From Aquimarina algicola (GTDB taxonomy: Bacteria > Bacteroidota > Bacteroidia > Flavobacteriales > Flavobacteriaceae), in NCBI RefSeq assembly GCF_006443095.1, contig NZ_VFWZ01000002.1, positions 1,488,001 to 1,552,000 on the forward strand: 64,000 nucleotides of DNA, read 5' to 3'. How positions within the stretch are numbered: the stretch's first letter is position 1; every line of letters begins with the position of its first letter. This document shows, piece after piece, positions 1-64,000 of this stretch. The translations under genes and the position numbers were made by a program. A model generated the notes under the pieces. That model worked only from the letters and a program-made list of their open reading frames with translations. It was not told the DNA's origin and ran no database searches.

Positions 1-12
1 ATCACGTATAAA

Positions 13-504
13 ATGAATATCTGGAGGGTTGTCAAAGGGTTAAACCTATATCAACTCTACAGATTAGCAATACTCGCAGTACAAAATCCAATATTAGTTT
101 ACCCTACGATTAAAGTCACACGTAGAACCATGTTGATTTGTGATGATATGTATGGTGAAGCACATCATAAAAATGGTAAAGCAAATGCTTTCAGACATGC
201 GTTATGGAATGTGTTAATCTGCAATGCAGCAAACAAAATTCATAAAAATGAGCAGAAAGCAGTGTTGTGGGCAAAAAAAGTAACGGATTTGCATGAGAAG
301 TTGTGGCCAAATGCGCCTTTGCCAATGGCAATGGACCTACATAATAACGAAATAGGGCGAAAATATTTTTTGAAATGTATTAAGAAGCCAGAGAAAGAAG
401 TGGTAACTTTTTTGAACGAATTTGCAGCAAATGCAAAATTAGTTTCAGATATTCGTGAAATACAGTCTCATACAGATAACCTTGTATATCTTGATGAAAT
501 TTAA
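13..504 (+). CDS. DUF6973-type hypothetical protein
   Basis: A 163-residue protein of unknown function. The central segment HHKNGKANAFRHALWN followed by a downstream DLHNNEIGR motif resembles the DUF6973 family common in Flavobacteria; this assignment is from memory of the motif. The conserved His, Asn, Arg and Asp residues suggest an active or metal site, but no reaction is known to me. No signal peptide or clear membrane segment is visible. The frame is open back to base 1, so the true start could lie before the window. The EI24-type gene follows about 60 bases downstream on the same strand. Confidence 0.7.
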   Translation: MNIWRVVKGLNLYQLYRLAILAVQNPILVYPTIKVTRRTMLICDDMYGEAHHKNGKANAFRHALWNVLICNAANKIHKNEQKAVLWAKKVTDLHEKLWPNAPLPMAMDLHNNEIGRKYFLKCIKKPEKEVVTFLNEFAANAKLVSDIREIQSHTDNLVYLDEI

Positions 505-565
505 GTATGCATTGAAACATTTTTCAATAAAATAGTACTAATAAAGGCAACCAAAAACATCTTAT

Positions 566-1375
566 ATGTTCAAAAATATTATAAATGCTATAAAAGCCTA
601 TTTCGGGAGCTTTAAGTTGATGTCAAAGCTAGGTCTCTGGAAATATTTTGGAATTCCTATTTTGATTAGTTTTGTTATCGGATGGTGTTATCTTTTAATG
701 ATCTATTTTTTATCAAGTACTTTGGGAGCATTGATATCAAAAATATGGATTTGGGAATGGGGAGCACAAACTTTTGCTACTATTAGTACATATCTCGGAG
801 GCTTAATCATTTTTGCAGTTGGTTTGATCTTGTACAAACATATCGTAATGGCATTATCATCACCATTTATGAGTCCTGTTTCTGAGAAAATAGAAAAATA
901 CCTTTTGGGAGAAGAAGATTATGTGCCACAACAAGCATCTTTTACCAAGCAATTAGCAAGAAGTATTCGGGTAAACGCGAGGAATTTATTTAGAGAATTA
1001 TTGTTTCTGATTCCTCTGCTAATATTAAGTCTTATTCCTGTAGTAGGCATTGTAGGAACAATACTGATTTTTGTAATACAAGCGTATTATGTAGGTTTTG
1101 GTAATATGGATTATACAATGGAGCGCCATTTTAATTATAAAGATAGTGTTCGGTTTGTAAGAAAACATAGAGGTACCGCAATAGGTAATGGGCTGATATT
1201 TGTATTCATGCTTTTTATACCCATTTTGGGATTGATCATTACATTGCCTATTGCGGTAGTAGCAGCTTCTACAGAAACGGTTAAATTATTGAAAGCAGAG
1301 GGTTTTTTGAAAATAGAACACACAAAAAAAGAACTTCTGGATGTAGAAGAACAACCTAAACTAGAGCAATCTTAA
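566..1375 (+). CDS. EI24/CysZ-type integral membrane protein
   Basis: A 269-residue inner-membrane protein with hydrophobic segments at about residues 28-55, 70-95, 145-175 and 208-235, and a charged C-terminal tail. Length and layout fit the EI24 domain family, which includes the sulfate permease CysZ and is widespread in Bacteroidota as an unassigned membrane protein. The segment around residues 95-110, with MALSSPFMSPVSEKIEKYL, is typical of the family. No sulfur-assimilation gene is adjacent, so sulfate transport is not supported here. hemF starts 35 bases downstream and may be co-transcribed. Confidence 0.8.
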   Translation: MFKNIINAIKAYFGSFKLMSKLGLWKYFGIPILISFVIGWCYLLMIYFLSSTLGALISKIWIWEWGAQTFATISTYLGGLIIFAVGLILYKHIVMALSSPFMSPVSEKIEKYLLGEEDYVPQQASFTKQLARSIRVNARNLFRELLFLIPLLILSLIPVVGIVGTILIFVIQAYYVGFGNMDYTMERHFNYKDSVRFVRKHRGTAIGNGLIFVFMLFIPILGLIITLPIAVVAASTETVKLLKAEGFLKIEHTKKELLDVEEQPKLEQS

Positions 1376-1410
1376 AATAAAATTTGTCTTTTGGACAAAA
1401 ATTTAAGTAG

Positions 1411-2313
1411 ATGAAAGATACATTTTATAAATACATACAAGAGCTTCAAGATAACATCACTACTACTTTAGAAAAAATTGATGGTAAAGCTACGTTTAAG
1501 CAAGATATTTGGGAAAGAGAAGAAGGTGGAGGAGGAAGAACACGAGTGATAGAAAATGGAGAGGTATTTGAAAAAGGAGGAGTAAATATATCAGGAGTTC
1601 ATGGCGAGTTGCCAAAAACAATGCAGAGCTATTTTAATGTAGGAGATGTTGATTTTTTTGCCTGTGGCTTATCTTTGGTATTACACCCTAAAAACCCTAT
1701 GGTACCAACAGTACATGCAAATTGGCGTTATTTTGAAATGTATGATAAAGAAGGCAATATTGTAGATCAGTGGTTTGGTGGAGGGCAAGATTTGACACCT
1801 TATTATGTATTTGAAGAAGATGCGGTACATTTTCATAAAACCTGTAAAGAGGCTTGCGACAAACATCATCCGGACTTTTATGCTGACTACAAGAAAAAAT
1901 GTGATGCCTACTTTTATAATGCACATCGAGGAGAAGCAAGAGGTATAGGAGGATTGTTTTTTGACTACTGCAAGAAAAATGATCAGATGACTATAGAAGA
2001 TTGGTACAATTTTGTAACCGAAGTTGGAAATAGCTTCCTGAATGCATATGTGCCTATTGTAGAGAAGAGAAAAGACCTTGTATACACAAAAGATCATAGA
2101 AATTGGCAAGAAATAAGAAGAGGCCGTTATGTAGAATTTAATCTGGTGCATGATAAAGGTACATTATTTGGATTAAAAACAAATGGTCGAATAGAAAGCA
2201 TTCTTATGAGTCTGCCACCTCATGTACAATGGCAGTATAATCATCATCCAGAACCCGGAACAGAAGAAGAAAAACTAGTTAAAGTGCTCAAAAATCCAGT
2301 TGAATGGTTGTAA
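1411..2313 (+). CDS. hemF: Oxygen-dependent coproporphyrinogen III oxidase
   Basis: Catalyses the oxygen-dependent oxidative decarboxylation of coproporphyrinogen III to protoporphyrinogen IX in haem synthesis; a cytosolic enzyme. At 300 residues it has the usual HemF length. Family blocks are all present in order: EKGGVNISGVHG near residue 56, HANWRYFEM near 101, WFGGGQDLTPYY near 121, HRGEARGIGGLFFDY near 171, and the C-terminal YVEFNLVHDKGTLFGLKT block near 233. No truncation or altered block was seen. It follows the EI24-type gene by 35 bases; other haem genes are not in the window. Confidence 0.97.
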   Translation: MKDTFYKYIQELQDNITTTLEKIDGKATFKQDIWEREEGGGGRTRVIENGEVFEKGGVNISGVHGELPKTMQSYFNVGDVDFFACGLSLVLHPKNPMVPTVHANWRYFEMYDKEGNIVDQWFGGGQDLTPYYVFEEDAVHFHKTCKEACDKHHPDFYADYKKKCDAYFYNAHRGEARGIGGLFFDYCKKNDQMTIEDWYNFVTEVGNSFLNAYVPIVEKRKDLVYTKDHRNWQEIRRGRYVEFNLVHDKGTLFGLKTNGRIESILMSLPPHVQWQYNHHPEPGTEEEKLVKVLKNPVEWL

Positions 2314-2394
2314 TATAATTTTTTTTATTATATTGCAAGACAATCATTTAGGGCTTATCTAGATCAAGTTATATTAATTAACTAGCATTGCCCT

Positions 2395-2997
2395 ATGAGA
2401 AAAATTCTACTATTACTTATTTCATTTACTATCATTGGATGTAATTTTTTGTCCGAAGACAAAAAAAAGTCCAGATTTTCTAAAAACACAATAGAGTTTA
2501 GAAACAACACTATCGTTTTAACCAGCAGTTACTCAAAAATAACGCCTGAGGAATTTAAAACCAGGCTTGATTCGGTACAGGATCGATCAAAATTTAAGAA
2601 GATTGCTTTAGACGAATTAAAAAAAATAAAAGACAAAAAAGTTGATTTTGAACTATTTGTAGATCAAAACAATGTTGAAAATTACGTTTTTATTTATAGC
2701 TGTGATTTTTATCAGTTTGATGAGCATAGAGCGGCTAGAGTTGTGCAAACCTTGAACGATCAATTAAAAGACGAATCCAATATACAAGAAGTAAGGTATA
2801 AAAGAATCCACGGTAGATTCTTCTTTACTCCAACATCAAAAGTCGTGAAACTTAAATATCTAAAAGCATATAAAAGCGATAGAAAGTTTCAAACAGAATA
2901 TATTGTAGCTTCAAAGTCCGGAGGTATAGGATTAATAATTTCTAATCTTGAAGATATAGATTTTGAAGGTTCTGTAAAACGATTAGCGGTAAAATAA
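2395..2997 (+). CDS. Hypothetical lipoprotein
   Basis: A 200-residue protein with a lipoprotein signal peptide: MRKILLLLISFTIIGCNF, lipobox Cys at residue 16. The mature part is rich in Lys, Asp and Phe with no domain I recognise. Probably anchored in the outer or inner membrane facing the periplasm. It is preceded by about 80 AT-rich bases and followed by a strong hairpin at 3021-3083 that separates it from the convergent isochorismatase-family gene. Confidence 0.7.
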   Translation: MRKILLLLISFTIIGCNFLSEDKKKSRFSKNTIEFRNNTIVLTSSYSKITPEEFKTRLDSVQDRSKFKKIALDELKKIKDKKVDFELFVDQNNVENYVFIYSCDFYQFDEHRAARVVQTLNDQLKDESNIQEVRYKRIHGRFFFTPTSKVVKLKYLKAYKSDRKFQTEYIVASKSGGIGLIISNLEDIDFEGSVKRLAVK

Positions 2998-3020
2998 CAT
3001 AACCAATTAATTAACTGTAC

Positions 3021-3083
3021 ATTGCCAGTTTGACGACTATGATAAAGCAAATTTAATTTTGCCATGGTCGTCAAACTGGCAAT
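3021..3083. terminator. Long perfect hairpin between convergent genes
   Basis: ATTGCCAGTTTGACGAC (3021-3037) is repeated as its exact reverse complement at 3067-3083, a 17-bp perfect stem. A smaller nested pair, GCAAA/TTTGC, lies at 3047-3051 and 3058-3062. It sits between a plus-strand gene ending at 2997 and a minus-strand gene ending at 3203, so a bidirectional terminator is the simplest reading. The arm is longer than usual and the downstream tract (AATTTATTTGTTTTT) is only partly T-rich, so a small repeat element remains possible. Confidence 0.5.
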
Positions 3084-3202
3084 TTATTTGTTTTTATAAA
3101 ATCAAAAAATATATTTTAGTGCAATTCTTACATATTATAACTGTAAATAATAGATAATAAATTTTCTGTTGTTGATGCCATGAAGACAATTTATAACATT
3201 AT

Positions 3203-3799
3203 TTAAAAAAGTGTATTAATAAATTCTTCGGTTGTTACATGACGCCCAAAGTGATGTACAATTTCTTTCAGAACATAATCTTGTTGTGTTTGATTAAAAG
3301 CTGATGTTGCATCAGATATTAAGTAGGTATTATAACCTTTATCATGAGATTCTCGTAATGTGCTTTCTACACAAACATGGGTTGCATACCCGACTAAGTA
3401 TAAGTTATCTATTTTATTATTCCTCAAGAAAGTATCAAGATTAGAACTGGCAAAACCACTTGCTCCAGTTCTGCCGGTCACTACAAATTCGTTTTCATTT
3501 GGCTTTACAGTTTCATAAAATTGGCTGCCAAAACTATTAATCGAAAATGTTCCGGCGTTGGGGATAGCTTTCCTTAAGCCGCTTTTTCCGTTGGCCAATT
3601 CAGGATAACCTTCCTGAAAATATAATCCAACATGAATGATTTGAATATCGTTTTTGCGTGCGTAATGCAAAGCTTTTTCAATATTTGAAATAGAATTTGC
3701 CATCATCAATTCATCAGTAACCAATAGTTTTCTAAGTTTTCCTTTTGGATGCATCCATTCATTTTGCGTTTCAATTAATAGTAAAGCAGATGTATTCAT
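3203..3799 (-). CDS. Isochorismatase-family cysteine hydrolase
   Basis: A 198-residue cytosolic hydrolase of the isochorismatase-like fold. The nucleophile motif YATHVCVESTLRES is present with Cys143, and the N-terminal strand LLLIETQNEW matches the family start. The catalytic Asp of the usual D-K-C triad is replaced by Glu10 in this strand, and the usual Lys position before the S-x-F motif (GRTGASGF) is Arg110. The substrate is unknown; family members act on isochorismate, nicotinamide or other amides. Its start overlaps the stop of the upstream NTF2-like gene by 4 bases, so the two are translationally coupled. They probably answer to the divergent MerR regulator. Confidence 0.85.
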   Translation of the reverse strand: MNTSALLLIETQNEWMHPKGKLRKLLVTDELMMANSISNIEKALHYARKNDIQIIHVGLYFQEGYPELANGKSGLRKAIPNAGTFSINSFGSQFYETVKPNENEFVVTGRTGASGFASSNLDTFLRNNKIDNLYLVGYATHVCVESTLRESHDKGYNTYLISDATSAFNQTQQDYVLKEIVHHFGRHVTTEEFINTLF

Positions 3800-4269
3800 A
3801 ATTTCCAGGGATTTTCAATATGAGAATGGTAAATTTTAGTTACGATTTTCCATTGATTTTCAAATTTTAATAGTGTAAGTAAATCGGTAAAAACCAAGGT
3901 TTTGTTCCTTAAAAGTTTAAGTTTTACATAAGCAGTAGTTTCATTTACATCAATTTGAATAAACTCATACTCAAACTTTCTTAATTCATTATTCTCAGAA
4001 TTTTTTTTGAAATCATCGACCATTTTTACCCAAGCATTCAAAGGCAACTTTTTCAACTCTTTTCCTTCTGCATAAAAAATAGCAAAATCAGAATGGTAAC
4101 CTTCATACATAGCTTCTGTATTCATATCGTTTAACGCGCCATTTAAGTAACATTTTTCAATCAGGTTTCTAATCTTTGTTTCTTCCATTTCAGCATTGTT
4201 TTGTGCGTTGACATAGCCATAAACTGTTAGAATAATAGCAGTTAAACATATTTTGCTTTTTATTTTCAT
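3796..4269 (-). CDS. Secreted NTF2-like (lumazine-binding-type) protein
   Basis: A 157-residue protein with an N-terminal signal peptide (hydrophobic residues 7-21, cleavage near NAQN). The rest has the helix-plus-curved-sheet pattern of the NTF2-like superfamily, with YHSDFAIFY and LLKFENQWKIVTKIYH segments typical of the Lumazine_bd_2/SnoaL branch. The function is unknown; such proteins bind small molecules or act as small enzymes. It is the first gene of a two-gene unit with the isochorismatase-family gene and is divergent from the MerR gene across a 78-base promoter region with two palindromes. Confidence 0.75.
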   Translation of the reverse strand: MKIKSKICLTAIILTVYGYVNAQNNAEMEETKIRNLIEKCYLNGALNDMNTEAMYEGYHSDFAIFYAEGKELKKLPLNAWVKMVDDFKKNSENNELRKFEYEFIQIDVNETTAYVKLKLLRNKTLVFTDLLTLLKFENQWKIVTKIYHSHIENPWKL

Positions 4270-4270
4270 T

Positions 4271-4337
4271 AATTGTAATTTATTTACAATTTTAAATTAA
4301 GTACTTAAATTTTATATTTACAACAATTATTGTAAAT
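4271..4337. promoter_or_regulatory. Divergent promoter with two TTGTAA/TTACAA palindromes
   Basis: Two perfect 8-bp inverted repeats lie in the 78 bases between the divergent genes. One is AATTGTAA (4271-4278) with TTACAATT (4284-4291), spacer 5. The other is ATTTACAA (4316-4323) with TTGTAAAT (4330-4337), spacer 6. They share the TTGTAA/TTACAA core in opposite orientation. MerR-family regulators bind such dyads and usually lie next to the genes they control, so these are candidate operators. The second palindrome ends 10 bases before the MerR start codon, which would suit autorepression. Confidence 0.5.
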
Positions 4338-4347
4338 AATTAACAAA

Positions 4348-4671
4348 ATGAAAAATTCTGAAGAAGATAAAGACTTGTCTTTTGACTATGATTTCCTGGA
4401 TAAATTGGTTGTCGGAATTGGAGAAGTATCTCAAATTACCAAAATTGCAACACGGCAAATACGATATTGGGAAGAAAAAGGGATCATTAAGAGTTTAACC
4501 GAAGAGGAAGGAAAAAATAGACGCTATGATTATAAGAATATAAAAAAAATGTTACTGATTAAAGAGCTTTTAGACGAAGGATACACATTAGATGCTTCTG
4601 CTGAAAAAGTAAAAAATAGGCTTGAAATGATCGAAGAAACATTAACTAAAATAAAAAAAGGGAATCATTAA
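4348..4671 (+). CDS. MerR-family transcriptional regulator
   Basis: A 107-residue DNA-binding protein. The winged-helix HTH at about residues 24-90 shows the diagnostic pattern GEVSQITKIATRQIRYWEEKG followed by an R-Y-D-Y-K-N wing and a LIKELLDEGYTLDAS helix. The C-terminus is a short dimerisation helix with no added ligand-binding domain and no cysteines, so a metal or redox sensor of the classical kind is not indicated. It is divergent from the NTF2-like/isochorismatase pair and probably controls that pair and itself. Confidence 0.88.
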   Translation: MKNSEEDKDLSFDYDFLDKLVVGIGEVSQITKIATRQIRYWEEKGIIKSLTEEEGKNRRYDYKNIKKMLLIKELLDEGYTLDASAEKVKNRLEMIEETLTKIKKGNH

Positions 4672-4705
4672 TAGTGTAGTGCTGTACAAGTAGCAAAAAA
4701 GTATT

Positions 4706-4736
4706 AAAAAGATCTTGTTAAGACTTTTCTATTTTT
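4706..4736 (+). terminator. Possible terminator after the MerR gene
   Basis: AAAAAGATCTT (4706-4716) can pair with AAGACTTTT (4720-4728) across a short loop with one bulged A, and the T-rich run CTATTTTTAT follows. The stem is short and mostly A-T, so the call is tentative. Confidence 0.35.
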
Positions 4737-4890
4737 ATATCGTTTTTTCATAATAATATAATGTATCGACCATTAGTTTTTGTAGCTTTACTTATAGGCT
4801 AGATATAAACGATTTTAAATACGCACAAATGTTTAATTGAATAGAGGTGCGAGTATATTTTATTACGTTTCAATAGTAAAAAACTACCCG

Positions 4891-5667
4891 GTGAGCACAA
4901 ATTTTATACAAATTGATTCGACTAATATTGCAGAAGAACATATTTGTTGCGCTATTTCTGACAAAAAATGTGCAGACAGCTATCAAGCCAAAAAAGATTG
5001 GTTAAAAAAAGAATTCAATAACGGATATGTTTTTAGAAGACTTGATGTAAGAGCAAAAGTTTTTATTGAATATGGACCTGCTGAAACAGCCTGGGTTCCT
5101 ATAACTGCAAATAATTATTTAAATATAAATTGTTTTTGGGTATCAGGTAAATATAAGAAAAATGGATACGGAAAAGCCTTGTTGAAAACAGCCATAGATG
5201 ACGCAGAAAGACAAGGTAAAAACGGACTTGTTACTGTGGTAGGAACCAAGAAATTTCACTTTATGAGTGATACCAAATGGTTTTTGAAACAAGGATTTGA
5301 AGAAGTAGAAAAAATATCTAGCGGATTTAGTCTTTTAGTCAAAAAATTTAAAAAAGATGTTAAAATACCTAAGTTTAATGAGTCTGTTAGAGATGGTGAA
5401 TGTTCAGAGAAAAAAGGGATTGTTGTTTATTATTCAAACCGTTGCCCATTTGCAGAGTTTCATGCCAGAGCATCTTTGGTCGAAACAGCAAAAAACAGAG
5501 GGTTGCAATTGAAAGTAATTAAATTAAAAACTATAGAGGAAGCCCAAAATGCGCCAAGTCCGGCAACAATTTTTAGTTTGTTTTTAGATGGTAAGTTTAT
5601 GACAACAGATCTAAGCGTATGTATGGATAGTAGATATGACAAAGTGATTGGTAGATTGAAGAAATAA
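4891..5667 (+). CDS. YoaP-type GNAT N-acetyltransferase
   Basis: A 258-residue protein from the GTG at 4891. The N-terminal half is a GNAT acetyltransferase: EEHICCAISDKK near residue 14, then FWVSGKYKKNGYGKALL carrying the acetyl-CoA loop near 81-97. The C-terminal part (YYSNRCPFAE ... SPATIFSLF ... MDSRYDKV) matches the YoaP domain and looks thioredoxin-like, with a Cys-Pro near its start and a later Pro. I prefer GTG because homologues I recall begin just before FIQID; the alternative TTG at 4837 adds 18 residues. An ATG at 4829 is out of frame and hits a stop after three codons. The acceptor substrate is unknown. Confidence 0.85.
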   Translation: MSTNFIQIDSTNIAEEHICCAISDKKCADSYQAKKDWLKKEFNNGYVFRRLDVRAKVFIEYGPAETAWVPITANNYLNINCFWVSGKYKKNGYGKALLKTAIDDAERQGKNGLVTVVGTKKFHFMSDTKWFLKQGFEEVEKISSGFSLLVKKFKKDVKIPKFNESVRDGECSEKKGIVVYYSNRCPFAEFHARASLVETAKNRGLQLKVIKLKTIEEAQNAPSPATIFSLFLDGKFMTTDLSVCMDSRYDKVIGRLKK

Positions 5668-5761
5668 AAACAACGTATGTATTCTTGAAACCAAATCAAT
5701 ATAAGAAATAATTGCTAGTAAGATTTATAACCTATTAGCAATACCTAACAGTTGACACAAA

Positions 5762-6256
5762 ATGAAATGGACAGAATTTGAATCTCAATTTGATTTGAGG
5801 AACCTAATAAAGAATTTAACCTTAGACTGCTTGGATAATTTTTTTAAAGATCATCAAGATGTAAAGATTATTGCTTTTGGAGCAGACTGTAGTGCCGCAT
5901 ATGGAGATGTTTTTATTTCTATACTTACAGAAAATGGAGTTGAGAATGTTCCAAAATGGAAAGAAGATTGGGAATGGATTGCCGAATGGGACTTCTGGGA
6001 TCTAAATGGAGGTTTTGATGATAATGAATCGTATGCCAGCATGAAAGAAAAGCTAGATGAATTAATGTACGATCTAGAGATTGATGTTTTTGAAGAATTA
6101 GAAAAAAACTTTATGAATTCTGTTTGCGAGATCCTTATTGGTATTAAAGCTAAATATGATTCGCTAACTGAAGCAGAGCTTATTATACGAGATCATGGAG
6201 ATATGACTGAAGAATCAAGAGAAAGAATAAAAAATGCTATTGCTAATAGTATATAA
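5762..6256 (+). CDS. Acidic hypothetical protein
   Basis: A 164-residue, strongly acidic, soluble protein without a signal peptide. A strand-like stretch KIIAFGADCSAAYGDVFIS (about residues 31-50) is followed by a Trp-rich segment (WKEDWEWIAEWDFWD) and long acidic helices. The outline recalls small DUF4303-like or immunity-protein-like families, but I cannot assign it. It stands alone between the yoaP-type gene and a small lipoprotein gene, with no toxin gene beside it. Confidence 0.65.
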   Translation: MKWTEFESQFDLRNLIKNLTLDCLDNFFKDHQDVKIIAFGADCSAAYGDVFISILTENGVENVPKWKEDWEWIAEWDFWDLNGGFDDNESYASMKEKLDELMYDLEIDVFEELEKNFMNSVCEILIGIKAKYDSLTEAELIIRDHGDMTEESRERIKNAIANSI

Positions 6257-6299
6257 ACCTAGTTTATATTTATTAATATTCGTTAGAAATTGAATACAC

Positions 6300-6725
6300 A
6301 TGAATGGACGGTCTGTTACTTTAAAAAGGTTTTTACTGTGTTTTGTCCTTATTGTTGTTCTTGGTTGTGCGCGATCCGTAGAACCTTCTATAGATAATAT
6401 TAATACAATTTTTGCCTCAAAAGATTTTACCTTTGAATTTCATCCTCATCATCAGAGTAAAAAATCAATAAGTTTTAGAAGCGATTATTTGGTTTTTAAA
6501 AGTGATCAACCTACCTACCGAAGAGAAATAGAATACGAAGAAGTATTATTAATTAATGACTACATACAAAAAATTGTTGATCTGCATTCTAGCGACCTTA
6601 GTACCGAAACATCTTCATACTATGTGATTAAAAATACTGCTTACAAAGTTATTATTGTTCCTCAGCAAGAAGACTATTATTTTGATGCATTGCTTAAGAC
6701 TTTAAAATTAGATCAAATTCAATAA
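6300..6725 (+). CDS. Small hypothetical lipoprotein
   Basis: A 141-residue protein with a lipoprotein signal: hydrophobic residues 10-21 ending in VVLGCARS, lipobox Cys at residue 23. The mature domain is short and mixed alpha/beta (FEFHPHHQSKKSISFRSDYL, later YKVIIVPQ), with no family I recognise. It follows the acidic hypothetical gene by 43 bases and converges on the histidine kinase gene. Confidence 0.65.
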   Translation: MNGRSVTLKRFLLCFVLIVVLGCARSVEPSIDNINTIFASKDFTFEFHPHHQSKKSISFRSDYLVFKSDQPTYRREIEYEEVLLINDYIQKIVDLHSSDLSTETSSYYVIKNTAYKVIIVPQQEDYYFDALLKTLKLDQIQ

Positions 6726-6749
6726 AACAGGGCATAAGTGAATATTGAT

Positions 6750-8102
6750 CTATTCAAAAAATAAAGAAAAAGAAGTTTCTTCATTAGGAATAGAATGTGC
6801 TGTTAGGTTTCCGCCGTGTAAATGCATGATCTGTTTGGATAAACTCAATCCGATACCTGTTCCATCTTGTTTTGTCGTAAAAAATGGAACGAATATTTGA
6901 TCTAGAATATCAGGAGTGATCCCCGGTCCATTATCTTTTACTACAATGAGCTTTCTACTTTCTTTTGTAGTATCTAATATGATAGTAAGTTTTCCATTTT
7001 CAGTGTTTTTTAAAGATTGTATTGCATTTTTGCAGAGATTGATCAATATCTGAGTGATTTGTTTCTCATCTGCATAAATTTCTATACCTTCCGTTTTTTT
7101 GATAATCTCAAATTCAATATCGTATTGATCAATTTGTTGACTCATTAAGATTCTTACTTTCTCGATCAAATCATTTACATTAATAATTTTTTTATCTGGT
7201 ACAGGTACATTGAGTAAACTTCGATATGACTGTACAAAACTCATTAAATCATTTCCTTGGTTTTTGATAACCTCTAATCCTTTTGCAGTAGTATTGATTT
7301 TGTTCTCATCTATTTGTTCGGTAGATACAATACCATCTTCCGTTTTATAATACCCTAAAATAGATTCTGAAATTGAAGTAATAGGAGTTACAGAATTCAT
7401 AATTTCGTGAGTAAGTACCCTGATAAGTTTGATCCAAGAGTCTGTTTCTTTTTTGTCAAGCTCACTATGTATGTCTTGTATTGTGATAAGTGTTAATGAT
7501 TCATTATTAAGAGACAATGCTGTAGATTTTATTGCAAGTTGTATCGTTTCGCGTTCATTAGTGAGGTTAAAGAGTTTTTGTTCAAAAGGTCTAAGGTTTT
7601 TAAAGAGTTCATATAACTTTACATCTACTTGTTGTAGTTGTTTGATATGATTTAGGGGACTATGATTTAATAAAAGTTCTATCTTAGGATTTTTATATAA
7701 AATATGCCCTTTGTCGTTAAAGGTCAGAATACCTATTTCTGCATGTTTTAGAATCTCTTGAAAATATTGCTGTTGTGTTTGATTGTCGATATGTACTTTT
7801 TGGATAACACTATTAAGAGTATTCAAACTTTTATGCAACTCATTTAGCGATGATACATTACCTTCTTCAGGAAAACGCAATGTAAAATCTTCATTTTTTA
7901 CAGCATTAAAAAAGTATGCTATTTTTCGATTGCTTTGATTCAAATAGCGGATTAATAATATTGTCTCTACAATTAGTAATAGTAACACTATCGAAGACAG
8001 TAAGTATAATTTTTTTGATACCAGAATAGCCATCGCTATTGTAGTAAGAGATAAGATAAGTACTCGTACAATAATATTGATATAAATTTTTTGGCTTACC
8101 AT
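6750..8102 (-). CDS. NtrB-like membrane sensor histidine kinase
   Basis: A 450-residue inner-membrane sensor kinase. Two hydrophobic segments near residues 8-28 and 33-52 anchor it with almost no periplasmic loop, so the signal is probably sensed in or near the membrane or in the cytosol. A linker and PAS-like region follow at about 110-215. The H box is VLTHEIMNSVTP with phosphoacceptor His232. The ATPase has the N box (NLCKNAIQSL), G1 (DNGPGI) and G2 (GTGIGLSLSKQ). Its start shares one base with the stop of the upstream activator gene (TAATG), so the two are one operon. The likely partner is the sigma-54 activator, and the likely target is the adjacent exporter operon. Confidence 0.92.
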   Translation of the reverse strand: MVSQKIYINIIVRVLILSLTTIAMAILVSKKLYLLSSIVLLLLIVETILLIRYLNQSNRKIAYFFNAVKNEDFTLRFPEEGNVSSLNELHKSLNTLNSVIQKVHIDNQTQQQYFQEILKHAEIGILTFNDKGHILYKNPKIELLLNHSPLNHIKQLQQVDVKLYELFKNLRPFEQKLFNLTNERETIQLAIKSTALSLNNESLTLITIQDIHSELDKKETDSWIKLIRVLTHEIMNSVTPITSISESILGYYKTEDGIVSTEQIDENKINTTAKGLEVIKNQGNDLMSFVQSYRSLLNVPVPDKKIINVNDLIEKVRILMSQQIDQYDIEFEIIKKTEGIEIYADEKQITQILINLCKNAIQSLKNTENGKLTIILDTTKESRKLIVVKDNGPGITPDILDQIFVPFFTTKQDGTGIGLSLSKQIMHLHGGNLTAHSIPNEETSFSLFFE

Positions 8103-9469
8103 TACTTTTCCAGTTTTTTAATTTTGTTGTAAAGTGTTTGCCTCGATATACCAAGTTGATTTGCTGCAGCGCTGTAGTTGCCATTATGCTTATCAAGGGC
8201 TCGATCGATCATTAATTTTTCCATCTCATCAAGTGTTTCAGGACCCTGATCCAAAGCTACTGTTGTAGCATTGCCTAATAAAAAATCTGCGGGTTTTAAT
8301 ACATTTCCCTCACTTAAAATCACAGCTCTTTCTACAGTGTGTTGTAGCTCACGTACATTACCCGGCCATCTATATCCTAATAATTTTTCTTGAGCAAAAT
8401 TGTTGATCCTCAGAGAAGGTTTGCCATACTTTGAAGCAAATTTTTTAAGGTAGAAATCGGCAAGAACCAAAATATCATTACCGCGTTCTCGCAAGGGGGG
8501 GATTTCTATATGTATAGTATTGATTCTATATAAAAGGTCTTCTCTAAAGATACCTTCGGCAACCATTTGATTAAGATTACAATTAGTAGCACAAACAAGA
8601 CGTATATCTACAGGTATAGTTTTATTAGACCCAACTCTTACAATCGTTCTGTTTTGTATGGCAGAAAGCAATTTTGCCTGAGTTTGTAGTGATAAGTTTC
8701 CGATCTCATCCAAAAATAAAGTTCCTTTATTTGCAGCTTCAAACTTACCGGCACGATCTTCTTTTGCATCGGTAAAAGCGCCTTTGCTATGCCCAAAAAG
8801 CTCACTTTCGAACAATGTTTCTGAGATAGATCCCATATCGACCCCAATAAATACTTCATCTTTTCGAGCAGACATTCGGTGTAATTCTCGGGCGATCAAT
8901 TCTTTTCCGGTTCCGTTTTCTCCGGTGATCAATACATTTACATCGGTTTTGGCAACTTTTCTTACCAGATTCAGAACAGCGGTCAAAGCTTTTGAGTTAC
9001 CGATAATAAAATTACCATCCTGATTAATTACCTGTTTAAGGTTACTTTCTTTTTGTTTGAGCTCTTGTACTTCTTTTCTGGATTTGCGCAGTAAATACGC
9101 CGATTTTATAGTGGCTAGTAATTTTTCATTCTTCCAGGGTTTTAATATAAAATCTGCTGCGCCTTCTTTTAGTGCTTTTACTGCAAGATCAACAGCTCCA
9201 TATGCTGTCATCATAATTACAGCAGTATTAGGAGTCTTTTTCTTTATTTCTCTTAACCAAAATAAACCTTCATTACCGGTATTTACACCAGCAGAAAAAT
9301 TCATATCAAGCATTACAACATCAAAATCTTTTAGATTCTGTATCGATGTGATTTGATTGGGATTAGATATGGTCTGTATATGCTTATACTCAAATTGTAA
9401 CAAAATTTCGAGAGCACTCAATAAACTTTTGTTGTCATCTATGATTAAAATTTTTCCTTCCTGCATCAT
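8102..9469 (-). CDS. Sigma-54-dependent NtrC-family response regulator
   Basis: A 455-residue transcription activator. The receiver domain (1-120) has the acidic pair Asp11/Asp12, phosphoacceptor Asp55 and Lys110. The AAA+ domain has Walker A GENGTGKE (183-190), the sigma-54 contact loop as GAFTDA (230-235, where the classical form is GAFTGA) and Walker B TLFLDEIG (250-257). A Fis-type HTH ends the protein (about 431-455). It works with RNA polymerase carrying RpoN. It is divergent from tolC, and the 218-base gap holds a candidate enhancer dyad and a -24/-12-like promoter, so activation of the exporter operon is the natural inference. Confidence 0.95.
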   Translation of the reverse strand: MMQEGKILIIDDNKSLLSALEILLQFEYKHIQTISNPNQITSIQNLKDFDVVMLDMNFSAGVNTGNEGLFWLREIKKKTPNTAVIMMTAYGAVDLAVKALKEGAADFILKPWKNEKLLATIKSAYLLRKSRKEVQELKQKESNLKQVINQDGNFIIGNSKALTAVLNLVRKVAKTDVNVLITGENGTGKELIARELHRMSARKDEVFIGVDMGSISETLFESELFGHSKGAFTDAKEDRAGKFEAANKGTLFLDEIGNLSLQTQAKLLSAIQNRTIVRVGSNKTIPVDIRLVCATNCNLNQMVAEGIFREDLLYRINTIHIEIPPLRERGNDILVLADFYLKKFASKYGKPSLRINNFAQEKLLGYRWPGNVRELQHTVERAVILSEGNVLKPADFLLGNATTVALDQGPETLDEMEKLMIDRALDKHNGNYSAAANQLGISRQTLYNKIKKLEK

Positions 9470-9525
9470 ATATGATTTACGATATACGATAAAACTACAA
9501 ATTAGAAAGAGTACAAAAAAAAAGG

Positions 9526-9564
9526 TGTAAAATTTTTTGACACTATTTGTATAAAAATTTTACA
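9526..9564. promoter_or_regulatory. Candidate enhancer (UAS) dyad for the sigma-54 activator
   Basis: TGTAAAATTTTT (9526-9537) and its exact reverse complement AAAAATTTTACA (9553-9564) form a 12-bp dyad with a 15-base spacer. Its centre lies about 110 bases before the start point expected from the sigma-54-like box, a typical enhancer distance for NtrC-type activators with Fis HTH domains. The site is A/T-rich, so chance is possible. Confidence 0.45.
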
Positions 9565-9627
9565 TTTTATTTTTCTTCTTTCAAGTGGAATCGTTTTAAA
9601 ATATTGATTTTCAAACATTTATGTTTT

Positions 9628-9643
9628 TTGGCACGGCATTAGT
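9628..9643 (+). promoter_or_regulatory. Sigma-54-like -24/-12 promoter before tolC
   Basis: TTGGCACGGCATTAGT matches the -24 half of the RpoN consensus (TTGGCACG) fully. The -12 half is weaker: GT at 9642-9643 stands where GC is expected, with the right 10-base spacing from the GG at 9630-9631. The predicted start point is near 9655, about 33 bases before the tolC ATG. The neighbouring gene encodes a sigma-54 activator, which supports the call. Confidence 0.5.
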
Positions 9644-9687
9644 TTATAGTCTGGCATCAAATTATTTTATCAATCATTAGCGAACAG

Positions 9688-11046
9688 ATGAATCACAATA
9701 AAAACATAATAATTTTTCTCTTGATTTTAGTAGTCAATACAATACATGCTCAAAAATCATGGTCTCTAGATGACTGTATTGCTTATGCGATACATCATAA
9801 TCTTGAGTTAAAGAATTTTACGTATAGTCAAGATGAGAATCAAGAAACGTATCGACAATCTGTAAGAAGTTTATTGCCAAGTATAGACGCAGATGCAGAT
9901 TATGTAAAAAACTTTGGACGATCTCCAAACCCTAATACCAATGTCTTTGAAAACACCGAGTTTATTTCTAGTGACTATGGGTTGAATGCAGAGATTGATT
10001 TGTTTCAAGGATTTCAGAAAATGAACACGATAAAGGCGTCAAAGTTTTTATACAAAGCCTCGAACGAAGAAACACTTCATCAAAAATATATGTTGGCTTT
10101 CAGAGTAATGTCTGCTTTTTATGATATACAGTTTATGGAAGGGCTATTGGCAATTTCTAAAACACAAAAAGAGATTTCTCAAAACAATTACGATATGGTA
10201 AAAAGGCAAATAGAACTTGGTCAAATGGCAAAAGCAGACTTATACCAGGCAGAATCTGCATTGATTACAGACAAATTATCGGTAACTCAAAGTGAAAATA
10301 ATGTTACAGGGGCAAAGCTTAGGTTAATGCAAGAAATGAATTTGACAGAAGAATCTTCGATTTCTATCGTAACGACTCCAACAAAACCAATAGAAGAAGT
10401 ACATATTGAGATCAAGAATGAAGATTCTATCTATAATAAAGCAAAGGATTTTGTACCAATTCTAAAAGCTCAAGAACTTAGGGTAGAAGCGGCCAAAAAA
10501 CAATTGGCAGCTGTAAAAGGAAACCTGTACCCTTCTTTAACGCTTTTTGGAAGAATCAGATCTAGATTTGTAGATAATGCTCTAATTGAAGGAACAGATG
10601 AAACAGTATCTTTTAGAACACAATTAAAGGACAACACAGGTCAGGTAGTAGGACTTTCACTCAGAGTACCTATTAGTAATGGTTGGTCAAATAGATCAAG
10701 GGTTAAGCAACAAAAAATAGCAAAAATGCGTGCAGAGAATACTTACGAGATTCAAAAACAAGAAATGTATCAACTTATACAACAACTTGTACAAGAAGGC
10801 AAAGCATTAAAAACAGAATATCAGCAAAGCTATCAAAGAATGGAAGCACAAGAACTAACGTTTGAAATTGCTCAAAAAAGATATGAAAAAGGATTAATCA
10901 ACGCAATAGAATTAAATCAGTCAAAAAATCTTTTTGCAACATCACAAAATGAAAATTTGCAAGTGCAATTAAGATTAAAAGTAAACGAAAGTACATTAGA
11001 TTTTTATCAAGGGTTACCAGTATTTAACATAGACAAAGCACAATAA
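9688..11046 (+). CDS. TolC-family outer-membrane efflux protein
   Basis: A 452-residue outer-membrane factor with a signal peptide (hydrophobic 6-20, cleavage after HAQ at 22). It has the two repeated coiled-coil halves of TolC proteins: WSLDDCIAYAIHHNLEL at the start and repeated long amphipathic helices with QAES and ELNQSKN motifs at the ends of the halves. It would form the trimeric channel that takes substrate out of the cell. First gene of the exporter operon, 1 base before the HlyD gene and behind the sigma-54-like promoter. Confidence 0.93.
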   Translation: MNHNKNIIIFLLILVVNTIHAQKSWSLDDCIAYAIHHNLELKNFTYSQDENQETYRQSVRSLLPSIDADADYVKNFGRSPNPNTNVFENTEFISSDYGLNAEIDLFQGFQKMNTIKASKFLYKASNEETLHQKYMLAFRVMSAFYDIQFMEGLLAISKTQKEISQNNYDMVKRQIELGQMAKADLYQAESALITDKLSVTQSENNVTGAKLRLMQEMNLTEESSISIVTTPTKPIEEVHIEIKNEDSIYNKAKDFVPILKAQELRVEAAKKQLAAVKGNLYPSLTLFGRIRSRFVDNALIEGTDETVSFRTQLKDNTGQVVGLSLRVPISNGWSNRSRVKQQKIAKMRAENTYEIQKQEMYQLIQQLVQEGKALKTEYQQSYQRMEAQELTFEIAQKRYEKGLINAIELNQSKNLFATSQNENLQVQLRLKVNESTLDFYQGLPVFNIDKAQ

Positions 11047-11047
11047 G

Positions 11048-12298
11048 ATGGATATTAAAATAGAAAAGAAAAAAGGAGTAAGACCTAAACATTTTGGGTA
11101 TATCGTAATAGGTTTGGTAGTATTTTTTGTAGGGTGGAAAATGGTTTTTGGAAAATCAGCTTCTACATTTAGAACCGAAAAAGAAAAATTATCGATTGCA
11201 GAAGTATCTTTTGGAAAATTTGACGATTATATTACAATAAACGGTGCTGTCGCTCCAATAAGTACCATCTATATGGACGCTTATGAAGGAGGTAGAGTTA
11301 CAGAAAAACTTATAGAAGAAGGAGCAACAGTAAAAAAGGGAGATATTATCCTTAAACTCGAAAACAGAGCGCTGTATGAGCAAATTTTAGCCAGCGAAAA
11401 TAATCTGGCACTCAAACAAAATGACTTAAGGTCTACCAAACTTACATTCGATGCAAGACAAGTAGAAGGAAGAAAAGACCTTGTAAGTGCTAGATATGAT
11501 TTGCAAAGACTTAAAAGAAATTATGAGCAAAACAAATCTCTGTATGAAGAAGAATTGATTTCTAAAGAAGATTATTTGGTTGCCAAAGAAAATTACGAAC
11601 TTTCTCAAAAACAATTTGATATCATCAAAGTTCAGACAGAGCAAGATAGTGCTTTGCGTAACACCTCTTTGAGTGAGTTGGATACCGATCTTGCCAGAAT
11701 GAAAAAAACATTGTCTATGGTATATGAGCGTATTGATCACCTAAATGTAAGAGCTCCAGCCGATGGACAATTAGGATTTTTGGATGCAGAAATAGGGCAG
11801 AATATACGACAAGGGCAACGCATAGGTCAGGTAAATGTACTTACAGATTATAAAATAGAAGCAGAAATCGACGAACATTATATCGATCGTGTAAAAAGAG
11901 ATCTAACTGCAGTATTAGAACGTAATGGGAAAGAATATAAATTACGTCTTCGTAAAGTATATCCAGAAGTACGTAATGGTAAATTTAAAGTAGACTTAGT
12001 ATTTCTTGACCAGAAACCAGAAACCATAAGAAGTGGACAAAGCTATAATATCAAGCTACAATTAGGACAATCTAATGATGCTTTATTATTACCTAGAGGA
12101 AGCTTTTTTCAAAGCACAGGAGGGCAGTGGATATTTGTCTTAGACGCTTCCGGAGAAACTGCTTGGAGAAGATCAATTAGGATTGGGAAACAAAATTCGA
12201 GATATTATGAACTATTAGAAGGGTTAGAAGCTGGAGAAAAAGTAATAACTTCAAATTATGATAGCTTCGGAGAAGCCGAGAGAATAGTTTTAAAATAA
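11048..12298 (+). CDS. HlyD/MacA-type periplasmic adaptor
   Basis: A 416-residue membrane fusion protein. One N-terminal membrane anchor (about 17-34) is followed by a first lipoyl half (VTEKLIEEGATVKKGDIILKL region), a long alpha-helical hairpin (about 105-225), the second lipoyl half (NVRAPADGQLG), a beta-barrel and a membrane-proximal domain. It would bridge the inner-membrane permease and TolC. The order TolC-adaptor-ATPase-permease is that of MacAB-TolC-like exporters. One adaptor serves ten permeases in this operon. Confidence 0.93.
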   Translation: MDIKIEKKKGVRPKHFGYIVIGLVVFFVGWKMVFGKSASTFRTEKEKLSIAEVSFGKFDDYITINGAVAPISTIYMDAYEGGRVTEKLIEEGATVKKGDIILKLENRALYEQILASENNLALKQNDLRSTKLTFDARQVEGRKDLVSARYDLQRLKRNYEQNKSLYEEELISKEDYLVAKENYELSQKQFDIIKVQTEQDSALRNTSLSELDTDLARMKKTLSMVYERIDHLNVRAPADGQLGFLDAEIGQNIRQGQRIGQVNVLTDYKIEAEIDEHYIDRVKRDLTAVLERNGKEYKLRLRKVYPEVRNGKFKVDLVFLDQKPETIRSGQSYNIKLQLGQSNDALLLPRGSFFQSTGGQWIFVLDASGETAWRRSIRIGKQNSRYYELLEGLEAGEKVITSNYDSFGEAERIVLK

Positions 12299-12323
12299 AA
12301 TAATAAAAGAAAACAATCAAAAA

Positions 12324-13022
12324 ATGATACAGATACAAAATTTGAAAAAGAGTTTTAGAACAGAAGAAGTAGAAACTCTTGCCTTAAATAGTGTAAACCT
12401 TAAAGTAGAAACAGGAGAATTTGTTGCTATCATGGGGCCTTCAGGATGTGGTAAATCTACTTTGTTGAATATTATTGGGATGCTTGATAACCCAACAGAT
12501 GGTGCTTACTTTTTTAATGGAGAAGAAGTAGGCGGGCTTAAAGAAAACCAAAGAACCAAAATCAGAAAAGGAAATTTGGGATTTGTTTTTCAGAGTTTTA
12601 ACCTTATTGATGAACTAACGGTTTATGAAAATGTAGAACTTCCTCTTATTTATCTTAATATGAAAAAGAGTGAACGTCAGCAAAAAGTAAAAGAAGTGTT
12701 AGAACGTATGAAGATAGCACATCGAGAAAAACATTTCCCACAACAATTATCAGGAGGTCAGCAACAAAGAGTAGCAATAGCAAGGGCAGTAGTAACCAAT
12801 GCAAAACTAATCCTTGCTGATGAACCGACAGGTAATCTTGATTCTAAAAATGGTATAGAAGTAATGAACTTACTTACAGAACTTAATCAAGAAGGGACAA
12901 CCATCATAATGGTAACACACTCAGATAGAGATTCGCATTATGCTCATAGAGTAATCAACTTATTCGATGGTCAAATCGTAACAGAAAGCCAAAACAAACC
13001 TTTTGAAGTTAATGCACAATAA
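12324..13022 (+). CDS. ABC exporter ATPase (MacB/LolD type), first copy
   Basis: A 232-residue cytosolic nucleotide-binding protein. All motifs are intact: Walker A GPSGCGKST (38-46), signature LSGGQQQRVAIARA, Walker B LILADEP, D-loop GNLDS and switch His in VTHSD. It falls in the MacB/LolD branch, which powers MacB/FtsX-type permeases. The C-terminus runs about 12 residues past that of the second ATPase at 38123. It follows the adaptor gene by 25 bases. Confidence 0.95.
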   Translation: MIQIQNLKKSFRTEEVETLALNSVNLKVETGEFVAIMGPSGCGKSTLLNIIGMLDNPTDGAYFFNGEEVGGLKENQRTKIRKGNLGFVFQSFNLIDELTVYENVELPLIYLNMKKSERQQKVKEVLERMKIAHREKHFPQQLSGGQQQRVAIARAVVTNAKLILADEPTGNLDSKNGIEVMNLLTELNQEGTTIIMVTHSDRDSHYAHRVINLFDGQIVTESQNKPFEVNAQ

Positions 13023-13057
13023 AATAAACTCAATTCAATCATAAAACAATAGCAGTC

Positions 13058-13810
13058 ATGACAAAAATATCTCTATATCTCGTTTCAATAATTATATCAC
13101 TAATCACATATGTATCTGGTTTTTGCCAGTCAAAAACTATAGAAGTAAATGATTTTAATAAAGTGATTGTAAGCCCTCATATTCAGGTAACTTTCAAAGA
13201 AGGCGATAAAGAAGCTGTTACCATAGAAAGTGCACGCCTTCCTGAAGATAAAATCAATATCAAAGTAGTAGGAAAAACATTGAGAATATATCTTGATGGT
13301 GCTAAAATGGTTACTAAAAACGAAAAAATTAAAGAAAATGGATGGAAACGTAAACAATCAATATACAAAGGAACACAAGTTGTCGCAACAGTTACATATA
13401 AGAATCTTAAGGAACTTTCCGTACGAGGTGAAGAAATAATAGCTTGTGAAAGCAAGATTACACAACAGGATTTTAAATTAAAAATGTACGGAGAATGCAA
13501 AGTAACGCTTAACGCACTAGAGGTTAACATGTTCGATACAAATATGTATGGTGAGGGGTATCTGGAAATCAAAGAAGGCATGGCAAGCAAACAAAAATAT
13601 ACCGTGTATGGCGAGGGCGAAGTAAATACCCTTAATATGAGCAACGAAAACACAAAAATCACTGCCTATGGAGAAGGTAATTTTAGAATAAAAGTATCAG
13701 ATCAGTTAAAAGTGACCGCTTTTGGAGAAGCTACTGTAGCGTATAATGGAAACCCATCAATAAGTAGAGGAATCGTAATTGGAGAAGCTACCATCCAAAA
13801 AATGGATTAA
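13058..13810 (+). CDS. Secreted head-GIN-domain (DUF2807) protein
   Basis: A 250-residue exported protein: signal peptide to about residue 23 (SGFCQS), then a GIN/DUF2807 domain. The start VNDFNKVIVSPHIQVTFKEGD is typical of the family. The second half holds a run of evenly placed turns: KMYGEC, NMYGEG, TVYGEG, TAYGEG, TAFGEA and VIGEA, about 17-24 residues apart, which fits a parallel beta-helix. The function is unknown; members are described as putative adhesin-like proteins. It is embedded between the ATPase and the first permease, so it may be an accessory or cargo of the exporter. Confidence 0.85.
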   Translation: MTKISLYLVSIIISLITYVSGFCQSKTIEVNDFNKVIVSPHIQVTFKEGDKEAVTIESARLPEDKINIKVVGKTLRIYLDGAKMVTKNEKIKENGWKRKQSIYKGTQVVATVTYKNLKELSVRGEEIIACESKITQQDFKLKMYGECKVTLNALEVNMFDTNMYGEGYLEIKEGMASKQKYTVYGEGEVNTLNMSNENTKITAYGEGNFRIKVSDQLKVTAFGEATVAYNGNPSISRGIVIGEATIQKMD

Positions 13811-13860
13811 TACTTTTTTATCGCAAACCCATATTCATCAAATCAAAAAAACGAACAGTT

Positions 13861-16236
13861 ATGTTTAAAAATTATATCAAGATCGCATGGAGAAACCTAT
13901 TGAAAAACAAAGTTTTTTCTATGATCAACATTTTTGGGTTGGCTATAGGTATTACGTGTGCAAGCCTTATCTTTCTTTGGGTTGAAGATGAATTAAATTT
14001 TAATAGCGTATTCGAAAAAGAAGATCAAGTATACTACGTGCCTACTAATCAAAGGTATGAAGGAGAATGGCGTACATTTTTTAGATCTACACCCGGACCT
14101 TTGGCAGAAGATATGAAAAATGAGATTCCTGGGATTATTAGATCAGTTAGAACAACTAAAAGTGAATTCTTATTTAAGGTAAACGAAAATTCTATAACCA
14201 AAACCGGGAGACATGCCGATCACGATATTTTTGAAATATTTGGACTATCTTTTATAGAAGGTAATGCACAAGAAGCATTTGCAAATCCAGAAGCCATAGT
14301 CTTAAGCAGAAAAACAGCAGATCAACTTTTTGGAGAAAACACAAAAGCCTTAGGTAAAGTCATTAAAGTTAATAACCTAGACAATTATGTAGTTACCGGG
14401 GTTATCGAAAACTTACCAGAAAATGTTACTTATACTTTTGATTGGATCGCTCCTTTTGAAAGGTATGCAATAGGAAAAGAATGGATGACAGAATACGGCA
14501 GTAATTTTGCAGACACCTTTGTAGAGCTTTCGCCAGAAGCAGATTTTGGAACAGTAGATGCCAAAGTACGCCAAATCATGCAAGAAAAAGATGAAGGAAA
14601 TGATACCTATGCCTTCTTACATTCAATGAAAGATTGGCATTTACGAGATAATTTTGAAGGAGGCAAGCGTGTCGGAGGACGTATCCTGTATGTTCGTTTA
14701 TTTTCGATCATAGCGTTTATTATCTTATTAATTGCCTGTATTAACTTCATGAACTTGGCTACTGCGCGAAGCGAAAAAAGAGCAAATGAGGTAGGCGTTC
14801 GTAAAGCATTAGGTTCTGGTAGGAAAAAAATAATAGTTCAGTTCATTTTTGAAGCTTTATTAATGACAACAATGGCAACAGGAGTGAGTATTATTTTCCT
14901 ATTGATATTGCTGCCACATTTTAATATTCTAATCGAGAAAAATTTAACCTTAGGGATATTAGAACCTCTCCATATAGGGTTTTTATTTGTAATTACCATA
15001 GTCTGTGGTTTCCTTGCAGGGGTATATCCCGCTTTTTACCTGTCTTCATTTAAACCGCTAGAAGTACTAAAAGGGATAAAAGTAACACATGGTGGCGCAT
15101 CTTTAATTCGAAAAGGATTGGTTATTGGTCAGTTTACGGTTTCGATTGTGTTTATTATCAGTACTATTTTAGTATATCAGCAAATCCAACATGTAAAAAG
15201 CCGAAGCCTAGGCTATGATAAAGAAAACCTGATCACAATGCGAGTTAAAGGAGATATGGTAAAAAACTTTACTGCAATCAAACACGATATGATCAATTCG
15301 GGGATGATTACCAATGTAGCATTAAATAGTTATGAAACTTTATCTGCTGGTAATAATGGGTCCGGAGTTCACTGGGATGGGATTGATCCAGAAAGTGATT
15401 TATTAGTCTCATACAGATACATAACCCCAGAGTTTTTATCAACGGCAGGAATGGAAATTATAAATGGTCGTGACTTTTATACAAACTCATTAGCCGACAC
15501 TACCAAAGTAGTCATTACAAAATCTCTCGCTCAACTCATAGATCAAAATAATGTAGTTGGAAAAATGATTGGATCCAGAGGTAAGCAAAGAGAGATTATT
15601 GGGGTGATAAACGATTATGTATATGGTGATATGTATGGAACCAGTGATCCTGTAATTTTCTTTTTCGACCCTGAGCAAGAAAATAAGAGGTTCAGCTACA
15701 GAAATATGTATGTAAAATCAAAGTCCGGAGCAGATATTACTCAAGTACTCTTAACAATGAAAGATATTATGTATAGACATAATCCGGCTTTTCCTTTTGA
15801 GTATAGTTTTGTGGATGATTCTTTTCATTCAAAATTCAAAAGTGAAATGTTGGTAGGAAAACTATCCAGAGTCTTTGCCATACTTGCAATCATTTTATCC
15901 TGTCTCGGTTTATTTGGTTTAGCAGCATATACTGCCGAGCAGCGCAATAAAGAGATAGGAATACGAAAAGTATTAGGAGCGAGTGTATTTGGAGTAGTTC
16001 GATTACTGTCAAAAGAATTTATTCGACTGGTTTTTCTGGCAATTCTCATTGCAATACCTCTAGCATGGTTGATGATGCAATATTGGTTAGAAAACTTTGC
16101 GTATCGAATTGAGATAAATTGGACAATCTTTTTACTAGCCGGTGTAATTGCAATTGGTATTGCTTTGATTACCGTAAGTTTTCAAGCAATAAAAGCAGCA
16201 ACATCAAATCCTGTAGATAGTTTACGCACAGAATAA
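13861..16236 (+). CDS. MacB/FtsX-type ABC permease 1 of 10
   Basis: A 791-residue inner-membrane permease. Membrane segments lie near residues 20-41, 280-302, 330-355, 372-398, 419-440, 670-690, 720-742 and 755-778, a 1+3+1+3 pattern: two MacB units fused. Periplasmic MacB_PCD-like domains fill 45-275 and 445-665. Cytosolic coupling motifs are RANEVGVRKALG (near 305-318) and NKEIGIRKVLGAS (near 695-710). The sequence before segment 6 is FVDDSFHSKF, a variant of the array-wide F-x-D-x-x-F box. It should export with the TolC/HlyD pair and the operon ATPases. Ends in the shared NPVDSLRTE. 50 bases after the GIN gene. Confidence 0.93.
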   Translation: MFKNYIKIAWRNLLKNKVFSMINIFGLAIGITCASLIFLWVEDELNFNSVFEKEDQVYYVPTNQRYEGEWRTFFRSTPGPLAEDMKNEIPGIIRSVRTTKSEFLFKVNENSITKTGRHADHDIFEIFGLSFIEGNAQEAFANPEAIVLSRKTADQLFGENTKALGKVIKVNNLDNYVVTGVIENLPENVTYTFDWIAPFERYAIGKEWMTEYGSNFADTFVELSPEADFGTVDAKVRQIMQEKDEGNDTYAFLHSMKDWHLRDNFEGGKRVGGRILYVRLFSIIAFIILLIACINFMNLATARSEKRANEVGVRKALGSGRKKIIVQFIFEALLMTTMATGVSIIFLLILLPHFNILIEKNLTLGILEPLHIGFLFVITIVCGFLAGVYPAFYLSSFKPLEVLKGIKVTHGGASLIRKGLVIGQFTVSIVFIISTILVYQQIQHVKSRSLGYDKENLITMRVKGDMVKNFTAIKHDMINSGMITNVALNSYETLSAGNNGSGVHWDGIDPESDLLVSYRYITPEFLSTAGMEIINGRDFYTNSLADTTKVVITKSLAQLIDQNNVVGKMIGSRGKQREIIGVINDYVYGDMYGTSDPVIFFFDPEQENKRFSYRNMYVKSKSGADITQVLLTMKDIMYRHNPAFPFEYSFVDDSFHSKFKSEMLVGKLSRVFAILAIILSCLGLFGLAAYTAEQRNKEIGIRKVLGASVFGVVRLLSKEFIRLVFLAILIAIPLAWLMMQYWLENFAYRIEINWTIFLLAGVIAIGIALITVSFQAIKAATSNPVDSLRTE

Positions 16237-16260
16237 ATCATTATCAAAAAACAAATTGTT

Positions 16261-18690
16261 ATGTTTAAAAATTATATCAAAATAGCGTGGAGAAGTCTTA
16301 AAAAATCACCGTTTTTTACTTTCTTAAATACTTTTGGACTTGCTGTTGGTATGGCAGGGGCATTAATTATGTCTTTGTATATCTACGATGAACTTAGCTT
16401 TGATACCATGTTTGCCGATGCTGATCGTATCTATAGAATAAATGCAGATATAAAATTTGGAGGAGAAGCCAATGAGTCAGCAGAAGTATCTGCACCGATG
16501 GCAGAAGCTCTCAAAAATGATTTTGGCCAAGTAGAAATGACGACCAGATTTAGAAATATTGGGAGTGTACTTATTAAAAAAAATAATACAAAAACCAATG
16601 TGAAAGAGCTTTCTGCTGCTTATGTCGATTCTACACTCTTTAAAATGTTCGGTATAGAGTTATTATATGGAGATGAAGCAACGGCTTTAACAAAACCCAA
16701 TACACTGATTCTGACCAAAACAGCGGCAGAAAAACATTTTAAGATAGAAGAAGCTGTCGGACAAGTTGTTGTATTAGAAAATTCAAATGCATATACCGTT
16801 ACTGGTATAATAGATGATTTACCTCAGAACTCTTTTCTTAGAGATCGAGGGGTTTTTATGGCGATGTCGGGATATGCAGATGCTCAAGAAAACGGATGGG
16901 TTAGCCATAACTATTTTACTTTCGTAAAGTTGATTGAAAATGCAGATATGAGTGCTTTTCAAGAACTTTTGCAATCAATGGTTGGTAAATATATAATACC
17001 ATATGCACAAAGAATTTATCCTGGTATTACAGAAGAGCAATTTGTCGCTTCAGGAAACTATTTGCGATATACTACTATTCCATTAACAGATATCCACTTA
17101 TATTCTGATAGATATACAGAGTTAAGCCCTAACAGTAGTATTCAAAATGTCTATATTTTGTCTTCTATAGGAATATTTTTAATCCTGTTGGCAAGTGTAA
17201 ATTTTATGAATTTATCTACAGCCCATTCATTAAAAAGAGCAAAAGAAGTTGGCGTAAGAAAAACGCTGGGATCACGTAGATTAGACCTAGTTAGGCAATT
17301 TTTGATAGAATCTTCAATGATTTCATTTTTTTCTCTGGTATTAGCTTTACTAATAACAGTCATAGTATTACCATTTTTTAATGAGCTTTCAGGAAAAGCA
17401 ATTGCTATACCATTTACAAACCCTGTTTTTTGGTTGTTATTGATGTTAATGACCATCATATTAGGGCTTTTTTCAGGAAGTTACCCCGCATTCTTTATGT
17501 CAAAGTTTATGCCTGTCAAAGTACTCAAAGGTACAGGGAGCGTAAAAGTAGGAGGAGGGCGTATAAGAAATGCTTTGGTGATTTTTCAATTTGCAATATC
17601 TGTGTTTTTGATTATGAGTACATTAGTTGTATTTCAACAACTGGATTTTATACAAAATAAAGATATTGGGTATGCCAAAGATCAAGTTTTAATTATTGAA
17701 GACATATATGCTGCAGGCAATCATGTAGAGTCCTTTAAGAAAGAAGTAATGCAACTTGGACAAGTAGAAAACGCATCTGTAAGTGGTTATCTACCAACAC
17801 CTTCTTATCGTAATGGTTCTACTTTTTTTAAAGATGGATCATCAGATCAAGAGGATGCAATCAGCATGCAAAAGTGGAAAGTAGATCATGAATATCTATC
17901 TACTTTAAATCTAGAATTGATTGCCGGGCGTGATTTTAATCGAGATTTTAGTGGGGATTCTACGGCAATGCTTTTAAATGAGTCTGCCATCAAAATTCTA
18001 GGGCTGAAACCCGAAGAAGCTATAGGAACTAGGATACAAGATTTGGATCAAGAAGACGAGAAACTTTTCACCGTAATAGGAGTAATTAAGAATTTTCATT
18101 TTGAATCACTGAGAAGTGATATCAATGCATTGAGCCTCTCTCTCGGAAAATCTAACGGTTATATGGCTGTAAAGCTAAACTCAGGTAATTTTTCGAATAC
18201 TATAGCAGATATAGAAAAAATTTGGGATAAGATTGCACCGGGGCAACCATTTAATTATCGTTTTATGGAAGACTCTTTTAATACTACATACAAAGCTGAG
18301 CAACGTTTGAGTCGAGTATTTATAGTATTCACAATATTATCTCTTCTCATCGCATGTCTTGGGTTATTTGGCTTGGCAACTTTTAATGCAGAAAAAAGAA
18401 CCAAAGAGATTGGAGTAAGAAAAGTAATGGGAGCCAATGTTTTTCAAATTACGTATAGGCTTACTGTAGATTTTCTTAAACTAGTTGGGATTGCAATCAT
18501 TTTTTCTCTGCCACTGGGATGGTATGCTATGACAAAATGGTTAGAGGATTTTGCATATCGAATAGAAATTGGTGTCGAAGTACTCATCATCGCAGCATTA
18601 TTGGCAATTATCATTTCTATCATTACAGTGAGTTATCAAAGTATAAAAGCTGCAATTGTAAATCCGGTAAAAAGTCTTAGAACAGAATAA
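16261..18690 (+). CDS. MacB/FtsX-type ABC permease 2 of 10
   Basis: An 809-residue permease with the same 1+3+1+3 membrane plan (first segment about 18-40, second about 297-318, fifth about 438-458, sixth about 686-708). Coupling motifs are RAKEVGVRKTLG (near 326) and TKEIGVRKVMGAN (near 711). The first periplasmic domain differs strongly from that of permease 1 while the ends are near identical, so the variable part is the periplasmic face. The box before segment 6 is FMEDSFNTTY. It begins 24 bases after permease 1 with the shared start MFKNYIKIAWR. Intact, ending NPVKSLRTE. Confidence 0.93.
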   Translation: MFKNYIKIAWRSLKKSPFFTFLNTFGLAVGMAGALIMSLYIYDELSFDTMFADADRIYRINADIKFGGEANESAEVSAPMAEALKNDFGQVEMTTRFRNIGSVLIKKNNTKTNVKELSAAYVDSTLFKMFGIELLYGDEATALTKPNTLILTKTAAEKHFKIEEAVGQVVVLENSNAYTVTGIIDDLPQNSFLRDRGVFMAMSGYADAQENGWVSHNYFTFVKLIENADMSAFQELLQSMVGKYIIPYAQRIYPGITEEQFVASGNYLRYTTIPLTDIHLYSDRYTELSPNSSIQNVYILSSIGIFLILLASVNFMNLSTAHSLKRAKEVGVRKTLGSRRLDLVRQFLIESSMISFFSLVLALLITVIVLPFFNELSGKAIAIPFTNPVFWLLLMLMTIILGLFSGSYPAFFMSKFMPVKVLKGTGSVKVGGGRIRNALVIFQFAISVFLIMSTLVVFQQLDFIQNKDIGYAKDQVLIIEDIYAAGNHVESFKKEVMQLGQVENASVSGYLPTPSYRNGSTFFKDGSSDQEDAISMQKWKVDHEYLSTLNLELIAGRDFNRDFSGDSTAMLLNESAIKILGLKPEEAIGTRIQDLDQEDEKLFTVIGVIKNFHFESLRSDINALSLSLGKSNGYMAVKLNSGNFSNTIADIEKIWDKIAPGQPFNYRFMEDSFNTTYKAEQRLSRVFIVFTILSLLIACLGLFGLATFNAEKRTKEIGVRKVMGANVFQITYRLTVDFLKLVGIAIIFSLPLGWYAMTKWLEDFAYRIEIGVEVLIIAALLAIIISIITVSYQSIKAAIVNPVKSLRTE

Positions 18691-18754
18691 AATAAGATTC
18701 ATCATCAAAATCGAACAAAAATGTTTAGAAATTATATCAAAATAGCTTGGAGAA
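18676..18754 (+). repeat. 79-bp exact direct repeat, copy A (permease 2/3 junction)
   Basis: From CTTAGAACAGAATAAAATAA through the spacer to the tenth or so codon of permease 3, 79 bases are identical to 21100-21178. It covers the end of permease 2, the whole 30-base spacer and the start of permease 3. Identity that includes the untranslated spacer is better explained by recent duplication or gene conversion than by protein constraint. Confidence 0.9.
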
Positions 18755-21114
18755 ACCTGATAAAAAGTAAGGTGTATTCTGGTATTAATATTATGGGCCT
18801 TGCCATAGGCCTTACTGCCGGATTTTTGATTTTATTGTATGTAAACTTTGAGCTTAGCTACGATAAGTTTCATGCCAAAGGCGATCGGATTTATAGAGTC
18901 GTATCAGACTTAAAAACTCCTGATGGAGTAATGAAGACTGATGTACCATCTTGTGCAGTTTCACCTCATTTACAAGAAGAATTTCCAGAAGTAATCTCGG
19001 CAGTGCGTCTTATGTATTTAAATCTGGCGGTACGAAAAGATGATATCAAATTTATAGAAAATGATGCCGCAGCTGCAGATGAAGCTTTTTTTGAAATGTT
19101 CGATTTCACATTACTACAAGGAGACAAAAAAGATGTTTTAAGAAAACCTTTCAGCGTAGTATTAACAAAAACTACAGCCAAAAAATATTTTGGAGATCAG
19201 CAAGCAATAGGACAAACACTGAAAATTAAAGATGAAGATATTAATGATTTAAGCTTTACAGTTACAGGGATTATGGATGATATTCCTGAAAATTCTCAAA
19301 TTAAAGCTAACATGGTTATCTCTATGACTACCTATAGTCAAAGTATACTTCCAACAATCGATGATGCTTGGGGAACGTATGATCCTTATACTTATATTCT
19401 ATTACACCCCAATACAAACCCAAATGCTTTAGAAGAAAAATTTCCTGAATTTTTAGAACGTAATACAGGAGAAATGATGAAAAGAGATCAGTTGTATGTT
19501 TCTTTATATCTAGAGCCTTTTCAAGAAGTGTATTTACATTCGGCTCGAAGTATGGGCGATGCTGATGGTGACATCAATTCAGTGTACGTTTTTTCTGTAG
19601 TCGCTATTTTTATATTACTTATCGCTTGTATTAATTTTATTAATTTGACAACAGCACGTTCTGTAGAGAGAGCAAAAGAAGTAGGTGTTCGAAAAGTAAT
19701 TGGTGCAGAAAAACCTCAATTAGCGATCCAGTTTGTAGGAGAATCCATTATTATCTGTCTCATAGCATTTATGATTACGATCATGCTTACGGCTTTAATA
19801 TTGCCAACGTTTAATACACTAGCGGGAAAAGTAATTAGTCAAGGTATTTTTTCTAATCCTATCCATATTTTTTATCTCTTTTTAATAACAATCACTATTG
19901 GTGTTTTGGCAGGAATTTATCCTGCATTTGTGATATCATCATTTAAACCTGTTCATGTTTTAAAAGGAAGTTTTTCTACAGGAACTAAAGGGATAATACT
20001 GAGGAAAGTATTAGTTATCACTCAATTTACAATTTCTATTGCACTTATTTTGGGAACTATTATTATCTATACACAGATGGATTTTATGCGTAGTCAAGAA
20101 TTAGGTTTTGATAAAGAGCATACGATTGTATTAAATACCAGAGTTTCTCCTTCTCAAAAAGAATTAAAAGACAAACTAAATGATTTGCCAAATGTGCTAT
20201 CGACCAGTCTTGCTTCTAGTGTGCCGGGAACAAATAATGCCATAGCATATTCTACTCTCGAAAATAGTAATAATGAAGATCAGGCAGTAAGCATCAGTGC
20301 CTATTTTGTAGACTATGATTTTATTTCTCAATTTGGATTAAAGATACTTGCAGGTAGAGGTTTTTCAAGAACGTTTGCAACAGACTCTACACAAGCAATG
20401 ATTGTAAACGAAAAAGCAACACAATTATTAGGTTTTACTTCTCCCGAAAAAGCGATAGGAGCTCATTTTTCACAATGGGGAAAAGAAGGTAAGATTATAG
20501 GTGTTTTACAGGATTTTCATTTTAAAACTTTAGAAGAAAACATCGTTCCCTTGACGATGACTATGAAACGAGATCAAATGGATCTAATTGCTGTAAAAGT
20601 GAAAGGTCAAAATATAAAAGAAACTTTAGCATCAGTCCAGGAACTTTGGGAAACGGTAGTACCAAATGAGGCTTTTGATTTCTATTTCTTAGACGAGTCT
20701 TTTGATAAACAATATCGTACTCAAGAACGTTTTGGGAGCTTGTTCTTTAATTTTGCCATTCTCGCTATTCTAATTTCTTGCCTTGGATTATTTGGTCTTG
20801 CTGCTTACAGTATACTTCAGCGTAGACGCGAAATAGGAGTACGTAAAGTATTAGGAGCTTCGGTAGGTGAGGTCGTAAAATTATTATCAAAAGATTTTTT
20901 GAAATTAGTAATTGTAGCATTTGCTATCGCTTCGCCAATAGCATGGTTTCTTATGGATTATTGGTTAGCCGAATTTGCCTACAGGATATCGGTACAGTGG
21001 TGGATGTTTGTATTAGCAGGATCATGCGCTTTTATAATCGCTTTATTAACGATCAGTTTTCATGCAATTAAAGCATCTCTAACTAACCCTATTATAAGCC
21101 TTAGAACAGAATAA
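18721..21114 (+). CDS. MacB/FtsX-type ABC permease 3 of 10
   Basis: A 797-residue permease, fused-dimer plan. Coupling motifs are RAKEVGVRKVIGAEK (near 316) and RREIGVRKVLGAS (near 702). The box before segment 6 is FLDESFDKQY. The leader, start codon and first ten codons are inside a 79-bp stretch that is repeated exactly before permease 4, which points to recent duplication or gene conversion at this junction. The central periplasmic regions of the two proteins are nonetheless clearly different. Ends in NPIISLRTE; 30 bases from permease 2. Confidence 0.93.
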   Translation: MFRNYIKIAWRNLIKSKVYSGINIMGLAIGLTAGFLILLYVNFELSYDKFHAKGDRIYRVVSDLKTPDGVMKTDVPSCAVSPHLQEEFPEVISAVRLMYLNLAVRKDDIKFIENDAAAADEAFFEMFDFTLLQGDKKDVLRKPFSVVLTKTTAKKYFGDQQAIGQTLKIKDEDINDLSFTVTGIMDDIPENSQIKANMVISMTTYSQSILPTIDDAWGTYDPYTYILLHPNTNPNALEEKFPEFLERNTGEMMKRDQLYVSLYLEPFQEVYLHSARSMGDADGDINSVYVFSVVAIFILLIACINFINLTTARSVERAKEVGVRKVIGAEKPQLAIQFVGESIIICLIAFMITIMLTALILPTFNTLAGKVISQGIFSNPIHIFYLFLITITIGVLAGIYPAFVISSFKPVHVLKGSFSTGTKGIILRKVLVITQFTISIALILGTIIIYTQMDFMRSQELGFDKEHTIVLNTRVSPSQKELKDKLNDLPNVLSTSLASSVPGTNNAIAYSTLENSNNEDQAVSISAYFVDYDFISQFGLKILAGRGFSRTFATDSTQAMIVNEKATQLLGFTSPEKAIGAHFSQWGKEGKIIGVLQDFHFKTLEENIVPLTMTMKRDQMDLIAVKVKGQNIKETLASVQELWETVVPNEAFDFYFLDESFDKQYRTQERFGSLFFNFAILAILISCLGLFGLAAYSILQRRREIGVRKVLGASVGEVVKLLSKDFLKLVIVAFAIASPIAWFLMDYWLAEFAYRISVQWWMFVLAGSCAFIIALLTISFHAIKASLTNPIISLRTE

Positions 21115-21178
21115 AATAAGATTCATCATCAAAATCGAACAAAAATGTTTAGAAATTATATCAAAATAGCTTGGAGAA
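21100..21178 (+). repeat. 79-bp exact direct repeat, copy B (permease 3/4 junction)
   Basis: Exact copy of 18676-18754, 2,424 bases downstream. It covers the end of permease 3, the spacer and the start of permease 4. Recombination between the two copies would delete or add exactly one in-frame permease gene. Confidence 0.9.
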
Positions 21179-23574
21179 GTCTTCTAAAGAATAGACTTCA
21201 GACATTAATTAACTTATTAGGGTTAACAATAGGTACAGTTTGTTGTTTGAGTATTCTTGTTTATGTCTTTGCACAGTTTGGATATGATAAACATCATGAT
21301 GACTCTGAATCCTTGTATAAGGTTCGAACTTTTATCAAAGGTACAGGCAATGCCGGTAGCGATGCAAATGTGGCAACAAGTTCACCTCCTATTGCTTTTG
21401 CAATGAAAGAAGATTTTCCCGAGGTGCTTGAGGCATGTCGTGTTGTTTATTTTGGAGAAGGAAATGACGCATTATTAAGAGATAAAAATAGTACAAACAG
21501 CTATTACGAATCTAAAGGATATCTTGCAGATCCAACTTTTTTTGAAGTATTTAAATATTCTTTTACTCAAGGGGATGCAAAAAAAGCATTAGAAGAACCG
21601 AACACTATCGTTTTATCTTCTACACTGGCTCAAAAATTATTTGGAGCCGAAAAAGCATTGGGCAAAACACTTGTTCTTGGTAGTGGCGAGGATAAATTTG
21701 ATGTGACTGTAACAGGTGTTTTTCAGGAACGAACGTACAAATCACATATTAACCCTAACTATATTTTAAGTATGAACTCGCCGGGAGTAGGCGAATTCGT
21801 AAAAAATGTAACTAATTTTGCAACTCAAAATTTTGCCCATACTTATATAAGAGTACTTCCCGGGACTGATTATAAAAAACTAGAACAAAAATTACCAGAA
21901 TTTCTACAGAAAAGAGGAGGACAGAACCTTGCCGCGGTTGGGTTTGATAAAAGCTTGTTTCTGCAAAAGGTCGGAGATATTCATTTATACTCCAAAGGGA
22001 TTGAAAATCAATTAGAAGAAGTCTCTAACATACAATACTTGTATCTATTACTTATTCTAGCTTTGGTTATTCAAATAGCAGCATGTATTAATTTTATAAA
22101 CCTTAGTACTGCTCGCGCCAATAAAAGAGCTAAAGAAATTGGAGTTAGAAAAGTTGTTGGAGCCAATAAAGCTTCACTCATACGTCAATTTCTAGGAGAA
22201 TCGGTATTATTATCGATCATTTCTCTCATAATAAGCATACCCATTACAGTTTTGGTACTACCATTTGTAAATATCCTGACCAAAGGTGATGCGATATATG
22301 CCGATATATTTCATCTTAACATTTTACTACCAATGTTTTTACTAAGTGTAATTAGTGGCCTTCTTGCAGGGATTTATCCTGCCTTGATTCTATCTTCAGT
22401 TAGACCAGCGCATGTTTTAAAAGGGATTATGAATGTGTCTTCAGGAAGCGGAAATTTTCGTAAAGGATTAGTAGTGTTTCAATTTGTGATTTCTATTGTA
22501 TTGATCGTTGCAGTCATTATAATAAATAAACAGATAGAGTATACAAAGAATAAAGATCTGGGATTCAAAAAAGAAAATCTTATTGCAATTCGACTCGGAA
22601 CTGACGAAGCCATCAAAAAGTTTGACGCACTTAGATCACAAATCTCTGGTATTTCTGGGATAACGTCTTTGGCAGGGAGTAATCAATACCCTTCAGAAAA
22701 TATTTTAGGAGATTTAGGACTACATCTTCCTGGCGAAGATCCTACAAAGCAAAAAATCGTTGTCTACAACGGGATAAGTGATAACTATTTTAAAACGGTA
22801 GGCACAAAATTGGCGATTGGGAGAGATTTACGTGTAGGTGATAGCACTCAAGTTATTGTAAATAAAGCTACGCTCAAGGCCTTTAATATAGACCTAAAAA
22901 ATGCGTTGGCCTCAAGGTTGATACAGACATATGAGGACCGAACGTATACATATGAAATAGTAGGTGTAGTAGAAGATTATCATTTTTCTTCTCTAAAAGA
23001 AGTGATAGCTCCCATCATACTATTCAACGAAAATGAACCAGATTGGTTACTTGTCAAAACTAATACTACGGACTTTGCATCGTTACTATCCAACCTAAAA
23101 CAAGCTTGGACATCTGTCAACTCACATATTCCTTTTGTGTACACTTTTGTAGATAAAGAAGTTGAAAAACTATATGCAGAAGAACAGAGATTGAGCCAGA
23201 TTTCAATTGTTTTTACCGGGCTGGCGATCTTAATAAGTTGTTTAGGATTATTTGGGTTGATCTCTTTTATGGCAGAACAAAGAAAAAAAGAAATCGGGAT
23301 TAGAAAAGTATTGGGAGCTAGTGTAGCCACGATCATAAATATGTTTGCCAAAGATTTTATAAAACTGGTAATCATTGCATTGGTAATAGCAACTCCTATA
23401 GCCTATTATTATTTAGAAAACTGGTTAGAGGGATTTGCATATAGAACATCTATTAATTGGTGGGTTTTTATTTTGGCAGGAGGAGTAACTATTGTGATCA
23501 CCTTTGTGACCATATTTGTTCAAACATTTAGGGCTGCTACTATTAATCCAACCAAAAATTTACGAGCCGAATAA
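21145..23574 (+). CDS. MacB/FtsX-type ABC permease 4 of 10
   Basis: An 809-residue permease, fused-dimer plan; second membrane segment about 299-320 and sixth about 686-708. Coupling motifs are RAKEIGVRKVVGANK (near 327) and KKEIGIRKVLGASV (near 712). The first segment is unusual in carrying a Cys-Cys pair (TVCCLSILVYV). The box before segment 6 is FVDKEVEKLY, lacking the Phe seen in most copies. It shares the exact 79-bp junction sequence with permease 3. Ends in NPTKNLRAE instead of the commoner SLRTE. Confidence 0.93.
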   Translation: MFRNYIKIAWRSLLKNRLQTLINLLGLTIGTVCCLSILVYVFAQFGYDKHHDDSESLYKVRTFIKGTGNAGSDANVATSSPPIAFAMKEDFPEVLEACRVVYFGEGNDALLRDKNSTNSYYESKGYLADPTFFEVFKYSFTQGDAKKALEEPNTIVLSSTLAQKLFGAEKALGKTLVLGSGEDKFDVTVTGVFQERTYKSHINPNYILSMNSPGVGEFVKNVTNFATQNFAHTYIRVLPGTDYKKLEQKLPEFLQKRGGQNLAAVGFDKSLFLQKVGDIHLYSKGIENQLEEVSNIQYLYLLLILALVIQIAACINFINLSTARANKRAKEIGVRKVVGANKASLIRQFLGESVLLSIISLIISIPITVLVLPFVNILTKGDAIYADIFHLNILLPMFLLSVISGLLAGIYPALILSSVRPAHVLKGIMNVSSGSGNFRKGLVVFQFVISIVLIVAVIIINKQIEYTKNKDLGFKKENLIAIRLGTDEAIKKFDALRSQISGISGITSLAGSNQYPSENILGDLGLHLPGEDPTKQKIVVYNGISDNYFKTVGTKLAIGRDLRVGDSTQVIVNKATLKAFNIDLKNALASRLIQTYEDRTYTYEIVGVVEDYHFSSLKEVIAPIILFNENEPDWLLVKTNTTDFASLLSNLKQAWTSVNSHIPFVYTFVDKEVEKLYAEEQRLSQISIVFTGLAILISCLGLFGLISFMAEQRKKEIGIRKVLGASVATIINMFAKDFIKLVIIALVIATPIAYYYLENWLEGFAYRTSINWWVFILAGGVTIVITFVTIFVQTFRAATINPTKNLRAE

Positions 23575-23597
23575 ATCATCATCAAAAACAAATCGTT

Positions 23598-26024
23598 ATG
23601 TTTAAAAATTATCTAAAGATAGCCTGGCGAAATATTGCTAAAGACAAATTTTTTGCGTTCATAAAAATTGCAGGATTTGCCTTAGGAATTGCAGCGTGCA
23701 TACTTATCAGTCTTTATATCAAAGACGAATTGAGTTATGATAAACATTATGAAAACAAAGATCGAATTTTTCGAGTATACAGCTCATTGCATGTCGATGG
23801 TAAGCTTGAGCAATGGTCGGATTACCCTGCACCCTTTGCAACAGCACTCATGAGTGATTTTCCTGAAATAGAAAAAGCAGGTCGATATCTAAATAGTGAG
23901 CTTTTTGGTACAGGTAGCAAAGAATTAAGAGTAGAAGGTCAAACACAAAATGTTTTTGAGAGCGGTTTTATCTACGCAGATCAAGAGTTATTAGAAATTT
24001 TTGAGATTCCATTTAGTAAAGGAAAAAAAGAAGAAGCCTTAACATCACCCGGTACTATTGTGATTTCTGAAGAAAAAGCGAATACATACTTTCCCAATGG
24101 AGACGCTATAGGACAAACGCTAATTCTAGGAAATGATACCAAAAAACCATATAAAATTACAGGCGTTATGAAAAAAACAAATCAAAAGTCACATTTTGAT
24201 TTTGATTTTTTAATGACTACGAAAGGACGCGATTTTTATCCGGGAGAAGATACAAATTGGAGGGCTCAAAATTATTACACCTATATCAAATTAAATGAGC
24301 AAGCAGATCCAAAAGAAGTAGAAATAAAATTACAAGATATCATCAAAAAATACTTTATCCCCGATGCAAAAAATAGAGGAGATCAAAGTATGATACCATA
24401 CTTGAAAGAAATTAAATTTCATCTTCAACCGGTACCTAATATCCATCTATATTCTAATGATATTCAAGATAGAATGCAACATGGCGATATTAGATTTGTT
24501 TGGTTGTTTGCAGCAATAGCTGGTTTTATTTTGTTTTTGGCTTGTATTAATTTTATAAATCTTTCTACAGCAAAATCAGCAAATCGGGCTAAGGAGGTAG
24601 GACTTCGTAAAACTATAGGAGCATTCAAAACCAGTTTGATCTATCAATTTTTGATAGAATCTACTGTGTTTAGCCTTATTTCTTTTGGGTTGGGCATTTT
24701 ACTCGCTACAGTGTTATTACCTACCTTTAATACAATAGCTTCAAAAGATTTATCTATACCATGGACAGATTGGTGGTTCATCCCTACATTACTTACTTCT
24801 TCTTTGATTATAGGAGTAATATCAGGATTATATCCGGCATTTTACTTATCAGCATTTAGACCCTCCAGCGTTTTGAAAGGGCAATTAAGTATTGGAAGCA
24901 AAAGTAAAAAATTACGTAGCGGACTTGTTATTTTTCAATTTACAACTTCAATAGTGTTGATTATTAGCACCTTAATAATATACCAACAAATGGATTTTAT
25001 CTTAACTAAAAAATTAGGGTACAACAAAGAGCAAGTAATCATTATAAAAGGAACAGCTTCTCTAGAAAATCAAACAGAAGCGTTCAAAGAATCTTTAGAA
25101 AATATTTCTGATATACAAAGTGTCTCTATAAGCGATTATTTACCGGTTCATGGCAGTAAACGTAATATGAATTCTTTTTGGAGAAAAGGAAAATTTAGAC
25201 AAGAAAGAGCAGTTGGCGGGCAAATATGGAGAGTTGATAAAGGATATGTAGAAACACTAGGCCTTACTATTAAAGAAGGAAGAAATTTTTCTGAAAGAAT
25301 GGCTACAGATTCTGCCGAAGCAGCTATCATTAATGAAAAAATGGCTAAAGAATTGGGATTTGCGAAACCTGTAGGGGAGTATTTAACTAATGGAGAATTG
25401 AAAAAGATTATCGCAGTAGTAGAGGATTTTCATTTTGATGACCTAAAAAAAGATATACAACCTTTGGTACTTACTATGGGTAATAGCCCCGGTATGATCA
25501 CAGCTAGATTACAAACCAATGATTTTGAGAAATCAGTAGGCAAAATACAAAGCATTTGGGATATGTTTATACCCAATCAATCATTTCGATATACCTTTTT
25601 AGATCAGGATTTTGCAAAAATGCATGCCGAGGTAAATAGAACAGGAAAGATCTTTAACAGTTTTGCGGTCTTTGCGATTTTTGTTGCTTGTTTAGGATTA
25701 TTTGCATTATCAGCTTTTATGGTCGAGCAACGTAAGAAAGAAATCAGTATCCGTCTGGTGTTAGGTGCTCCTTTTAAAAGTATTTACAAATTACTTACTC
25801 TCGATTTTATGCGATTAATAGTTATTGCAGTCTTAATCGCTATACCCATTGGTTGGTTTATGATGAACAGATGGCTAGAAGATTTTGCTTATAGAACCCA
25901 AATCAGCTGGGAAGTTTTTTTACTATCAGGTTTTATAGCTTTTGTAGTCGCATTATTCACTATTAGTTATCAGTCTATAAAGGCAGCTATTATAAAACCA
26001 TTAAATAGTCTGAAAACAGAATAA
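23598..26024 (+). CDS. MacB/FtsX-type ABC permease 5 of 10
   Basis: An 808-residue permease, fused-dimer plan; second segment about 302-323. The first coupling motif is RAKEVGLRKTIGA (near 330). The second is KKEISIRLVLGAP (near 711), where the usual G-I-R-K is S-I-R-L, a change at the ATPase contact. The box before segment 6 is FLDQDFAKMH. Starts 23 bases after permease 4 with MFKNYLKIAWR and ends NSLKTE. Frame intact over its full length. Confidence 0.93.
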   Translation: MFKNYLKIAWRNIAKDKFFAFIKIAGFALGIAACILISLYIKDELSYDKHYENKDRIFRVYSSLHVDGKLEQWSDYPAPFATALMSDFPEIEKAGRYLNSELFGTGSKELRVEGQTQNVFESGFIYADQELLEIFEIPFSKGKKEEALTSPGTIVISEEKANTYFPNGDAIGQTLILGNDTKKPYKITGVMKKTNQKSHFDFDFLMTTKGRDFYPGEDTNWRAQNYYTYIKLNEQADPKEVEIKLQDIIKKYFIPDAKNRGDQSMIPYLKEIKFHLQPVPNIHLYSNDIQDRMQHGDIRFVWLFAAIAGFILFLACINFINLSTAKSANRAKEVGLRKTIGAFKTSLIYQFLIESTVFSLISFGLGILLATVLLPTFNTIASKDLSIPWTDWWFIPTLLTSSLIIGVISGLYPAFYLSAFRPSSVLKGQLSIGSKSKKLRSGLVIFQFTTSIVLIISTLIIYQQMDFILTKKLGYNKEQVIIIKGTASLENQTEAFKESLENISDIQSVSISDYLPVHGSKRNMNSFWRKGKFRQERAVGGQIWRVDKGYVETLGLTIKEGRNFSERMATDSAEAAIINEKMAKELGFAKPVGEYLTNGELKKIIAVVEDFHFDDLKKDIQPLVLTMGNSPGMITARLQTNDFEKSVGKIQSIWDMFIPNQSFRYTFLDQDFAKMHAEVNRTGKIFNSFAVFAIFVACLGLFALSAFMVEQRKKEISIRLVLGAPFKSIYKLLTLDFMRLIVIAVLIAIPIGWFMMNRWLEDFAYRTQISWEVFLLSGFIAFVVALFTISYQSIKAAIIKPLNSLKTE

Positions 26025-26060
26025 AATTCATCAACATCATCATCAAAAAACGTGAGTCTT

Positions 26061-28442
26061 ATGTTTAAAAATTATATCAAAATAGCTTGGCGAAATCTGC
26101 AAAAACGAAAAGCCTTTACTTTTATCAATATCCTTGGGTTAGCCCTTGGTTTTGGATGTGTAATATTGATTTTTCTATTCATAACACACCATCTTCAATT
26201 CGACAATTTTCATGAAAATTCTGATCGTATTTATAGAATTGTAACTGAAGAGCGCAGTGACGAGATAGAGTATGAAGCCGCAGTGCCTCCGGGATTTGCT
26301 AATGCGTTTCGTAATGATTTTGGATATGCCGAAAAGGTAGTGAGCGCTTATTTCAGAGATAGACAGCAGGTAAATGGGATCGAGAATAATAGTGCAAAAC
26401 AATTCAAAAATGATATTGTTTTTGTTGATCTGGAGTTTTTTGAGGTTTTTAATTTTCCTACAGTTCAGAAGCTGAGTAATCGAAGCCTGATCGAACCTAA
26501 TACTGCTTTTGTAACCGAAAGTTTTACAAAAAGAATGTTTGGAGAAGAAAATGCTTTAGGTCAAAGTTTTGTTTTAGAAAACTTAGAAACAATTCAGATC
26601 ATAGGAGTACTCAAGGACTTGCCAAATAATTCTACGATTCAGGGAGATGCTTTTATTTCATTTAAAACATTAAAAGCATATGATGAGTTTATTACTAGTC
26701 AGTCTTGGGGAGGTATTGATAGTGACCTAAAGTGTTTTGCTATTTTACATCCAAATCAAGATATTGCTCAAATCGAAACTTCTTTGGTTCCTTTGGTTGC
26801 AAAGCATAGGCCAAAAAGCAAAAATATACATCGATATAAACTTCAGGAGTTTAATACTGTTCATCTCAATAGTGATTATGGAGGTATTAATACAAATCTA
26901 TTGTGGATTTTTGGTTTGATAGGTATATTTTTAATCACTATTGCATGTATTAATTTTATTAATATTTCTACAGCGCAAGCTTTTTATCGCTCTAAAGAAA
27001 TAGGGGTAAGAAAAGTGTTAGGAGGTCAAAAAAGACATTTTTTCTGGCAATTTATTTCAGAGACATTTATTATTAGTCTTTTTGCATTACTGATTGGTGG
27101 AGTTGTCGCTTTTTTAGCTTTACCAAAGTTTAATGAATTATTCAATTTAACGCTTACATTTCAAAAGGCATTTACTCTAGAATTTGTAGTCTTCATCTTA
27201 CTCCTTCTTACAGGGGTTTCTTTCCTTGCAGGAAGTTATCCTGGAGTTTTATTGGCAAAAGTTCTACCCACTCTGGCCCTAAAAGGAAAGCTAACTCAAC
27301 GTGATACAGGAGGGCAGTTTACTAGAAAGATATTGGTAACTACACAATTTGTAGTTTCAGTCATATTAATTGCATCAACGATTATAATAAGTAAGCAAAT
27401 CAATTATGCTGTAAATACAGATTTGGGTTTTGATAAAGATGCTATTGTAATGTTGGACATTCCTCGTGATGCAGAGGGTGCTAAAGTAAAAGGGTTAAGA
27501 GATCGTTTTATACAGCTTGCCGGAGTCAAAAATGCATCTGCTTGTCTCGCAAGTCCGGGAGGTTCTTATAGTAATTGGTCCACAAGGATAAAATATGACC
27601 ATCGTCCGGAGAGCGAAGAGTTTTCTATCTCAGCAAAGTTGGCAGACGAAAATTATGTAGATGCTTTTGACCTAAAATTGGTTGCAGGTCGACAATTTAT
27701 TGTATCTGATTCTATTACCGAAGTAATGGTTAATGAAAAACTAGCTGAAAAACTTGGTCTTGCTTCTTCAGAAGAGTTGATTGGTAAATATGTTGAATTA
27801 AATGGAGGAAGAATTAAAGCCAAAATTTCTGGAGTAGTTGCAAACTTTCATGATCAGGATTTTCAATCAGATATATCACCCGTATTTATATCACCGAACA
27901 AAAAATATTATGAATATGGTGTAAAAATAAACACACAAGATATAAGTGCAACTCTAGAAAGTATAGAAAAGTTATGGAAAGAAACGTTTCCCAAATACAT
28001 CTATAGCTTTGATTTTTTAGATCAACGTGTAGCCCAACAATATGAAGAAGAAAAACGCTTTTTGTCTTTGTCAAAATTGTTTTCGGGGCTTGCTATATTT
28101 ATTAGTTGTTTAGGGCTTTATGGGTTAATCTCATTTTTTGTAGCACAAAAAACCAAAGAGATAGGAGTTCGAAAGGTATTAGGAGGAAGTGTTTCGGATA
28201 TTTTAATACTGTTTACACGAGATTTTCTCAAACTCATTTTTATTGCAGGTCTCATTGCATCTCCAATAGCTTGGTATTTGATGAACAATTGGCTACAAAA
28301 TTATCGATATCGAATCGCAATTGATTGGTCAGTATTTGCCATTGCTATTATAGGAGTACTGATCATTATGTTAGTAACGATAAGCTATCAAGTTGTACGT
28401 GCAGCGATTGAAAACCCAGTAAATAGCTTGAAAGCAGAATAA
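26061..28442 (+). CDS. MacB/FtsX-type ABC permease 6 of 10
   Basis: A 793-residue permease from the ATG at 26061, chosen because every other copy begins MFKNYxKIAWR or similar; an in-frame GTG at 26052 would add only three residues. Fused-dimer plan with second segment about 282-303. Coupling motifs are SKEIGVRKVLGGQK (near 310) and TKEIGVRKVLGGSV (near 697). The box before segment 6 is FLDQRVAQQY. The periplasmic domains differ from neighbouring copies. Ends NPVNSLKAE. Confidence 0.92.
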   Translation: MFKNYIKIAWRNLQKRKAFTFINILGLALGFGCVILIFLFITHHLQFDNFHENSDRIYRIVTEERSDEIEYEAAVPPGFANAFRNDFGYAEKVVSAYFRDRQQVNGIENNSAKQFKNDIVFVDLEFFEVFNFPTVQKLSNRSLIEPNTAFVTESFTKRMFGEENALGQSFVLENLETIQIIGVLKDLPNNSTIQGDAFISFKTLKAYDEFITSQSWGGIDSDLKCFAILHPNQDIAQIETSLVPLVAKHRPKSKNIHRYKLQEFNTVHLNSDYGGINTNLLWIFGLIGIFLITIACINFINISTAQAFYRSKEIGVRKVLGGQKRHFFWQFISETFIISLFALLIGGVVAFLALPKFNELFNLTLTFQKAFTLEFVVFILLLLTGVSFLAGSYPGVLLAKVLPTLALKGKLTQRDTGGQFTRKILVTTQFVVSVILIASTIIISKQINYAVNTDLGFDKDAIVMLDIPRDAEGAKVKGLRDRFIQLAGVKNASACLASPGGSYSNWSTRIKYDHRPESEEFSISAKLADENYVDAFDLKLVAGRQFIVSDSITEVMVNEKLAEKLGLASSEELIGKYVELNGGRIKAKISGVVANFHDQDFQSDISPVFISPNKKYYEYGVKINTQDISATLESIEKLWKETFPKYIYSFDFLDQRVAQQYEEEKRFLSLSKLFSGLAIFISCLGLYGLISFFVAQKTKEIGVRKVLGGSVSDILILFTRDFLKLIFIAGLIASPIAWYLMNNWLQNYRYRIAIDWSVFAIAIIGVLIIMLVTISYQVVRAAIENPVNSLKAE

Positions 28443-28464
28443 TGAAGATTAATCAGGAGTGACT

Positions 28465-30825
28465 ATGTTTCAAACTAAAATTAGAACAGCAATTAGGGTT
28501 TTTAAAAAAGAAAAAACCTTTATGATCATCAATGTACTTGGTCTTTCTTTGGGGATATGGTGTAGTTTGTTGATCGCATTATGGGTGCAAGATGAGTATA
28601 ACCAGGATAAATTTCATAAAAACGGAGAACAAATATATAAGGTAATACGCAATGAAAAAGTTGATAAACAAATTGTAAGTACAAAATTTGGTACGGCATA
28701 CCCTATAGGGCCTGCCTTAGAACAAGAGGTTCCAGAGATTGAAAATATCATACGATATGCTCAGCCCAGAAAAGGAGTTATGCAGGTTTCAGATACTTTT
28801 ATAGAAGCTGATATAGCTGCGGTAGATGCTGGTTTTTTCAATGTTTTTTCATTTGTTTTAAAAGAAGGAAACCCAAAAAAATGTCTTAAAGATGTAAATG
28901 ACATAGTTGTCTCAGAAGAATTTGCCTCTAGGTATTTTGAAGAAGGAAATAGTGTGGGTAAAACCATTAAAACTGTAATCAATGAGACCGACTTTACATT
29001 TACGATCTCAGGAGTTTTTAAAAAAATACCTCAAAAATCCTCAATGCAATTTGATGCGGTGATCCCTGTATATAATTACCTTCAATTCAATAATGAAAGT
29101 TGGGGTAATTCCTGGCTTACTACATATGCCGTAGTAGATACTAATGCCAAAGTAGAAGATGTATTACAAAAAATTGAAAAACTTCCTGCTAGAAAAGCCG
29201 ATGTAGATTGGTTTACACTATCACTCCAGCCTTTTCATGAGATCTATTTATATTCTAAATTTAGAAATGGTATTGCTACAGGCGGTAGAATAGATTATGT
29301 AATACTATTTTCGTTTATAGCAATTTTTACACTTCTTATAGCTTGCTTTAATTTTATTAACCTTACCACATCCTGGTCAATCAAAAGATCAAGAGAAATT
29401 GGGGTAAAAAAGATACTAGGTGCAAAAAGAGGCACACTAATAGGGCAGTTTATTTTTGAATCTGTCATTTTTGTTACAATATCACTAGTATTAGGGATTT
29501 TATACACTCAAATCTCTATCTCATGGTTTAATGAGATTACCTCAAAACAATTAGAGATACAATATTTTGACTTTACGTTTTATGGTATCTTATTGATGAT
29601 CGGTTTATTTACCGTAGTATGTTCTGCTATTTATCCGGCTTTCTTTTTATCATCTTTTAATGCGGTATCTGCACTAAAAGGAAAAATCAGTAATAGCATT
29701 AATCAGACAATGTTGAGAAAAAGTTTAGTCGTGATTCAATTTGGGATTTCAATCATTATGGTCGCAGGTACAATTGTCGTTTACTTTCAATTAGACTACA
29801 TACTCAATAAAAATCTTGGCTTAGATAAAGAAAATGTTATTTACATGCCAATGGATGCAAATATCTATAAGCAGGCAGAGGCTTTTAAATCTGAACTGGC
29901 AAAATTTCCGGGAATAGTTAGTGTTAGTTCTTCTAATAGTGATTTGATTACTCCGATAGGAAATTCATCAGACCCTGTTTGGGAAGGGAAAACCGAAAAT
30001 GAAGGACAATTATGGTTTTCTATCCTAGATGTAGATTTTGGACTTATAGAAATGCTCAATCTCGATATCACAAAAGGAAGATCTTTTTCAAAGAGATTAT
30101 CTAGTGATACAATACACTATATCATTAATGAGGAGGCAGCAAAATTAATGAATATAAAAGATCCTATTAATGCGTCGTTACGTTTTTGGGGAGATGAAAA
30201 CGGAAAAATTGTGGGAGTAGTCAAAGATTTTCATTTTACGTCATTGCGTAGTCCTATAGCTCCTATGATTATTAGATGTAGGCCGACCAATACAGATATG
30301 TTGTACATAAAAACATTACCGCAAAAAACAAAAGAATCTATCTCATATTTAGAGCAATTACATAAACGATTCAGTAGTTTTCCTTTTGATTTTCATTTTC
30401 TTGATGAAACTATTGAAAAAAGCTACAAAGAAGAGCAGAGAGTTCAGAAAATAGGAGGGATTTTTTCTGCTTTGGCCATTTTTATTTCTAGTATGGGATT
30501 ATTTGGTTTGGCATCTTTTACAGCTAATCGAAGAGCCAAAGAGATTGCGATTAGAAAAGTTTTGGGAGCAAGTTCTTTTGGAGTGTTTAATATGTTGTCT
30601 AAAGAATGCTTAAAACTTGTATTGGTATCTTCTCTATTTAGTATTCCGTTTGCCTGGTATATTGTAAATGGATGGATACAAGACTTTGCTTTTCGTATTG
30701 ATATCCAATGGTGGATGTTTGCAATAGCAAGTATTGTAGTTTTACTAATAGCGTTATCAACTGTTAGTTATCAAAGTATAAGATCTGCAAAAACGAATCC
30801 TGTAAAAAGCTTAAAAACAGAATAA
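28465..30825 (+). CDS. MacB/FtsX-type ABC permease 7 of 10
   Basis: A 786-residue permease from the ATG at 28465; an in-frame GTG at 28459 adds two residues. The N-terminus (MFQTKIRTAIRVFKKEKTF) departs from the MFKNYIKIAWR form of copies 1-6. Fused-dimer plan. Coupling motifs are SREIGVKKILGAKR (near 308) and AKEIAIRKVLGASS (near 690). The box before segment 6 is FLDETIEKSY. Ends NPVKSLKTE. Shortest of the ten, with shorter periplasmic loops, not a truncation. Confidence 0.92.
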   Translation: MFQTKIRTAIRVFKKEKTFMIINVLGLSLGIWCSLLIALWVQDEYNQDKFHKNGEQIYKVIRNEKVDKQIVSTKFGTAYPIGPALEQEVPEIENIIRYAQPRKGVMQVSDTFIEADIAAVDAGFFNVFSFVLKEGNPKKCLKDVNDIVVSEEFASRYFEEGNSVGKTIKTVINETDFTFTISGVFKKIPQKSSMQFDAVIPVYNYLQFNNESWGNSWLTTYAVVDTNAKVEDVLQKIEKLPARKADVDWFTLSLQPFHEIYLYSKFRNGIATGGRIDYVILFSFIAIFTLLIACFNFINLTTSWSIKRSREIGVKKILGAKRGTLIGQFIFESVIFVTISLVLGILYTQISISWFNEITSKQLEIQYFDFTFYGILLMIGLFTVVCSAIYPAFFLSSFNAVSALKGKISNSINQTMLRKSLVVIQFGISIIMVAGTIVVYFQLDYILNKNLGLDKENVIYMPMDANIYKQAEAFKSELAKFPGIVSVSSSNSDLITPIGNSSDPVWEGKTENEGQLWFSILDVDFGLIEMLNLDITKGRSFSKRLSSDTIHYIINEEAAKLMNIKDPINASLRFWGDENGKIVGVVKDFHFTSLRSPIAPMIIRCRPTNTDMLYIKTLPQKTKESISYLEQLHKRFSSFPFDFHFLDETIEKSYKEEQRVQKIGGIFSALAIFISSMGLFGLASFTANRRAKEIAIRKVLGASSFGVFNMLSKECLKLVLVSSLFSIPFAWYIVNGWIQDFAFRIDIQWWMFAIASIVVLLIALSTVSYQSIRSAKTNPVKSLKTE

Positions 30826-30854
30826 ATACTGCTCACATCAAAAAATGAATAATT

Positions 30855-33221
30855 ATGTTGAAACATCATCTTATCCTCTACATGAGGAGTATCAAAAAAT
30901 ATAAAATTCCCTTTATAATCAATATTATTGGGCTTTCTACAGCTTTAACTTGTAGTATATTAATTTATCTATGGGTGAGTGATGAGTTGCATGTAGATAA
31001 ATTCCATAAGCATCAAAACCAGATTTTTCATTTGATGGAAACTCTCGACTTTGCAGATGAAAAATCGGTAAGCCCACATACATCTGGTATTATAATACCT
31101 TTGTTAGTAGAAGAAATGCCAGAAATCGAGCAGGCAACTCGTGTAGCAAAATACCCTAAAAATGCTTCAATTTTTGTAGAAGACAAAACGATAAAAGCAG
31201 ATGGGTATTATGTGGGAAAAACGTTTTTTGATATTTTTTCTTTCCCAATTATTGAAGGAAATAAAAATACAATCTGGACGAATACCAATAGTATTTTATT
31301 GTCAGAGTCGCTTGCAAAAAATTTGTTTGGAACTACACAAAACGCAATCGGAAAAACAATAGACTTCCAAAAAAAGAAAAAATATGTTGTCTCAGGTATA
31401 TTCAAAGATGTACCTACAAAATCTTCAGAAAATTTTGATTTTGTTCTCTCTTATGAAGAACGAATACTTGTTCAACCCAATCTTATGGAATGGGGTAGTT
31501 CGGGTACTTATGCATATTTAAAAATGAAACCCGAAACAGATGTAGTGGCGTTTAATCTAAAAATAAAAGATTTTATAAAGCAGAAAACAAATAATGATCA
31601 AATATACCGAACTCCATTTCTAAAAAAATATTCTGATGAATATCTGTATGGTAACTATAAAGATGGTATACAGACAGGTGGTAGAATTACATATGTAAAA
31701 CTTTTTTCTATCATAGCTCTATTTATCTTGATTATTGCATGTATCAATTTTATGAATTTGTCTACAGCAAAAGTTTCAAGACGATTAAAAGAGATTGGGA
31801 TCAAAAAAGCGATTGGAGCAAGTAAAAAAACACTTGTTTTTCAATATTTGACAGAAGCAGTTGTACTAGCATTTATGGCGTTATTTCTTGCTATGATTTT
31901 TGTACTTCTATTACTTCCGGAGTTTAACCAAATAACGGGAAAACAACTTACAATTACTCTCGATAGTACACTTCTTATAGCATTATTGAGTATTACTTTG
32001 TTTACTGGTTTATTATCAGGAAGCTATCCCGCATTGTACTTATCAGGATTTAAGCCTGCTACTATTTTAAAAGGTAAATTAAATACTTCTGTTGGAGAAT
32101 TATGGACACGAAAAGGACTTGTAATTATACAATATACAATTTCTATCATTTTAATTGTGTCGGTACTGGTGATCTACAAACAAATTGAATTTATTCAAAA
32201 TAAAAATTTAGGATATTCTAAAGAGCAAGTGATTCATTTTGATCGAGAAGGAAAAACTCTTGATAATAATTATATCCATACTTTTTTGTCTGCATTAAAA
32301 AAAGTTCCCGGTGTAGTCAATGCTTCTTGCACACGTAATAGGATGACCGGTAATAGTTGGGAAGTTGGTGGATTTGATTGGGAAGGGAAAGATCCAAATG
32401 ACTATACTCAATTTGAGCACATGATAGCATACTATGATCTCATTGAAATGTTGAATATTGACGTCTTACAAGGAAGAGCCTTTTCTGAAAATTTTAAATC
32501 AGAAAATACTAAGGTGATTTTTAATGAAGCAGCCATTAATCATATGAATCTTAAAGATCCGGTAGGAAAAACAATTTCTTTTTGGGGAAAACAAAAAGAA
32601 ATCGTAGGGGTTGTCAAAAATTTTCATTTTCAATCATTGCATGAAGATATTAAACCGATGTTGATCAGTTTTTGGCCTGATAGACTCTCTAAGTTTATGG
32701 TGAAAATAGAAAAAGGAAGAGAAAAAGAAGCGATCGCTAACTTAAATACCTTTTACAAAGAATACAATCCTAACTTTTTGTTCGATTATAGTTTTCTTGA
32801 CGAAAACTACCAAAAATTATACTTATCAGAGCAGCGAATTGCAAAACTATCAAGATATTTTGCAGTATTGGCGATATTGATTTCATGTTTGGGGCTTTTT
32901 GGCTTGGTCTCTTTTACCGCAGAAAGAAGAAAGAAAGAAGTTGGTATCCGGAAAGTACTAGGAGACAGTAGCGCACATATTTCTTTTTTACTCTCTAAAG
33001 AATTTGTAAAACTTGTTTTGGTAGCGATCTGTTTGGGTCTACCTATAAGCTATGTCCTTACTAATAGCTGGCTATCAGGGTTTGCATATAATGCAGGAAC
33101 AAGTATATGGTATTTTTTGACCGCTGGTGCATTCGTATTAATTATCACTATCCTTACCGTAAGTACTCAAACTATAATTGCTGCCAATAGAAACCCTGTA
33201 GAAGCTTTGAAGGATGAATAA
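30855..33221 (+). CDS. MacB/FtsX-type ABC permease 8 of 10
   Basis: A 788-residue permease, fused-dimer plan. Its N-terminus (MLKHHLILYMRSIKKYK) is the most divergent of the set. Coupling motifs are LKEIGIKKAIGASK (near 309) and KKEVGIRKVLGDSS (near 692, with Asp after G). The box before segment 6 is FLDENYQKLY. Ends NPVEALKDE, a form shared in part with permease 10. Copies 7 and 8 both carry a GG-R-I-x-Y-V sequence just before the second membrane segment, suggesting they are close relatives. Confidence 0.92.
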   Translation: MLKHHLILYMRSIKKYKIPFIINIIGLSTALTCSILIYLWVSDELHVDKFHKHQNQIFHLMETLDFADEKSVSPHTSGIIIPLLVEEMPEIEQATRVAKYPKNASIFVEDKTIKADGYYVGKTFFDIFSFPIIEGNKNTIWTNTNSILLSESLAKNLFGTTQNAIGKTIDFQKKKKYVVSGIFKDVPTKSSENFDFVLSYEERILVQPNLMEWGSSGTYAYLKMKPETDVVAFNLKIKDFIKQKTNNDQIYRTPFLKKYSDEYLYGNYKDGIQTGGRITYVKLFSIIALFILIIACINFMNLSTAKVSRRLKEIGIKKAIGASKKTLVFQYLTEAVVLAFMALFLAMIFVLLLLPEFNQITGKQLTITLDSTLLIALLSITLFTGLLSGSYPALYLSGFKPATILKGKLNTSVGELWTRKGLVIIQYTISIILIVSVLVIYKQIEFIQNKNLGYSKEQVIHFDREGKTLDNNYIHTFLSALKKVPGVVNASCTRNRMTGNSWEVGGFDWEGKDPNDYTQFEHMIAYYDLIEMLNIDVLQGRAFSENFKSENTKVIFNEAAINHMNLKDPVGKTISFWGKQKEIVGVVKNFHFQSLHEDIKPMLISFWPDRLSKFMVKIEKGREKEAIANLNTFYKEYNPNFLFDYSFLDENYQKLYLSEQRIAKLSRYFAVLAILISCLGLFGLVSFTAERRKKEVGIRKVLGDSSAHISFLLSKEFVKLVLVAICLGLPISYVLTNSWLSGFAYNAGTSIWYFLTAGAFVLIITILTVSTQTIIAANRNPVEALKDE

Positions 33222-33242
33222 CTGTTATTTAAACCACCCATT

Positions 33243-35630
33243 ATGTATATGAATTATCTAAAAATAGCGTGGAGAAACCTAAAAGGGAGTAAACTGTTTT
33301 CTGTAATCAATATTCTGGGTCTATCTATTGGTATTGCAGTTACTATAGTATTACTCTTGTATATACATGCAGAGCTTAGTTTCGACAAGATGTATACAAA
33401 TCAAGATCGTATCCATAGAGTGTTGTTGCATACCGAAGATGGTGTAGCAAAAGAAATTTGGACAGGAATTCCCTCTGCATTAAGCCCTGCTTTACAAAAT
33501 GAAATTCCTGAAATTGAATACGCATCAAGATTACTAAAACATGACTATGGTGGCAATGCTGCAATTATAAAAGCAAATCAAAAACATTTTTCAGAACAAA
33601 AATTGTATTGGGCAGATGCAGCATTATTTAAAATCTTTGATATTGAATTTATAGTGGGGCAGAGTACCACTATATTAAACGATCCCAATACTGTAGTGTT
33701 ATCAGAAAGTACCGCCCAAAAATATTTTGGGAATGATAACCCTTTGGGCAAACTTATTACACTTAATAATAGTGAGCAACTCGAAGTAAAAGGAGTTTTT
33801 AAAGATTTCCCCTCAAATAGCAGTCTAAGTTGTGATATAATTGTTTCATTTACATCACTACAGTACCATCTTAACCCAAGTTGGGGCAATGCAAGTTTTG
33901 AAACTTATTGTTTATTGAAACCTAACACTTTTGTTGATGATATACAACAAAGTATTCAGCAGATTGTAGACAAAAATATTCCAAAAGATGAGCAATGGTA
34001 CTCTTTTACATTACAACCTTTAGAACGTGTTCATTTATACTCAGCTTCTTATAAAGATAACTATTCAAGTAAAATAGGCGATATCAACGAAATCCAAAAC
34101 TTATCTTTTCTTGCCATTTTGATTTTACTTATCGCTTGTATTAATTACATGAACTTAATTACTGCCCATTCTCAAAAAAAAGCTAAAGATATAGGAGTCA
34201 ATAAAACATTAGGAGCGACTTCAAGAACATTGATATTTAGGTTTTATGTCGAAACAGCTTTACTTACTTGCATCGCTATGATTATAGGTATTGTGTTTAC
34301 TATTGTTATGCTACCTTTTTTTAATACTGTTTTTCAAAGTACCCTTGATATTGCGATGCTGGGGAATGTATATTTTATATTTGGAATGATCGTTATTTGG
34401 CTTATTGTTACTTTGATTGCCGGGTCTTATCCTGCTATTTTTTTATCAAAAGCTTCGACAGGGATGATGCTTAAGCCATCTTTTAGAATGGGAAAAAATA
34501 CGATTCTAGTTAGAAAAGGACTGGTAATTTTACAATTTGCAGCATCTGCAGTATTAATCGTAAGTGTGATCATCATGCATAAACAACTTCAATTTATGCA
34601 AAATAAGGAATTAGGTTTTGACCCCGAAAATGTAGTAGCGATACCTATAACTGCAATACAAACACCACAAAAACAACATACTTTGGTAAAAGCTTTTGAG
34701 TCTTTGGCTACTATATCTCATGTTACAAAAGCACAAGGATTTCCCAGTGTTGATGTAAGTGGAAATTCACTATCAAGAACTCAAGATTTTGCAACATATA
34801 TCGATATTAGATCAAATGCTGTAGATCCAAATTTTGTGGATGTACTAAAGCTTAACATGTTAGAAGGAAAGCGACTTTCTGAAAATAAGCAAGATGCTGA
34901 TACGATCAAAGAAATGGTACTTAATGCAAAGGCTGTGAAACAACTTGGATATGATATCAAAGAGGTTGTTGGTAAAAAAGTATATATGAATAATAGGATT
35001 TTTTATGTTGTAGGGGTAGTAAATGATTTTAATTTTTCTTCTTTACATATTCCTATTGGAGCCTATGCCTTTCATAATGGTACAAGAGAGTCCAAAAGAT
35101 ATCTTCTGGTGCGCACTACGGGATCAAATGTAAGCAGTTCAATACAACAGTTGGAAGCTACTTTTAAGAAGATAGCGCCAGATGCAATTTTTGAGTTTGA
35201 GTTTTTGAACAAGAGACTACAAAATCTATATACTTATGAGCAAAAGATTGCTCAAATTTATGTCATGTTTTGTGGTTTGGCGATTTTGATTGCTTGTCTA
35301 GGCCTTTTTGGATTGGCAGCTTTTACTGCAGAGCAACGTACCAAAGAAATTGGTATCAGAAAAGTCCTTGGAGCCAGCGTTACCAGAATTACACAAATGC
35401 TTTCACTTGATTTTGTCAAGTTGGTTTTGATAGCGATTATAATTGCTTTTCCTATTGCCATTTTGATCATGAACAATTGGCTTGAGAAATTTGCTTACAA
35501 AACAGATATAGGGTTGCATGTTTTTTTGAGCGCAGGTTTTATGATCCTTACTATAGCATTGATCACAATAAGCTCTCATGCTATTAAGGCTGCTATGCAA
35601 AACCCAGTAAAGAGTTTGAAAACAGAGTAG
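33243..35630 (+). CDS. MacB/FtsX-type ABC permease 9 of 10
   Basis: A 795-residue permease, fused-dimer plan. The first coupling motif is AKDIGVNKTLGATS (near 313): the Glu and the second Arg of the usual K-E-I-G-V-R-K are Asp and Asn. The second motif TKEIGIRKVLGASV (near 698) is canonical. The box before segment 6 reads FLNKRLQNLY, losing the Asp. These changes suggest an asymmetric ATPase contact. Starts 21 bases after permease 8; ends NPVKSLKTE. Confidence 0.92.
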   Translation: MYMNYLKIAWRNLKGSKLFSVINILGLSIGIAVTIVLLLYIHAELSFDKMYTNQDRIHRVLLHTEDGVAKEIWTGIPSALSPALQNEIPEIEYASRLLKHDYGGNAAIIKANQKHFSEQKLYWADAALFKIFDIEFIVGQSTTILNDPNTVVLSESTAQKYFGNDNPLGKLITLNNSEQLEVKGVFKDFPSNSSLSCDIIVSFTSLQYHLNPSWGNASFETYCLLKPNTFVDDIQQSIQQIVDKNIPKDEQWYSFTLQPLERVHLYSASYKDNYSSKIGDINEIQNLSFLAILILLIACINYMNLITAHSQKKAKDIGVNKTLGATSRTLIFRFYVETALLTCIAMIIGIVFTIVMLPFFNTVFQSTLDIAMLGNVYFIFGMIVIWLIVTLIAGSYPAIFLSKASTGMMLKPSFRMGKNTILVRKGLVILQFAASAVLIVSVIIMHKQLQFMQNKELGFDPENVVAIPITAIQTPQKQHTLVKAFESLATISHVTKAQGFPSVDVSGNSLSRTQDFATYIDIRSNAVDPNFVDVLKLNMLEGKRLSENKQDADTIKEMVLNAKAVKQLGYDIKEVVGKKVYMNNRIFYVVGVVNDFNFSSLHIPIGAYAFHNGTRESKRYLLVRTTGSNVSSSIQQLEATFKKIAPDAIFEFEFLNKRLQNLYTYEQKIAQIYVMFCGLAILIACLGLFGLAAFTAEQRTKEIGIRKVLGASVTRITQMLSLDFVKLVLIAIIIAFPIAILIMNNWLEKFAYKTDIGLHVFLSAGFMILTIALITISSHAIKAAMQNPVKSLKTE

Positions 35631-35669
35631 TAAATAGTCAATGAGTATTGATAATATTTTTAATGATGT

Positions 35670-38090
35670 ATGTATACTTTATATTTTAAAATAGCGGTCC
35701 GATATCTTTTTAAGAATAAATTGTATTCTTTTATCAATATCCTTGGATTAGCAATAGGAGTAACCTCTTTTATTCTAATCATGGTATATGTGAATTATGA
35801 ACGTAGTTTTGACCGTTTTCGAGGATCAGAAAATGTTTATAGAGTGTATATGGACTATTTGGAGGGAGATCAATATGTTCCCGGAGATGCACAGTCTTAT
35901 AACGCCATTGGACCTGCGTTTGCAAATGAGTTTCCCGAAGTACTGGATTATGTACGTTTTTATCGTTTTGGCGAAACCGTTTTGCAGCACAACGATAAGT
36001 TCTTCGAAGTAAACAATGGTAATCTTGCTGATCACTCATATTTTAAGGTTTTTGATAAACGTCTTATTAAAGGAGATATAAATACAGCATTACTTCAGCC
36101 TAATTCTATTGTGCTTACAGAAACGCTTGCGCAAAAAATATTTGGAGATCAAGATCCAATAGGTAAAACCATTACAATGTTTTATACCAAACCTTTGGTC
36201 ACTACCGTAACAGGGGTAATGAAGGATATTGCAGAAAACACACATTTTAAAATCAAGTATCTAATTTCTTTTGATACCATGAAATCCTGGGAAGGGTTCC
36301 CATCTCAACCGCGGTTAAATTGGAATTTGAATGAATATTTTACATATCTACACATTGACCCAAAAACTGATATAGCAGTATTGCAGGACAAAATTATAAA
36401 TAGCAATTTTGAATCAAATAGTGAGGAACGCCATAATATAGAACCCATAGAGGATATACACTTATACTCAAACAAACCTTATGAAGCAGAAGCCAATGGA
36501 AGCATTATGAGAGTGAAGTTTTTGACAGCAATTGCTTTTATCATTATTATTTTGTCATGGTTGAATTATATTAATCTGTCAACTACAAAATCAATGGAAC
36601 GCTCAAAAGAGATTGGAATACGAAAAGTATCGGGAGCACAAAAACGACAACTCATTTTGCAATCCCTTCTTGAATCGTTTATTTTAAATCTGTTAGCTAT
36701 TGGAATTGCAATTTTGATCGCTGTACTGATCATCCCATTATATAATTCGCTAACCGGTCATGTCTTAGAACTTGATTCGGCAATTGTCTTTAGAATTCTT
36801 CCGATACTCGGTATTTTGCTCCTTGGTATACTAATAGTTGGGTTGTATCCTGCGATAATACTAAGTAATTATTCTCCTTCCAAAGCATTAAAAGGAAAGA
36901 TAAGAGCTTCTGCAAATGGATTAAATGTGAGAAAAGGATTGATTATACTGCAATTTTTGGCAACTATAGTATTACTGGTAGGCACATTAGTAGTAAATAA
37001 ACAAATCAGGTTTATGCAAGATCAGCCGATTGGTTCTGATTTAAATAACATCATAGCAATTAGTGGAACGCTCCTAGAGAATAAAACAGATTCTTTGTTG
37101 GTAGATGATATGCTAACATTGCAACAAGAAGTAAACAAACTACCTTTTGTAAAAAGCGCTACGATTGCACAAACGTATCCCGGTGGAGGTTTTGAAGGGT
37201 TATCATCTTTTATGGGAATCACAAGGCCAGATGGAGTAGAAGAACAACATAATGTATATTATAATTATGACGTGCAGCCTAATTTCTTTGAAGTAATGGG
37301 GATCGAATTTCGAGCAGGAAATACATTTACATCTACCAGTAAAAGCAATGACAATAAAAATATAATTGTTAATGAGAACTTTATTAAAAAAATTGAAGCA
37401 AAAGGCGCACAAGAAGCCATTGGTAAAAAAGTAAAGTTTTGGGATAATGAGTGGACTATAATTGGAGTGATTAAAAATTATCATCACTTTGGGGTAAAAA
37501 TGCCTACAGTACCCATAATTTTTATAAATGGTTTTGATATCAGTAACTTACTAATAAAATTAGATGCTAATAGTACCTCGATTTCTGGGTACAATGATAT
37601 TATTGCTGACCTGAAACGTACATCAAAAAAGACGTTTTCAAACAGTATATTCAAAACCACTTTTATAGACAAAGAATTTCAAGCTCAATATCAAGAGGAT
37701 AAAAAATTTGGTGATGTATTCAACATATTTACATTATTGGCAATCATAATAGCAGGATTAGGGTTATTTGGGTTAACCTCATATACCTGTATACAACGTA
37801 GAAAAGAGATAGGTATTAGAAAAGTAAATGGCGCAAGTGTGTTTAAGATCCTTAAGCTTTTGAATATCGATTTTATAAAATGGATAGGTTTAGCATTTCT
37901 ACTAGCTATACCTATTGCTTGGTATAGTATGAATACATGGTTAGAAAATTTTGCAGTACGTACTACAATCGGAGTATGGACATATATATCTGCAGGTTTC
38001 ATAGCTTTATTGATTACTTTACTTACGGTAAGTTGGCAAAGTTTTAAAGCTGCTACGGATAACCCTGTCAAAGCTTTAAAAGACGATTAG
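35670..38090 (+). CDS. MacB/FtsX-type ABC permease 10 of 10
   Basis: An 806-residue permease, fused-dimer plan, last of the array. Coupling motifs are SKEIGIRKVSGAQK (near 311) and RKEIGIRKVNGASV (near 710); both replace the L before G (KVLG) with S or N, unlike most copies. The box before segment 6 is FIDKEFQAQY. The N-terminus is MYTLYFKIAVRYLFKNK. Ends NPVKALKDD. The second ATPase gene starts 32 bases later and may be its closest partner. Confidence 0.92.
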   Translation: MYTLYFKIAVRYLFKNKLYSFINILGLAIGVTSFILIMVYVNYERSFDRFRGSENVYRVYMDYLEGDQYVPGDAQSYNAIGPAFANEFPEVLDYVRFYRFGETVLQHNDKFFEVNNGNLADHSYFKVFDKRLIKGDINTALLQPNSIVLTETLAQKIFGDQDPIGKTITMFYTKPLVTTVTGVMKDIAENTHFKIKYLISFDTMKSWEGFPSQPRLNWNLNEYFTYLHIDPKTDIAVLQDKIINSNFESNSEERHNIEPIEDIHLYSNKPYEAEANGSIMRVKFLTAIAFIIIILSWLNYINLSTTKSMERSKEIGIRKVSGAQKRQLILQSLLESFILNLLAIGIAILIAVLIIPLYNSLTGHVLELDSAIVFRILPILGILLLGILIVGLYPAIILSNYSPSKALKGKIRASANGLNVRKGLIILQFLATIVLLVGTLVVNKQIRFMQDQPIGSDLNNIIAISGTLLENKTDSLLVDDMLTLQQEVNKLPFVKSATIAQTYPGGGFEGLSSFMGITRPDGVEEQHNVYYNYDVQPNFFEVMGIEFRAGNTFTSTSKSNDNKNIIVNENFIKKIEAKGAQEAIGKKVKFWDNEWTIIGVIKNYHHFGVKMPTVPIIFINGFDISNLLIKLDANSTSISGYNDIIADLKRTSKKTFSNSIFKTTFIDKEFQAQYQEDKKFGDVFNIFTLLAIIIAGLGLFGLTSYTCIQRRKEIGIRKVNGASVFKILKLLNIDFIKWIGLAFLLAIPIAWYSMNTWLENFAVRTTIGVWTYISAGFIALLITLLTVSWQSFKAATDNPVKALKDD

Positions 38091-38122
38091 AAAAACAATA
38101 TGGTAAATAAAAAAATAAAAAA

Positions 38123-38785
38123 ATGTTATTACAATTAAAAAACGTATCAAAATGGGTACAATCAGGAGGACAAAAGATTTCTTTGCTCAAAGACATTAAC
38201 TTTTGGGTTAATGAGGGTGATTTTATCTCTATTATGGGGCCATCAGGATCAGGAAAATCTACATTATTAAATGTTATAGGTATGTTAGACACCTTTAATG
38301 AAGGTGAATATACATTTTTGGATCAATCTGTTCACAAATTAAGAGAAAAACACCGTTCTAATCTATACAAACAGTATATGGGGTTTGTTTTTCAATCCTA
38401 CCACTTAATCGATGAATTAACGGTAAAAGAAAATTTAGAAATGCCATTATTATATAAAAAATATAACTCTTCTGAACGAAAAGCTTTGGTAGCCGATATA
38501 TTGGATCAGTTTAATATTGTAGGTAAAAAAGATCTTTTTCCAACCCAATTGAGCGGAGGACAACAACAATTAGTAGGTATTGCACGAGCACTTATTGCAA
38601 GTCCAAAATTAATTCTTGCAGACGAACCTACAGGAAATCTTAACTCTAAGCAAGGTGAGGAAATTATGGAGACTTTTAAAGAGCTTAATAAGCAAGGAGT
38701 TACGATTATACAGGTTACACATTCAGAAAAAAATGCACAATATGGCTCGAGAGTCATTAATTTGCTAGATGGTAGTATTGTATAG
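38123..38785 (+). CDS. ABC exporter ATPase (MacB/LolD type), second copy
   Basis: A 220-residue ATPase closing the operon. Walker [10 protein letters not shown] (38-46), Walker B LILADEP and the switch His in VTHSE are intact. The signature reads [14 protein letters not shown] instead of QQQRVAIARA, and the D-loop reads GNLNS where the first ATPase has GNLDS. These changes suggest a specialised, perhaps less active, partner. It may form homodimers for some permeases or a heterodimer with the 12324 ATPase on the two unequal halves of each fused permease. Confidence 0.93.
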
Positions 38786-38837
38786 TAGGGTGTAATGCTG
38801 TATTATTGGTAAAAAGGTTCTTCTGTTTTGTCGATTA

Positions 38838-39152
38838 CGTCTTTTTTACCTTCCGTTGGGTCTTTATGATCAAAATTTCTATTGAATACGTTGAAATTTT
38901 AACGTGTGAAGTCAAAATTTCAACCTTGCGCGTTAAAATTTTAAAGATCAAGGCCAAAATTTGAGTTACACTTCTTAAAATTTCAACCTTTGAAGTTAAA
39001 CACTTCGTCTTTTTTACCCATAATTTGGTCTTTGAGGTTAAACGTTTGGTGATAAGTGTGAAAAATTTAAGAGGAATTATCAAAAATTTAATGCTGTTCG
39101 TTAAACGTTTGAGCTTGATTGTTGATTTTTTAATGTTTTACTCGATAATTGA
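38838..39152. repeat. Degenerate 21-bp tandem repeat array
   Basis: About fifteen 21-base units in phase. Most contain a conserved half, consensus GTTAAAATTT or GTTAAACGTTT, and a variable half of about 11 bases. Units at 38838 and 38859 closely resemble those at 39006 and 39027 (both begin CGTCTTTTTTACC then GGTCTTT), a higher-order repeat. As 21 is a multiple of three, both strands show heptad-like open frames: a minus-strand frame at 38835-39083, and a plus-strand frame from 38866 broken by TGA at 38961-38963. I take these as by-products, not genes. The array fills most of the 487-base gap after the exporter operon. Confidence 0.8.
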
Positions 39153-39272
39153 GATTTAAATCGTTGTCTAGGTGTGCCTCTATAATATCTATTGAAGGTA
39201 ATTAATCGTATTACGATACTATTTTGTGTTTATCATAATACTTGTAATATTAATATATATATAGAAACCTAG

Positions 39273-40775
39273 CTATTCTGTATCCGGAGCTGCTGTAAAT
39301 TCTCTTATTGCAGTATTGGGTTCTATGATGTTATACCCTTTCCAAAAGCCGGGATTATATTGTGATAAGTATTTGGGCCGTATCGATTTATTTTCTTTGC
39401 TATTATTATAGGCACTCTCGGTTAATTGTTTTGTATTAAAAACAACAACTTCAAACTTGCTAACATTCTTGTTTACAGCATCAATGTCTAAAGAGAGTTC
39501 ATTTTGCTTGCGTCTCCCTTTTACATGTTTGTTTTTTTCAATCACTTTTAGAGGGCGATCAACACCAAATGTGTTGCCTTGTGTTTTTTCTAGGTACTTA
39601 AGCGTGTATTTTTGATCAAGACCTTTGGTAAAAATTGTTTTTCCTTTGTACAATGTTTCTTTGTAACTAAGCCCTAATAACTTAAAGTTTCTGAGCCATT
39701 TTACATTTTGATATTCTACCCTCATTATAGCATAATCCTGAGTGTTTACATAAATTGTACCTTTAAAATCTTCTCTACGTTTGGGAGAAAACGTAATAAT
39801 GTATACGCTGCTATCGTCTATATAGGTATAGTCTTCGAGTTTGAATAGGTATCTGCCGGGTTTGTGTATAAAGTTTAACTTAGAATCTTCATAAAAAAAC
39901 ATATTCCCCAATAGATCTTTTAGGGTTGATTTGCGATGTTTTACAAATTTGTTTTTGTTTTTTGATGCTACTTGATCTTTTGCAGCGCTAACAGCCTCAT
40001 TATCATTTTCCAGAATAGAATCAACCTGTACTTTTGTGCCAAAAATTCCGGATTTGATTTTTAGATATGAATCCGGTTTCACATTTTCTTTAAAGATTTT
40101 TTCTAATCTTTTAGATAAATCATCCATCGAGCCAAGATTATTTTTATCGTATAATTCTGCGGCCTTGATAATATTAATTTTTCTTTTATCGAGATCACCA
40201 TAAAAATCACATAAGGTTTCTATATAATATTCAGATTTTCTGGGGATAAGCCTGGTTACACTATCAATAAACTTTTTGTTAAGCTCTTCGATGGTAGACT
40301 TCTTAAATTCGAGGCTTAATTTATTAAGCTTATTAAAATCGGATTGTCTGTAAAACAGTCGTTGCTGAGTCATATCAAAATGGTAATTGTCTTCTAACCG
40401 ATCAATAACATTTTCTATAATTTCATCAACAGTAAGATTCTTATTTGAGACAAAAACACTTTTTAGTTCTATTGCCTTGGGAGTGATATATATAATGCTA
40501 TCAATGACACTATTAACAGCAAGGCTCACTCTCTCATACCCCATAGAAGAGACATGTATAGAGTCTGTTTTGATTGTTGATTGATCAAGATTTAGTGTAA
40601 ACCTACCTTCTTCGTTTGTAATGATTCCTTGTTCTTCTGATATTTGAATCGTTGCATAAGGGATAGGTTGGTTTGTATTTTTATCAATTACTTTAGAAGA
40701 AATTGTCTGGGCTTTGCCTGATAAACTTATTACAAGAGAAAAGAATACTAGAAATATATGATAGTTCATATTCAT
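39273..40775 (-). CDS. CarboxypepD_reg-like outer-membrane-associated protein
   Basis: A 500-residue exported protein from the ATG at 40775, chosen because the signal peptide (hydrophobic IFLVFFSLVISLSGKAQ) follows at once; the open frame continues to 40835 without a signal-like context. A carboxypeptidase-regulatory-like beta-sandwich (about 22-100: VIDKNTNQPIPYATIQI ... TNEEGRFTLN) is followed by a long region with antiparallel-strand character like the DUF5686/outer-membrane proteins of Bacteroidota. The function is unknown; these proteins act in the envelope. Monocistronic, with a 620-base gap upstream. Confidence 0.82.
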   Translation of the reverse strand: MNMNYHIFLVFFSLVISLSGKAQTISSKVIDKNTNQPIPYATIQISEEQGIITNEEGRFTLNLDQSTIKTDSIHVSSMGYERVSLAVNSVIDSIIYITPKAIELKSVFVSNKNLTVDEIIENVIDRLEDNYHFDMTQQRLFYRQSDFNKLNKLSLEFKKSTIEELNKKFIDSVTRLIPRKSEYYIETLCDFYGDLDKRKINIIKAAELYDKNNLGSMDDLSKRLEKIFKENVKPDSYLKIKSGIFGTKVQVDSILENDNEAVSAAKDQVASKNKNKFVKHRKSTLKDLLGNMFFYEDSKLNFIHKPGRYLFKLEDYTYIDDSSVYIITFSPKRREDFKGTIYVNTQDYAIMRVEYQNVKWLRNFKLLGLSYKETLYKGKTIFTKGLDQKYTLKYLEKTQGNTFGVDRPLKVIEKNKHVKGRRKQNELSLDIDAVNKNVSKFEVVVFNTKQLTESAYNNSKENKSIRPKYLSQYNPGFWKGYNIIEPNTAIREFTAAPDTE

Positions 40776-40835
40776 AATTTTTTGACTTGACATTTTTATA
40801 TAAAGACATCGATAGAGGGTATAAGGTTGCTCCAC

Positions 40836-41458
40836 TATAGCATCTTAATTATAATAGGATAGACCGAAAATCAGTATGATTTGTTACATCTATCATTGTA
40901 GCAATATGGTATATAAAACTAAAAGTTAATCCTTGTTTATAATATACAATACTTTTGAGAACCAATTTACTTTATTATTCTCAGAAAAATTTAAATTAAT
41001 GTATAAGAAAAAGTTAGATTTTAGAAGTTTGAGAGTAAGATGTTTTTTTGAAATCTTATAGCTATCTATCGGCTGAAAATCTTCAGTAAAACAGTTTTTT
41101 TCACTAGTTTTTTTCTTATGGTCACGTTAATGTTTTGTGCATTAAGCATAAAATTTAGTTAAAATAATGCGTTTTTGTGATTGAAAAATATGTTTTCTTG
41201 TGAATGAACTGCATCAAAATTATCTTAATTTTTTTAACACGTTTTGTCAGTTCGTAATTTGCATATAGTCAGAATGATAAATTATTTTTTCCTAGTAATA
41301 ATTTCTAGCTTATTAAAAATAAAATTATTTTATTGCCGTATTTTAATTATGGTTTTACCATGATTTTTTCTGATTATTTGTAGTTTGAGATGTTAAATTT
41401 TAATTTCTAAAGTTTATATATATTGCCGCCCTAATACAAACTCAAACTTATTCAGATT
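40836..41458. other. Long AT-rich intergenic region between divergent genes
   Basis: About 680 bases lie between the chosen start of the CarboxypepD_reg-like gene and the HEIGH peptidase gene. I see no coding frame, tRNA or clear repeat in it. A promoter-like TATATATTGC stands about 35 bases before the peptidase ATG. Small AT-rich dyads are present but no more than chance would give. Confidence 0.5.
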
Positions 41459-42286
41459 ATGAAAAAAAGTGTTTTTTACACCTGCTTAGGTGTGGCTATG
41501 CTTGGCCTTGTATCTTGTCAAACAGATTCAAACGAGCAACAAGAAACAGAACAATCCTTACTTACATCAAAAGTTGAATCTTTAGGTTTTAGTACAGAAG
41601 GCATGTACGAAGCGACTATGGATGGTAAAGAAGGCATTGTCGTAGAAGGAGATATTTTTCTAGATGATGAAATGATGCATCATCTTGAAAATAAAACACT
41701 ACATTCTGTGAACGAAGCAAACAGCAAACATTATGTAACCCCGGACTTATTGCCAAGAAATCAGGCGATTACTCTAGATATATTTTTAGATCCTGCTTTT
41801 AGTAATAATGCTGTTGCTGCTTTTAATGAGGCGTTAAGCAGATACAATGAGTTAAATATCAATCTTACGTTTAGAAGAACATTTAACCAAAGTAGTGCAG
41901 ACATCGCTATTCTTTTACAATTTATTCCACCACCACCAACAGGAGGCACTGTTTTAGGAAGAAGTGCAGGATTTCCAAGAAACGGCAGACCTGCAACTCC
42001 TATCATTTTGAATTCTACTGTGTTTGGAGGTACAAATGTACGTGCGGATACACCAGCAGTTATTGCTCATGAGATTGGGCATGCCATAGGTTTCCGTCAT
42101 ACAGATTGGCAAGATCGTTCTTTTAGTTGTGGAGGGGATTTTGATGCGGAAGGAAGATTTGGAGCTTTGTTTGTTCCTGGTACTCCTAGAGGAGCAGAGT
42201 CAGGTTCTTGGATGCTAGCTTGTAGTGGTGGTGTAGATAGACCATTTACCGCTTCGGATAGAACAGCATTAAGATTTGTTTACTAG
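41459..42286 (+). CDS. M57 (HEIGH-type) metallopeptidase lipoprotein
   Basis: A 275-residue secreted protease with a lipoprotein signal (LGVAMLGLVSCQ, lipobox Cys at residue 20). The zinc motif HEIGHAIGFRHTD lies near residues 203-215 with the third His in place, matching the dual-action HEIGH peptidase family. Two cysteines (one in FSCGGDF, one in LACSGG) may form a disulfide near the active site. It presumably acts at the cell surface. Divergent from the CarboxypepD_reg-like gene and closed by a terminator at 42381-42422. Confidence 0.9.
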   Translation: MKKSVFYTCLGVAMLGLVSCQTDSNEQQETEQSLLTSKVESLGFSTEGMYEATMDGKEGIVVEGDIFLDDEMMHHLENKTLHSVNEANSKHYVTPDLLPRNQAITLDIFLDPAFSNNAVAAFNEALSRYNELNINLTFRRTFNQSSADIAILLQFIPPPPTGGTVLGRSAGFPRNGRPATPIILNSTVFGGTNVRADTPAVIAHEIGHAIGFRHTDWQDRSFSCGGDFDAEGRFGALFVPGTPRGAESGSWMLACSGGVDRPFTASDRTALRFVY

Positions 42287-42380
42287 AGAGAGAAAAAGTC
42301 AATAACTTCGAGGTGAGCCTTGAAGGATTGAAATCTTTACGACAAAGTAAATATTAAGCTTAAAAAATACTGGTTGTTTT

Positions 42381-42422
42381 AAGAAAGTATGTAGAAGTCA
42401 CTTTTGCATACTTTCTTTTTTT
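42381..42422 (+). terminator. Rho-independent terminator after the M57 peptidase
   Basis: AAGAAAGTATG (42381-42391) pairs exactly with CATACTTTCTT (42407-42417), an 11-bp stem, followed by a T run to 42422. It lies about 95 bases after the stop codon on the same strand. Confidence 0.75.
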
Positions 42423-42427
42423 ACAAA

Positions 42428-42466
42428 AAAATCACGATCAGAACAGCGCTATCCGATCGTGATTTT
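42428..42466 (-). terminator. Terminator of the ABC/M1 operon, possibly bidirectional
   Basis: AAAATCACGATC (42428-42439) and GATCGTGATTTT (42455-42466) form a 12-bp perfect stem with a 15-base loop. On the minus strand the stem is followed by a run of T (the AAAAAA at 42425-42430 read in complement), 25 bases past the stop of the M1 fusion gene. Confidence 0.75.
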
Positions 42467-42490
42467 AAATACACCTGCTCTCTCTTTCCT

Positions 42491-45400
42491 TTATTCCTCT
42501 TCAACAGGTTTTAAGTTATCATCAGAATTTCTATCGATGAGTTTATTGTATGGATCTATCCCCGCTTTTAATGGTTTTTTGTCGGTAACTATAGTAAAAG
42601 TATTGTTTCCGGGTTTAAGCCATTTTCTTTGTAAAAAATACGGATTTTTGAGAGGAACTTCTTGCTCATCAACAATGTCCTCTCCAAATAGACCTACCTC
42701 AATATAATTTGTACGATCATCAGTACGTTCTTCTTTACCGGTATCATCATAATATATCTTTTTTGAATCAATAGTAAAAGTAGTCTCATACTTACCGTTA
42801 TCTAATGCTTTGGTTTTGGCAATTAGAACTCTATTTTCATACAAAGCAATTTTTTTGAAACCATCTCGTACGGCATATTTGAGTGAGTCTGGAGTTACTT
42901 TATAAATAGCATCATAAAGATTTTCTGAGGTAGGAAATACTCCTTTTTCAAAATATTTATATTCGTTAAGGAAGTTTTTTAATGCAGTATTGATATTGTC
43001 TTCTCCGATTAAATCCTGAAGCTCATACATAACCATTGAACCTTTGCGATACCAAATATGCTGTCCTATTTCTACATTTAATAAAGAACGTTCTGGTTTT
43101 AGGCTGAATGATCGACTTCTCAAATACTCATCCAAAGAATATTTTAAAAAGTTTTTGATTCCGTTTTCACCATATTGATGTTTCATTGCCATAAGAGAAG
43201 AGTATTCTGCAAGGGTTTCAGAAATAATATTGGCTCCTGATGTTTTACTTGGAGTAACGATATGACCCCACCATTGGTGCGCTACCTCGTGTGCTGTAAC
43301 TCTGAAAGCATAGTTGAAATCCTCTGCTTTTTCAAAATTTGCAGCAAATCCAAAATCCTCAGAATAAGGAATTGTGGTAGCAAAAGACTGAGCAAAAACA
43401 GCATGAGCAGGAAACTCTACAATTCTTATGATAGAGTTAGGATACTCATAGAAGTTTTTTGAGCAATAGTCAAGCGCGACTTTTATACCTTCTACAAAAT
43501 ATTTTAGATTTCTTTTATGTTTTGGAGAATGATAAATCTGGATCTCGACTTTTTTACCACTTGGAGCTGTCCAACTAGAAGTTTCTACATCATATTTTGC
43601 AGAAACAATATTAAAGAATAGATCTGTTTGTGATTCTAACTTATAATGATAATAAGCCCTGTCAGATTCATTCCATTTTTTTACGAGTTTACCTGGTGCT
43701 AGTGCTATTTGATCTGAAGCTGTGCTTACTGTTGCTTCAAAATTGATGTAATTAGCATCCTCATTAAATAAATTCTTCTTTAATGCTGTAGAGTCTGTTC
43801 TTGCAGGAAAAATATAGTCTAGTTTTTCTAATCCATGTTTGACACGTACTCCATTATCAATTAAGCTCCTCTCAAAATGAAACCTCGGAAAAATAGTACT
43901 GTTAAAAAAAGAACCATTGTATAAGACTTCTGTCTCCCTGGCATTAGCAAAACCTTTTGTTTCTGCAAGTACTTCTATGGTAAGGTTTGCTTTTTCATTG
44001 GGTTGCATAGGTTTAGGCAACTTATAGAAGTACACTCTGTATATAGAGTCTTTACTCACTGGCGTTAATTCTGTACCATTATATACTACTTTTTCTAGAG
44101 AGGTATGATGCGTGGGATATTGAACCTCTAAAAATAATGTATCAATAGCAGTATTAAAATTGTTTATGATTTTGAACTCACCTCTTGCTTTTACATCACG
44201 TTTTTTAGGAAAAACATCAATAAACGCTTTCAGGTCGGTTACTTGTGGGTGAGCTTTACCTATATATTTAGTATATTCTTTTTCGGCATCGACTTCTACT
44301 TTTTCTGCATAATTACCATTTTCGAGTGAGTTCAGTACCTTAAGGTTATAGTATGAATATCCCGAAACACCCACAAAAGCAATAAGTACACCGATAAAAG
44401 TTATAGCAGTCTTTGTATTAAATCGTTTTTTTGCAATCGACAGTCGTTCTTTTGCAGAAGAAAAGAAGCCTCGTGTCCAGAATACTTTTCCGATGAGCAT
44501 TAAGATCGTTGTGATCAAAATCCAATACAGATTTAACCAGAAAATACCAATAAGATAATGCCCAAAACCATTTAAGTCACTGATAAAAAATGGCGTAGTA
44601 CTACCATAAACCAGCATAGGATTTGAACTTTTGAAAGCAAATGATACCAATAATGGTAATCCAACATACAGAACGATAACTATAAAATGACCTAGAAATT
44701 TATTATTCACCAACACATGAACAAAGAATGCGAGCAATATAGTGGTCAAAAAACCAGGGAATATCAACATAAAGTTATATGTAAGGTACATATCTAACTC
44801 ATAGTTAAAATATCCGTTTATCGTCTGAAATAGAACTCCTATAATGATATTAACAAGCGTAAGTATAAATGAAACTCCAATTAGGGATATAATCTTTGAG
44901 AAATAAAGACTGAAATTACTTATCGGTAGCGCATCATAAAATACAAATGTTTTATTCTTTCGGGTTCTATGTACTGCTTCACCAGAATAAATGACTAAGA
45001 TTATGGCAGATAATAATGTGATCCCTCCAGAAACATACATAATCACATATCTGGTAAGCGGTAGATTAGGTGTGCCGTAGATTTCATTTGCTTTAAAAAC
45101 AGTGATAATCGAAATGATAATACCGATAATTAATAGAATAGAAAAAATAGGATCTTTTACAATAGATAAAAATTCAATTTTACTCAGAGACCAAAGATTC
45201 TGTTTTGCTGTTTTTTTATTAAAAATTTGTTGTACCGAGGTTACCAAAGAAGGCCTGTAGATATCAGTATCAAGTTGCTTACTTTTTTTGCCGGATAATA
45301 AGAATTTCTTGTAATCGAATTTAAAATAGGTGATCAAGAAAAAGAGTATTCCTAGTGAAAACCAAATCACTCTGTTCAGTAAAAAATTACCATAAAGAGG

Positions 45401-46093
45401 GAGTTGATTGATATTAAGTTCGTTTATAGACCAATATTTTTTAACAAAATTAAAAGCTCTGTTACCAAAAGGATCAAGGTAAGGGGTCAACCACTGATTA
45501 TCTAAACTAGAAAGTAAATCTCCAGATATATTGTATAATAGAAACAGGCAGATTCCCCCTAGATAAATAATAGGCATCTTCTTGAAAAATGCCATAAGAC
45601 AAAAGAACAAAGCACCTATCAAAAGAGCATTAACCTGTAAGATAAAAAGAAATGGTAAAAGATAAGATTGCATATCAAAACCACCGTATGTTCCATAGTC
45701 AGGACGTTCCATAAACTCACCAAATCCGAATCCTATGATTACACCTATAATGATAAATAGATTCAATAAAGTGGCGATAGCATAACTACCCAAAAAACGA
45801 CCTAAAACATAAGATTTTTCTCGTATTGGAAACGTAAAATAGGTCTGTGCCGTATTATGGTCTTTGTCTCTAAAAATAGGGACACCCATTATTGCTGCAT
45901 AAAAGAAAATACAAACAATGGATAATGGAGCAATTACTCCTACAATATTGCTAGGACTATTTACAAATTGAGCGGTAACAGATTTTTCAAAAAAAGAAAT
46001 CAAAATAGCAATTGCAAGCCCCAATATCGCATAGATCCATGTAGCAGGTCTTTTTAAACGATATTTAAGTTCAAATAGTAAAATTTCTATCAT
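42491..46093 (-). CDS. ABC-2 permease fused to M1-family aminopeptidase
   Basis: A 1,200-residue protein from the ATG at 46093, which overlaps the stop of the upstream ATPase gene by 4 bases (ATGA); an in-frame upstream TTG-like start would add 11 residues inside that gene. The first half is an ABC-2-type permease with about a dozen hydrophobic segments. The C-terminal half, after a last segment near residue 575, is an M1 gluzincin domain with HEVAHQWWGH near residue 932 and a third-ligand Glu in SETLAEY. The peptidase domain should face the periplasm. The substrate is unknown. The fusion is a known Bacteroidota type. Confidence 0.9.
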   Translation of the reverse strand: MIEILLFELKYRLKRPATWIYAILGLAIAILISFFEKSVTAQFVNSPSNIVGVIAPLSIVCIFFYAAIMGVPIFRDKDHNTAQTYFTFPIREKSYVLGRFLGSYAIATLLNLFIIIGVIIGFGFGEFMERPDYGTYGGFDMQSYLLPFLFILQVNALLIGALFFCLMAFFKKMPIIYLGGICLFLLYNISGDLLSSLDNQWLTPYLDPFGNRAFNFVKKYWSINELNINQLPLYGNFLLNRVIWFSLGILFFLITYFKFDYKKFLLSGKKSKQLDTDIYRPSLVTSVQQIFNKKTAKQNLWSLSKIEFLSIVKDPIFSILLIIGIIISIITVFKANEIYGTPNLPLTRYVIMYVSGGITLLSAIILVIYSGEAVHRTRKNKTFVFYDALPISNFSLYFSKIISLIGVSFILTLVNIIIGVLFQTINGYFNYELDMYLTYNFMLIFPGFLTTILLAFFVHVLVNNKFLGHFIVIVLYVGLPLLVSFAFKSSNPMLVYGSTTPFFISDLNGFGHYLIGIFWLNLYWILITTILMLIGKVFWTRGFFSSAKERLSIAKKRFNTKTAITFIGVLIAFVGVSGYSYYNLKVLNSLENGNYAEKVEVDAEKEYTKYIGKAHPQVTDLKAFIDVFPKKRDVKARGEFKIINNFNTAIDTLFLEVQYPTHHTSLEKVVYNGTELTPVSKDSIYRVYFYKLPKPMQPNEKANLTIEVLAETKGFANARETEVLYNGSFFNSTIFPRFHFERSLIDNGVRVKHGLEKLDYIFPARTDSTALKKNLFNEDANYINFEATVSTASDQIALAPGKLVKKWNESDRAYYHYKLESQTDLFFNIVSAKYDVETSSWTAPSGKKVEIQIYHSPKHKRNLKYFVEGIKVALDYCSKNFYEYPNSIIRIVEFPAHAVFAQSFATTIPYSEDFGFAANFEKAEDFNYAFRVTAHEVAHQWWGHIVTPSKTSGANIISETLAEYSSLMAMKHQYGENGIKNFLKYSLDEYLRSRSFSLKPERSLLNVEIGQHIWYRKGSMVMYELQDLIGEDNINTALKNFLNEYKYFEKGVFPTSENLYDAIYKVTPDSLKYAVRDGFKKIALYENRVLIAKTKALDNGKYETTFTIDSKKIYYDDTGKEERTDDRTNYIEVGLFGEDIVDEQEVPLKNPYFLQRKWLKPGNNTFTIVTDKKPLKAGIDPYNKLIDRNSDDNLKPVEEE

Positions 46094-46974
46094 GCTATAA
46101 CCTCCTCTTCTTTTTTGTTGATACAATAGAAGTAGAAGTCCTCCAGCGTATTTGAAACTTTTTCAAACCCTTCTCCGGGATCAGTCTCACTGTATATGTT
46201 AACATAAAACTGCCCCCCTCTTAGGTAATTCGAAAGAATGATATATTCACTTTGAAGGTTTTCTAATTCGGATTTTTCGATTTGTTTTTTATATACTTTT
46301 CCGTTTAGCGTATTAGAAAGTTCTTGCGGATTTCCTTGTACAAGAATCTTACCTTCATTGAATACTGCCATGTTTTGACACAAATTAATAACATCGTCTA
46401 CAATATGGGTACTTAAAATCACAACAGCATTCTCACCTAATTCACTTAATAAGTTATGAAATCGATTACGTTCCAATGGATCAAGTCCTGCCGTGGGTTC
46501 ATCTACAATGATCAGTTTTGGATTGCCTAGTAGCGCTTGTGCGATACCAAAACGTTGGCGCATTCCACCAGAATAGTCTCCAAGATTGCGATTTCTGAAT
46601 TTATAGAGGTTTACCTTTTGCAACAAATCTGCAACATACCCTTTTCTTTCTTGCTTATTCGTGATTCCCTTTACTTTTGCAATATGATTTAGCATCATTT
46701 CGGCAGATACTTTTGGATATACGCCAAAATCCTGAGGGAGATACCCTAGTATTTTTCTTAATTCTTCGGGTTGTTTAAAAACATCGATGCCATCAAATAT
46801 AATTGAGCCTGAGTCTGCTTGTTGTAGCGTGGCTATCGTTCTCATTAATGAAGATTTTCCTGCGCCATTAGGGCCTAAAAGACCAAACATACCCTTTTCT
46901 AAAGTTAAAGTAACATTATTCAATGCTTGTGTACCATTAGGATATGTTTTATTAAGACTTTGTATTGAAAGCAT
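46090..46974 (-). CDS. ABC-2-type transporter ATPase
   Basis: A 294-residue cytosolic ATPase of the ABC-2/CcmA-like class: Walker A GPNGAGKSS (34-42), Q-loop in YLPQDFG, signature YSGGMRQRFGIAQ, Walker B LIIVDEP with D-loop AGLDP, and switch His in STHIVDD. A C-terminal extension of about 80 residues follows the ATPase core. It overlaps the permease/peptidase fusion gene by 4 bases, so both make one transporter. The first gene of the pair starts about 110 bases from the divergent membrane-protein gene. Confidence 0.94.
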   Translation of the reverse strand: MLSIQSLNKTYPNGTQALNNVTLTLEKGMFGLLGPNGAGKSSLMRTIATLQQADSGSIIFDGIDVFKQPEELRKILGYLPQDFGVYPKVSAEMMLNHIAKVKGITNKQERKGYVADLLQKVNLYKFRNRNLGDYSGGMRQRFGIAQALLGNPKLIIVDEPTAGLDPLERNRFHNLLSELGENAVVILSTHIVDDVINLCQNMAVFNEGKILVQGNPQELSNTLNGKVYKKQIEKSELENLQSEYIILSNYLRGGQFYVNIYSETDPGEGFEKVSNTLEDFYFYCINKKEEEVIA

Positions 46975-47086
46975 ATTTTAGAATTAAAAGTTTTATACTT
47001 ATTAATATTAGTAATAAGTATCTATATAATGTTACAATAATCAAAACAAAAAACTAAAAAAATGCCTAGATTAGAAAATATTCTAT

Positions 47087-47503
47087 ATGAAAGACAGAGA
47101 AGTGAATTTCCTTAATACCTTTAGAACACATCCAAGAAGAATTTTTCTAGTCGATGCTCTCGGAGCGTTGCTCTCGGCAATTTTATTGTTTGGAGTCTTG
47201 GCGCAATTTGAACACTATTTTGGCATGCCTAGAAAAGTGTTATACATATTATCCGTACTTGCTTTTTGTCTGTTTGGTTATTCCATAAGTTGTTACCAAT
47301 TTATCAAAACTAACCGAAAACCTTTTTTAAAGGTAATTATAGCTTGTAATATCGTGTATTCTTTGATTTCTATAGGGTTAATAGTAGAGTATTTTGATAA
47401 AATTACTGAATTGGGATTTATTTATTTTGTGCTCGAATTGATAGTAATTGGGGTAATTGTTTTTGTAGAATATCGAACCCTACAGAAAATACAGTTCTCT
47501 TAA
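47087..47503 (+). CDS. Small four-helix membrane protein, unknown
   Basis: A 138-residue protein with four hydrophobic segments (about 20-42, 51-70, 77-98 and 108-128) after a short charged N-terminus. No family recognised. A 17-codon frame from an ATG at 47062 overlaps its start out of frame; I see no reason to call it a gene. Divergent from the ABC-2 ATPase and convergent with the DUF5916 gene, 22 bases apart. Confidence 0.65.
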   Translation: MKDREVNFLNTFRTHPRRIFLVDALGALLSAILLFGVLAQFEHYFGMPRKVLYILSVLAFCLFGYSISCYQFIKTNRKPFLKVIIACNIVYSLISIGLIVEYFDKITELGFIYFVLELIVIGVIVFVEYRTLQKIQFS

Positions 47504-47525
47504 GTTTTATCCAAAGATAGTATGT

Positions 47526-49712
47526 CTAAAAATCAAATCTATAATTCATTTTGAAGGCAATACCCCAGTTTTTACGAATGATATCCTGATTGTAATTGTC
47601 TGAAATGACGAGATAAATATAAGACAACGGTTTGTATTCCCATTGCAAGCGACTATTGATATTGAAATTATCAATTTGGGTGTTATATTGTATATAAGTA
47701 GTCCAATTCAATCGATTAGAAAAGAAAACTTCGCTCATAAAACGCCCTAAATGAAACGTATCGCTTCCTAATTCTTTTAAGTCTATATCATTACGCTCAT
47801 ATAGAATTTGTAGACGCGCCAAAGGCATTAACCTATATTGGGCATTAATACTAAATTGGTTTCGGTACCCACTGTAATAACTGCCAAAAACAATATCACC
47901 TACGTATTGAAACTTTTTATTATCAGCAGAAGAATACTCTACACCGACATTGGTATAATTATATTGGTCTACAGCAATAGCGTTTCCATTATTGAGTGGG
48001 TCAAACGCATATTTTAAATTGACATACTCATGAGTTATCCTTGCATATAACGAAGATTGATTTTTGAATGTTAAAATATTATTGAAAATACTAGTGGATT
48101 GTAAAACTTTGTCTTTTTCATCCCAATATGTATTGTTTGCCAGATGAAAATAACGATGACGATCAAAAACTTTAGAGCCTTTATAGAATTTGGTCAAAGT
48201 AATACGGCCGCTAGATTGCGTATACCCCTCTCTAATGGTGCTTTCTGTAACGGCATCAAAATTATATAAACGGGGTACAAAACCAACAACAGTGATATAA
48301 TTTCTTTCTACTTTTCTAATCCCGGCATATCCAGATGCATTTATATTGTTATACCAAACCCCTAAGTTGTAAAAATTATTATCAGTTTCTGAAATATCAC
48401 TTGTATGACTACTGGCAAAATTGGCAAGCCCTGCCCACTTATTATTTTGCGACTGATAATTTACATTCATTCCCATTACTCTATTGTAATCATTTATAAA
48501 AGATAAACCATCTGTTTCTTGTCTATTAATCAAAAATCCGGTAGCAGTAAAAGACTTGAATATTTGTTGTTGTATCACCAATGCTCCATAATTTTGTGCA
48601 GGGTCTTCGTCCTCTGATTTTGTTGCTACATTAAGCATACCTATTCGTGTTTTTTGAGTGATATTTCCAGATAATTTTAATCCGAAGGAGATATCACTAT
48701 CGGCGCCTATTCGTCTAGAATAAAAGGGGTTTACTCCACTTACTCCCAAACCGGTAAAGAGGTCGCTATTCTCTAAAAAGAAATTACGTCTTTCTGGAAA
48801 AAATATCGAAAACCGACTTAAGTTGGTGACTTGCCTATCTACATCTATCTGCGAAAAATCAGGATTTATAGTGGCATCCAGAGTTAAAGAAGAACTTACA
48901 TTATATTGTATATCTAGACTTGGTTGTATCTCTGTATCTTTATTGTCGTTTACAACATCTTCTGTATGGTTTATAGTAACAGATGGCATTACAGCAAATC
49001 GGGATGATTTATTTTCTGAGAGGTTTTCTACTTTAAATGTCTTGGCAAATCGCAAATCAAATTGTCTGTAATTACGGCTTATTGGTGTACTGGTCGTCCA
49101 TTCATTCAATTTAATGTTTCTTGTATGAAACATAATCCCCCATTCTGGAGTTGTCGCTTTATAGCCTAATGCTTTTAAAGGGATTTCTATTTCAAATATT
49201 TTTAGATTTCTTCTTACAGAAGTTTTAGCATTCCAAACCGTATTCCAACTAGTATTGATTTCAAAACCGTCTCTAAGTCTGGCTACTAATGCATCGATTA
49301 GGGCACCACCCATATTAACAATAAAGAAATAACCGGATTGTTGTTGATTATAGGTGTCAATAAGAATTGCAAAAGAATCGCTCTCCCCTCCAGAAGTTCT
49401 GATATCATCTCGTTTTAAAGATTCAATTTGAACATTAGGCATTATATCATGGTAAATGGCGCCTATAAATAAACTTTTGCCGTTATGAAACATCTTTACC
49501 TCTGTTTGATTGGCTGCTAGATCTCCATTATTAGGGATGTAATTAAGAAAACTCCCCTCGGGAGCCAAAGTGTTCCATACGGGTTCATTTAATTCACCGT
49601 CCAAATGAATAGTACTATTGCTAAAAACGAGTGTATTTGATTCTAAATTTGACTGCCCATTGACTTGAAATAGAACAAAAATGGATAGTAAAAGAATTAC
49701 GATTCTTTTCAT
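47526..49712 (-). CDS. DUF5916-domain outer-membrane protein with CBM9-like domain
   Basis: A 728-residue exported protein: signal peptide to about residue 19 (FQVNGQ), then a CBM9-like sandwich (about 25-205, beginning IHLDGELNEPVWNTLAP), then a DUF5916 region with many alternating aromatic strands ending in MNYRFDF, a terminal Phe typical of outer-membrane beta-barrels. The DPDFSQ-like segment (NPDFSQIDVDRQVTNL) and FFPERRNFFLEN are DUF5916 hallmarks. The substrate is unknown. The NTF2-like lipoprotein gene lies 63 bases upstream on the same strand. Confidence 0.9.
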   Translation of the reverse strand: MKRIVILLLSIFVLFQVNGQSNLESNTLVFSNSTIHLDGELNEPVWNTLAPEGSFLNYIPNNGDLAANQTEVKMFHNGKSLFIGAIYHDIMPNVQIESLKRDDIRTSGGESDSFAILIDTYNQQQSGYFFIVNMGGALIDALVARLRDGFEINTSWNTVWNAKTSVRRNLKIFEIEIPLKALGYKATTPEWGIMFHTRNIKLNEWTTSTPISRNYRQFDLRFAKTFKVENLSENKSSRFAVMPSVTINHTEDVVNDNKDTEIQPSLDIQYNVSSSLTLDATINPDFSQIDVDRQVTNLSRFSIFFPERRNFFLENSDLFTGLGVSGVNPFYSRRIGADSDISFGLKLSGNITQKTRIGMLNVATKSEDEDPAQNYGALVIQQQIFKSFTATGFLINRQETDGLSFINDYNRVMGMNVNYQSQNNKWAGLANFASSHTSDISETDNNFYNLGVWYNNINASGYAGIRKVERNYITVVGFVPRLYNFDAVTESTIREGYTQSSGRITLTKFYKGSKVFDRHRYFHLANNTYWDEKDKVLQSTSIFNNILTFKNQSSLYARITHEYVNLKYAFDPLNNGNAIAVDQYNYTNVGVEYSSADNKKFQYVGDIVFGSYYSGYRNQFSINAQYRLMPLARLQILYERNDIDLKELGSDTFHLGRFMSEVFFSNRLNWTTYIQYNTQIDNFNINSRLQWEYKPLSYIYLVISDNYNQDIIRKNWGIAFKMNYRFDF

Positions 49713-49775
49713 ATATTTTATTAAAAAACTTAGTGATGGGTGTACTAATGATTGCGACTAATATGTTTTGCTGAA

Positions 49776-50246
49776 TTATTGGATACTATAGTCCATGCAA
49801 ATTTTCCATTTTCCATGCTCTTTTCTCCAAACCAAGAGTTTTTCGCCACGGGTTCTCTTACCATTTTCGTCAAGTATTTCAGAATGCTCCGTAATATGTA
49901 TGGCAAGATGTTCTGAGATGTACAGTTTTTTGGTAGTAACATCAAGTTCAAAAATCGTTAGGGTTTTGTATGCAGGAATAAGTAACGCCCTTAGTTTGTT
50001 TTTTCCTTCGATATCAATATTACCTTCGATAACTCTGCAATCCTCTGTCCAGAACTCGAGCACAGCATCAGCATCTAATGTTTTGATGGCTTTGACATAG
50101 CTTTGCAAAGTTTGTTCGATTTCTATGGTTAACTCTTTTTCAGATTTTTTTGGAGTTTGAGTGTTGCACGAACAAATTCCTAATATTAAAAGAACCCATA
50201 AAAAAAGCGATCCTTTTTTTACTATTAATTTTTTATAATTAAACAT
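49776..50246 (-). CDS. NTF2-like lipoprotein
   Basis: A 156-residue protein with a lipoprotein signal peptide (LFLWVLLILGICSCNTQ, lipobox Cys near residue 26-28) and an NTF2/SnoaL-like domain: a helix with SYVKAIKTLDADAVLEFWTEDC, then strands ending VWRKEHGKWKICMDYS. It probably binds a small ligand in the periplasm. Upstream of, and on the same strand as, the DUF5916 gene. Confidence 0.75.
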   Translation of the reverse strand: MFNYKKLIVKKGSLFLWVLLILGICSCNTQTPKKSEKELTIEIEQTLQSYVKAIKTLDADAVLEFWTEDCRVIEGNIDIEGKNKLRALLIPAYKTLTIFELDVTTKKLYISEHLAIHITEHSEILDENGKRTRGEKLLVWRKEHGKWKICMDYSIQ

Positions 50247-50465
50247 GAGAAGTATAGGTTTACATAAAACATTTGGTCAGCAAACCTAGTATATGCATGT
50301 ATTGTTATTTTAAAAAGTAGACAAATAGGCTATTTTGTCCTTATAGAGAGTTGAATTTGAAAGAATTTAAGTTTTGTCTATATGATTTCCGTTTTTAGCT
50401 ACAAAAAACTGGTTTTAAGCTATTATTAATGATCAACCTCATCAAAATTGTATTTTAGTGCACTT

Positions 50466-51530
50466 ATGAGCAGTTTAAAAAAAGTATCATTATTTTTTAG
50501 TCTTCCGGTAGTTAAGCATTTTTTGTTTTGGCTGGGGGTGTACGCTTATTTTGTTTGTACTGTAAACATAACCCATTACAGCGGTTATCAAGAAGTAATC
50601 TCTCATTTTTTCGGTTATGTTTTATGTCAGATCATTGTAGCTTATACGTGCTTATATTTTTTGATACCCTACTTTTTAATACCCAAAAAGAATGTTCAAT
50701 TTGTGATAAGCTTATTGTTGTTGCTAATAGTAGTGTTTGCTATTTTTATAGCACATCATGAGTATTATCACATTCCTCAATTCGTAAAAAAAGGGGATTA
50801 TTCTATATCCGAATCAACTAAAAATTTCTGGGAAAAACTGTTTAATCCTCGTATCTTTTTGAGTAAATCCACTATAATTTTGACACCTACAATTGTGCTG
50901 GTTATCGCTAAATTTTATAAAGAAAAGCAAAACTATTTACAGCTAAATGAACAAAAGAAAACTACAGAATTAGCCGCATTAAAACATCAATTAAATCCGC
51001 ATTTTTTGTTTAATACGCTCAACAACTTATATGCTTTATCTATCAACAAATCCGATGAGACTCCAGAGGTTATTGCCAAACTTTCTGAAATACTAGATTA
51101 TATGCTGTATGGTTGTAATGATAAATATGTATCCTTAACAAAAGAAATCGAACTTATAGAAAACTATCTTGCTTTAGAAAAAGTGAGATTTGATGAGCGC
51201 GTTACTATTCGTTTTGATAAAAATGTGGTGATCGATGCTCAAATTGCTCCGTTAATTCTTTTGACTTTTATAGAAAATGCCTTTAAGCATGGGGTCTCTC
51301 AAGAATTAAAAAGAGCATACATCCATATAAAAATTGAGATTGAAGAAGGGTTTATCCTGTTTGATATTACAAACTCAATAGCGCAAAACGGAGCTTCTAC
51401 AAATAAGAAACCGATAGGATTAACCAACATAAAAAAACAGTTAGAATTGTTATATTTAGAAGAGTATTCTCTAGAACTTAAAGAAGCAAAGAATAGTTTT
51501 AATGTGTGTTTAAAATTGCCGGTAAAATGA
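50466..51530 (+). CDS. LytS-type sensor histidine kinase
   Basis: A 354-residue inner-membrane kinase from the ATG at 50466; a TTG at 50448 in frame adds six residues but overlaps a TATTTTAG promoter-like box. Four hydrophobic segments (about 15-34, 45-72, 77-96 and 134-151) form a sensor without a large outer domain. The His_kinase motif LKHQLNPHFLFNTLNNLYAL holds the phospho-His, and a HATPase domain ends the protein (FIENAFKHGV, then GLTNIKKQLELLY). Its stop overlaps the LytTR regulator start by 4 bases. Confidence 0.93.
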   Translation: MSSLKKVSLFFSLPVVKHFLFWLGVYAYFVCTVNITHYSGYQEVISHFFGYVLCQIIVAYTCLYFLIPYFLIPKKNVQFVISLLLLLIVVFAIFIAHHEYYHIPQFVKKGDYSISESTKNFWEKLFNPRIFLSKSTIILTPTIVLVIAKFYKEKQNYLQLNEQKKTTELAALKHQLNPHFLFNTLNNLYALSINKSDETPEVIAKLSEILDYMLYGCNDKYVSLTKEIELIENYLALEKVRFDERVTIRFDKNVVIDAQIAPLILLTFIENAFKHGVSQELKRAYIHIKIEIEEGFILFDITNSIAQNGASTNKKPIGLTNIKKQLELLYLEEYSLELKEAKNSFNVCLKLPVK

Positions 51531-52234
51531 CCTACAAATGTTTAATAGTGGATGACGAGAAGTTGGCAAGAGGACTTATAAAAACACATTTGTCTCAACT
51601 TGATGATTTTGAAGTAATAGCTTCTTGTAGTAGCGCCATCGAAGCCAGTAAGATACTTCAATCAGAAACAATAGATTTACTGTTTTTAGATATCGAAATG
51701 CCTGTTTTAAAAGGTACTGACTTTTTCAAAAACCTAGTACAAAGGCCTCAGGTTATTTTTACTACAGCCTATAGGGATTATGCCGTAGAAGGTTTTGAAT
51801 TGAATGCAGTTGATTATATTTTAAAACCTATTACTTTTCAGCGTTTCTTTAATGCTATAGAAAAATTTAGAACCATACAAAGAGCCAACGTTGCAAATGC
51901 GTTAGAAATTCCTACTTCTAACCATCAAAAAGATGCTTTTATTTACATAAGAAAAGAAAGAAAACAAGTAAAAGTATACTTAGATGCGATCTTATATATC
52001 GAAAGCTTAAAAGATTATGTAAAAATACATTTAGCAGAAGAAAATCATGTTACTAAATCTAGTATTTCAGCTTTTGAAAAAAAATTAGATGAACGTTTTA
52101 TAAGGGTACATCGCTCATATATTATCAATAAGGATAAAATCACAGCCTATACAAAAAATGATATTGAAATTGAACTCGCTGAAATCCCAATAGGTGAAAG
52201 CTTCAGAGAGAATATTACAGCACTTTTGACATGA
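51527..52234 (+). CDS. LytTR-family response regulator
   Basis: A 235-residue DNA-binding regulator from the ATG at 51527. The receiver domain has the acidic start LIVDDEKLA, phosphoacceptor Asp in LLFLDIEMP and Lys in YILKP. The C-terminal LytTR domain (about 138-233) contains YIESLKDYVKIHL and RFIRVHRSYIINKDKI. It is coupled to the upstream kinase by an ATGA overlap. Targets are unknown; the next gene, encoding a small exported protein, is a candidate. Confidence 0.94.
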   Translation: MTYKCLIVDDEKLARGLIKTHLSQLDDFEVIASCSSAIEASKILQSETIDLLFLDIEMPVLKGTDFFKNLVQRPQVIFTTAYRDYAVEGFELNAVDYILKPITFQRFFNAIEKFRTIQRANVANALEIPTSNHQKDAFIYIRKERKQVKVYLDAILYIESLKDYVKIHLAEENHVTKSSISAFEKKLDERFIRVHRSYIINKDKITAYTKNDIEIELAEIPIGESFRENITALLT

Positions 52235-52362
52235 TGAAATAATTTCTGACGTCAATTTTAGTAAGGTTATACTAGTCGTCAGGTAATGAATTTGGCAAAA
52301 GTTGAATTGACTACACAAAAAACAAGTATATTTATACCGCAGGTAATTAAAAAAAACATTAA

Positions 52363-52803
52363 ATGAAAAGAGTTGTTTATGTGTTGCTAGTAGCTGTGTT
52401 ATGTAGTTTTACGGCTAAAGATATTAGGCTTCAGTTTTCTGAATTTGAAATTAAAGATGAAAACGGTGTTACAAGAATTGCAGTAAATAAAACAGGAGAA
52501 ATTAAAGTAGGAGAACAACTGGTTGGCAAGATCAGTAAAGATGGGATGTTACATGACAACAATGGAGAATTACTTGCTAAAATAACTGATGATGATATTC
52601 TTGAAAATAAAGAAGGTAAGAGCCTTGTAAAAATAGACAAGGATGGAAAAATTAATAATGGTTCGGGGATGTTTATCGAATGGTCTGAAAATGGAGAGTT
52701 TTTGAAAGGAGATAAAAAAACAGGGATACATATCACTCCGGTAGATAAAAATTCATTTCAGACGGCTTCAATCATTTTATATTTATACTTGAGTATTAAA
52801 TAA
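52363..52803 (+). CDS. Small exported repeat protein, unknown
   Basis: A 146-residue protein with a signal peptide (VLLVAVLCSFTAKD). The mature part has short beta-like repeats of roughly 17-20 residues: VGKISKDGMLHDNNG, LAKITDDDILENKEG, LVKIDKDGKINNGSG. A hydrophobic tail (IILYLYLSI) ends the protein and could be a second membrane segment. No family recognised. About 130 bases after the LytTR regulator, with a TATATTTATACC promoter-like box near 52327. Confidence 0.65.
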   Translation: MKRVVYVLLVAVLCSFTAKDIRLQFSEFEIKDENGVTRIAVNKTGEIKVGEQLVGKISKDGMLHDNNGELLAKITDDDILENKEGKSLVKIDKDGKINNGSGMFIEWSENGEFLKGDKKTGIHITPVDKNSFQTASIILYLYLSIK

Positions 52804-52899
52804 TATACAAGTATTCTTCATTATTTTTAGCTTGTAAAATACATACATCTAGAATTTGTTGAGTAAGGTGTTTGAAATAGAAGATATTAGAATCATTAC

Positions 52900-53358
52900 A
52901 TGTGTATATCAAGGATAAGGTATAAAAATATAGATAGTGTAATTTTAATTCTTTTTTTAGTACTACTGTCTGCTTGTGATACTAGTTTTAGAATAGAAAA
53001 AGTATCCTCAGATAATACAAGCATTACAAAAATCTATGAGACGTATCTCGTTTCTAATGTATCAAATATTCCTGAAGAAAAATATTCGATTTTACAAGCC
53101 TCATTAAAAAATCGATTTATTCAGTTGTGTGAGAAAGATACCTTCGTAAACGAATTTAGTGTTGATTTTTATGAGGATATTTATTGCACTAGAAATTATT
53201 ATAAAAGAATAGAACAATTAAGAGGTGCAGAATCTTTGATAGAAAAATGTGAAGATTACTATTACGGAAGTTTTCTTTACAAAAGATCCAAAGAAAAACC
53301 TTATATGTGGTATTTATCATACCCAACAAATCTAAAAGACACAATTTATTGTAAATAG
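52900..53358 (+). CDS. Small hypothetical lipoprotein
   Basis: A 152-residue protein with a lipoprotein signal (ILILFLVLLSACDTS, lipobox Cys near residue 26). The mature part has three more cysteines at spaced positions (QLCEKD, IYCTRN, EKCEDY) and a final Cys two residues from the end, which could form disulfides. No family recognised. Stands alone and converges on the GH3 gene. Confidence 0.6.
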   Translation: MCISRIRYKNIDSVILILFLVLLSACDTSFRIEKVSSDNTSITKIYETYLVSNVSNIPEEKYSILQASLKNRFIQLCEKDTFVNEFSVDFYEDIYCTRNYYKRIEQLRGAESLIEKCEDYYYGSFLYKRSKEKPYMWYLSYPTNLKDTIYCK

Positions 53359-53461
53359 AAAAGAATGATTTTTAAGCTTTGGTGTAACACTTTTATGTCA
53401 TCACCATCTATATTTTACAATCTAGGCTGCTTCATGAAAACTGTATCTGTAATTCTTATTT

Positions 53462-54571
53462 TTAGATCGCCACCACTCCAGCACAAACCTTTAACCGGAT
53501 AATTTTTTTTACAGATTGCATCACCTGTTTCTTATAGTCAGGGTCTTTTTTCATTTCAGCAAGAATAGCATTAATGGTTTTGATTTCACTGCGAGGCATA
53601 AGAATCAGATCACAACCGGCTTTTGATACGCGTAGAGGAGCATTATCTAAAATAGTAACAGCTTTCATGATATTAAGCGCATCAGAGATAATAATACCTT
53701 TGAATCCCATTTTTTCTTTCAGTAGCCCGGTAACAATTTTTCTTGAGCAACTAGATGGCAGGCCATTTGTATCGTATTCTGGATTATTTTTTATTGTAAT
53801 ATGAGCAACCATAATAGATAGTACACCATCTTCGATAATCTTTTTGTAATTGTCAACTTCTTGTAGTTTGCCATCGATATAGACACTTTGTTTATGAGTG
53901 TCTCCTTTTACAAGCCCATGACCGGGAAAATGTTTTGCAGTAGCAATAATACCTCCTTCTTGAGTACATTGTATAAATTGATTAGCCAAAGTAACCACAG
54001 TAGTAGGGTCGTCACCATAACTTCTGGATTTGATAGCTTCATTACCAGAACTGATGTCTAGTACCGGGGCATAATTATGATGTACACCTATTTCTCTAAG
54101 CTCTTGATTGATTACATTCACAACCTCATTAGATTGTTCTTCAGTTTTGATGTCAATTGTTTTTCCTACATCTTTTGCTCCTTTTATTCTACTGCCAAAC
54201 AAACTAGGCTCTGCGTCCATGCTAAATAAAAGTGGAACGGTTTTATTTGTTGCAGAAATTGTATTGAGTGCACCAATGCTTTCAATATGTTTTTGTTTAG
54301 CACCCTTTAGAAATACCACTCCACCGATAGCGTCCTGTTCTGCTAGCTTTTTTACAGTAACTTCTGGTTTTCCGAGTTCTCCGGCAGAAGTAATGATCAT
54401 TTGCGCAATTTTTTGTCGATCGTTTAAAGTGTTGAATATTGAGTCTACCACATATTCTAACTCGGGATCATAGGTATAAAAATCGTTTAAGCTAAATTTT
54501 TGGGCTTTTTGGGCAGTACTACTTACTGATATTAAAAACACACAGAACAGTAATTGGCAAAAGTATTTCAT
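53462..54571 (-). CDS. Glycoside hydrolase family 3 (NagZ-like)
   Basis: A 369-residue exported enzyme from the ATG at 54571, where a signal peptide begins (FCQLLFCVFLISVSSTAQ); the frame is open further upstream into the sulfurtransferase gene, which is unlikely to be used. Single GH3 barrel with the NagZ pattern KHFPGHG followed by GDTH (catalytic Asp-His pair), and the nucleophile region IIISDALNIMKAV. NagZ-type enzymes remove N-acetylglucosamine from peptidoglycan fragments; with a signal peptide this one would act in the periplasm. Last gene of a minus-strand group. Confidence 0.88.
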   Translation of the reverse strand: MKYFCQLLFCVFLISVSSTAQKAQKFSLNDFYTYDPELEYVVDSIFNTLNDRQKIAQMIITSAGELGKPEVTVKKLAEQDAIGGVVFLKGAKQKHIESIGALNTISATNKTVPLLFSMDAEPSLFGSRIKGAKDVGKTIDIKTEEQSNEVVNVINQELREIGVHHNYAPVLDISSGNEAIKSRSYGDDPTTVVTLANQFIQCTQEGGIIATAKHFPGHGLVKGDTHKQSVYIDGKLQEVDNYKKIIEDGVLSIMVAHITIKNNPEYDTNGLPSSCSRKIVTGLLKEKMGFKGIIISDALNIMKAVTILDNAPLRVSKAGCDLILMPRSEIKTINAILAEMKKDPDYKKQVMQSVKKIIRLKVCAGVVAI

Positions 54572-54594
54572 TATATAATTAAGTAAGTATTTGT

Positions 54595-55443
54595 TTAACA
54601 TTGAATAGGAACGCCTTCTAATTGCCCCCATTCGCTCCATGATCCATCATATATCGATAGATGATTATATCCGGCCAATGTAGCAGCCAACATAATAATA
54701 CAAGCTGTGATTCCGGATCCGCAGGTAAAGATCAACTTTTTATCTGCAATAGTAAAATGTTGTAAGATTTCTTTTAATTCTGATACAGGTTTTATTTTAC
54801 CGTTTTGTAATACCTTTTCATAATGTAAGTTTACTGCATTAGGCATGTGTCCACTTTTGAGGCTTGCTCTAGGCTCTGGTTCTGAGCCTAAAAATCTTCC
54901 CGGGGAGCGAGCATCTAATATGAGTATGTCGTTTGAAGTTATATTATGAAGTATTTCATCTGCGTTTATCACAAGATTAGGGTTGTAGTCAGCGATAAAA
55001 TCTCCTTGCAGATATGTATTTAAATTTGATTCTGGTTCTGTAGGTAAATTTTCTTCTTTCCATGCTGGTAAACCACCATCAAGAACTGCTATTTGCTGAT
55101 GCCCCATTGTTTTAAACATCCACCAAACTCTTGGGCTAGAATAGATACCTAATCTATCATATACTACAATTTTGTGATGATTACTAATGCCAAGGGTTCT
55201 ACAAGCCTTTTCAAAAACAGTTGGCGATGCCAACATATTGGGAATATCTGTTGTAGTGTCTGAAAAAGCATTTTTGATGTCAAAAAAACGAGCATTTTTT
55301 ATTTTTTCAACGGCAAGATTCTGATTTTCTTTTGCGGTCACTTTTTTGATAGTTGCATCCAAAATGATGAGATCAGGATGATCAATATGTTCAAAAAGCC
55401 ACGAAGCTGAAACTATTGGTTGAGTGATCTCTAAAGAATTCAT
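54595..55443 (-). CDS. Thiosulfate/3-mercaptopyruvate sulfurtransferase
   Basis: A 282-residue cytosolic enzyme with two rhodanese domains. The second carries the active site CGSGITA with nucleophile Cys241; this loop (CGSGVTA-like) is characteristic of mercaptopyruvate sulfurtransferases (SseA) rather than thiosulfate-specific rhodaneses. The first domain keeps VVYDRLGIYSSPRVWWMF and LDGGLPAW, and the second has LDARSPGRFLG. It transfers sulfur to thiol acceptors or cyanide. It lies between the NTF2-like gene (19 bases) and the GH3 gene (23 bases). Confidence 0.94.
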   Translation of the reverse strand: MNSLEITQPIVSASWLFEHIDHPDLIILDATIKKVTAKENQNLAVEKIKNARFFDIKNAFSDTTTDIPNMLASPTVFEKACRTLGISNHHKIVVYDRLGIYSSPRVWWMFKTMGHQQIAVLDGGLPAWKEENLPTEPESNLNTYLQGDFIADYNPNLVINADEILHNITSNDILILDARSPGRFLGSEPEPRASLKSGHMPNAVNLHYEKVLQNGKIKPVSELKEILQHFTIADKKLIFTCGSGITACIIMLAATLAGYNHLSIYDGSWSEWGQLEGVPIQC

Positions 55444-55462
55444 GTAGTTAAAAAATTGAGGA

Positions 55463-55918
55463 TTAAGAGTTTATAAATTTATCAAGTAAGTAATTTGTTT
55501 GCTTGTGCAGTTTTTTCTTAAAGAACCCCATACCTCCAAATAGTTTTCCTTTCCAGCCTAATGCTTGTGATGCCCATCGATGTAAGTTAAAATGGTCTAC
55601 ATGCTTTACAATTTTGCCGTCTTTGAACTCGAATCTGGCTTCTATTATATTATGTACAGGTCGCCCGGTTTTACTAAAGGTATACCAAGCCTCCCAATGT
55701 GCTGAACCATTTTGGTCATTGGCCCGTACTTCAGAAAACTCGATCTTAAAGTTTCTTGCATTCTTACAAAGCATGCGCCACATGTTTTTAGCGCGGTCTC
55801 CTTTTAATTGCCCAAATCCGGGATCTTCAAAAATAATATCCTCATGGTAGCAGGATATCATCTTTTCTGCATCAAGCTCATTGAAGCCTTCATAAAACGT
55901 TGTGATAAGTTCTTTCAT
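55463..55918 (-). CDS. Cytosolic NTF2/SnoaL-like protein
   Basis: A 151-residue protein without a signal peptide. The SnoaL-like pattern is clear: TFYEGFNELDAEKMISCYHEDIIFEDPGFG at the start, a central AHWEAWYTFSKTGRPV strand pair and the RFEFKDGKIVKHVDHFN ending. It may bind or convert a small substrate; none can be named. Third position of the minus-strand group after gpsA (40-base gap) and before the sulfurtransferase gene. Confidence 0.82.
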   Translation of the reverse strand: MKELITTFYEGFNELDAEKMISCYHEDIIFEDPGFGQLKGDRAKNMWRMLCKNARNFKIEFSEVRANDQNGSAHWEAWYTFSKTGRPVHNIIEARFEFKDGKIVKHVDHFNLHRWASQALGWKGKLFGGMGFFKKKLHKQTNYLLDKFINS

Positions 55919-55958
55919 AGGATTTTACAAAAAATCTGAGCTATGAAGATAAGAATAA

Positions 55959-56954
55959 TTAATCTAGCTTATCCGCAAGTTTCTTAAATACTTTCTTAGG
56001 ATTCTTATTTTCATAGAGAACAGCATGTACTGCATCTATAATAGGAGTTCTTGCAGCTTTTGTAGCATCTAGCTCATATGCAGTTTTAGCAGCATAATAT
56101 CCTTCTGCAACCATATTCATTTCCATTTGAGCACTTTTTACAGTGTACCCTTTACCAATCATATTACCAAACATTCTATTACGAGAAAATATAGAATACC
56201 CAGTTACTAGCAAATCACCCAAATATGCAGAGTTATTAATGTTACGTTTCATTTTGTGTACTTTCTTTATAAAACGTTTCATCTCTCGAATGGCATTACT
56301 CATCAAAACACTTTGAAAATTATCTCCATATCCAAGTCCGTGGGCAATTCCTGCTGCTACCGAATAAATATTTTTGAGTACAGCAGCATATTCAGTTCCT
56401 ATAATATCGTCGCTTATCTTACATTTAATATATTCACTACTTAGGTGATCAGCTATTATTTTTGCTTTTTCTTCATCATTTGAAGCTATAGTAAGATATG
56501 ATAAGCGTTCAAGGGCTACCTCTTCTGCATGGCAAGGTCCTGTAATTACACCTATATTATTAAATGGGATATCATATTTTTCATTAAAATGCTCTCCTAC
56601 GATTAACCCTGTTTCTGGAACAATACCTTTGATTGCAGAAAAAATAACTTTGTCTGTTAATGGTACTGTGAGTTTTTGTAATTCACTATGTAAAAATGCA
56701 GAGGGAATGGCAAATATAAGATAATCAGCATATGCTATTGCCTCATTGATATCATTGGTAAGTTTGAGCTGATCTATTTTGAACTCTACAGAGCTTAAAT
56801 AATTAGGATTATGTTGTTGTCGTTTTAAGTGCTCTAAGGCATAGACACTTCGCATATACCAACCTACTTCATCAAGGTTTTCGGTGAGCATTTTTACAAT
56901 TGCAGTAGCCCAGCTACCTCCTCCTAAAACTGCAAACTTTCGCTTTTTTTCCAT
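55959..56954 (-). CDS. gpsA: Glycerol-3-phosphate dehydrogenase [NAD(P)+]
   Basis: A 331-residue cytosolic enzyme that reduces dihydroxyacetone phosphate to sn-glycerol-3-phosphate for phospholipid synthesis. The Rossmann start VLGGGSWATAIVKML, the LIFAIPSAFL segment, the GPCHAEEVA motif and the active-site Lys in AAVLKNIYSVAAGIAHGLGYGDN are all in place. The usual GAGSWGTAL is GGGSWATAI, as in other Bacteroidota. First gene of the minus-strand group that ends with GH3. Confidence 0.95.
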   Translation of the reverse strand: MEKKRKFAVLGGGSWATAIVKMLTENLDEVGWYMRSVYALEHLKRQQHNPNYLSSVEFKIDQLKLTNDINEAIAYADYLIFAIPSAFLHSELQKLTVPLTDKVIFSAIKGIVPETGLIVGEHFNEKYDIPFNNIGVITGPCHAEEVALERLSYLTIASNDEEKAKIIADHLSSEYIKCKISDDIIGTEYAAVLKNIYSVAAGIAHGLGYGDNFQSVLMSNAIREMKRFIKKVHKMKRNINNSAYLGDLLVTGYSIFSRNRMFGNMIGKGYTVKSAQMEMNMVAEGYYAAKTAYELDATKAARTPIIDAVHAVLYENKNPKKVFKKLADKLD

Positions 56955-57028
56955 ACAAACATATTATGGCTTCAAAAATAAGTAAAATAGAAATTAAATT
57001 AAAAAACTGAAAACCAGTAATTTAAAAG

Positions 57029-57056
57029 TTTGGCATGCGTTTTGGTTTTAGCTTTA
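57029..57056 (+). promoter_or_regulatory. Bacteroidota-type promoter before the lipoprotein gene
   Basis: TTTG (57029-57032) and TAGCTTTA (57049-57056) match the -33 TTTG and -7 TAnnTTTG elements of Bacteroidota with a 16-base gap, slightly short of the usual range. The ATG follows 22 bases later. A similar TAGCTTTA box (4783-4790) precedes the YoaP-type gene and a TATCTTTA box (58933-58940) precedes the aldehyde dehydrogenase gene, but neither has a clear TTTG partner. Confidence 0.35.
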
Positions 57057-57078
57057 TGAAATTGAAAACACTTACCTT

Positions 57079-57999
57079 ATGAAAACATTAAAACTACTTT
57101 CGGTTATTTTTTTAGGTTCATTTTTATTGACATCATGTGTGGCAGAGGTTATTGTAGAAGAAGATGTATTTATAGAAGAACCTTCAATAAGTTTGAATGC
57201 ATTATTAAATTCATATGAGATTTGGTATGTAGATATAGAACGTAAAAGAGGTAATGGTGAAATTCCGTTTTTACAAAAAGCATTCACAGTTTCTTTTCGT
57301 AATGGTGCTTTTTTTGCCAATAATAATCTTGTTGGTTTGGGTAGTAATGGTAATGGATTTGGCCTTGATGTAGGTTTTTATGACACATTCAGAACAGAAA
57401 TAGACATTAGCCATGACATTGATGGAGTGTACGAATTGGCTGTAGGCCAGTTATCTGATAATGAGATAGAATTATATGACCGAGTGACCAACACAACATA
57501 CTATCTAATAGGATATCAACGTAATAACTTTGATTATGATCAAGTATTTTATGATAATATTCATTATTTCCTTCAAGAGTATGAAGTCTGGGAAAAAGTG
57601 TATACCAGTGAGTTTGGGGTGTTAAATGAATTTGATGAAGAAAATTACCTGAAGTTTGAATATTTTGGAGCAGGAGAAAATTTTAGAAGTTCGAGAGATG
57701 AAATAGGAATTCCACTCAACGATATACTTTATGATTATACTGGACGTTATGAGATTAGAGATATTGTTAACACTTTTGATAGGAAAACTTTAACACTTGA
57801 TTACGATTATTTGGGCAATGAATTCTTTGAATTATCCGTTATCAATGATAACAAAATAGAATTGTTTCATCCAACCTCTGAAACAGTTTACCAATTTGCA
57901 GGAAGAGGGCGTATTCAATTTAAGAATACCGCGGGTGAATCATCTCAAAATAATAGAAAAAGAATAAAAAAAGCTGATTTTATGAAGCTTTCAAAATAA
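57079..57999 (+). CDS. Conserved flavobacterial lipoprotein, unknown
   Basis: A 306-residue protein with a lipoprotein signal (VIFLGSFLLTSCVAE, lipobox Cys at residue 20). The body is beta-rich with NSYEIWYVDIERKRGNGE, an FQ/LQxYEVWEK repeat of the same theme near residue 170, and a basic tail. Similar proteins are common in Flavobacteriia and I recall some database entries calling them nicotinic acid mononucleotide adenylyltransferase; nothing in this sequence supports that activity. It is divergent from gpsA and has a good terminator downstream. Confidence 0.75.
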   Translation: MKTLKLLSVIFLGSFLLTSCVAEVIVEEDVFIEEPSISLNALLNSYEIWYVDIERKRGNGEIPFLQKAFTVSFRNGAFFANNNLVGLGSNGNGFGLDVGFYDTFRTEIDISHDIDGVYELAVGQLSDNEIELYDRVTNTTYYLIGYQRNNFDYDQVFYDNIHYFLQEYEVWEKVYTSEFGVLNEFDEENYLKFEYFGAGENFRSSRDEIGIPLNDILYDYTGRYEIRDIVNTFDRKTLTLDYDYLGNEFFELSVINDNKIELFHPTSETVYQFAGRGRIQFKNTAGESSQNNRKRIKKADFMKLSK

Positions 58000-58050
58000 A
58001 AAGTAAGGCTAGCACTTAGCAATAAAAATTTTTGGTTGGTTATTTAGTTG

Positions 58051-58094
58051 GGAATCGCTCTACAAAAGAAATTTTGTTGGGGCGATTTCTTTTT
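58051..58094 (+). terminator. Rho-independent terminator after the lipoprotein gene
   Basis: GGAATCGCTC (58051-58060) pairs with GGGCGATTTC (58080-58089), including two G-T pairs. An inner CAAAA/TTTTG stem with a GAAA loop lies between the arms. A T run follows to 58094. It lies about 50 bases after the stop codon. Confidence 0.7.
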
Positions 58095-58266
58095 GGTCCC
58101 ACTTTGTATTGCCGTACAATTTATTTTCAGATAATTCTTTACTCAATAATTGAGATCGAAATGCTCTGAGACTTGTCCTAAGGTATTTCACTTCAAAAAC
58201 ACTATTACTTCTTCTCGTAATTGCGTATTTTTATACTTATTTTAAATCACATAAAACTATATAAAA

Positions 58267-58809
58267 ATGGCAATTCAAAAACCATTTAACCTTAACAAAT
58301 GGATTGAGGAAAACAGAGACACACTAAAGCCTCCTGTAGGAAATAGAAATCTATACAAAGATGCAGGAGATTATATTGTAATGATTGTTGCAGGCCCTAA
58401 CGCAAGAAAAGATTACCATTATAATGAGACAGAAGAGTTATTCTATCAATTAGAAGGTACTATAGAGGTTCATGTTCAAGAGAACGGAGAGAAAAAAACA
58501 ATGCAATTGGGCCCGGGAGATATGTATCTGCATCCTGCAAAAGTACCCCATTCTCCTGTAAGGCACGAAGGGTCTTTAGGTCTTGTTATTGAAAGAAAAA
58601 GAGTTGATCTGGAGGCAGAGGACGGTCTACTTTGGTTTTGCGATAACTGTAATCATAAACTTCATGAAGTATATTTTAAATTACATGACATTGAAAAAGA
58701 CTTTTTAAAACACTTTCAGGACTTTTATGGGAACAAAAATTTAAGAACCTGTGCTAATTGCAAAACAGTAATGCCAACAGATAAACGATTTGTGGCAGAA
58801 GTCTCTTAA
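58267..58809 (+). CDS. nbaC: 3-hydroxyanthranilate 3,4-dioxygenase
   Basis: A 180-residue cytosolic cupin that opens the ring of 3-hydroxyanthranilate to 2-amino-3-carboxymuconate semialdehyde in the kynurenine pathway. The iron ligands His51, Glu57 and His95 and substrate Arg47 and Arg99 with Glu109 are visible. The bacterial C-terminal rubredoxin-like metal site is complete with Cys125, Cys128, Cys162 and Cys165. The symbol follows the bacterial nbaC usage; haaO is used elsewhere. The aldehyde dehydrogenase gene follows after 152 bases. Confidence 0.95.
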   Translation: MAIQKPFNLNKWIEENRDTLKPPVGNRNLYKDAGDYIVMIVAGPNARKDYHYNETEELFYQLEGTIEVHVQENGEKKTMQLGPGDMYLHPAKVPHSPVRHEGSLGLVIERKRVDLEAEDGLLWFCDNCNHKLHEVYFKLHDIEKDFLKHFQDFYGNKNLRTCANCKTVMPTDKRFVAEVS

Positions 58810-58961
58810 GTCAATTTAATTTTCTAAATAGTTAATTTGTGTAAAATTGACTTTTCTTACGAAGATTTTTTGTAAAACTATCTAAATATCATTTTAAAAT
58901 CAGTCAAAATTTATAATTTTTTCAAAACACAGTATCTTTACTTTTTCAAAACAAAATAATC

Positions 58962-60515
58962 ATGGCAACAGCAATAATAGACTTTGGGATTCAGGAAGCC
59001 TTACAAAAACTAGGCCTTACAGAATTGAATAAAGGAACTTCTACAGGATTAAACTGGTTTTCTAATGAAGAAACAATATCATCTTTTTCACCAGTTGATG
59101 GTGAGCTAATCGCAAAAGTAGAAACGACAAGCAAAGAAGACTATGAAAAAGTAGTAGCTACTGCAACTGATGCTTTCAAGACATGGCGAGTAATGCCAGC
59201 GCCCAAGCGAGGAGAAATCGTAAGGCAATTTGGTGAAGAGTTGCGTAAACTCAAAGAACCTCTAGGTAAACTTGTTTCTTACGAGATGGGAAAATCTTAT
59301 CAAGAAGGTCTTGGCGAAGTACAAGAGATGATAGATATCTGTGATTTTGCAGTAGGCTTATCCCGTCAGCTACATGGTCTCACCATGCATTCAGAGCGTC
59401 CGGGACATAGAATGTATGAGCAGTACCACCCCCTTGGGATTGTAGGAATTATTTCTGCATTTAATTTCCCTGTAGCAGTATGGTCTTGGAATACGGCTTT
59501 GGCTTGGATTTGTGGAGACGTTTGTATCTGGAAACCTAGTGAAAAAACACCCCTGTGCGGAGTTGCATGCCAAAATATAATTGCAAAGGTCTTAAAAGAT
59601 AATAATCTTCCTGAAGGAATCTCATGCTTAATTAATGGAGATTATACAGTAGGAGAGATGATGACTACAGACAAGAGAGTACCACTAATATCGGCTACTG
59701 GATCTACAAGAATGGGTAAAATTGTTGCAGCAACTGTTGGACAACGCCTTGGTAAATCATTATTAGAATTAGGAGGAAATAATGCAATTATTGTTACTCC
59801 TGATGCAGATATCAAAATGACAGTAATTGGTGCGGTCTTTGGAGCAGTAGGAACAGCCGGACAAAGGTGTACTTCTACTCGTAGACTCATTATTCATGAA
59901 TCTATTTATGACAAAGTAAAAAACGCCGTAGTAGATGCTTATGCACAGTTGAGAATAGGTAATCCATTAGATGAAAACAATCATGTAGGCCCTCTTATCG
60001 ACAAAGCCGCGGTAGAAGGCTATCAAAATGCACTTCAAAAAGTAGTAGAAGAAGGAGGAAATATTGTAGTAGAAGGAGGTGTGCTCTCTGGTGAAGGATA
60101 TGAAAGCGGATGTTATGTGAAACCTGCAATAGCAGAAGCTAACAATGTTTATGAAATTGTACAACACGAAACATTTGCACCAGTTTTATACCTTATAAAA
60201 TATAGTGGTGAGGTAGAAAATGCCATAGAAATGCAAAATGGTGTGGCTCAAGGATTATCTTCTGCAATAATGACTAATAATTTGAGAGAAGCAGAAAGAT
60301 TTTTGTCTCATGCGGGATCTGATTGTGGTATTGCCAATGTAAACATAGGAACTTCTGGAGCAGAAATAGGAGGAGCATTTGGAGGAGAAAAAGAAACCGG
60401 TGGTGGTAGAGAATCTGGTTCAGATGCGTGGAAAGTGTATATGCGTCGTCAAACCAATACGATCAATTATACAACAGAATTACCGTTGGCACAAGGAATC
60501 AAATTTGATTTGTAA
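58962..60515 (+). CDS. ALDH7-like aldehyde dehydrogenase
   Basis: A 517-residue NAD-dependent dehydrogenase. The segments FNFPVAVWSWNTALAW and KPSEKTPLCG, the general-base Glu in LELGGNNA (near 270) and the nucleophile Cys in GQRCTSTRR (near 302) fit the ALDH7/AmaB group, which oxidises alpha-aminoadipate semialdehyde or piperideine-6-carboxylate in lysine breakdown. Its position after 3-hydroxyanthranilate dioxygenase would suggest aminomuconate semialdehyde instead, but that enzyme is of another ALDH branch. I favour the ALDH7 activity. Confidence 0.92.
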   Translation: MATAIIDFGIQEALQKLGLTELNKGTSTGLNWFSNEETISSFSPVDGELIAKVETTSKEDYEKVVATATDAFKTWRVMPAPKRGEIVRQFGEELRKLKEPLGKLVSYEMGKSYQEGLGEVQEMIDICDFAVGLSRQLHGLTMHSERPGHRMYEQYHPLGIVGIISAFNFPVAVWSWNTALAWICGDVCIWKPSEKTPLCGVACQNIIAKVLKDNNLPEGISCLINGDYTVGEMMTTDKRVPLISATGSTRMGKIVAATVGQRLGKSLLELGGNNAIIVTPDADIKMTVIGAVFGAVGTAGQRCTSTRRLIIHESIYDKVKNAVVDAYAQLRIGNPLDENNHVGPLIDKAAVEGYQNALQKVVEEGGNIVVEGGVLSGEGYESGCYVKPAIAEANNVYEIVQHETFAPVLYLIKYSGEVENAIEMQNGVAQGLSSAIMTNNLREAERFLSHAGSDCGIANVNIGTSGAEIGGAFGGEKETGGGRESGSDAWKVYMRRQTNTINYTTELPLAQGIKFDL

Positions 60516-60546
60516 AACACTGATATTAGTTTCTCTTTTTTGATGT

Positions 60547-61095
60547 ATGGATATTGGTAATCAAATAAAGACCAAACGACTCGTTTTAAAGCGTCCGGAT
60601 ATAGAAAATGTTTCCAAAATTGTTCAATATGCCGGAAACAAGAAGATATCTGATATGACGCTAAATTTGCCTTATCCATATCAAGAAGAAGACGCAGTGT
60701 TTTGGATCAATATGGCTAATCAAGGTTTTAAAAGTGGAGAAGCTTATATTTTTGAAATCACTTTAATTGAAAAAAATGAATTTGTAGGAGGAATAAGTCT
60801 TACAATTAACAAGAGATTCAATAGAGGAGAAATAGGATACTGGATTGCAGAACCCTTCTGGAATAAAGGATATGCTACAGAGGCAACAAAAGCAATTATA
60901 CAGTTTGGGTTTGAAGAAATAAAGCTAAATAAAATTCTATCAAATCACATTACCGAAAATCCAGCTTCTGGTAAAGTGATGATCAAAAATGGAATGATAA
61001 AAGAAGGAGAGTTACAAGAACATATCCTTAAAGACAATAAATATTATTCATTGATTCAGTATCGAATACTCAAAAGCGAGTACATAAATTCTTAA
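60547..61095 (+). CDS. RimJ/RimL-type GNAT acetyltransferase
   Basis: A 182-residue cytosolic acetyltransferase. It has the RimJ/RimL-like start IKTKRLVLKRPDIENV, a beta-hairpin FVGGISLTINKRFNRGEIGYWIAEPFWNKGYATEA with the acetyl-CoA motif, and the NPASGKVMIKNGM helix typical of the family. It could acetylate a ribosomal protein N-terminus, an amino acid or a small amine; which one is not visible. It follows the dehydrogenase gene by 31 bases and may share its transcript, ending at the terminator at 61123. Confidence 0.88.
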   Translation: MDIGNQIKTKRLVLKRPDIENVSKIVQYAGNKKISDMTLNLPYPYQEEDAVFWINMANQGFKSGEAYIFEITLIEKNEFVGGISLTINKRFNRGEIGYWIAEPFWNKGYATEATKAIIQFGFEEIKLNKILSNHITENPASGKVMIKNGMIKEGELQEHILKDNKYYSLIQYRILKSEYINS

Positions 61096-61122
61096 GCACT
61101 TTTATAGCTCAATATATTATCT

Positions 61123-61160
61123 AAAAAGGCCGGTTGGTGAAAAGACTAACTGGCTTTTTT
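61123..61160 (+). terminator. Rho-independent terminator after the GNAT gene
   Basis: AAAAAGGCCGGTTGGT (61123-61138) pairs with ACTAACTGGCTTTTT (61145-61159) with one bulged G and two G-T pairs, and the T run ends at 61160. The remaining 297 bases to the next gene are AT-rich; I see no gene or clear promoter in them. Confidence 0.7.
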
Positions 61161-61457
61161 AGGTAAAATCTCAACACTAAAACTTTTGTTATAAACAAGA
61201 AACCAGCATTTTATTTACAAATCATAAAGAATTAAAATAAATATTAAGATAATTTTAATAAATTGTTGATGAATTCGTTTTTAGAAGATTGATTATTCTG
61301 ATTTAAGTCAAAACGTATGTATATCAGTATATGATTATATACATCTTCTTTAAAAAATTATTTAGCAAATGTTTTCATATCGTATTTGTTTTGCATTAGA
61401 ATTATACGCCATACTTAAAACCAAAATCAACTAAAGATTTACTTATTAGTTATTATC

Positions 61458-63695
61458 ATGAGAGGGAAAATAACCATATCAATTATAATTTTTGGATTAT
61501 TAATATTCAATAATAATGCACAAACAAAACAAGTTGATTGTGATCAATGGCAGAATCGTGTTGATACGATACAAAATATTAACAGAGCACTTCATTATAG
61601 TAAACAGGTGCTTGCAATGGTAGAGGATGAATGCAAAGCCAAAATATATTTGAACTCAGCCAAATTATTACATCTGGGATTGCAAAAAAATGATTCTTCA
61701 CTTTACTTATATGATAAAACTATTAAGCTTTCTAAAGCACTACAAAATGACCAAATTCTTTCCGAAGCGTATACAAATAAGGCTCTTATATTAACCCAAC
61801 TCCTAAAAAATGAAGAGGCTATTGTGCTACTGGAAAACGCAGAAAAGTTACTTAAAAAAAATCTGGAAGATAAATCTTGGGCAGTGTTTTTTGAAGCTCA
61901 AGCAGAGATTGCAGACAACAATTCAGAATACTTAAAAGCAATACAATATGCTGATTCTATGACAGAAGTGTCTATCATTACAAAAGATACTTTCAATTTA
62001 TATAGTAGTTATCACAACAAAGGGATTTATAATTTTAGGTTATCTAATTATGAAGATGCTATTATTAATCTTCTCAAAGCACTAGATCTTCATGAATTAA
62101 ATAAAGATCTCGTAGGAGAAGCTAGAACAAATTATCTGGTAGGGTACAGTTATCTCAAATGGGGATATCTGGAAACTGCAAAAAGATATTTTGAAAAAGG
62201 AGTTACAATTGCAAAAGAAAAGGGTGATCATCATACGCTCTTGCTGACATATCCTTATTTGGCAGAATGCCATCGTAAATTGAATGAAAATGAAGAAGCG
62301 CTACAGACCATAAATAGAGGGATAACATTGGCCGAAGAATTTAATAATAATGAAAGAATTGCACGTGCCTTTAGTGAAAAAGGGTGGTTATACCTTAAGA
62401 ATTTTAAAAAATATATAGAAGCAGAAGACTATTTTACAACCGCTTATAATGCTGCAAAAGTTACTAACAATGATGTTTATCTTCAACCCTCGCTCCACGG
62501 ATTAATAGACGCGTATCTTGAACAAGGAGAATATACAGAAGCTCAGAAGTATTTTAACCTATTTGAAAAAGTAACAAAAAACCTGAATATTTTATATCAT
62601 ACACAAGAGTATCATAAGATCTATAGTAGATACTATGAGAAAACTTCTCGACCTTCGCTGGCTATAAAACACTTAAAAGAATACTATAAAATCAAAGATT
62701 CTATATCAAATCTACAGGTGAAAACGCAATTGACTAATCTTGAAAAGAAATATGATACAAAGAGAAAAGAAATCACAATCTTGAATCTAAAACGACAAAA
62801 AGAACAACAAGAAAAATTGACAGAAGAGGCTAGCTTAAGACAAAATTTATTTCTTGGAGCGTCTATTTCATTAGCTATTATTCTGACTTTGGTGGGAGGG
62901 CTATTTTTTAAGTTGAAAAAGCAAAAAAAGCAACTAGACGAAGCGCACAAAAATGTAACTGAGATTAATCAGGTAAAAAACAGGCTTTTCTCTATTATTG
63001 CGCACGATTTAAGAGGAATGATACTTCCTTTTCAACGATCAGGCAAAATTTTGAAGCATTATATAGAAAAAGAGAATCATGATAAAACCATTGAACTATC
63101 TGAAGCGATAGAAAAAAATTCAGAACGATTATCACAAACATTGGATAACTTATTGAACTGGTCTTTAGAACAAATGAATGGTTACAATATGAAAACCGAA
63201 ACGATTTCAGTCTATCATGAACTAAAAGAAATTACTTTGGGATATCAAGAACAAGCAGATTATAAAAAAACTAAAATAGAAATAAAGTATACAGAGGATT
63301 TGTGTATCGATTTTGATAAAGGTGCTTTTCATGTGATTTTTAGAAACTTAATAGGTAATGCTTTAAAATATACAGAAGAAGGGTGTATTACAATACATTT
63401 TAAAGAAGAACATAAAAATTTGGTTTGTTCACTTACGGATACAGGAATTGGGATGAATGCAAATCAGCTGCAAACTATTTTTTCGCTAGATAAACAGCAA
63501 ACCACTGTTGGTACCAAAGGAGAAAAAGGAACAGGCTTAGGGTTAAATCTGGTATATCGTTTTATAAAAATGCAAAAAGGAGAGATTGTAGTATCATCAG
63601 AATTAGGTATTGGTACACGTTTTGATATAAAAATTCCCATCACAAAATTGCTGAAAGGGGGAACAAACAAAAATTTGAAACCTATGTCAGCCTAA
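61458..63695 (+). CDS. TPR-containing sensor histidine kinase
   Basis: A 745-residue membrane kinase. A signal peptide (ISIIIFGLLIFNNNAQ) is followed by about eight tetratricopeptide repeats (about 60-415) in the periplasm, a coiled coil, one membrane segment (about 465-487) and a cytosolic kinase core. The H box is LFSIIAHDLRGMI (His near 515). The ATPase has the N box (NLIGNALKYT), G1 (TDTGIGM) and G2 (KGTGLGLNLVYRF). This layout is frequent in Flavobacteriia. The response regulator starts 11 bases downstream and is probably its partner. Confidence 0.93.
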   Translation: MRGKITISIIIFGLLIFNNNAQTKQVDCDQWQNRVDTIQNINRALHYSKQVLAMVEDECKAKIYLNSAKLLHLGLQKNDSSLYLYDKTIKLSKALQNDQILSEAYTNKALILTQLLKNEEAIVLLENAEKLLKKNLEDKSWAVFFEAQAEIADNNSEYLKAIQYADSMTEVSIITKDTFNLYSSYHNKGIYNFRLSNYEDAIINLLKALDLHELNKDLVGEARTNYLVGYSYLKWGYLETAKRYFEKGVTIAKEKGDHHTLLLTYPYLAECHRKLNENEEALQTINRGITLAEEFNNNERIARAFSEKGWLYLKNFKKYIEAEDYFTTAYNAAKVTNNDVYLQPSLHGLIDAYLEQGEYTEAQKYFNLFEKVTKNLNILYHTQEYHKIYSRYYEKTSRPSLAIKHLKEYYKIKDSISNLQVKTQLTNLEKKYDTKRKEITILNLKRQKEQQEKLTEEASLRQNLFLGASISLAIILTLVGGLFFKLKKQKKQLDEAHKNVTEINQVKNRLFSIIAHDLRGMILPFQRSGKILKHYIEKENHDKTIELSEAIEKNSERLSQTLDNLLNWSLEQMNGYNMKTETISVYHELKEITLGYQEQADYKKTKIEIKYTEDLCIDFDKGAFHVIFRNLIGNALKYTEEGCITIHFKEEHKNLVCSLTDTGIGMNANQLQTIFSLDKQQTTVGTKGEKGTGLGLNLVYRFIKMQKGEIVVSSELGIGTRFDIKIPITKLLKGGTNKNLKPMSA

Positions 63696-63706
63696 ATAGA
63701 TAAATC

Positions 63707-64000
63707 ATGAATGTATATATAGTAGAAGATGATATATTTCATTTAGAAGACATAAAAATTTCGCTCGAAGAGTTAGGGTATATGTGTGTAGGGAGTACTG
63801 GTGATCCGTTTGAAGCTTTAGAGCAAATTAAAGCGCTCAGACCTGACGCTGTAATTCTGGATATTCACCTCAATGGAAGAGAGTCAGGAATAGCACTTGG
63901 ACAAAGAATAAAGGAGACCTATCAAATACCGATTTTTTTTACAACTTCAGATAAAAATAAAGAAGTTATGATAAAAGCAGCCTCGATTAATCCTGTAGCA
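63707..64000 (+). CDS. Response regulator, cut by the window end
   Basis: The first 98 residues of a receiver domain, continuing past the window. It starts MNVYIVEDDIFHLED with the acidic pocket EDD, has the phosphoacceptor Asp in AVILDIHLNG (near 52) and the Thr in PIFFTTSDKN. The output domain is not visible; LytTR or a stand-alone receiver are both common after TPR kinases. It starts 11 bases after the kinase stop on the same strand, so the two form one operon. Confidence 0.9.
   Translation, partial: MNVYIVEDDIFHLEDIKISLEELGYMCVGSTGDPFEALEQIKALRPDAVILDIHLNGRESGIALGQRIKETYQIPIFFTTSDKNKEVMIKAASINPVA

Follow-up and report, generated by a model that had tools for sequence, protein, structure and literature searches.

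A constant operon frame with a changing set of MacB-like permeases in Aquimarina algicola and its relatives: a predicted modular exporter

The operon described here, from a marine bacterium, probably encodes a modular exporter of the tripartite kind. One channel, one adaptor and two ATPases are predicted to be common to ten interchangeable permeases, each of which would define a different substrate. The permeases are likely exchangeable specificity cartridges of one exporter, since related genomes keep the common parts but differ in the permease set.

The permease array in A. algicola

The window, i.e., the whole stretch of 64,000 nucleotides that was analysed, contains the following features.

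6750..8102, minus: sensor histidine kinase, 450 aa (HATPase_c; one hydrophobic segment above threshold)
8102..9469, minus: NtrC-type sigma-54 response regulator (REC, Sigma54_activat, Fis HTH)
9526..9564: predicted enhancer site TGTAAAA-N25-TTTTACA (palindrome recurs in most frame-A arrays)
9629..9642, plus: sigma-54-like promoter element TGGCACGGCATTAG (motif recurs across arrays)
9688..11046, plus: TolC-type outer membrane factor (PF02321, 5.1e-47)
11048..12298, plus: HlyD/MacA-type periplasmic adaptor (PF13437; DarC model below cut-off)
12324..13022, plus: ATPase-1, D-loop NLD (PF00005)
13058..13810, plus: GIN/DUF2807 (Toastrack) protein, hydrophobic signal-peptide-like start (PF10988, 4.8e-38; hydropathy)
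13861..16236, plus: permease P1, family 8 (Pfam MacB_PCD and FtsX, two stretches each)
16261..18690, plus: permease P2, family 1 (ORF listing, cross-array comparison)
18676..18754, plus: junction repeat copy 1, 79 nt (identical to 21100-21178)
18721..21114, plus: permease P3, family 11 (ORF listing; exact 79-nt repeat on either side)
21100..21178, plus: junction repeat copy 2, 79 nt (identical to copy 1; the pair flanks P3)
21145..23574, plus: permease P4, family 7 (ORF listing, cross-array comparison)
23598..26024, plus: permease P5, family 3 (ORF listing, cross-array comparison)
26052..28442, plus: permease P6, family 4 (alternative ATG start, 26061)
28459..30825, plus: permease P7, no family partner at 50% identity (alternative ATG start, 28465)
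30855..33221, plus: permease P8, family 9 (ORF listing, cross-array comparison)
33243..35630, plus: permease P9, family 15 (ORF listing, cross-array comparison)
35670..38090, plus: permease P10, family 5 (Pfam MacB_PCD and FtsX)
38123..38785, plus: ATPase-2, D-loop NLN, own signature motif (PF00005)

Between positions 13861 and 38090 of the plus strand, ten intact permease frames follow one another head to tail, with 788-809 aa and 16-39 bp between neighbours as called in the ORF listing. With the internal ATG starts at 26061 and 28465, P6 and P7 comprise 793 and 786 aa, respectively, and the values of the initial annotation (786-809 residues, 21-39 bases apart) are reproduced. Ten 2.4-kb frames of the same family in series are not a matter of chance. 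Pfam agrees with the gene order given earlier, in which TolC, HlyD, ATPase-1 and GIN bracket the permease row on one side and ATPase-2 on the other.

Pairwise identity among the ten permeases ranges from 28.7 to 40.2%. A whole-genome scan with the PF12704 profile matched 10/10 of them, eight in both halves, with one of the eight second-half matches below the curated cut-off; the Pfam domain scan, which covered the first and the last permease (P1 and P10), revealed MacB_PCD plus FtsX. Each of the ten chains has eight hydrophobic segments as well as two periplasmic domains and is thus a fused pair of MacB-like halves. Per-domain alignment bears out the earlier statement that the periplasmic domains differ: they are 24-26% identical, compared with 38-48% for the FtsX parts. 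Fold matches of a structural model of P1 were YbbAP, MacB, LolCDE, FtsX and also BceB. The marks of the type VII (MacB) superfamily are present in the form of Pfam scores over cut-off and the fold of the P1 model, and the predicted exporter is best read as a novel form within the MacB-type (type VII) exporters.

The permease array would be read as a single transcript. No terminator-like site among those listed falls into a gap between permeases, and the frequency of sigma-70 promoter-like and terminator-like sites is no different from that in shuffled sequence. Scanning the window for Rfam families and tRNA gave no match, and Pfam scans of 20 flanking proteins yielded no recognisable peptide-biosynthesis genes. 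The tripartite-pump genes HlyD and OEP lie within the operon, and likewise within the frame of other genomes. Outside the array, the genome shows five further HlyD matches, all weak; the array could also work with ATPases or adaptors from other loci of the genome.

Constant frame and changing permease sets in relatives

With the permease profile, 14 of 28 relatives were matched at a threshold of E 1e-30, and 35 of 120 family genomes at the stricter E 1e-60 (no more than eight candidates scored per genome in each case). The HlyD profile, also used at E 1e-60, matched 89 of 296 genomes of the phylum. In the genus, arrays were taken from ten genomes; G005, G007, and G011, with 2-3 matches, were left out. 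The locus sample consists of the best 80 of 419 confirmed loci, with 50 chosen, 47 used, and 45 extended to ATPase-2. The 57 arrays compared comprise 52 arrays of frame A and five of frame B, whose second adaptor type is approximately 39% identical to the frame-A adaptor; L088 (without ATPase-2) and L040 (array in two places) are excluded. Permease families were built by single linkage at 50% identity, and the within-family identity medians are therefore biased upwards. Permease trees were computed under LG+G4, with no mixture model.

The same frame occurs in many Flavobacteriaceae, and looser forms are dispersed across the Bacteroidota. An oddity restricted to the A. algicola genome was thus rejected, arrays being found in relatives, family and phylum genomes. 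The adaptors of the 52 frame-A arrays are at least 74.8% identical, whereas their permeases, 3 to 18 per array, constitute 52 different sets with no family in all. Along this line, 18 Aquimarina arrays show 18 contents without any common family. The place of the GIN/DUF2807 gene is not constant across arrays either. In 444 of 444 cases a permease finds its best match in another array, never in its own; when near relatives are left out, an own-array best match appears for at most 4 of the 444, and recent tandem duplication was rejected on these counts. Decay of permease copies was rejected as well, broken copies amounting to ten fragments in 3 of the 57 arrays and none in the window; where they occur, such copies weigh against the modular reading.

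These comparisons bear on the initial annotation, whose interpretation is partly supported overall. Its emphasis on ten copies was too narrow: Bacteroidota frequently have arrays of this kind, and a row of ten is therefore nothing unusual by itself. The annotation would have been refuted by homologous arrays that are always split, with an own adaptor and ATPase for each permease, and the arrays compared do not show this pattern. The proposed interchangeability of the permeases agrees with the same frame and differing sets in the 52 arrays, and with four cytosolic motif residues conserved in all 444 permeases, while the mixed complexes proposed alongside are unneeded, given that a single permease chain already unites two MacB-like halves. 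Neither ATPase-2 as a distinct type nor the turnover of sets between species was included in that reading.

Exchange is not free, because the order of genes is retained in part (the majority order holds for 85% of pair observations versus 64% after shuffling) and content tracks relatedness (Spearman 0.45 between permease content and adaptor identity). Free random shuffling of permeases was rejected on account of the order. Of the 417 frame-A permeases, only 150 have their best match in the array whose adaptor is nearest, although that array may lack the family altogether. The same permease families sit next to both adaptor types, and permease identities across the two types are of the size typical within one type; the nearest relative of P1 is located in a frame-B array.

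In 31 of 32 phylum loci (selected by HlyD and picked from the 89), one-permease loci included, ATPase-1 is the gene immediately after HlyD. Together with the well conserved adaptor in frame A, this argues against independent two-part transporters, YbbAP- or Lol-like, in which the ATPases would be common and adaptor and TolC used by only one or two permeases. We consider such an arrangement unlikely, even though YbbAP is the nearest full-length fold of the P1 model and a passage of PMC5985334 counts YbbAP among TEP-independent MacB homologues with unknown function.

Two types of ATPase

The D-loop Asp of ATPase-1 is present in 57 of 57 arrays, and ATPase-2 carries Asn in 56 of 56; among the listed matches of ATPase-2 homologues (8000 scored), 120 of 120 have the Asn. 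The position occupied by Asp in ATPase-1 is N or H in ATPase-2. With D-loop and signature differences fixed, there are two ATPase types, one with substituted motifs, as in asymmetric exporters, and ATPase-1 and ATPase-2 likely form an asymmetric pair. No covariation was found between the ATPase-1 Walker A and the presence of ATPase-2. The D-loop change need not matter, because transport by ABCG5/G8 is unaffected by D-loop mutations (PMC7756269).

Frame-A arrays were cut at ATPase-2, and its presence there is therefore no independent count; the independent count is 46 of 47. Outside the main frame, ATPase-2 occurs in 16 of 19 arrays with at least three permeases versus 0 of 12 smaller arrays (Fisher's test, relatedness ignored). 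This table of 31 arrays omits the phylum loci G307, G243, G438, G379, G309, and G442, which are unfinished or whose permeases are not in view; ATPase-2 lies downstream of the array in G309 and G442 and away from it in G379 and G438. For the 12 loci that do not reach three permeases, an ATPase-2-type gene was identified elsewhere in three genomes (G383, G336, and G464), and none in the other nine. ATPase-2 is not strictly needed, because the arrays of G475, G462, G291, and Lutibacter L088, all with at least three permeases, exist without it in place. G462 and G291 encode it elsewhere in the genome, whereas a search of the G475 genome found no ATPase-2 and L088 gave no ATPase-2 match.

Junction repeats and exchange of permease genes

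Exact repeats of 40-79 nt surround exactly one permease in seven arrays. The junctions consist of coding ends plus spacer, which suggests homologous recombination: single permease genes would be gained or lost by recombination at the conserved stop-spacer-start junctions, and the set would change. A plug-in exporter of integron-like kind, in which permease genes swap at these junctions while the head (regulator, channel, adaptor, and ATPase-1) and the tail (ATPase-2) stay fixed, and every permease runs on an asymmetric motor whose ATPase-2 has lost the D-loop Asp, is a tentative proposal that we regard as possible rather than probable. If it holds, each species has its own hand of export specificities, with a pool of at least 50 permease families. 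In its working, such an array would resemble integron cassette arrays (constant frame, variable and partly ordered set) and differ from them in its junctions of coding ends plus spacer.

Ancient paralogues under vertical birth and death with loss only, i.e., neither cassette exchange nor functional modularity, would account for the old age of the permease families, the partly conserved order, and the growth of content likeness with adaptor identity. We judge this explanation quite improbable in view of families beside two adaptor types with identities as within one type, exact repeats around single permeases, and the missing common family in Aquimarina.

Divergent regulator and promoter

The NtrC-type regulator is 75-89% identical across frame-A loci. 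Of the 52 frame-A arrays, 39 contain the TGTAAAA/TTTTACA palindrome, 38 of them with the spacer of 25 bp, as against 0 of 5 frame-B arrays and a shuffled mean of 0.035. The sigma-54-like motif was detected in 40 of the 57 arrays, compared with a mean of 0.07 after shuffling and 0 for the reversed control; only part of these 40 have the C that is usual at -12. Three exact copies of the palindrome exist genome-wide, hence it is not unique; in the search for a dedicated regulon site elsewhere in the genome, up to one mismatch gave 30 matches versus 19 for the reversed pattern.

In 78 of 80 loci the neighbouring divergent gene encodes the histidine kinase, while the remaining two end before the kinase position. 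This constancy would suit BceAB-like sensing, in which envelope-active peptides would be recognised by the permeases and reported to the kinase next door, export being secondary; BceB is among the fold matches of P1, and many differing periplasmic domains suit many ligands. Sensing as the main role is nevertheless very improbable in our opinion, since HlyD and the outer membrane factor in the frame are superfluous for it, and BceB, according to a passage of PMC5985334, has one extracytoplasmic domain, in contrast to two in the array permeases.

Proposed function and implications

In the modular exporter that we favour, each permease would sit on an ATPase-1:ATPase-2 pair and take up its substrate from the periplasm or the outer leaflet. 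MacB-type pumps work by a mechanotransmission cycle, and expulsion from permease via HlyD to TolC would follow such a cycle. The kinase/NtrC regulator, with an envelope or toxin signal as presumed trigger, would turn on the whole set via the enhancer site and the sigma-54-like promoter. Because permease sets turn over so fast, our best guess for candidate substrates is toxic peptides or lipophilic antimicrobials.

If this is correct, the permease can be the modular part of an ABC exporter, whose specificity is altered by a one-gene swap on a common adaptor and motor, and the numerous copies of FtsX-type (ADOP-like) permeases in Bacteroidota gain a role. The arrays would then provide a natural swap experiment for the substrate-choosing parts of MacB-type permeases, and array content would be a readable record of the compounds met by each species. 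The fixed D-loop change of ATPase-2 is a directly testable claim on asymmetric motors in type VII transporters.

Relation to known systems

With MacAB-TolC the array shares MacB_PCD plus FtsX, a MacA/HlyD-type adaptor, and a TolC-type channel; it differs by separate ATPases of two types, two halves fused per chain, and, in the main frame, 3-18 permeases to one adaptor. MacB in the strict sense, an ATPase fused to a dimerising 4-TM half permease, does not describe the array proteins.

The darobactin exporter DarBCD has one permease per system. Top NCBIfam models are DarC for the adaptor and DarD for both ATPases, with DarB second for the permeases, yet all bit scores (DarB 141.4 and 88.7, DarC 207.4, DarD 295 and 252.9) fall below the equivalog cut-offs of 700, 450, and 375, respectively. 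The best NCBIfam match of the permeases is ADOP (TIGR03434), alike in two-half length and alignment; P1 (333.9 bits) and P10 (248.8), the two that were scanned, stay below its cut-off of 622.3, and the array genes, unlike ADOP, are not orphans.

E. coli YbbAP likewise has two fused MacB halves and two periplasmic domains; the array locus differs in its many permeases and two ATPase types. For YbbP, a passage of PMC5985334 gives two linking TM helices, as against the eight hydrophobic segments found here.

No description of such permease arrays was found among the literature matches listed, subscription papers being outside the scope. The nearest publication is PMC11573002, whose Dyadobacter passage leaves arrays unmentioned and gives 28 and 33 copies of the 'acidobacterial duplicated orphan permease' gene for two Dyadobacter genomes.

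Array frame across relatives

A HlyD search yielded 80 named loci (the best of 419 confirmed, 78-89% identity), the titles of most of which give Flavobacteriaceae genera. All 80 loci contain an outer membrane factor (OMF), HlyD, ATPase-1 and one or more permeases, and the divergent kinase was seen in 78, the remaining two ending before the kinase position. An ATPase-2 orthologue (78-90% identity) occurs in 46 of the 47 genomes searched, and in 45 of the 47 it lies downstream of HlyD on the same strand, 10.5-45.2 kb away. The exporter system is not universal in the family or the phylum; at E 1e-60, permease profile matches were found in 35 of 120 family genomes (at most eight candidates scored per genome) and HlyD matches in 89 of 296 phylum genomes. 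One relative (genome G243, locus L159) has HlyD, ATPase-1 and ATPase-2, with no permease within the 20 kb read.

Permease content and junctions

We assembled 57 arrays, 52 with the layout of the window (frame A) and five with a second layout from the genus (frame B). Their 444 full permeases fall into 54 families by single linkage at 50% identity, 17 of them singletons. The best match of each permease is located in another array (444/444), and for 440 of the 444 it still lies outside the own array once arrays with adaptors at least 86% identical are excluded. Frame-A arrays carry 3 to 18 permeases (median 8) and reveal 52 distinct contents in 52 arrays, drawn from 53 families, none of which is common to all. 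The 18 arrays counted as Aquimarina likewise show 18 distinct contents and share no family throughout. Gene order is partly conserved, the majority order being found in 85% of pair observations versus 64% after shuffling. Permease loss by decay does occur, since three arrays (L021, L049 and L066, with extensions) carry broken copies, 10 fragment frames altogether, six of these in A. algiphila. The position of the GIN/Toastrack gene varies: it precedes the permeases in many frame-A arrays, sits among them in A. longa, and is close to the array end in frame B as well as in F. pacifica; in other arrays it was not found.

Gaps between permeases have a median of 26 bp and measure 60 bp or less in 329 of 387 cases (overlaps from early start calls included), and the junctions have coding ends and spacer in common. 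In the window, the junctions between the second and third (P2/P3) and the third and fourth permeases (P3/P4) are identical over 79 of 79 nt (18676-18754 and 21100-21178). This repeat spans stop codon, spacer and start, whereas the flanking genes share only 35-36% identity. Of the 1446 junction pairs in the whole array set, 7 pairs from 7 arrays share an exact block of at least 40 nt. All seven flank exactly one permease, as 23% of pairs would by chance (p 3e-5), and such blocks are absent from 1833 internal control pairs. The window junction sequence is matched in 31 of 52 genus genomes, its own counted. We infer from these sequences that the junction repeats are traces of single genes inserted or excised through recombination at junctions; gene conversion of junctions is an alternative.

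Permeases beside two adaptors

Adaptors of frame B share on average 37-39% identity with those of frame A, compared with 46-48.5% for the regulators, 64-70% for ATPase-1 and 75-81% for ATPase-2. Three of the five frame-B loci have an OMF after ATPase-2 rather than at the front. Permeases of one family show a median identity of 58.7% between frames, which matches the level of same-family permeases in frame-A arrays with 78-82% identical adaptors (median 59.7%). The nearest match to P1, the first window permease, comes from a frame-B array (65.9% identity); the corresponding adaptors are 35% identical. In the family-8 tree, P1 and four frame-B sequences form a supported group (97/100) nested inside frame-A sequences; in the family-11 tree the frame-B nesting lacks good support. 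The permeases may have moved, or the adaptors next to them may have been exchanged; in either case a single permease type has been retained with two adaptors.

The ten window permeases differ most in their first and second periplasmic domains (mean pairwise identity 25.9% and 24.0%). Their two FtsX parts average 38.3% and 48.4%, and two cytosolic KEIG-R-LG motifs, which we take to be the ATPase-coupling motifs of the permease family, reach 48.0% and 58.8%. Four residues are invariant over 444 permeases (G318, E331, R702 and G706, P1 numbering). On account of these identities and residues, the presumed motor-facing parts are kept and the periplasm-facing parts are variable. This pattern is expected if the permeases share motors but differ in substrate; a general constraint acting on membrane parts could equally produce it.

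Two ATPase types

ATPase-1 and ATPase-2 of the window are 51% identical, and each kind averages 84-86% identity among arrays. The D-loop carries aspartate in ATPase-1 of 57/57 arrays and asparagine in ATPase-2 of 56/56, and the residue after LSGGQQQ is R in ATPase-1 versus L in ATPase-2. Within 32 further Bacteroidota loci the ATPase-1 residue is always D, and that of ATPase-2 is N or H in 14/14 and in 9/9 more; beyond the 57 arrays the ATPase-2 signature position usually holds L, with V, I or M in some cases. All 120 ATPase-2 homologues listed (of 8000 scored) have N in the D-loop, and the best four solved relatives among those listed, 5xu1 and three MJ0796 forms, have D. Among the points made in a review (PMC7756269), the D-loop is located at the ATPase dimer interface, an Asp/Asn difference altered dimerisation of the TAP1 (ABCB2) domain, and in asymmetric exporters the Asp may be missing from one side only; D-loop mutations in ABCG5/G8 were without effect.

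Among loci outside frame A, the array includes ATPase-2 in 16 of the 19 that have at least three permeases and in none of the 12 that have one or two (Fisher p 3e-6, ignoring relatedness of loci). In A. pacifica the array is split over two places, ATPase-2 and two permeases being on the other contig. We read the pair as an asymmetric motor accompanying multi-permease arrays, in which the two ATPases would form a heterodimer.

Predicted control of the array

Two elements precede the array:
9526-9564, palindrome TGTAAAA-N25-TTTTACA
9629-9642, TGGCAY-N4-WTAG element

The palindrome motif occurs in 39 of 52 frame-A and none of 5 frame-B arrays (shuffled mean 0.035), and the second motif in 40 of 57 arrays against a shuffled mean of 0.07; only some of these arrays have the usual C at -12. 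Together with the NtrC-type regulator, both elements fit a predicted enhancer-driven sigma-54 transcription of the entire array. The terminator-like sites listed all fall outside the gaps between permeases. PMC11237479 unites DUF2807 (GIN) with DUF4097 and DUF2154 in the Toastrack fold group and ties this group to envelope-stress (PSP/Lia) operons; this link of the GIN protein hints at envelope stress as a possible cue.

Placement and neighbouring genes

The components are of known kinds, namely type VII permeases, a HlyD adaptor and a TolC channel. By our tests the array parts fall outside DarBCD and the permeases are not MacB members in the strict sense; the first and last permeases, which were scored against ADOP, lie below its cut-off. 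The apparent novelty is in how the parts are arranged and how this arrangement evolves: head and tail are fixed, the permease set between them varies and seems to recombine, and the additional ATPase-2 has a fixed D-loop change.

After ATPase-2, window 38790-39250 is AT-rich with many irregular AAAATTT/TTAAAC-like words, in which Tandem Repeats Finder calls no repeat. It is followed by:
39273-40835, minus strand, CarboxypepD_reg-like domain protein
42491-46126, minus strand, fusion of an ABC-2 type membrane protein with an M1 peptidase domain (1211 aa from the called TTG start)
46090-46974, minus strand, ABC ATPase adjoining the fusion

A pair similar to the fusion and its ATPase in size and layout follows the array in four relatives' genomes (G001, G002, G004 and G015). 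Five genus loci and L036 have the CarboxypepD_reg-like gene after the array and oriented against it, and in A. pacifica it is located together with ATPase-2 on the other contig.
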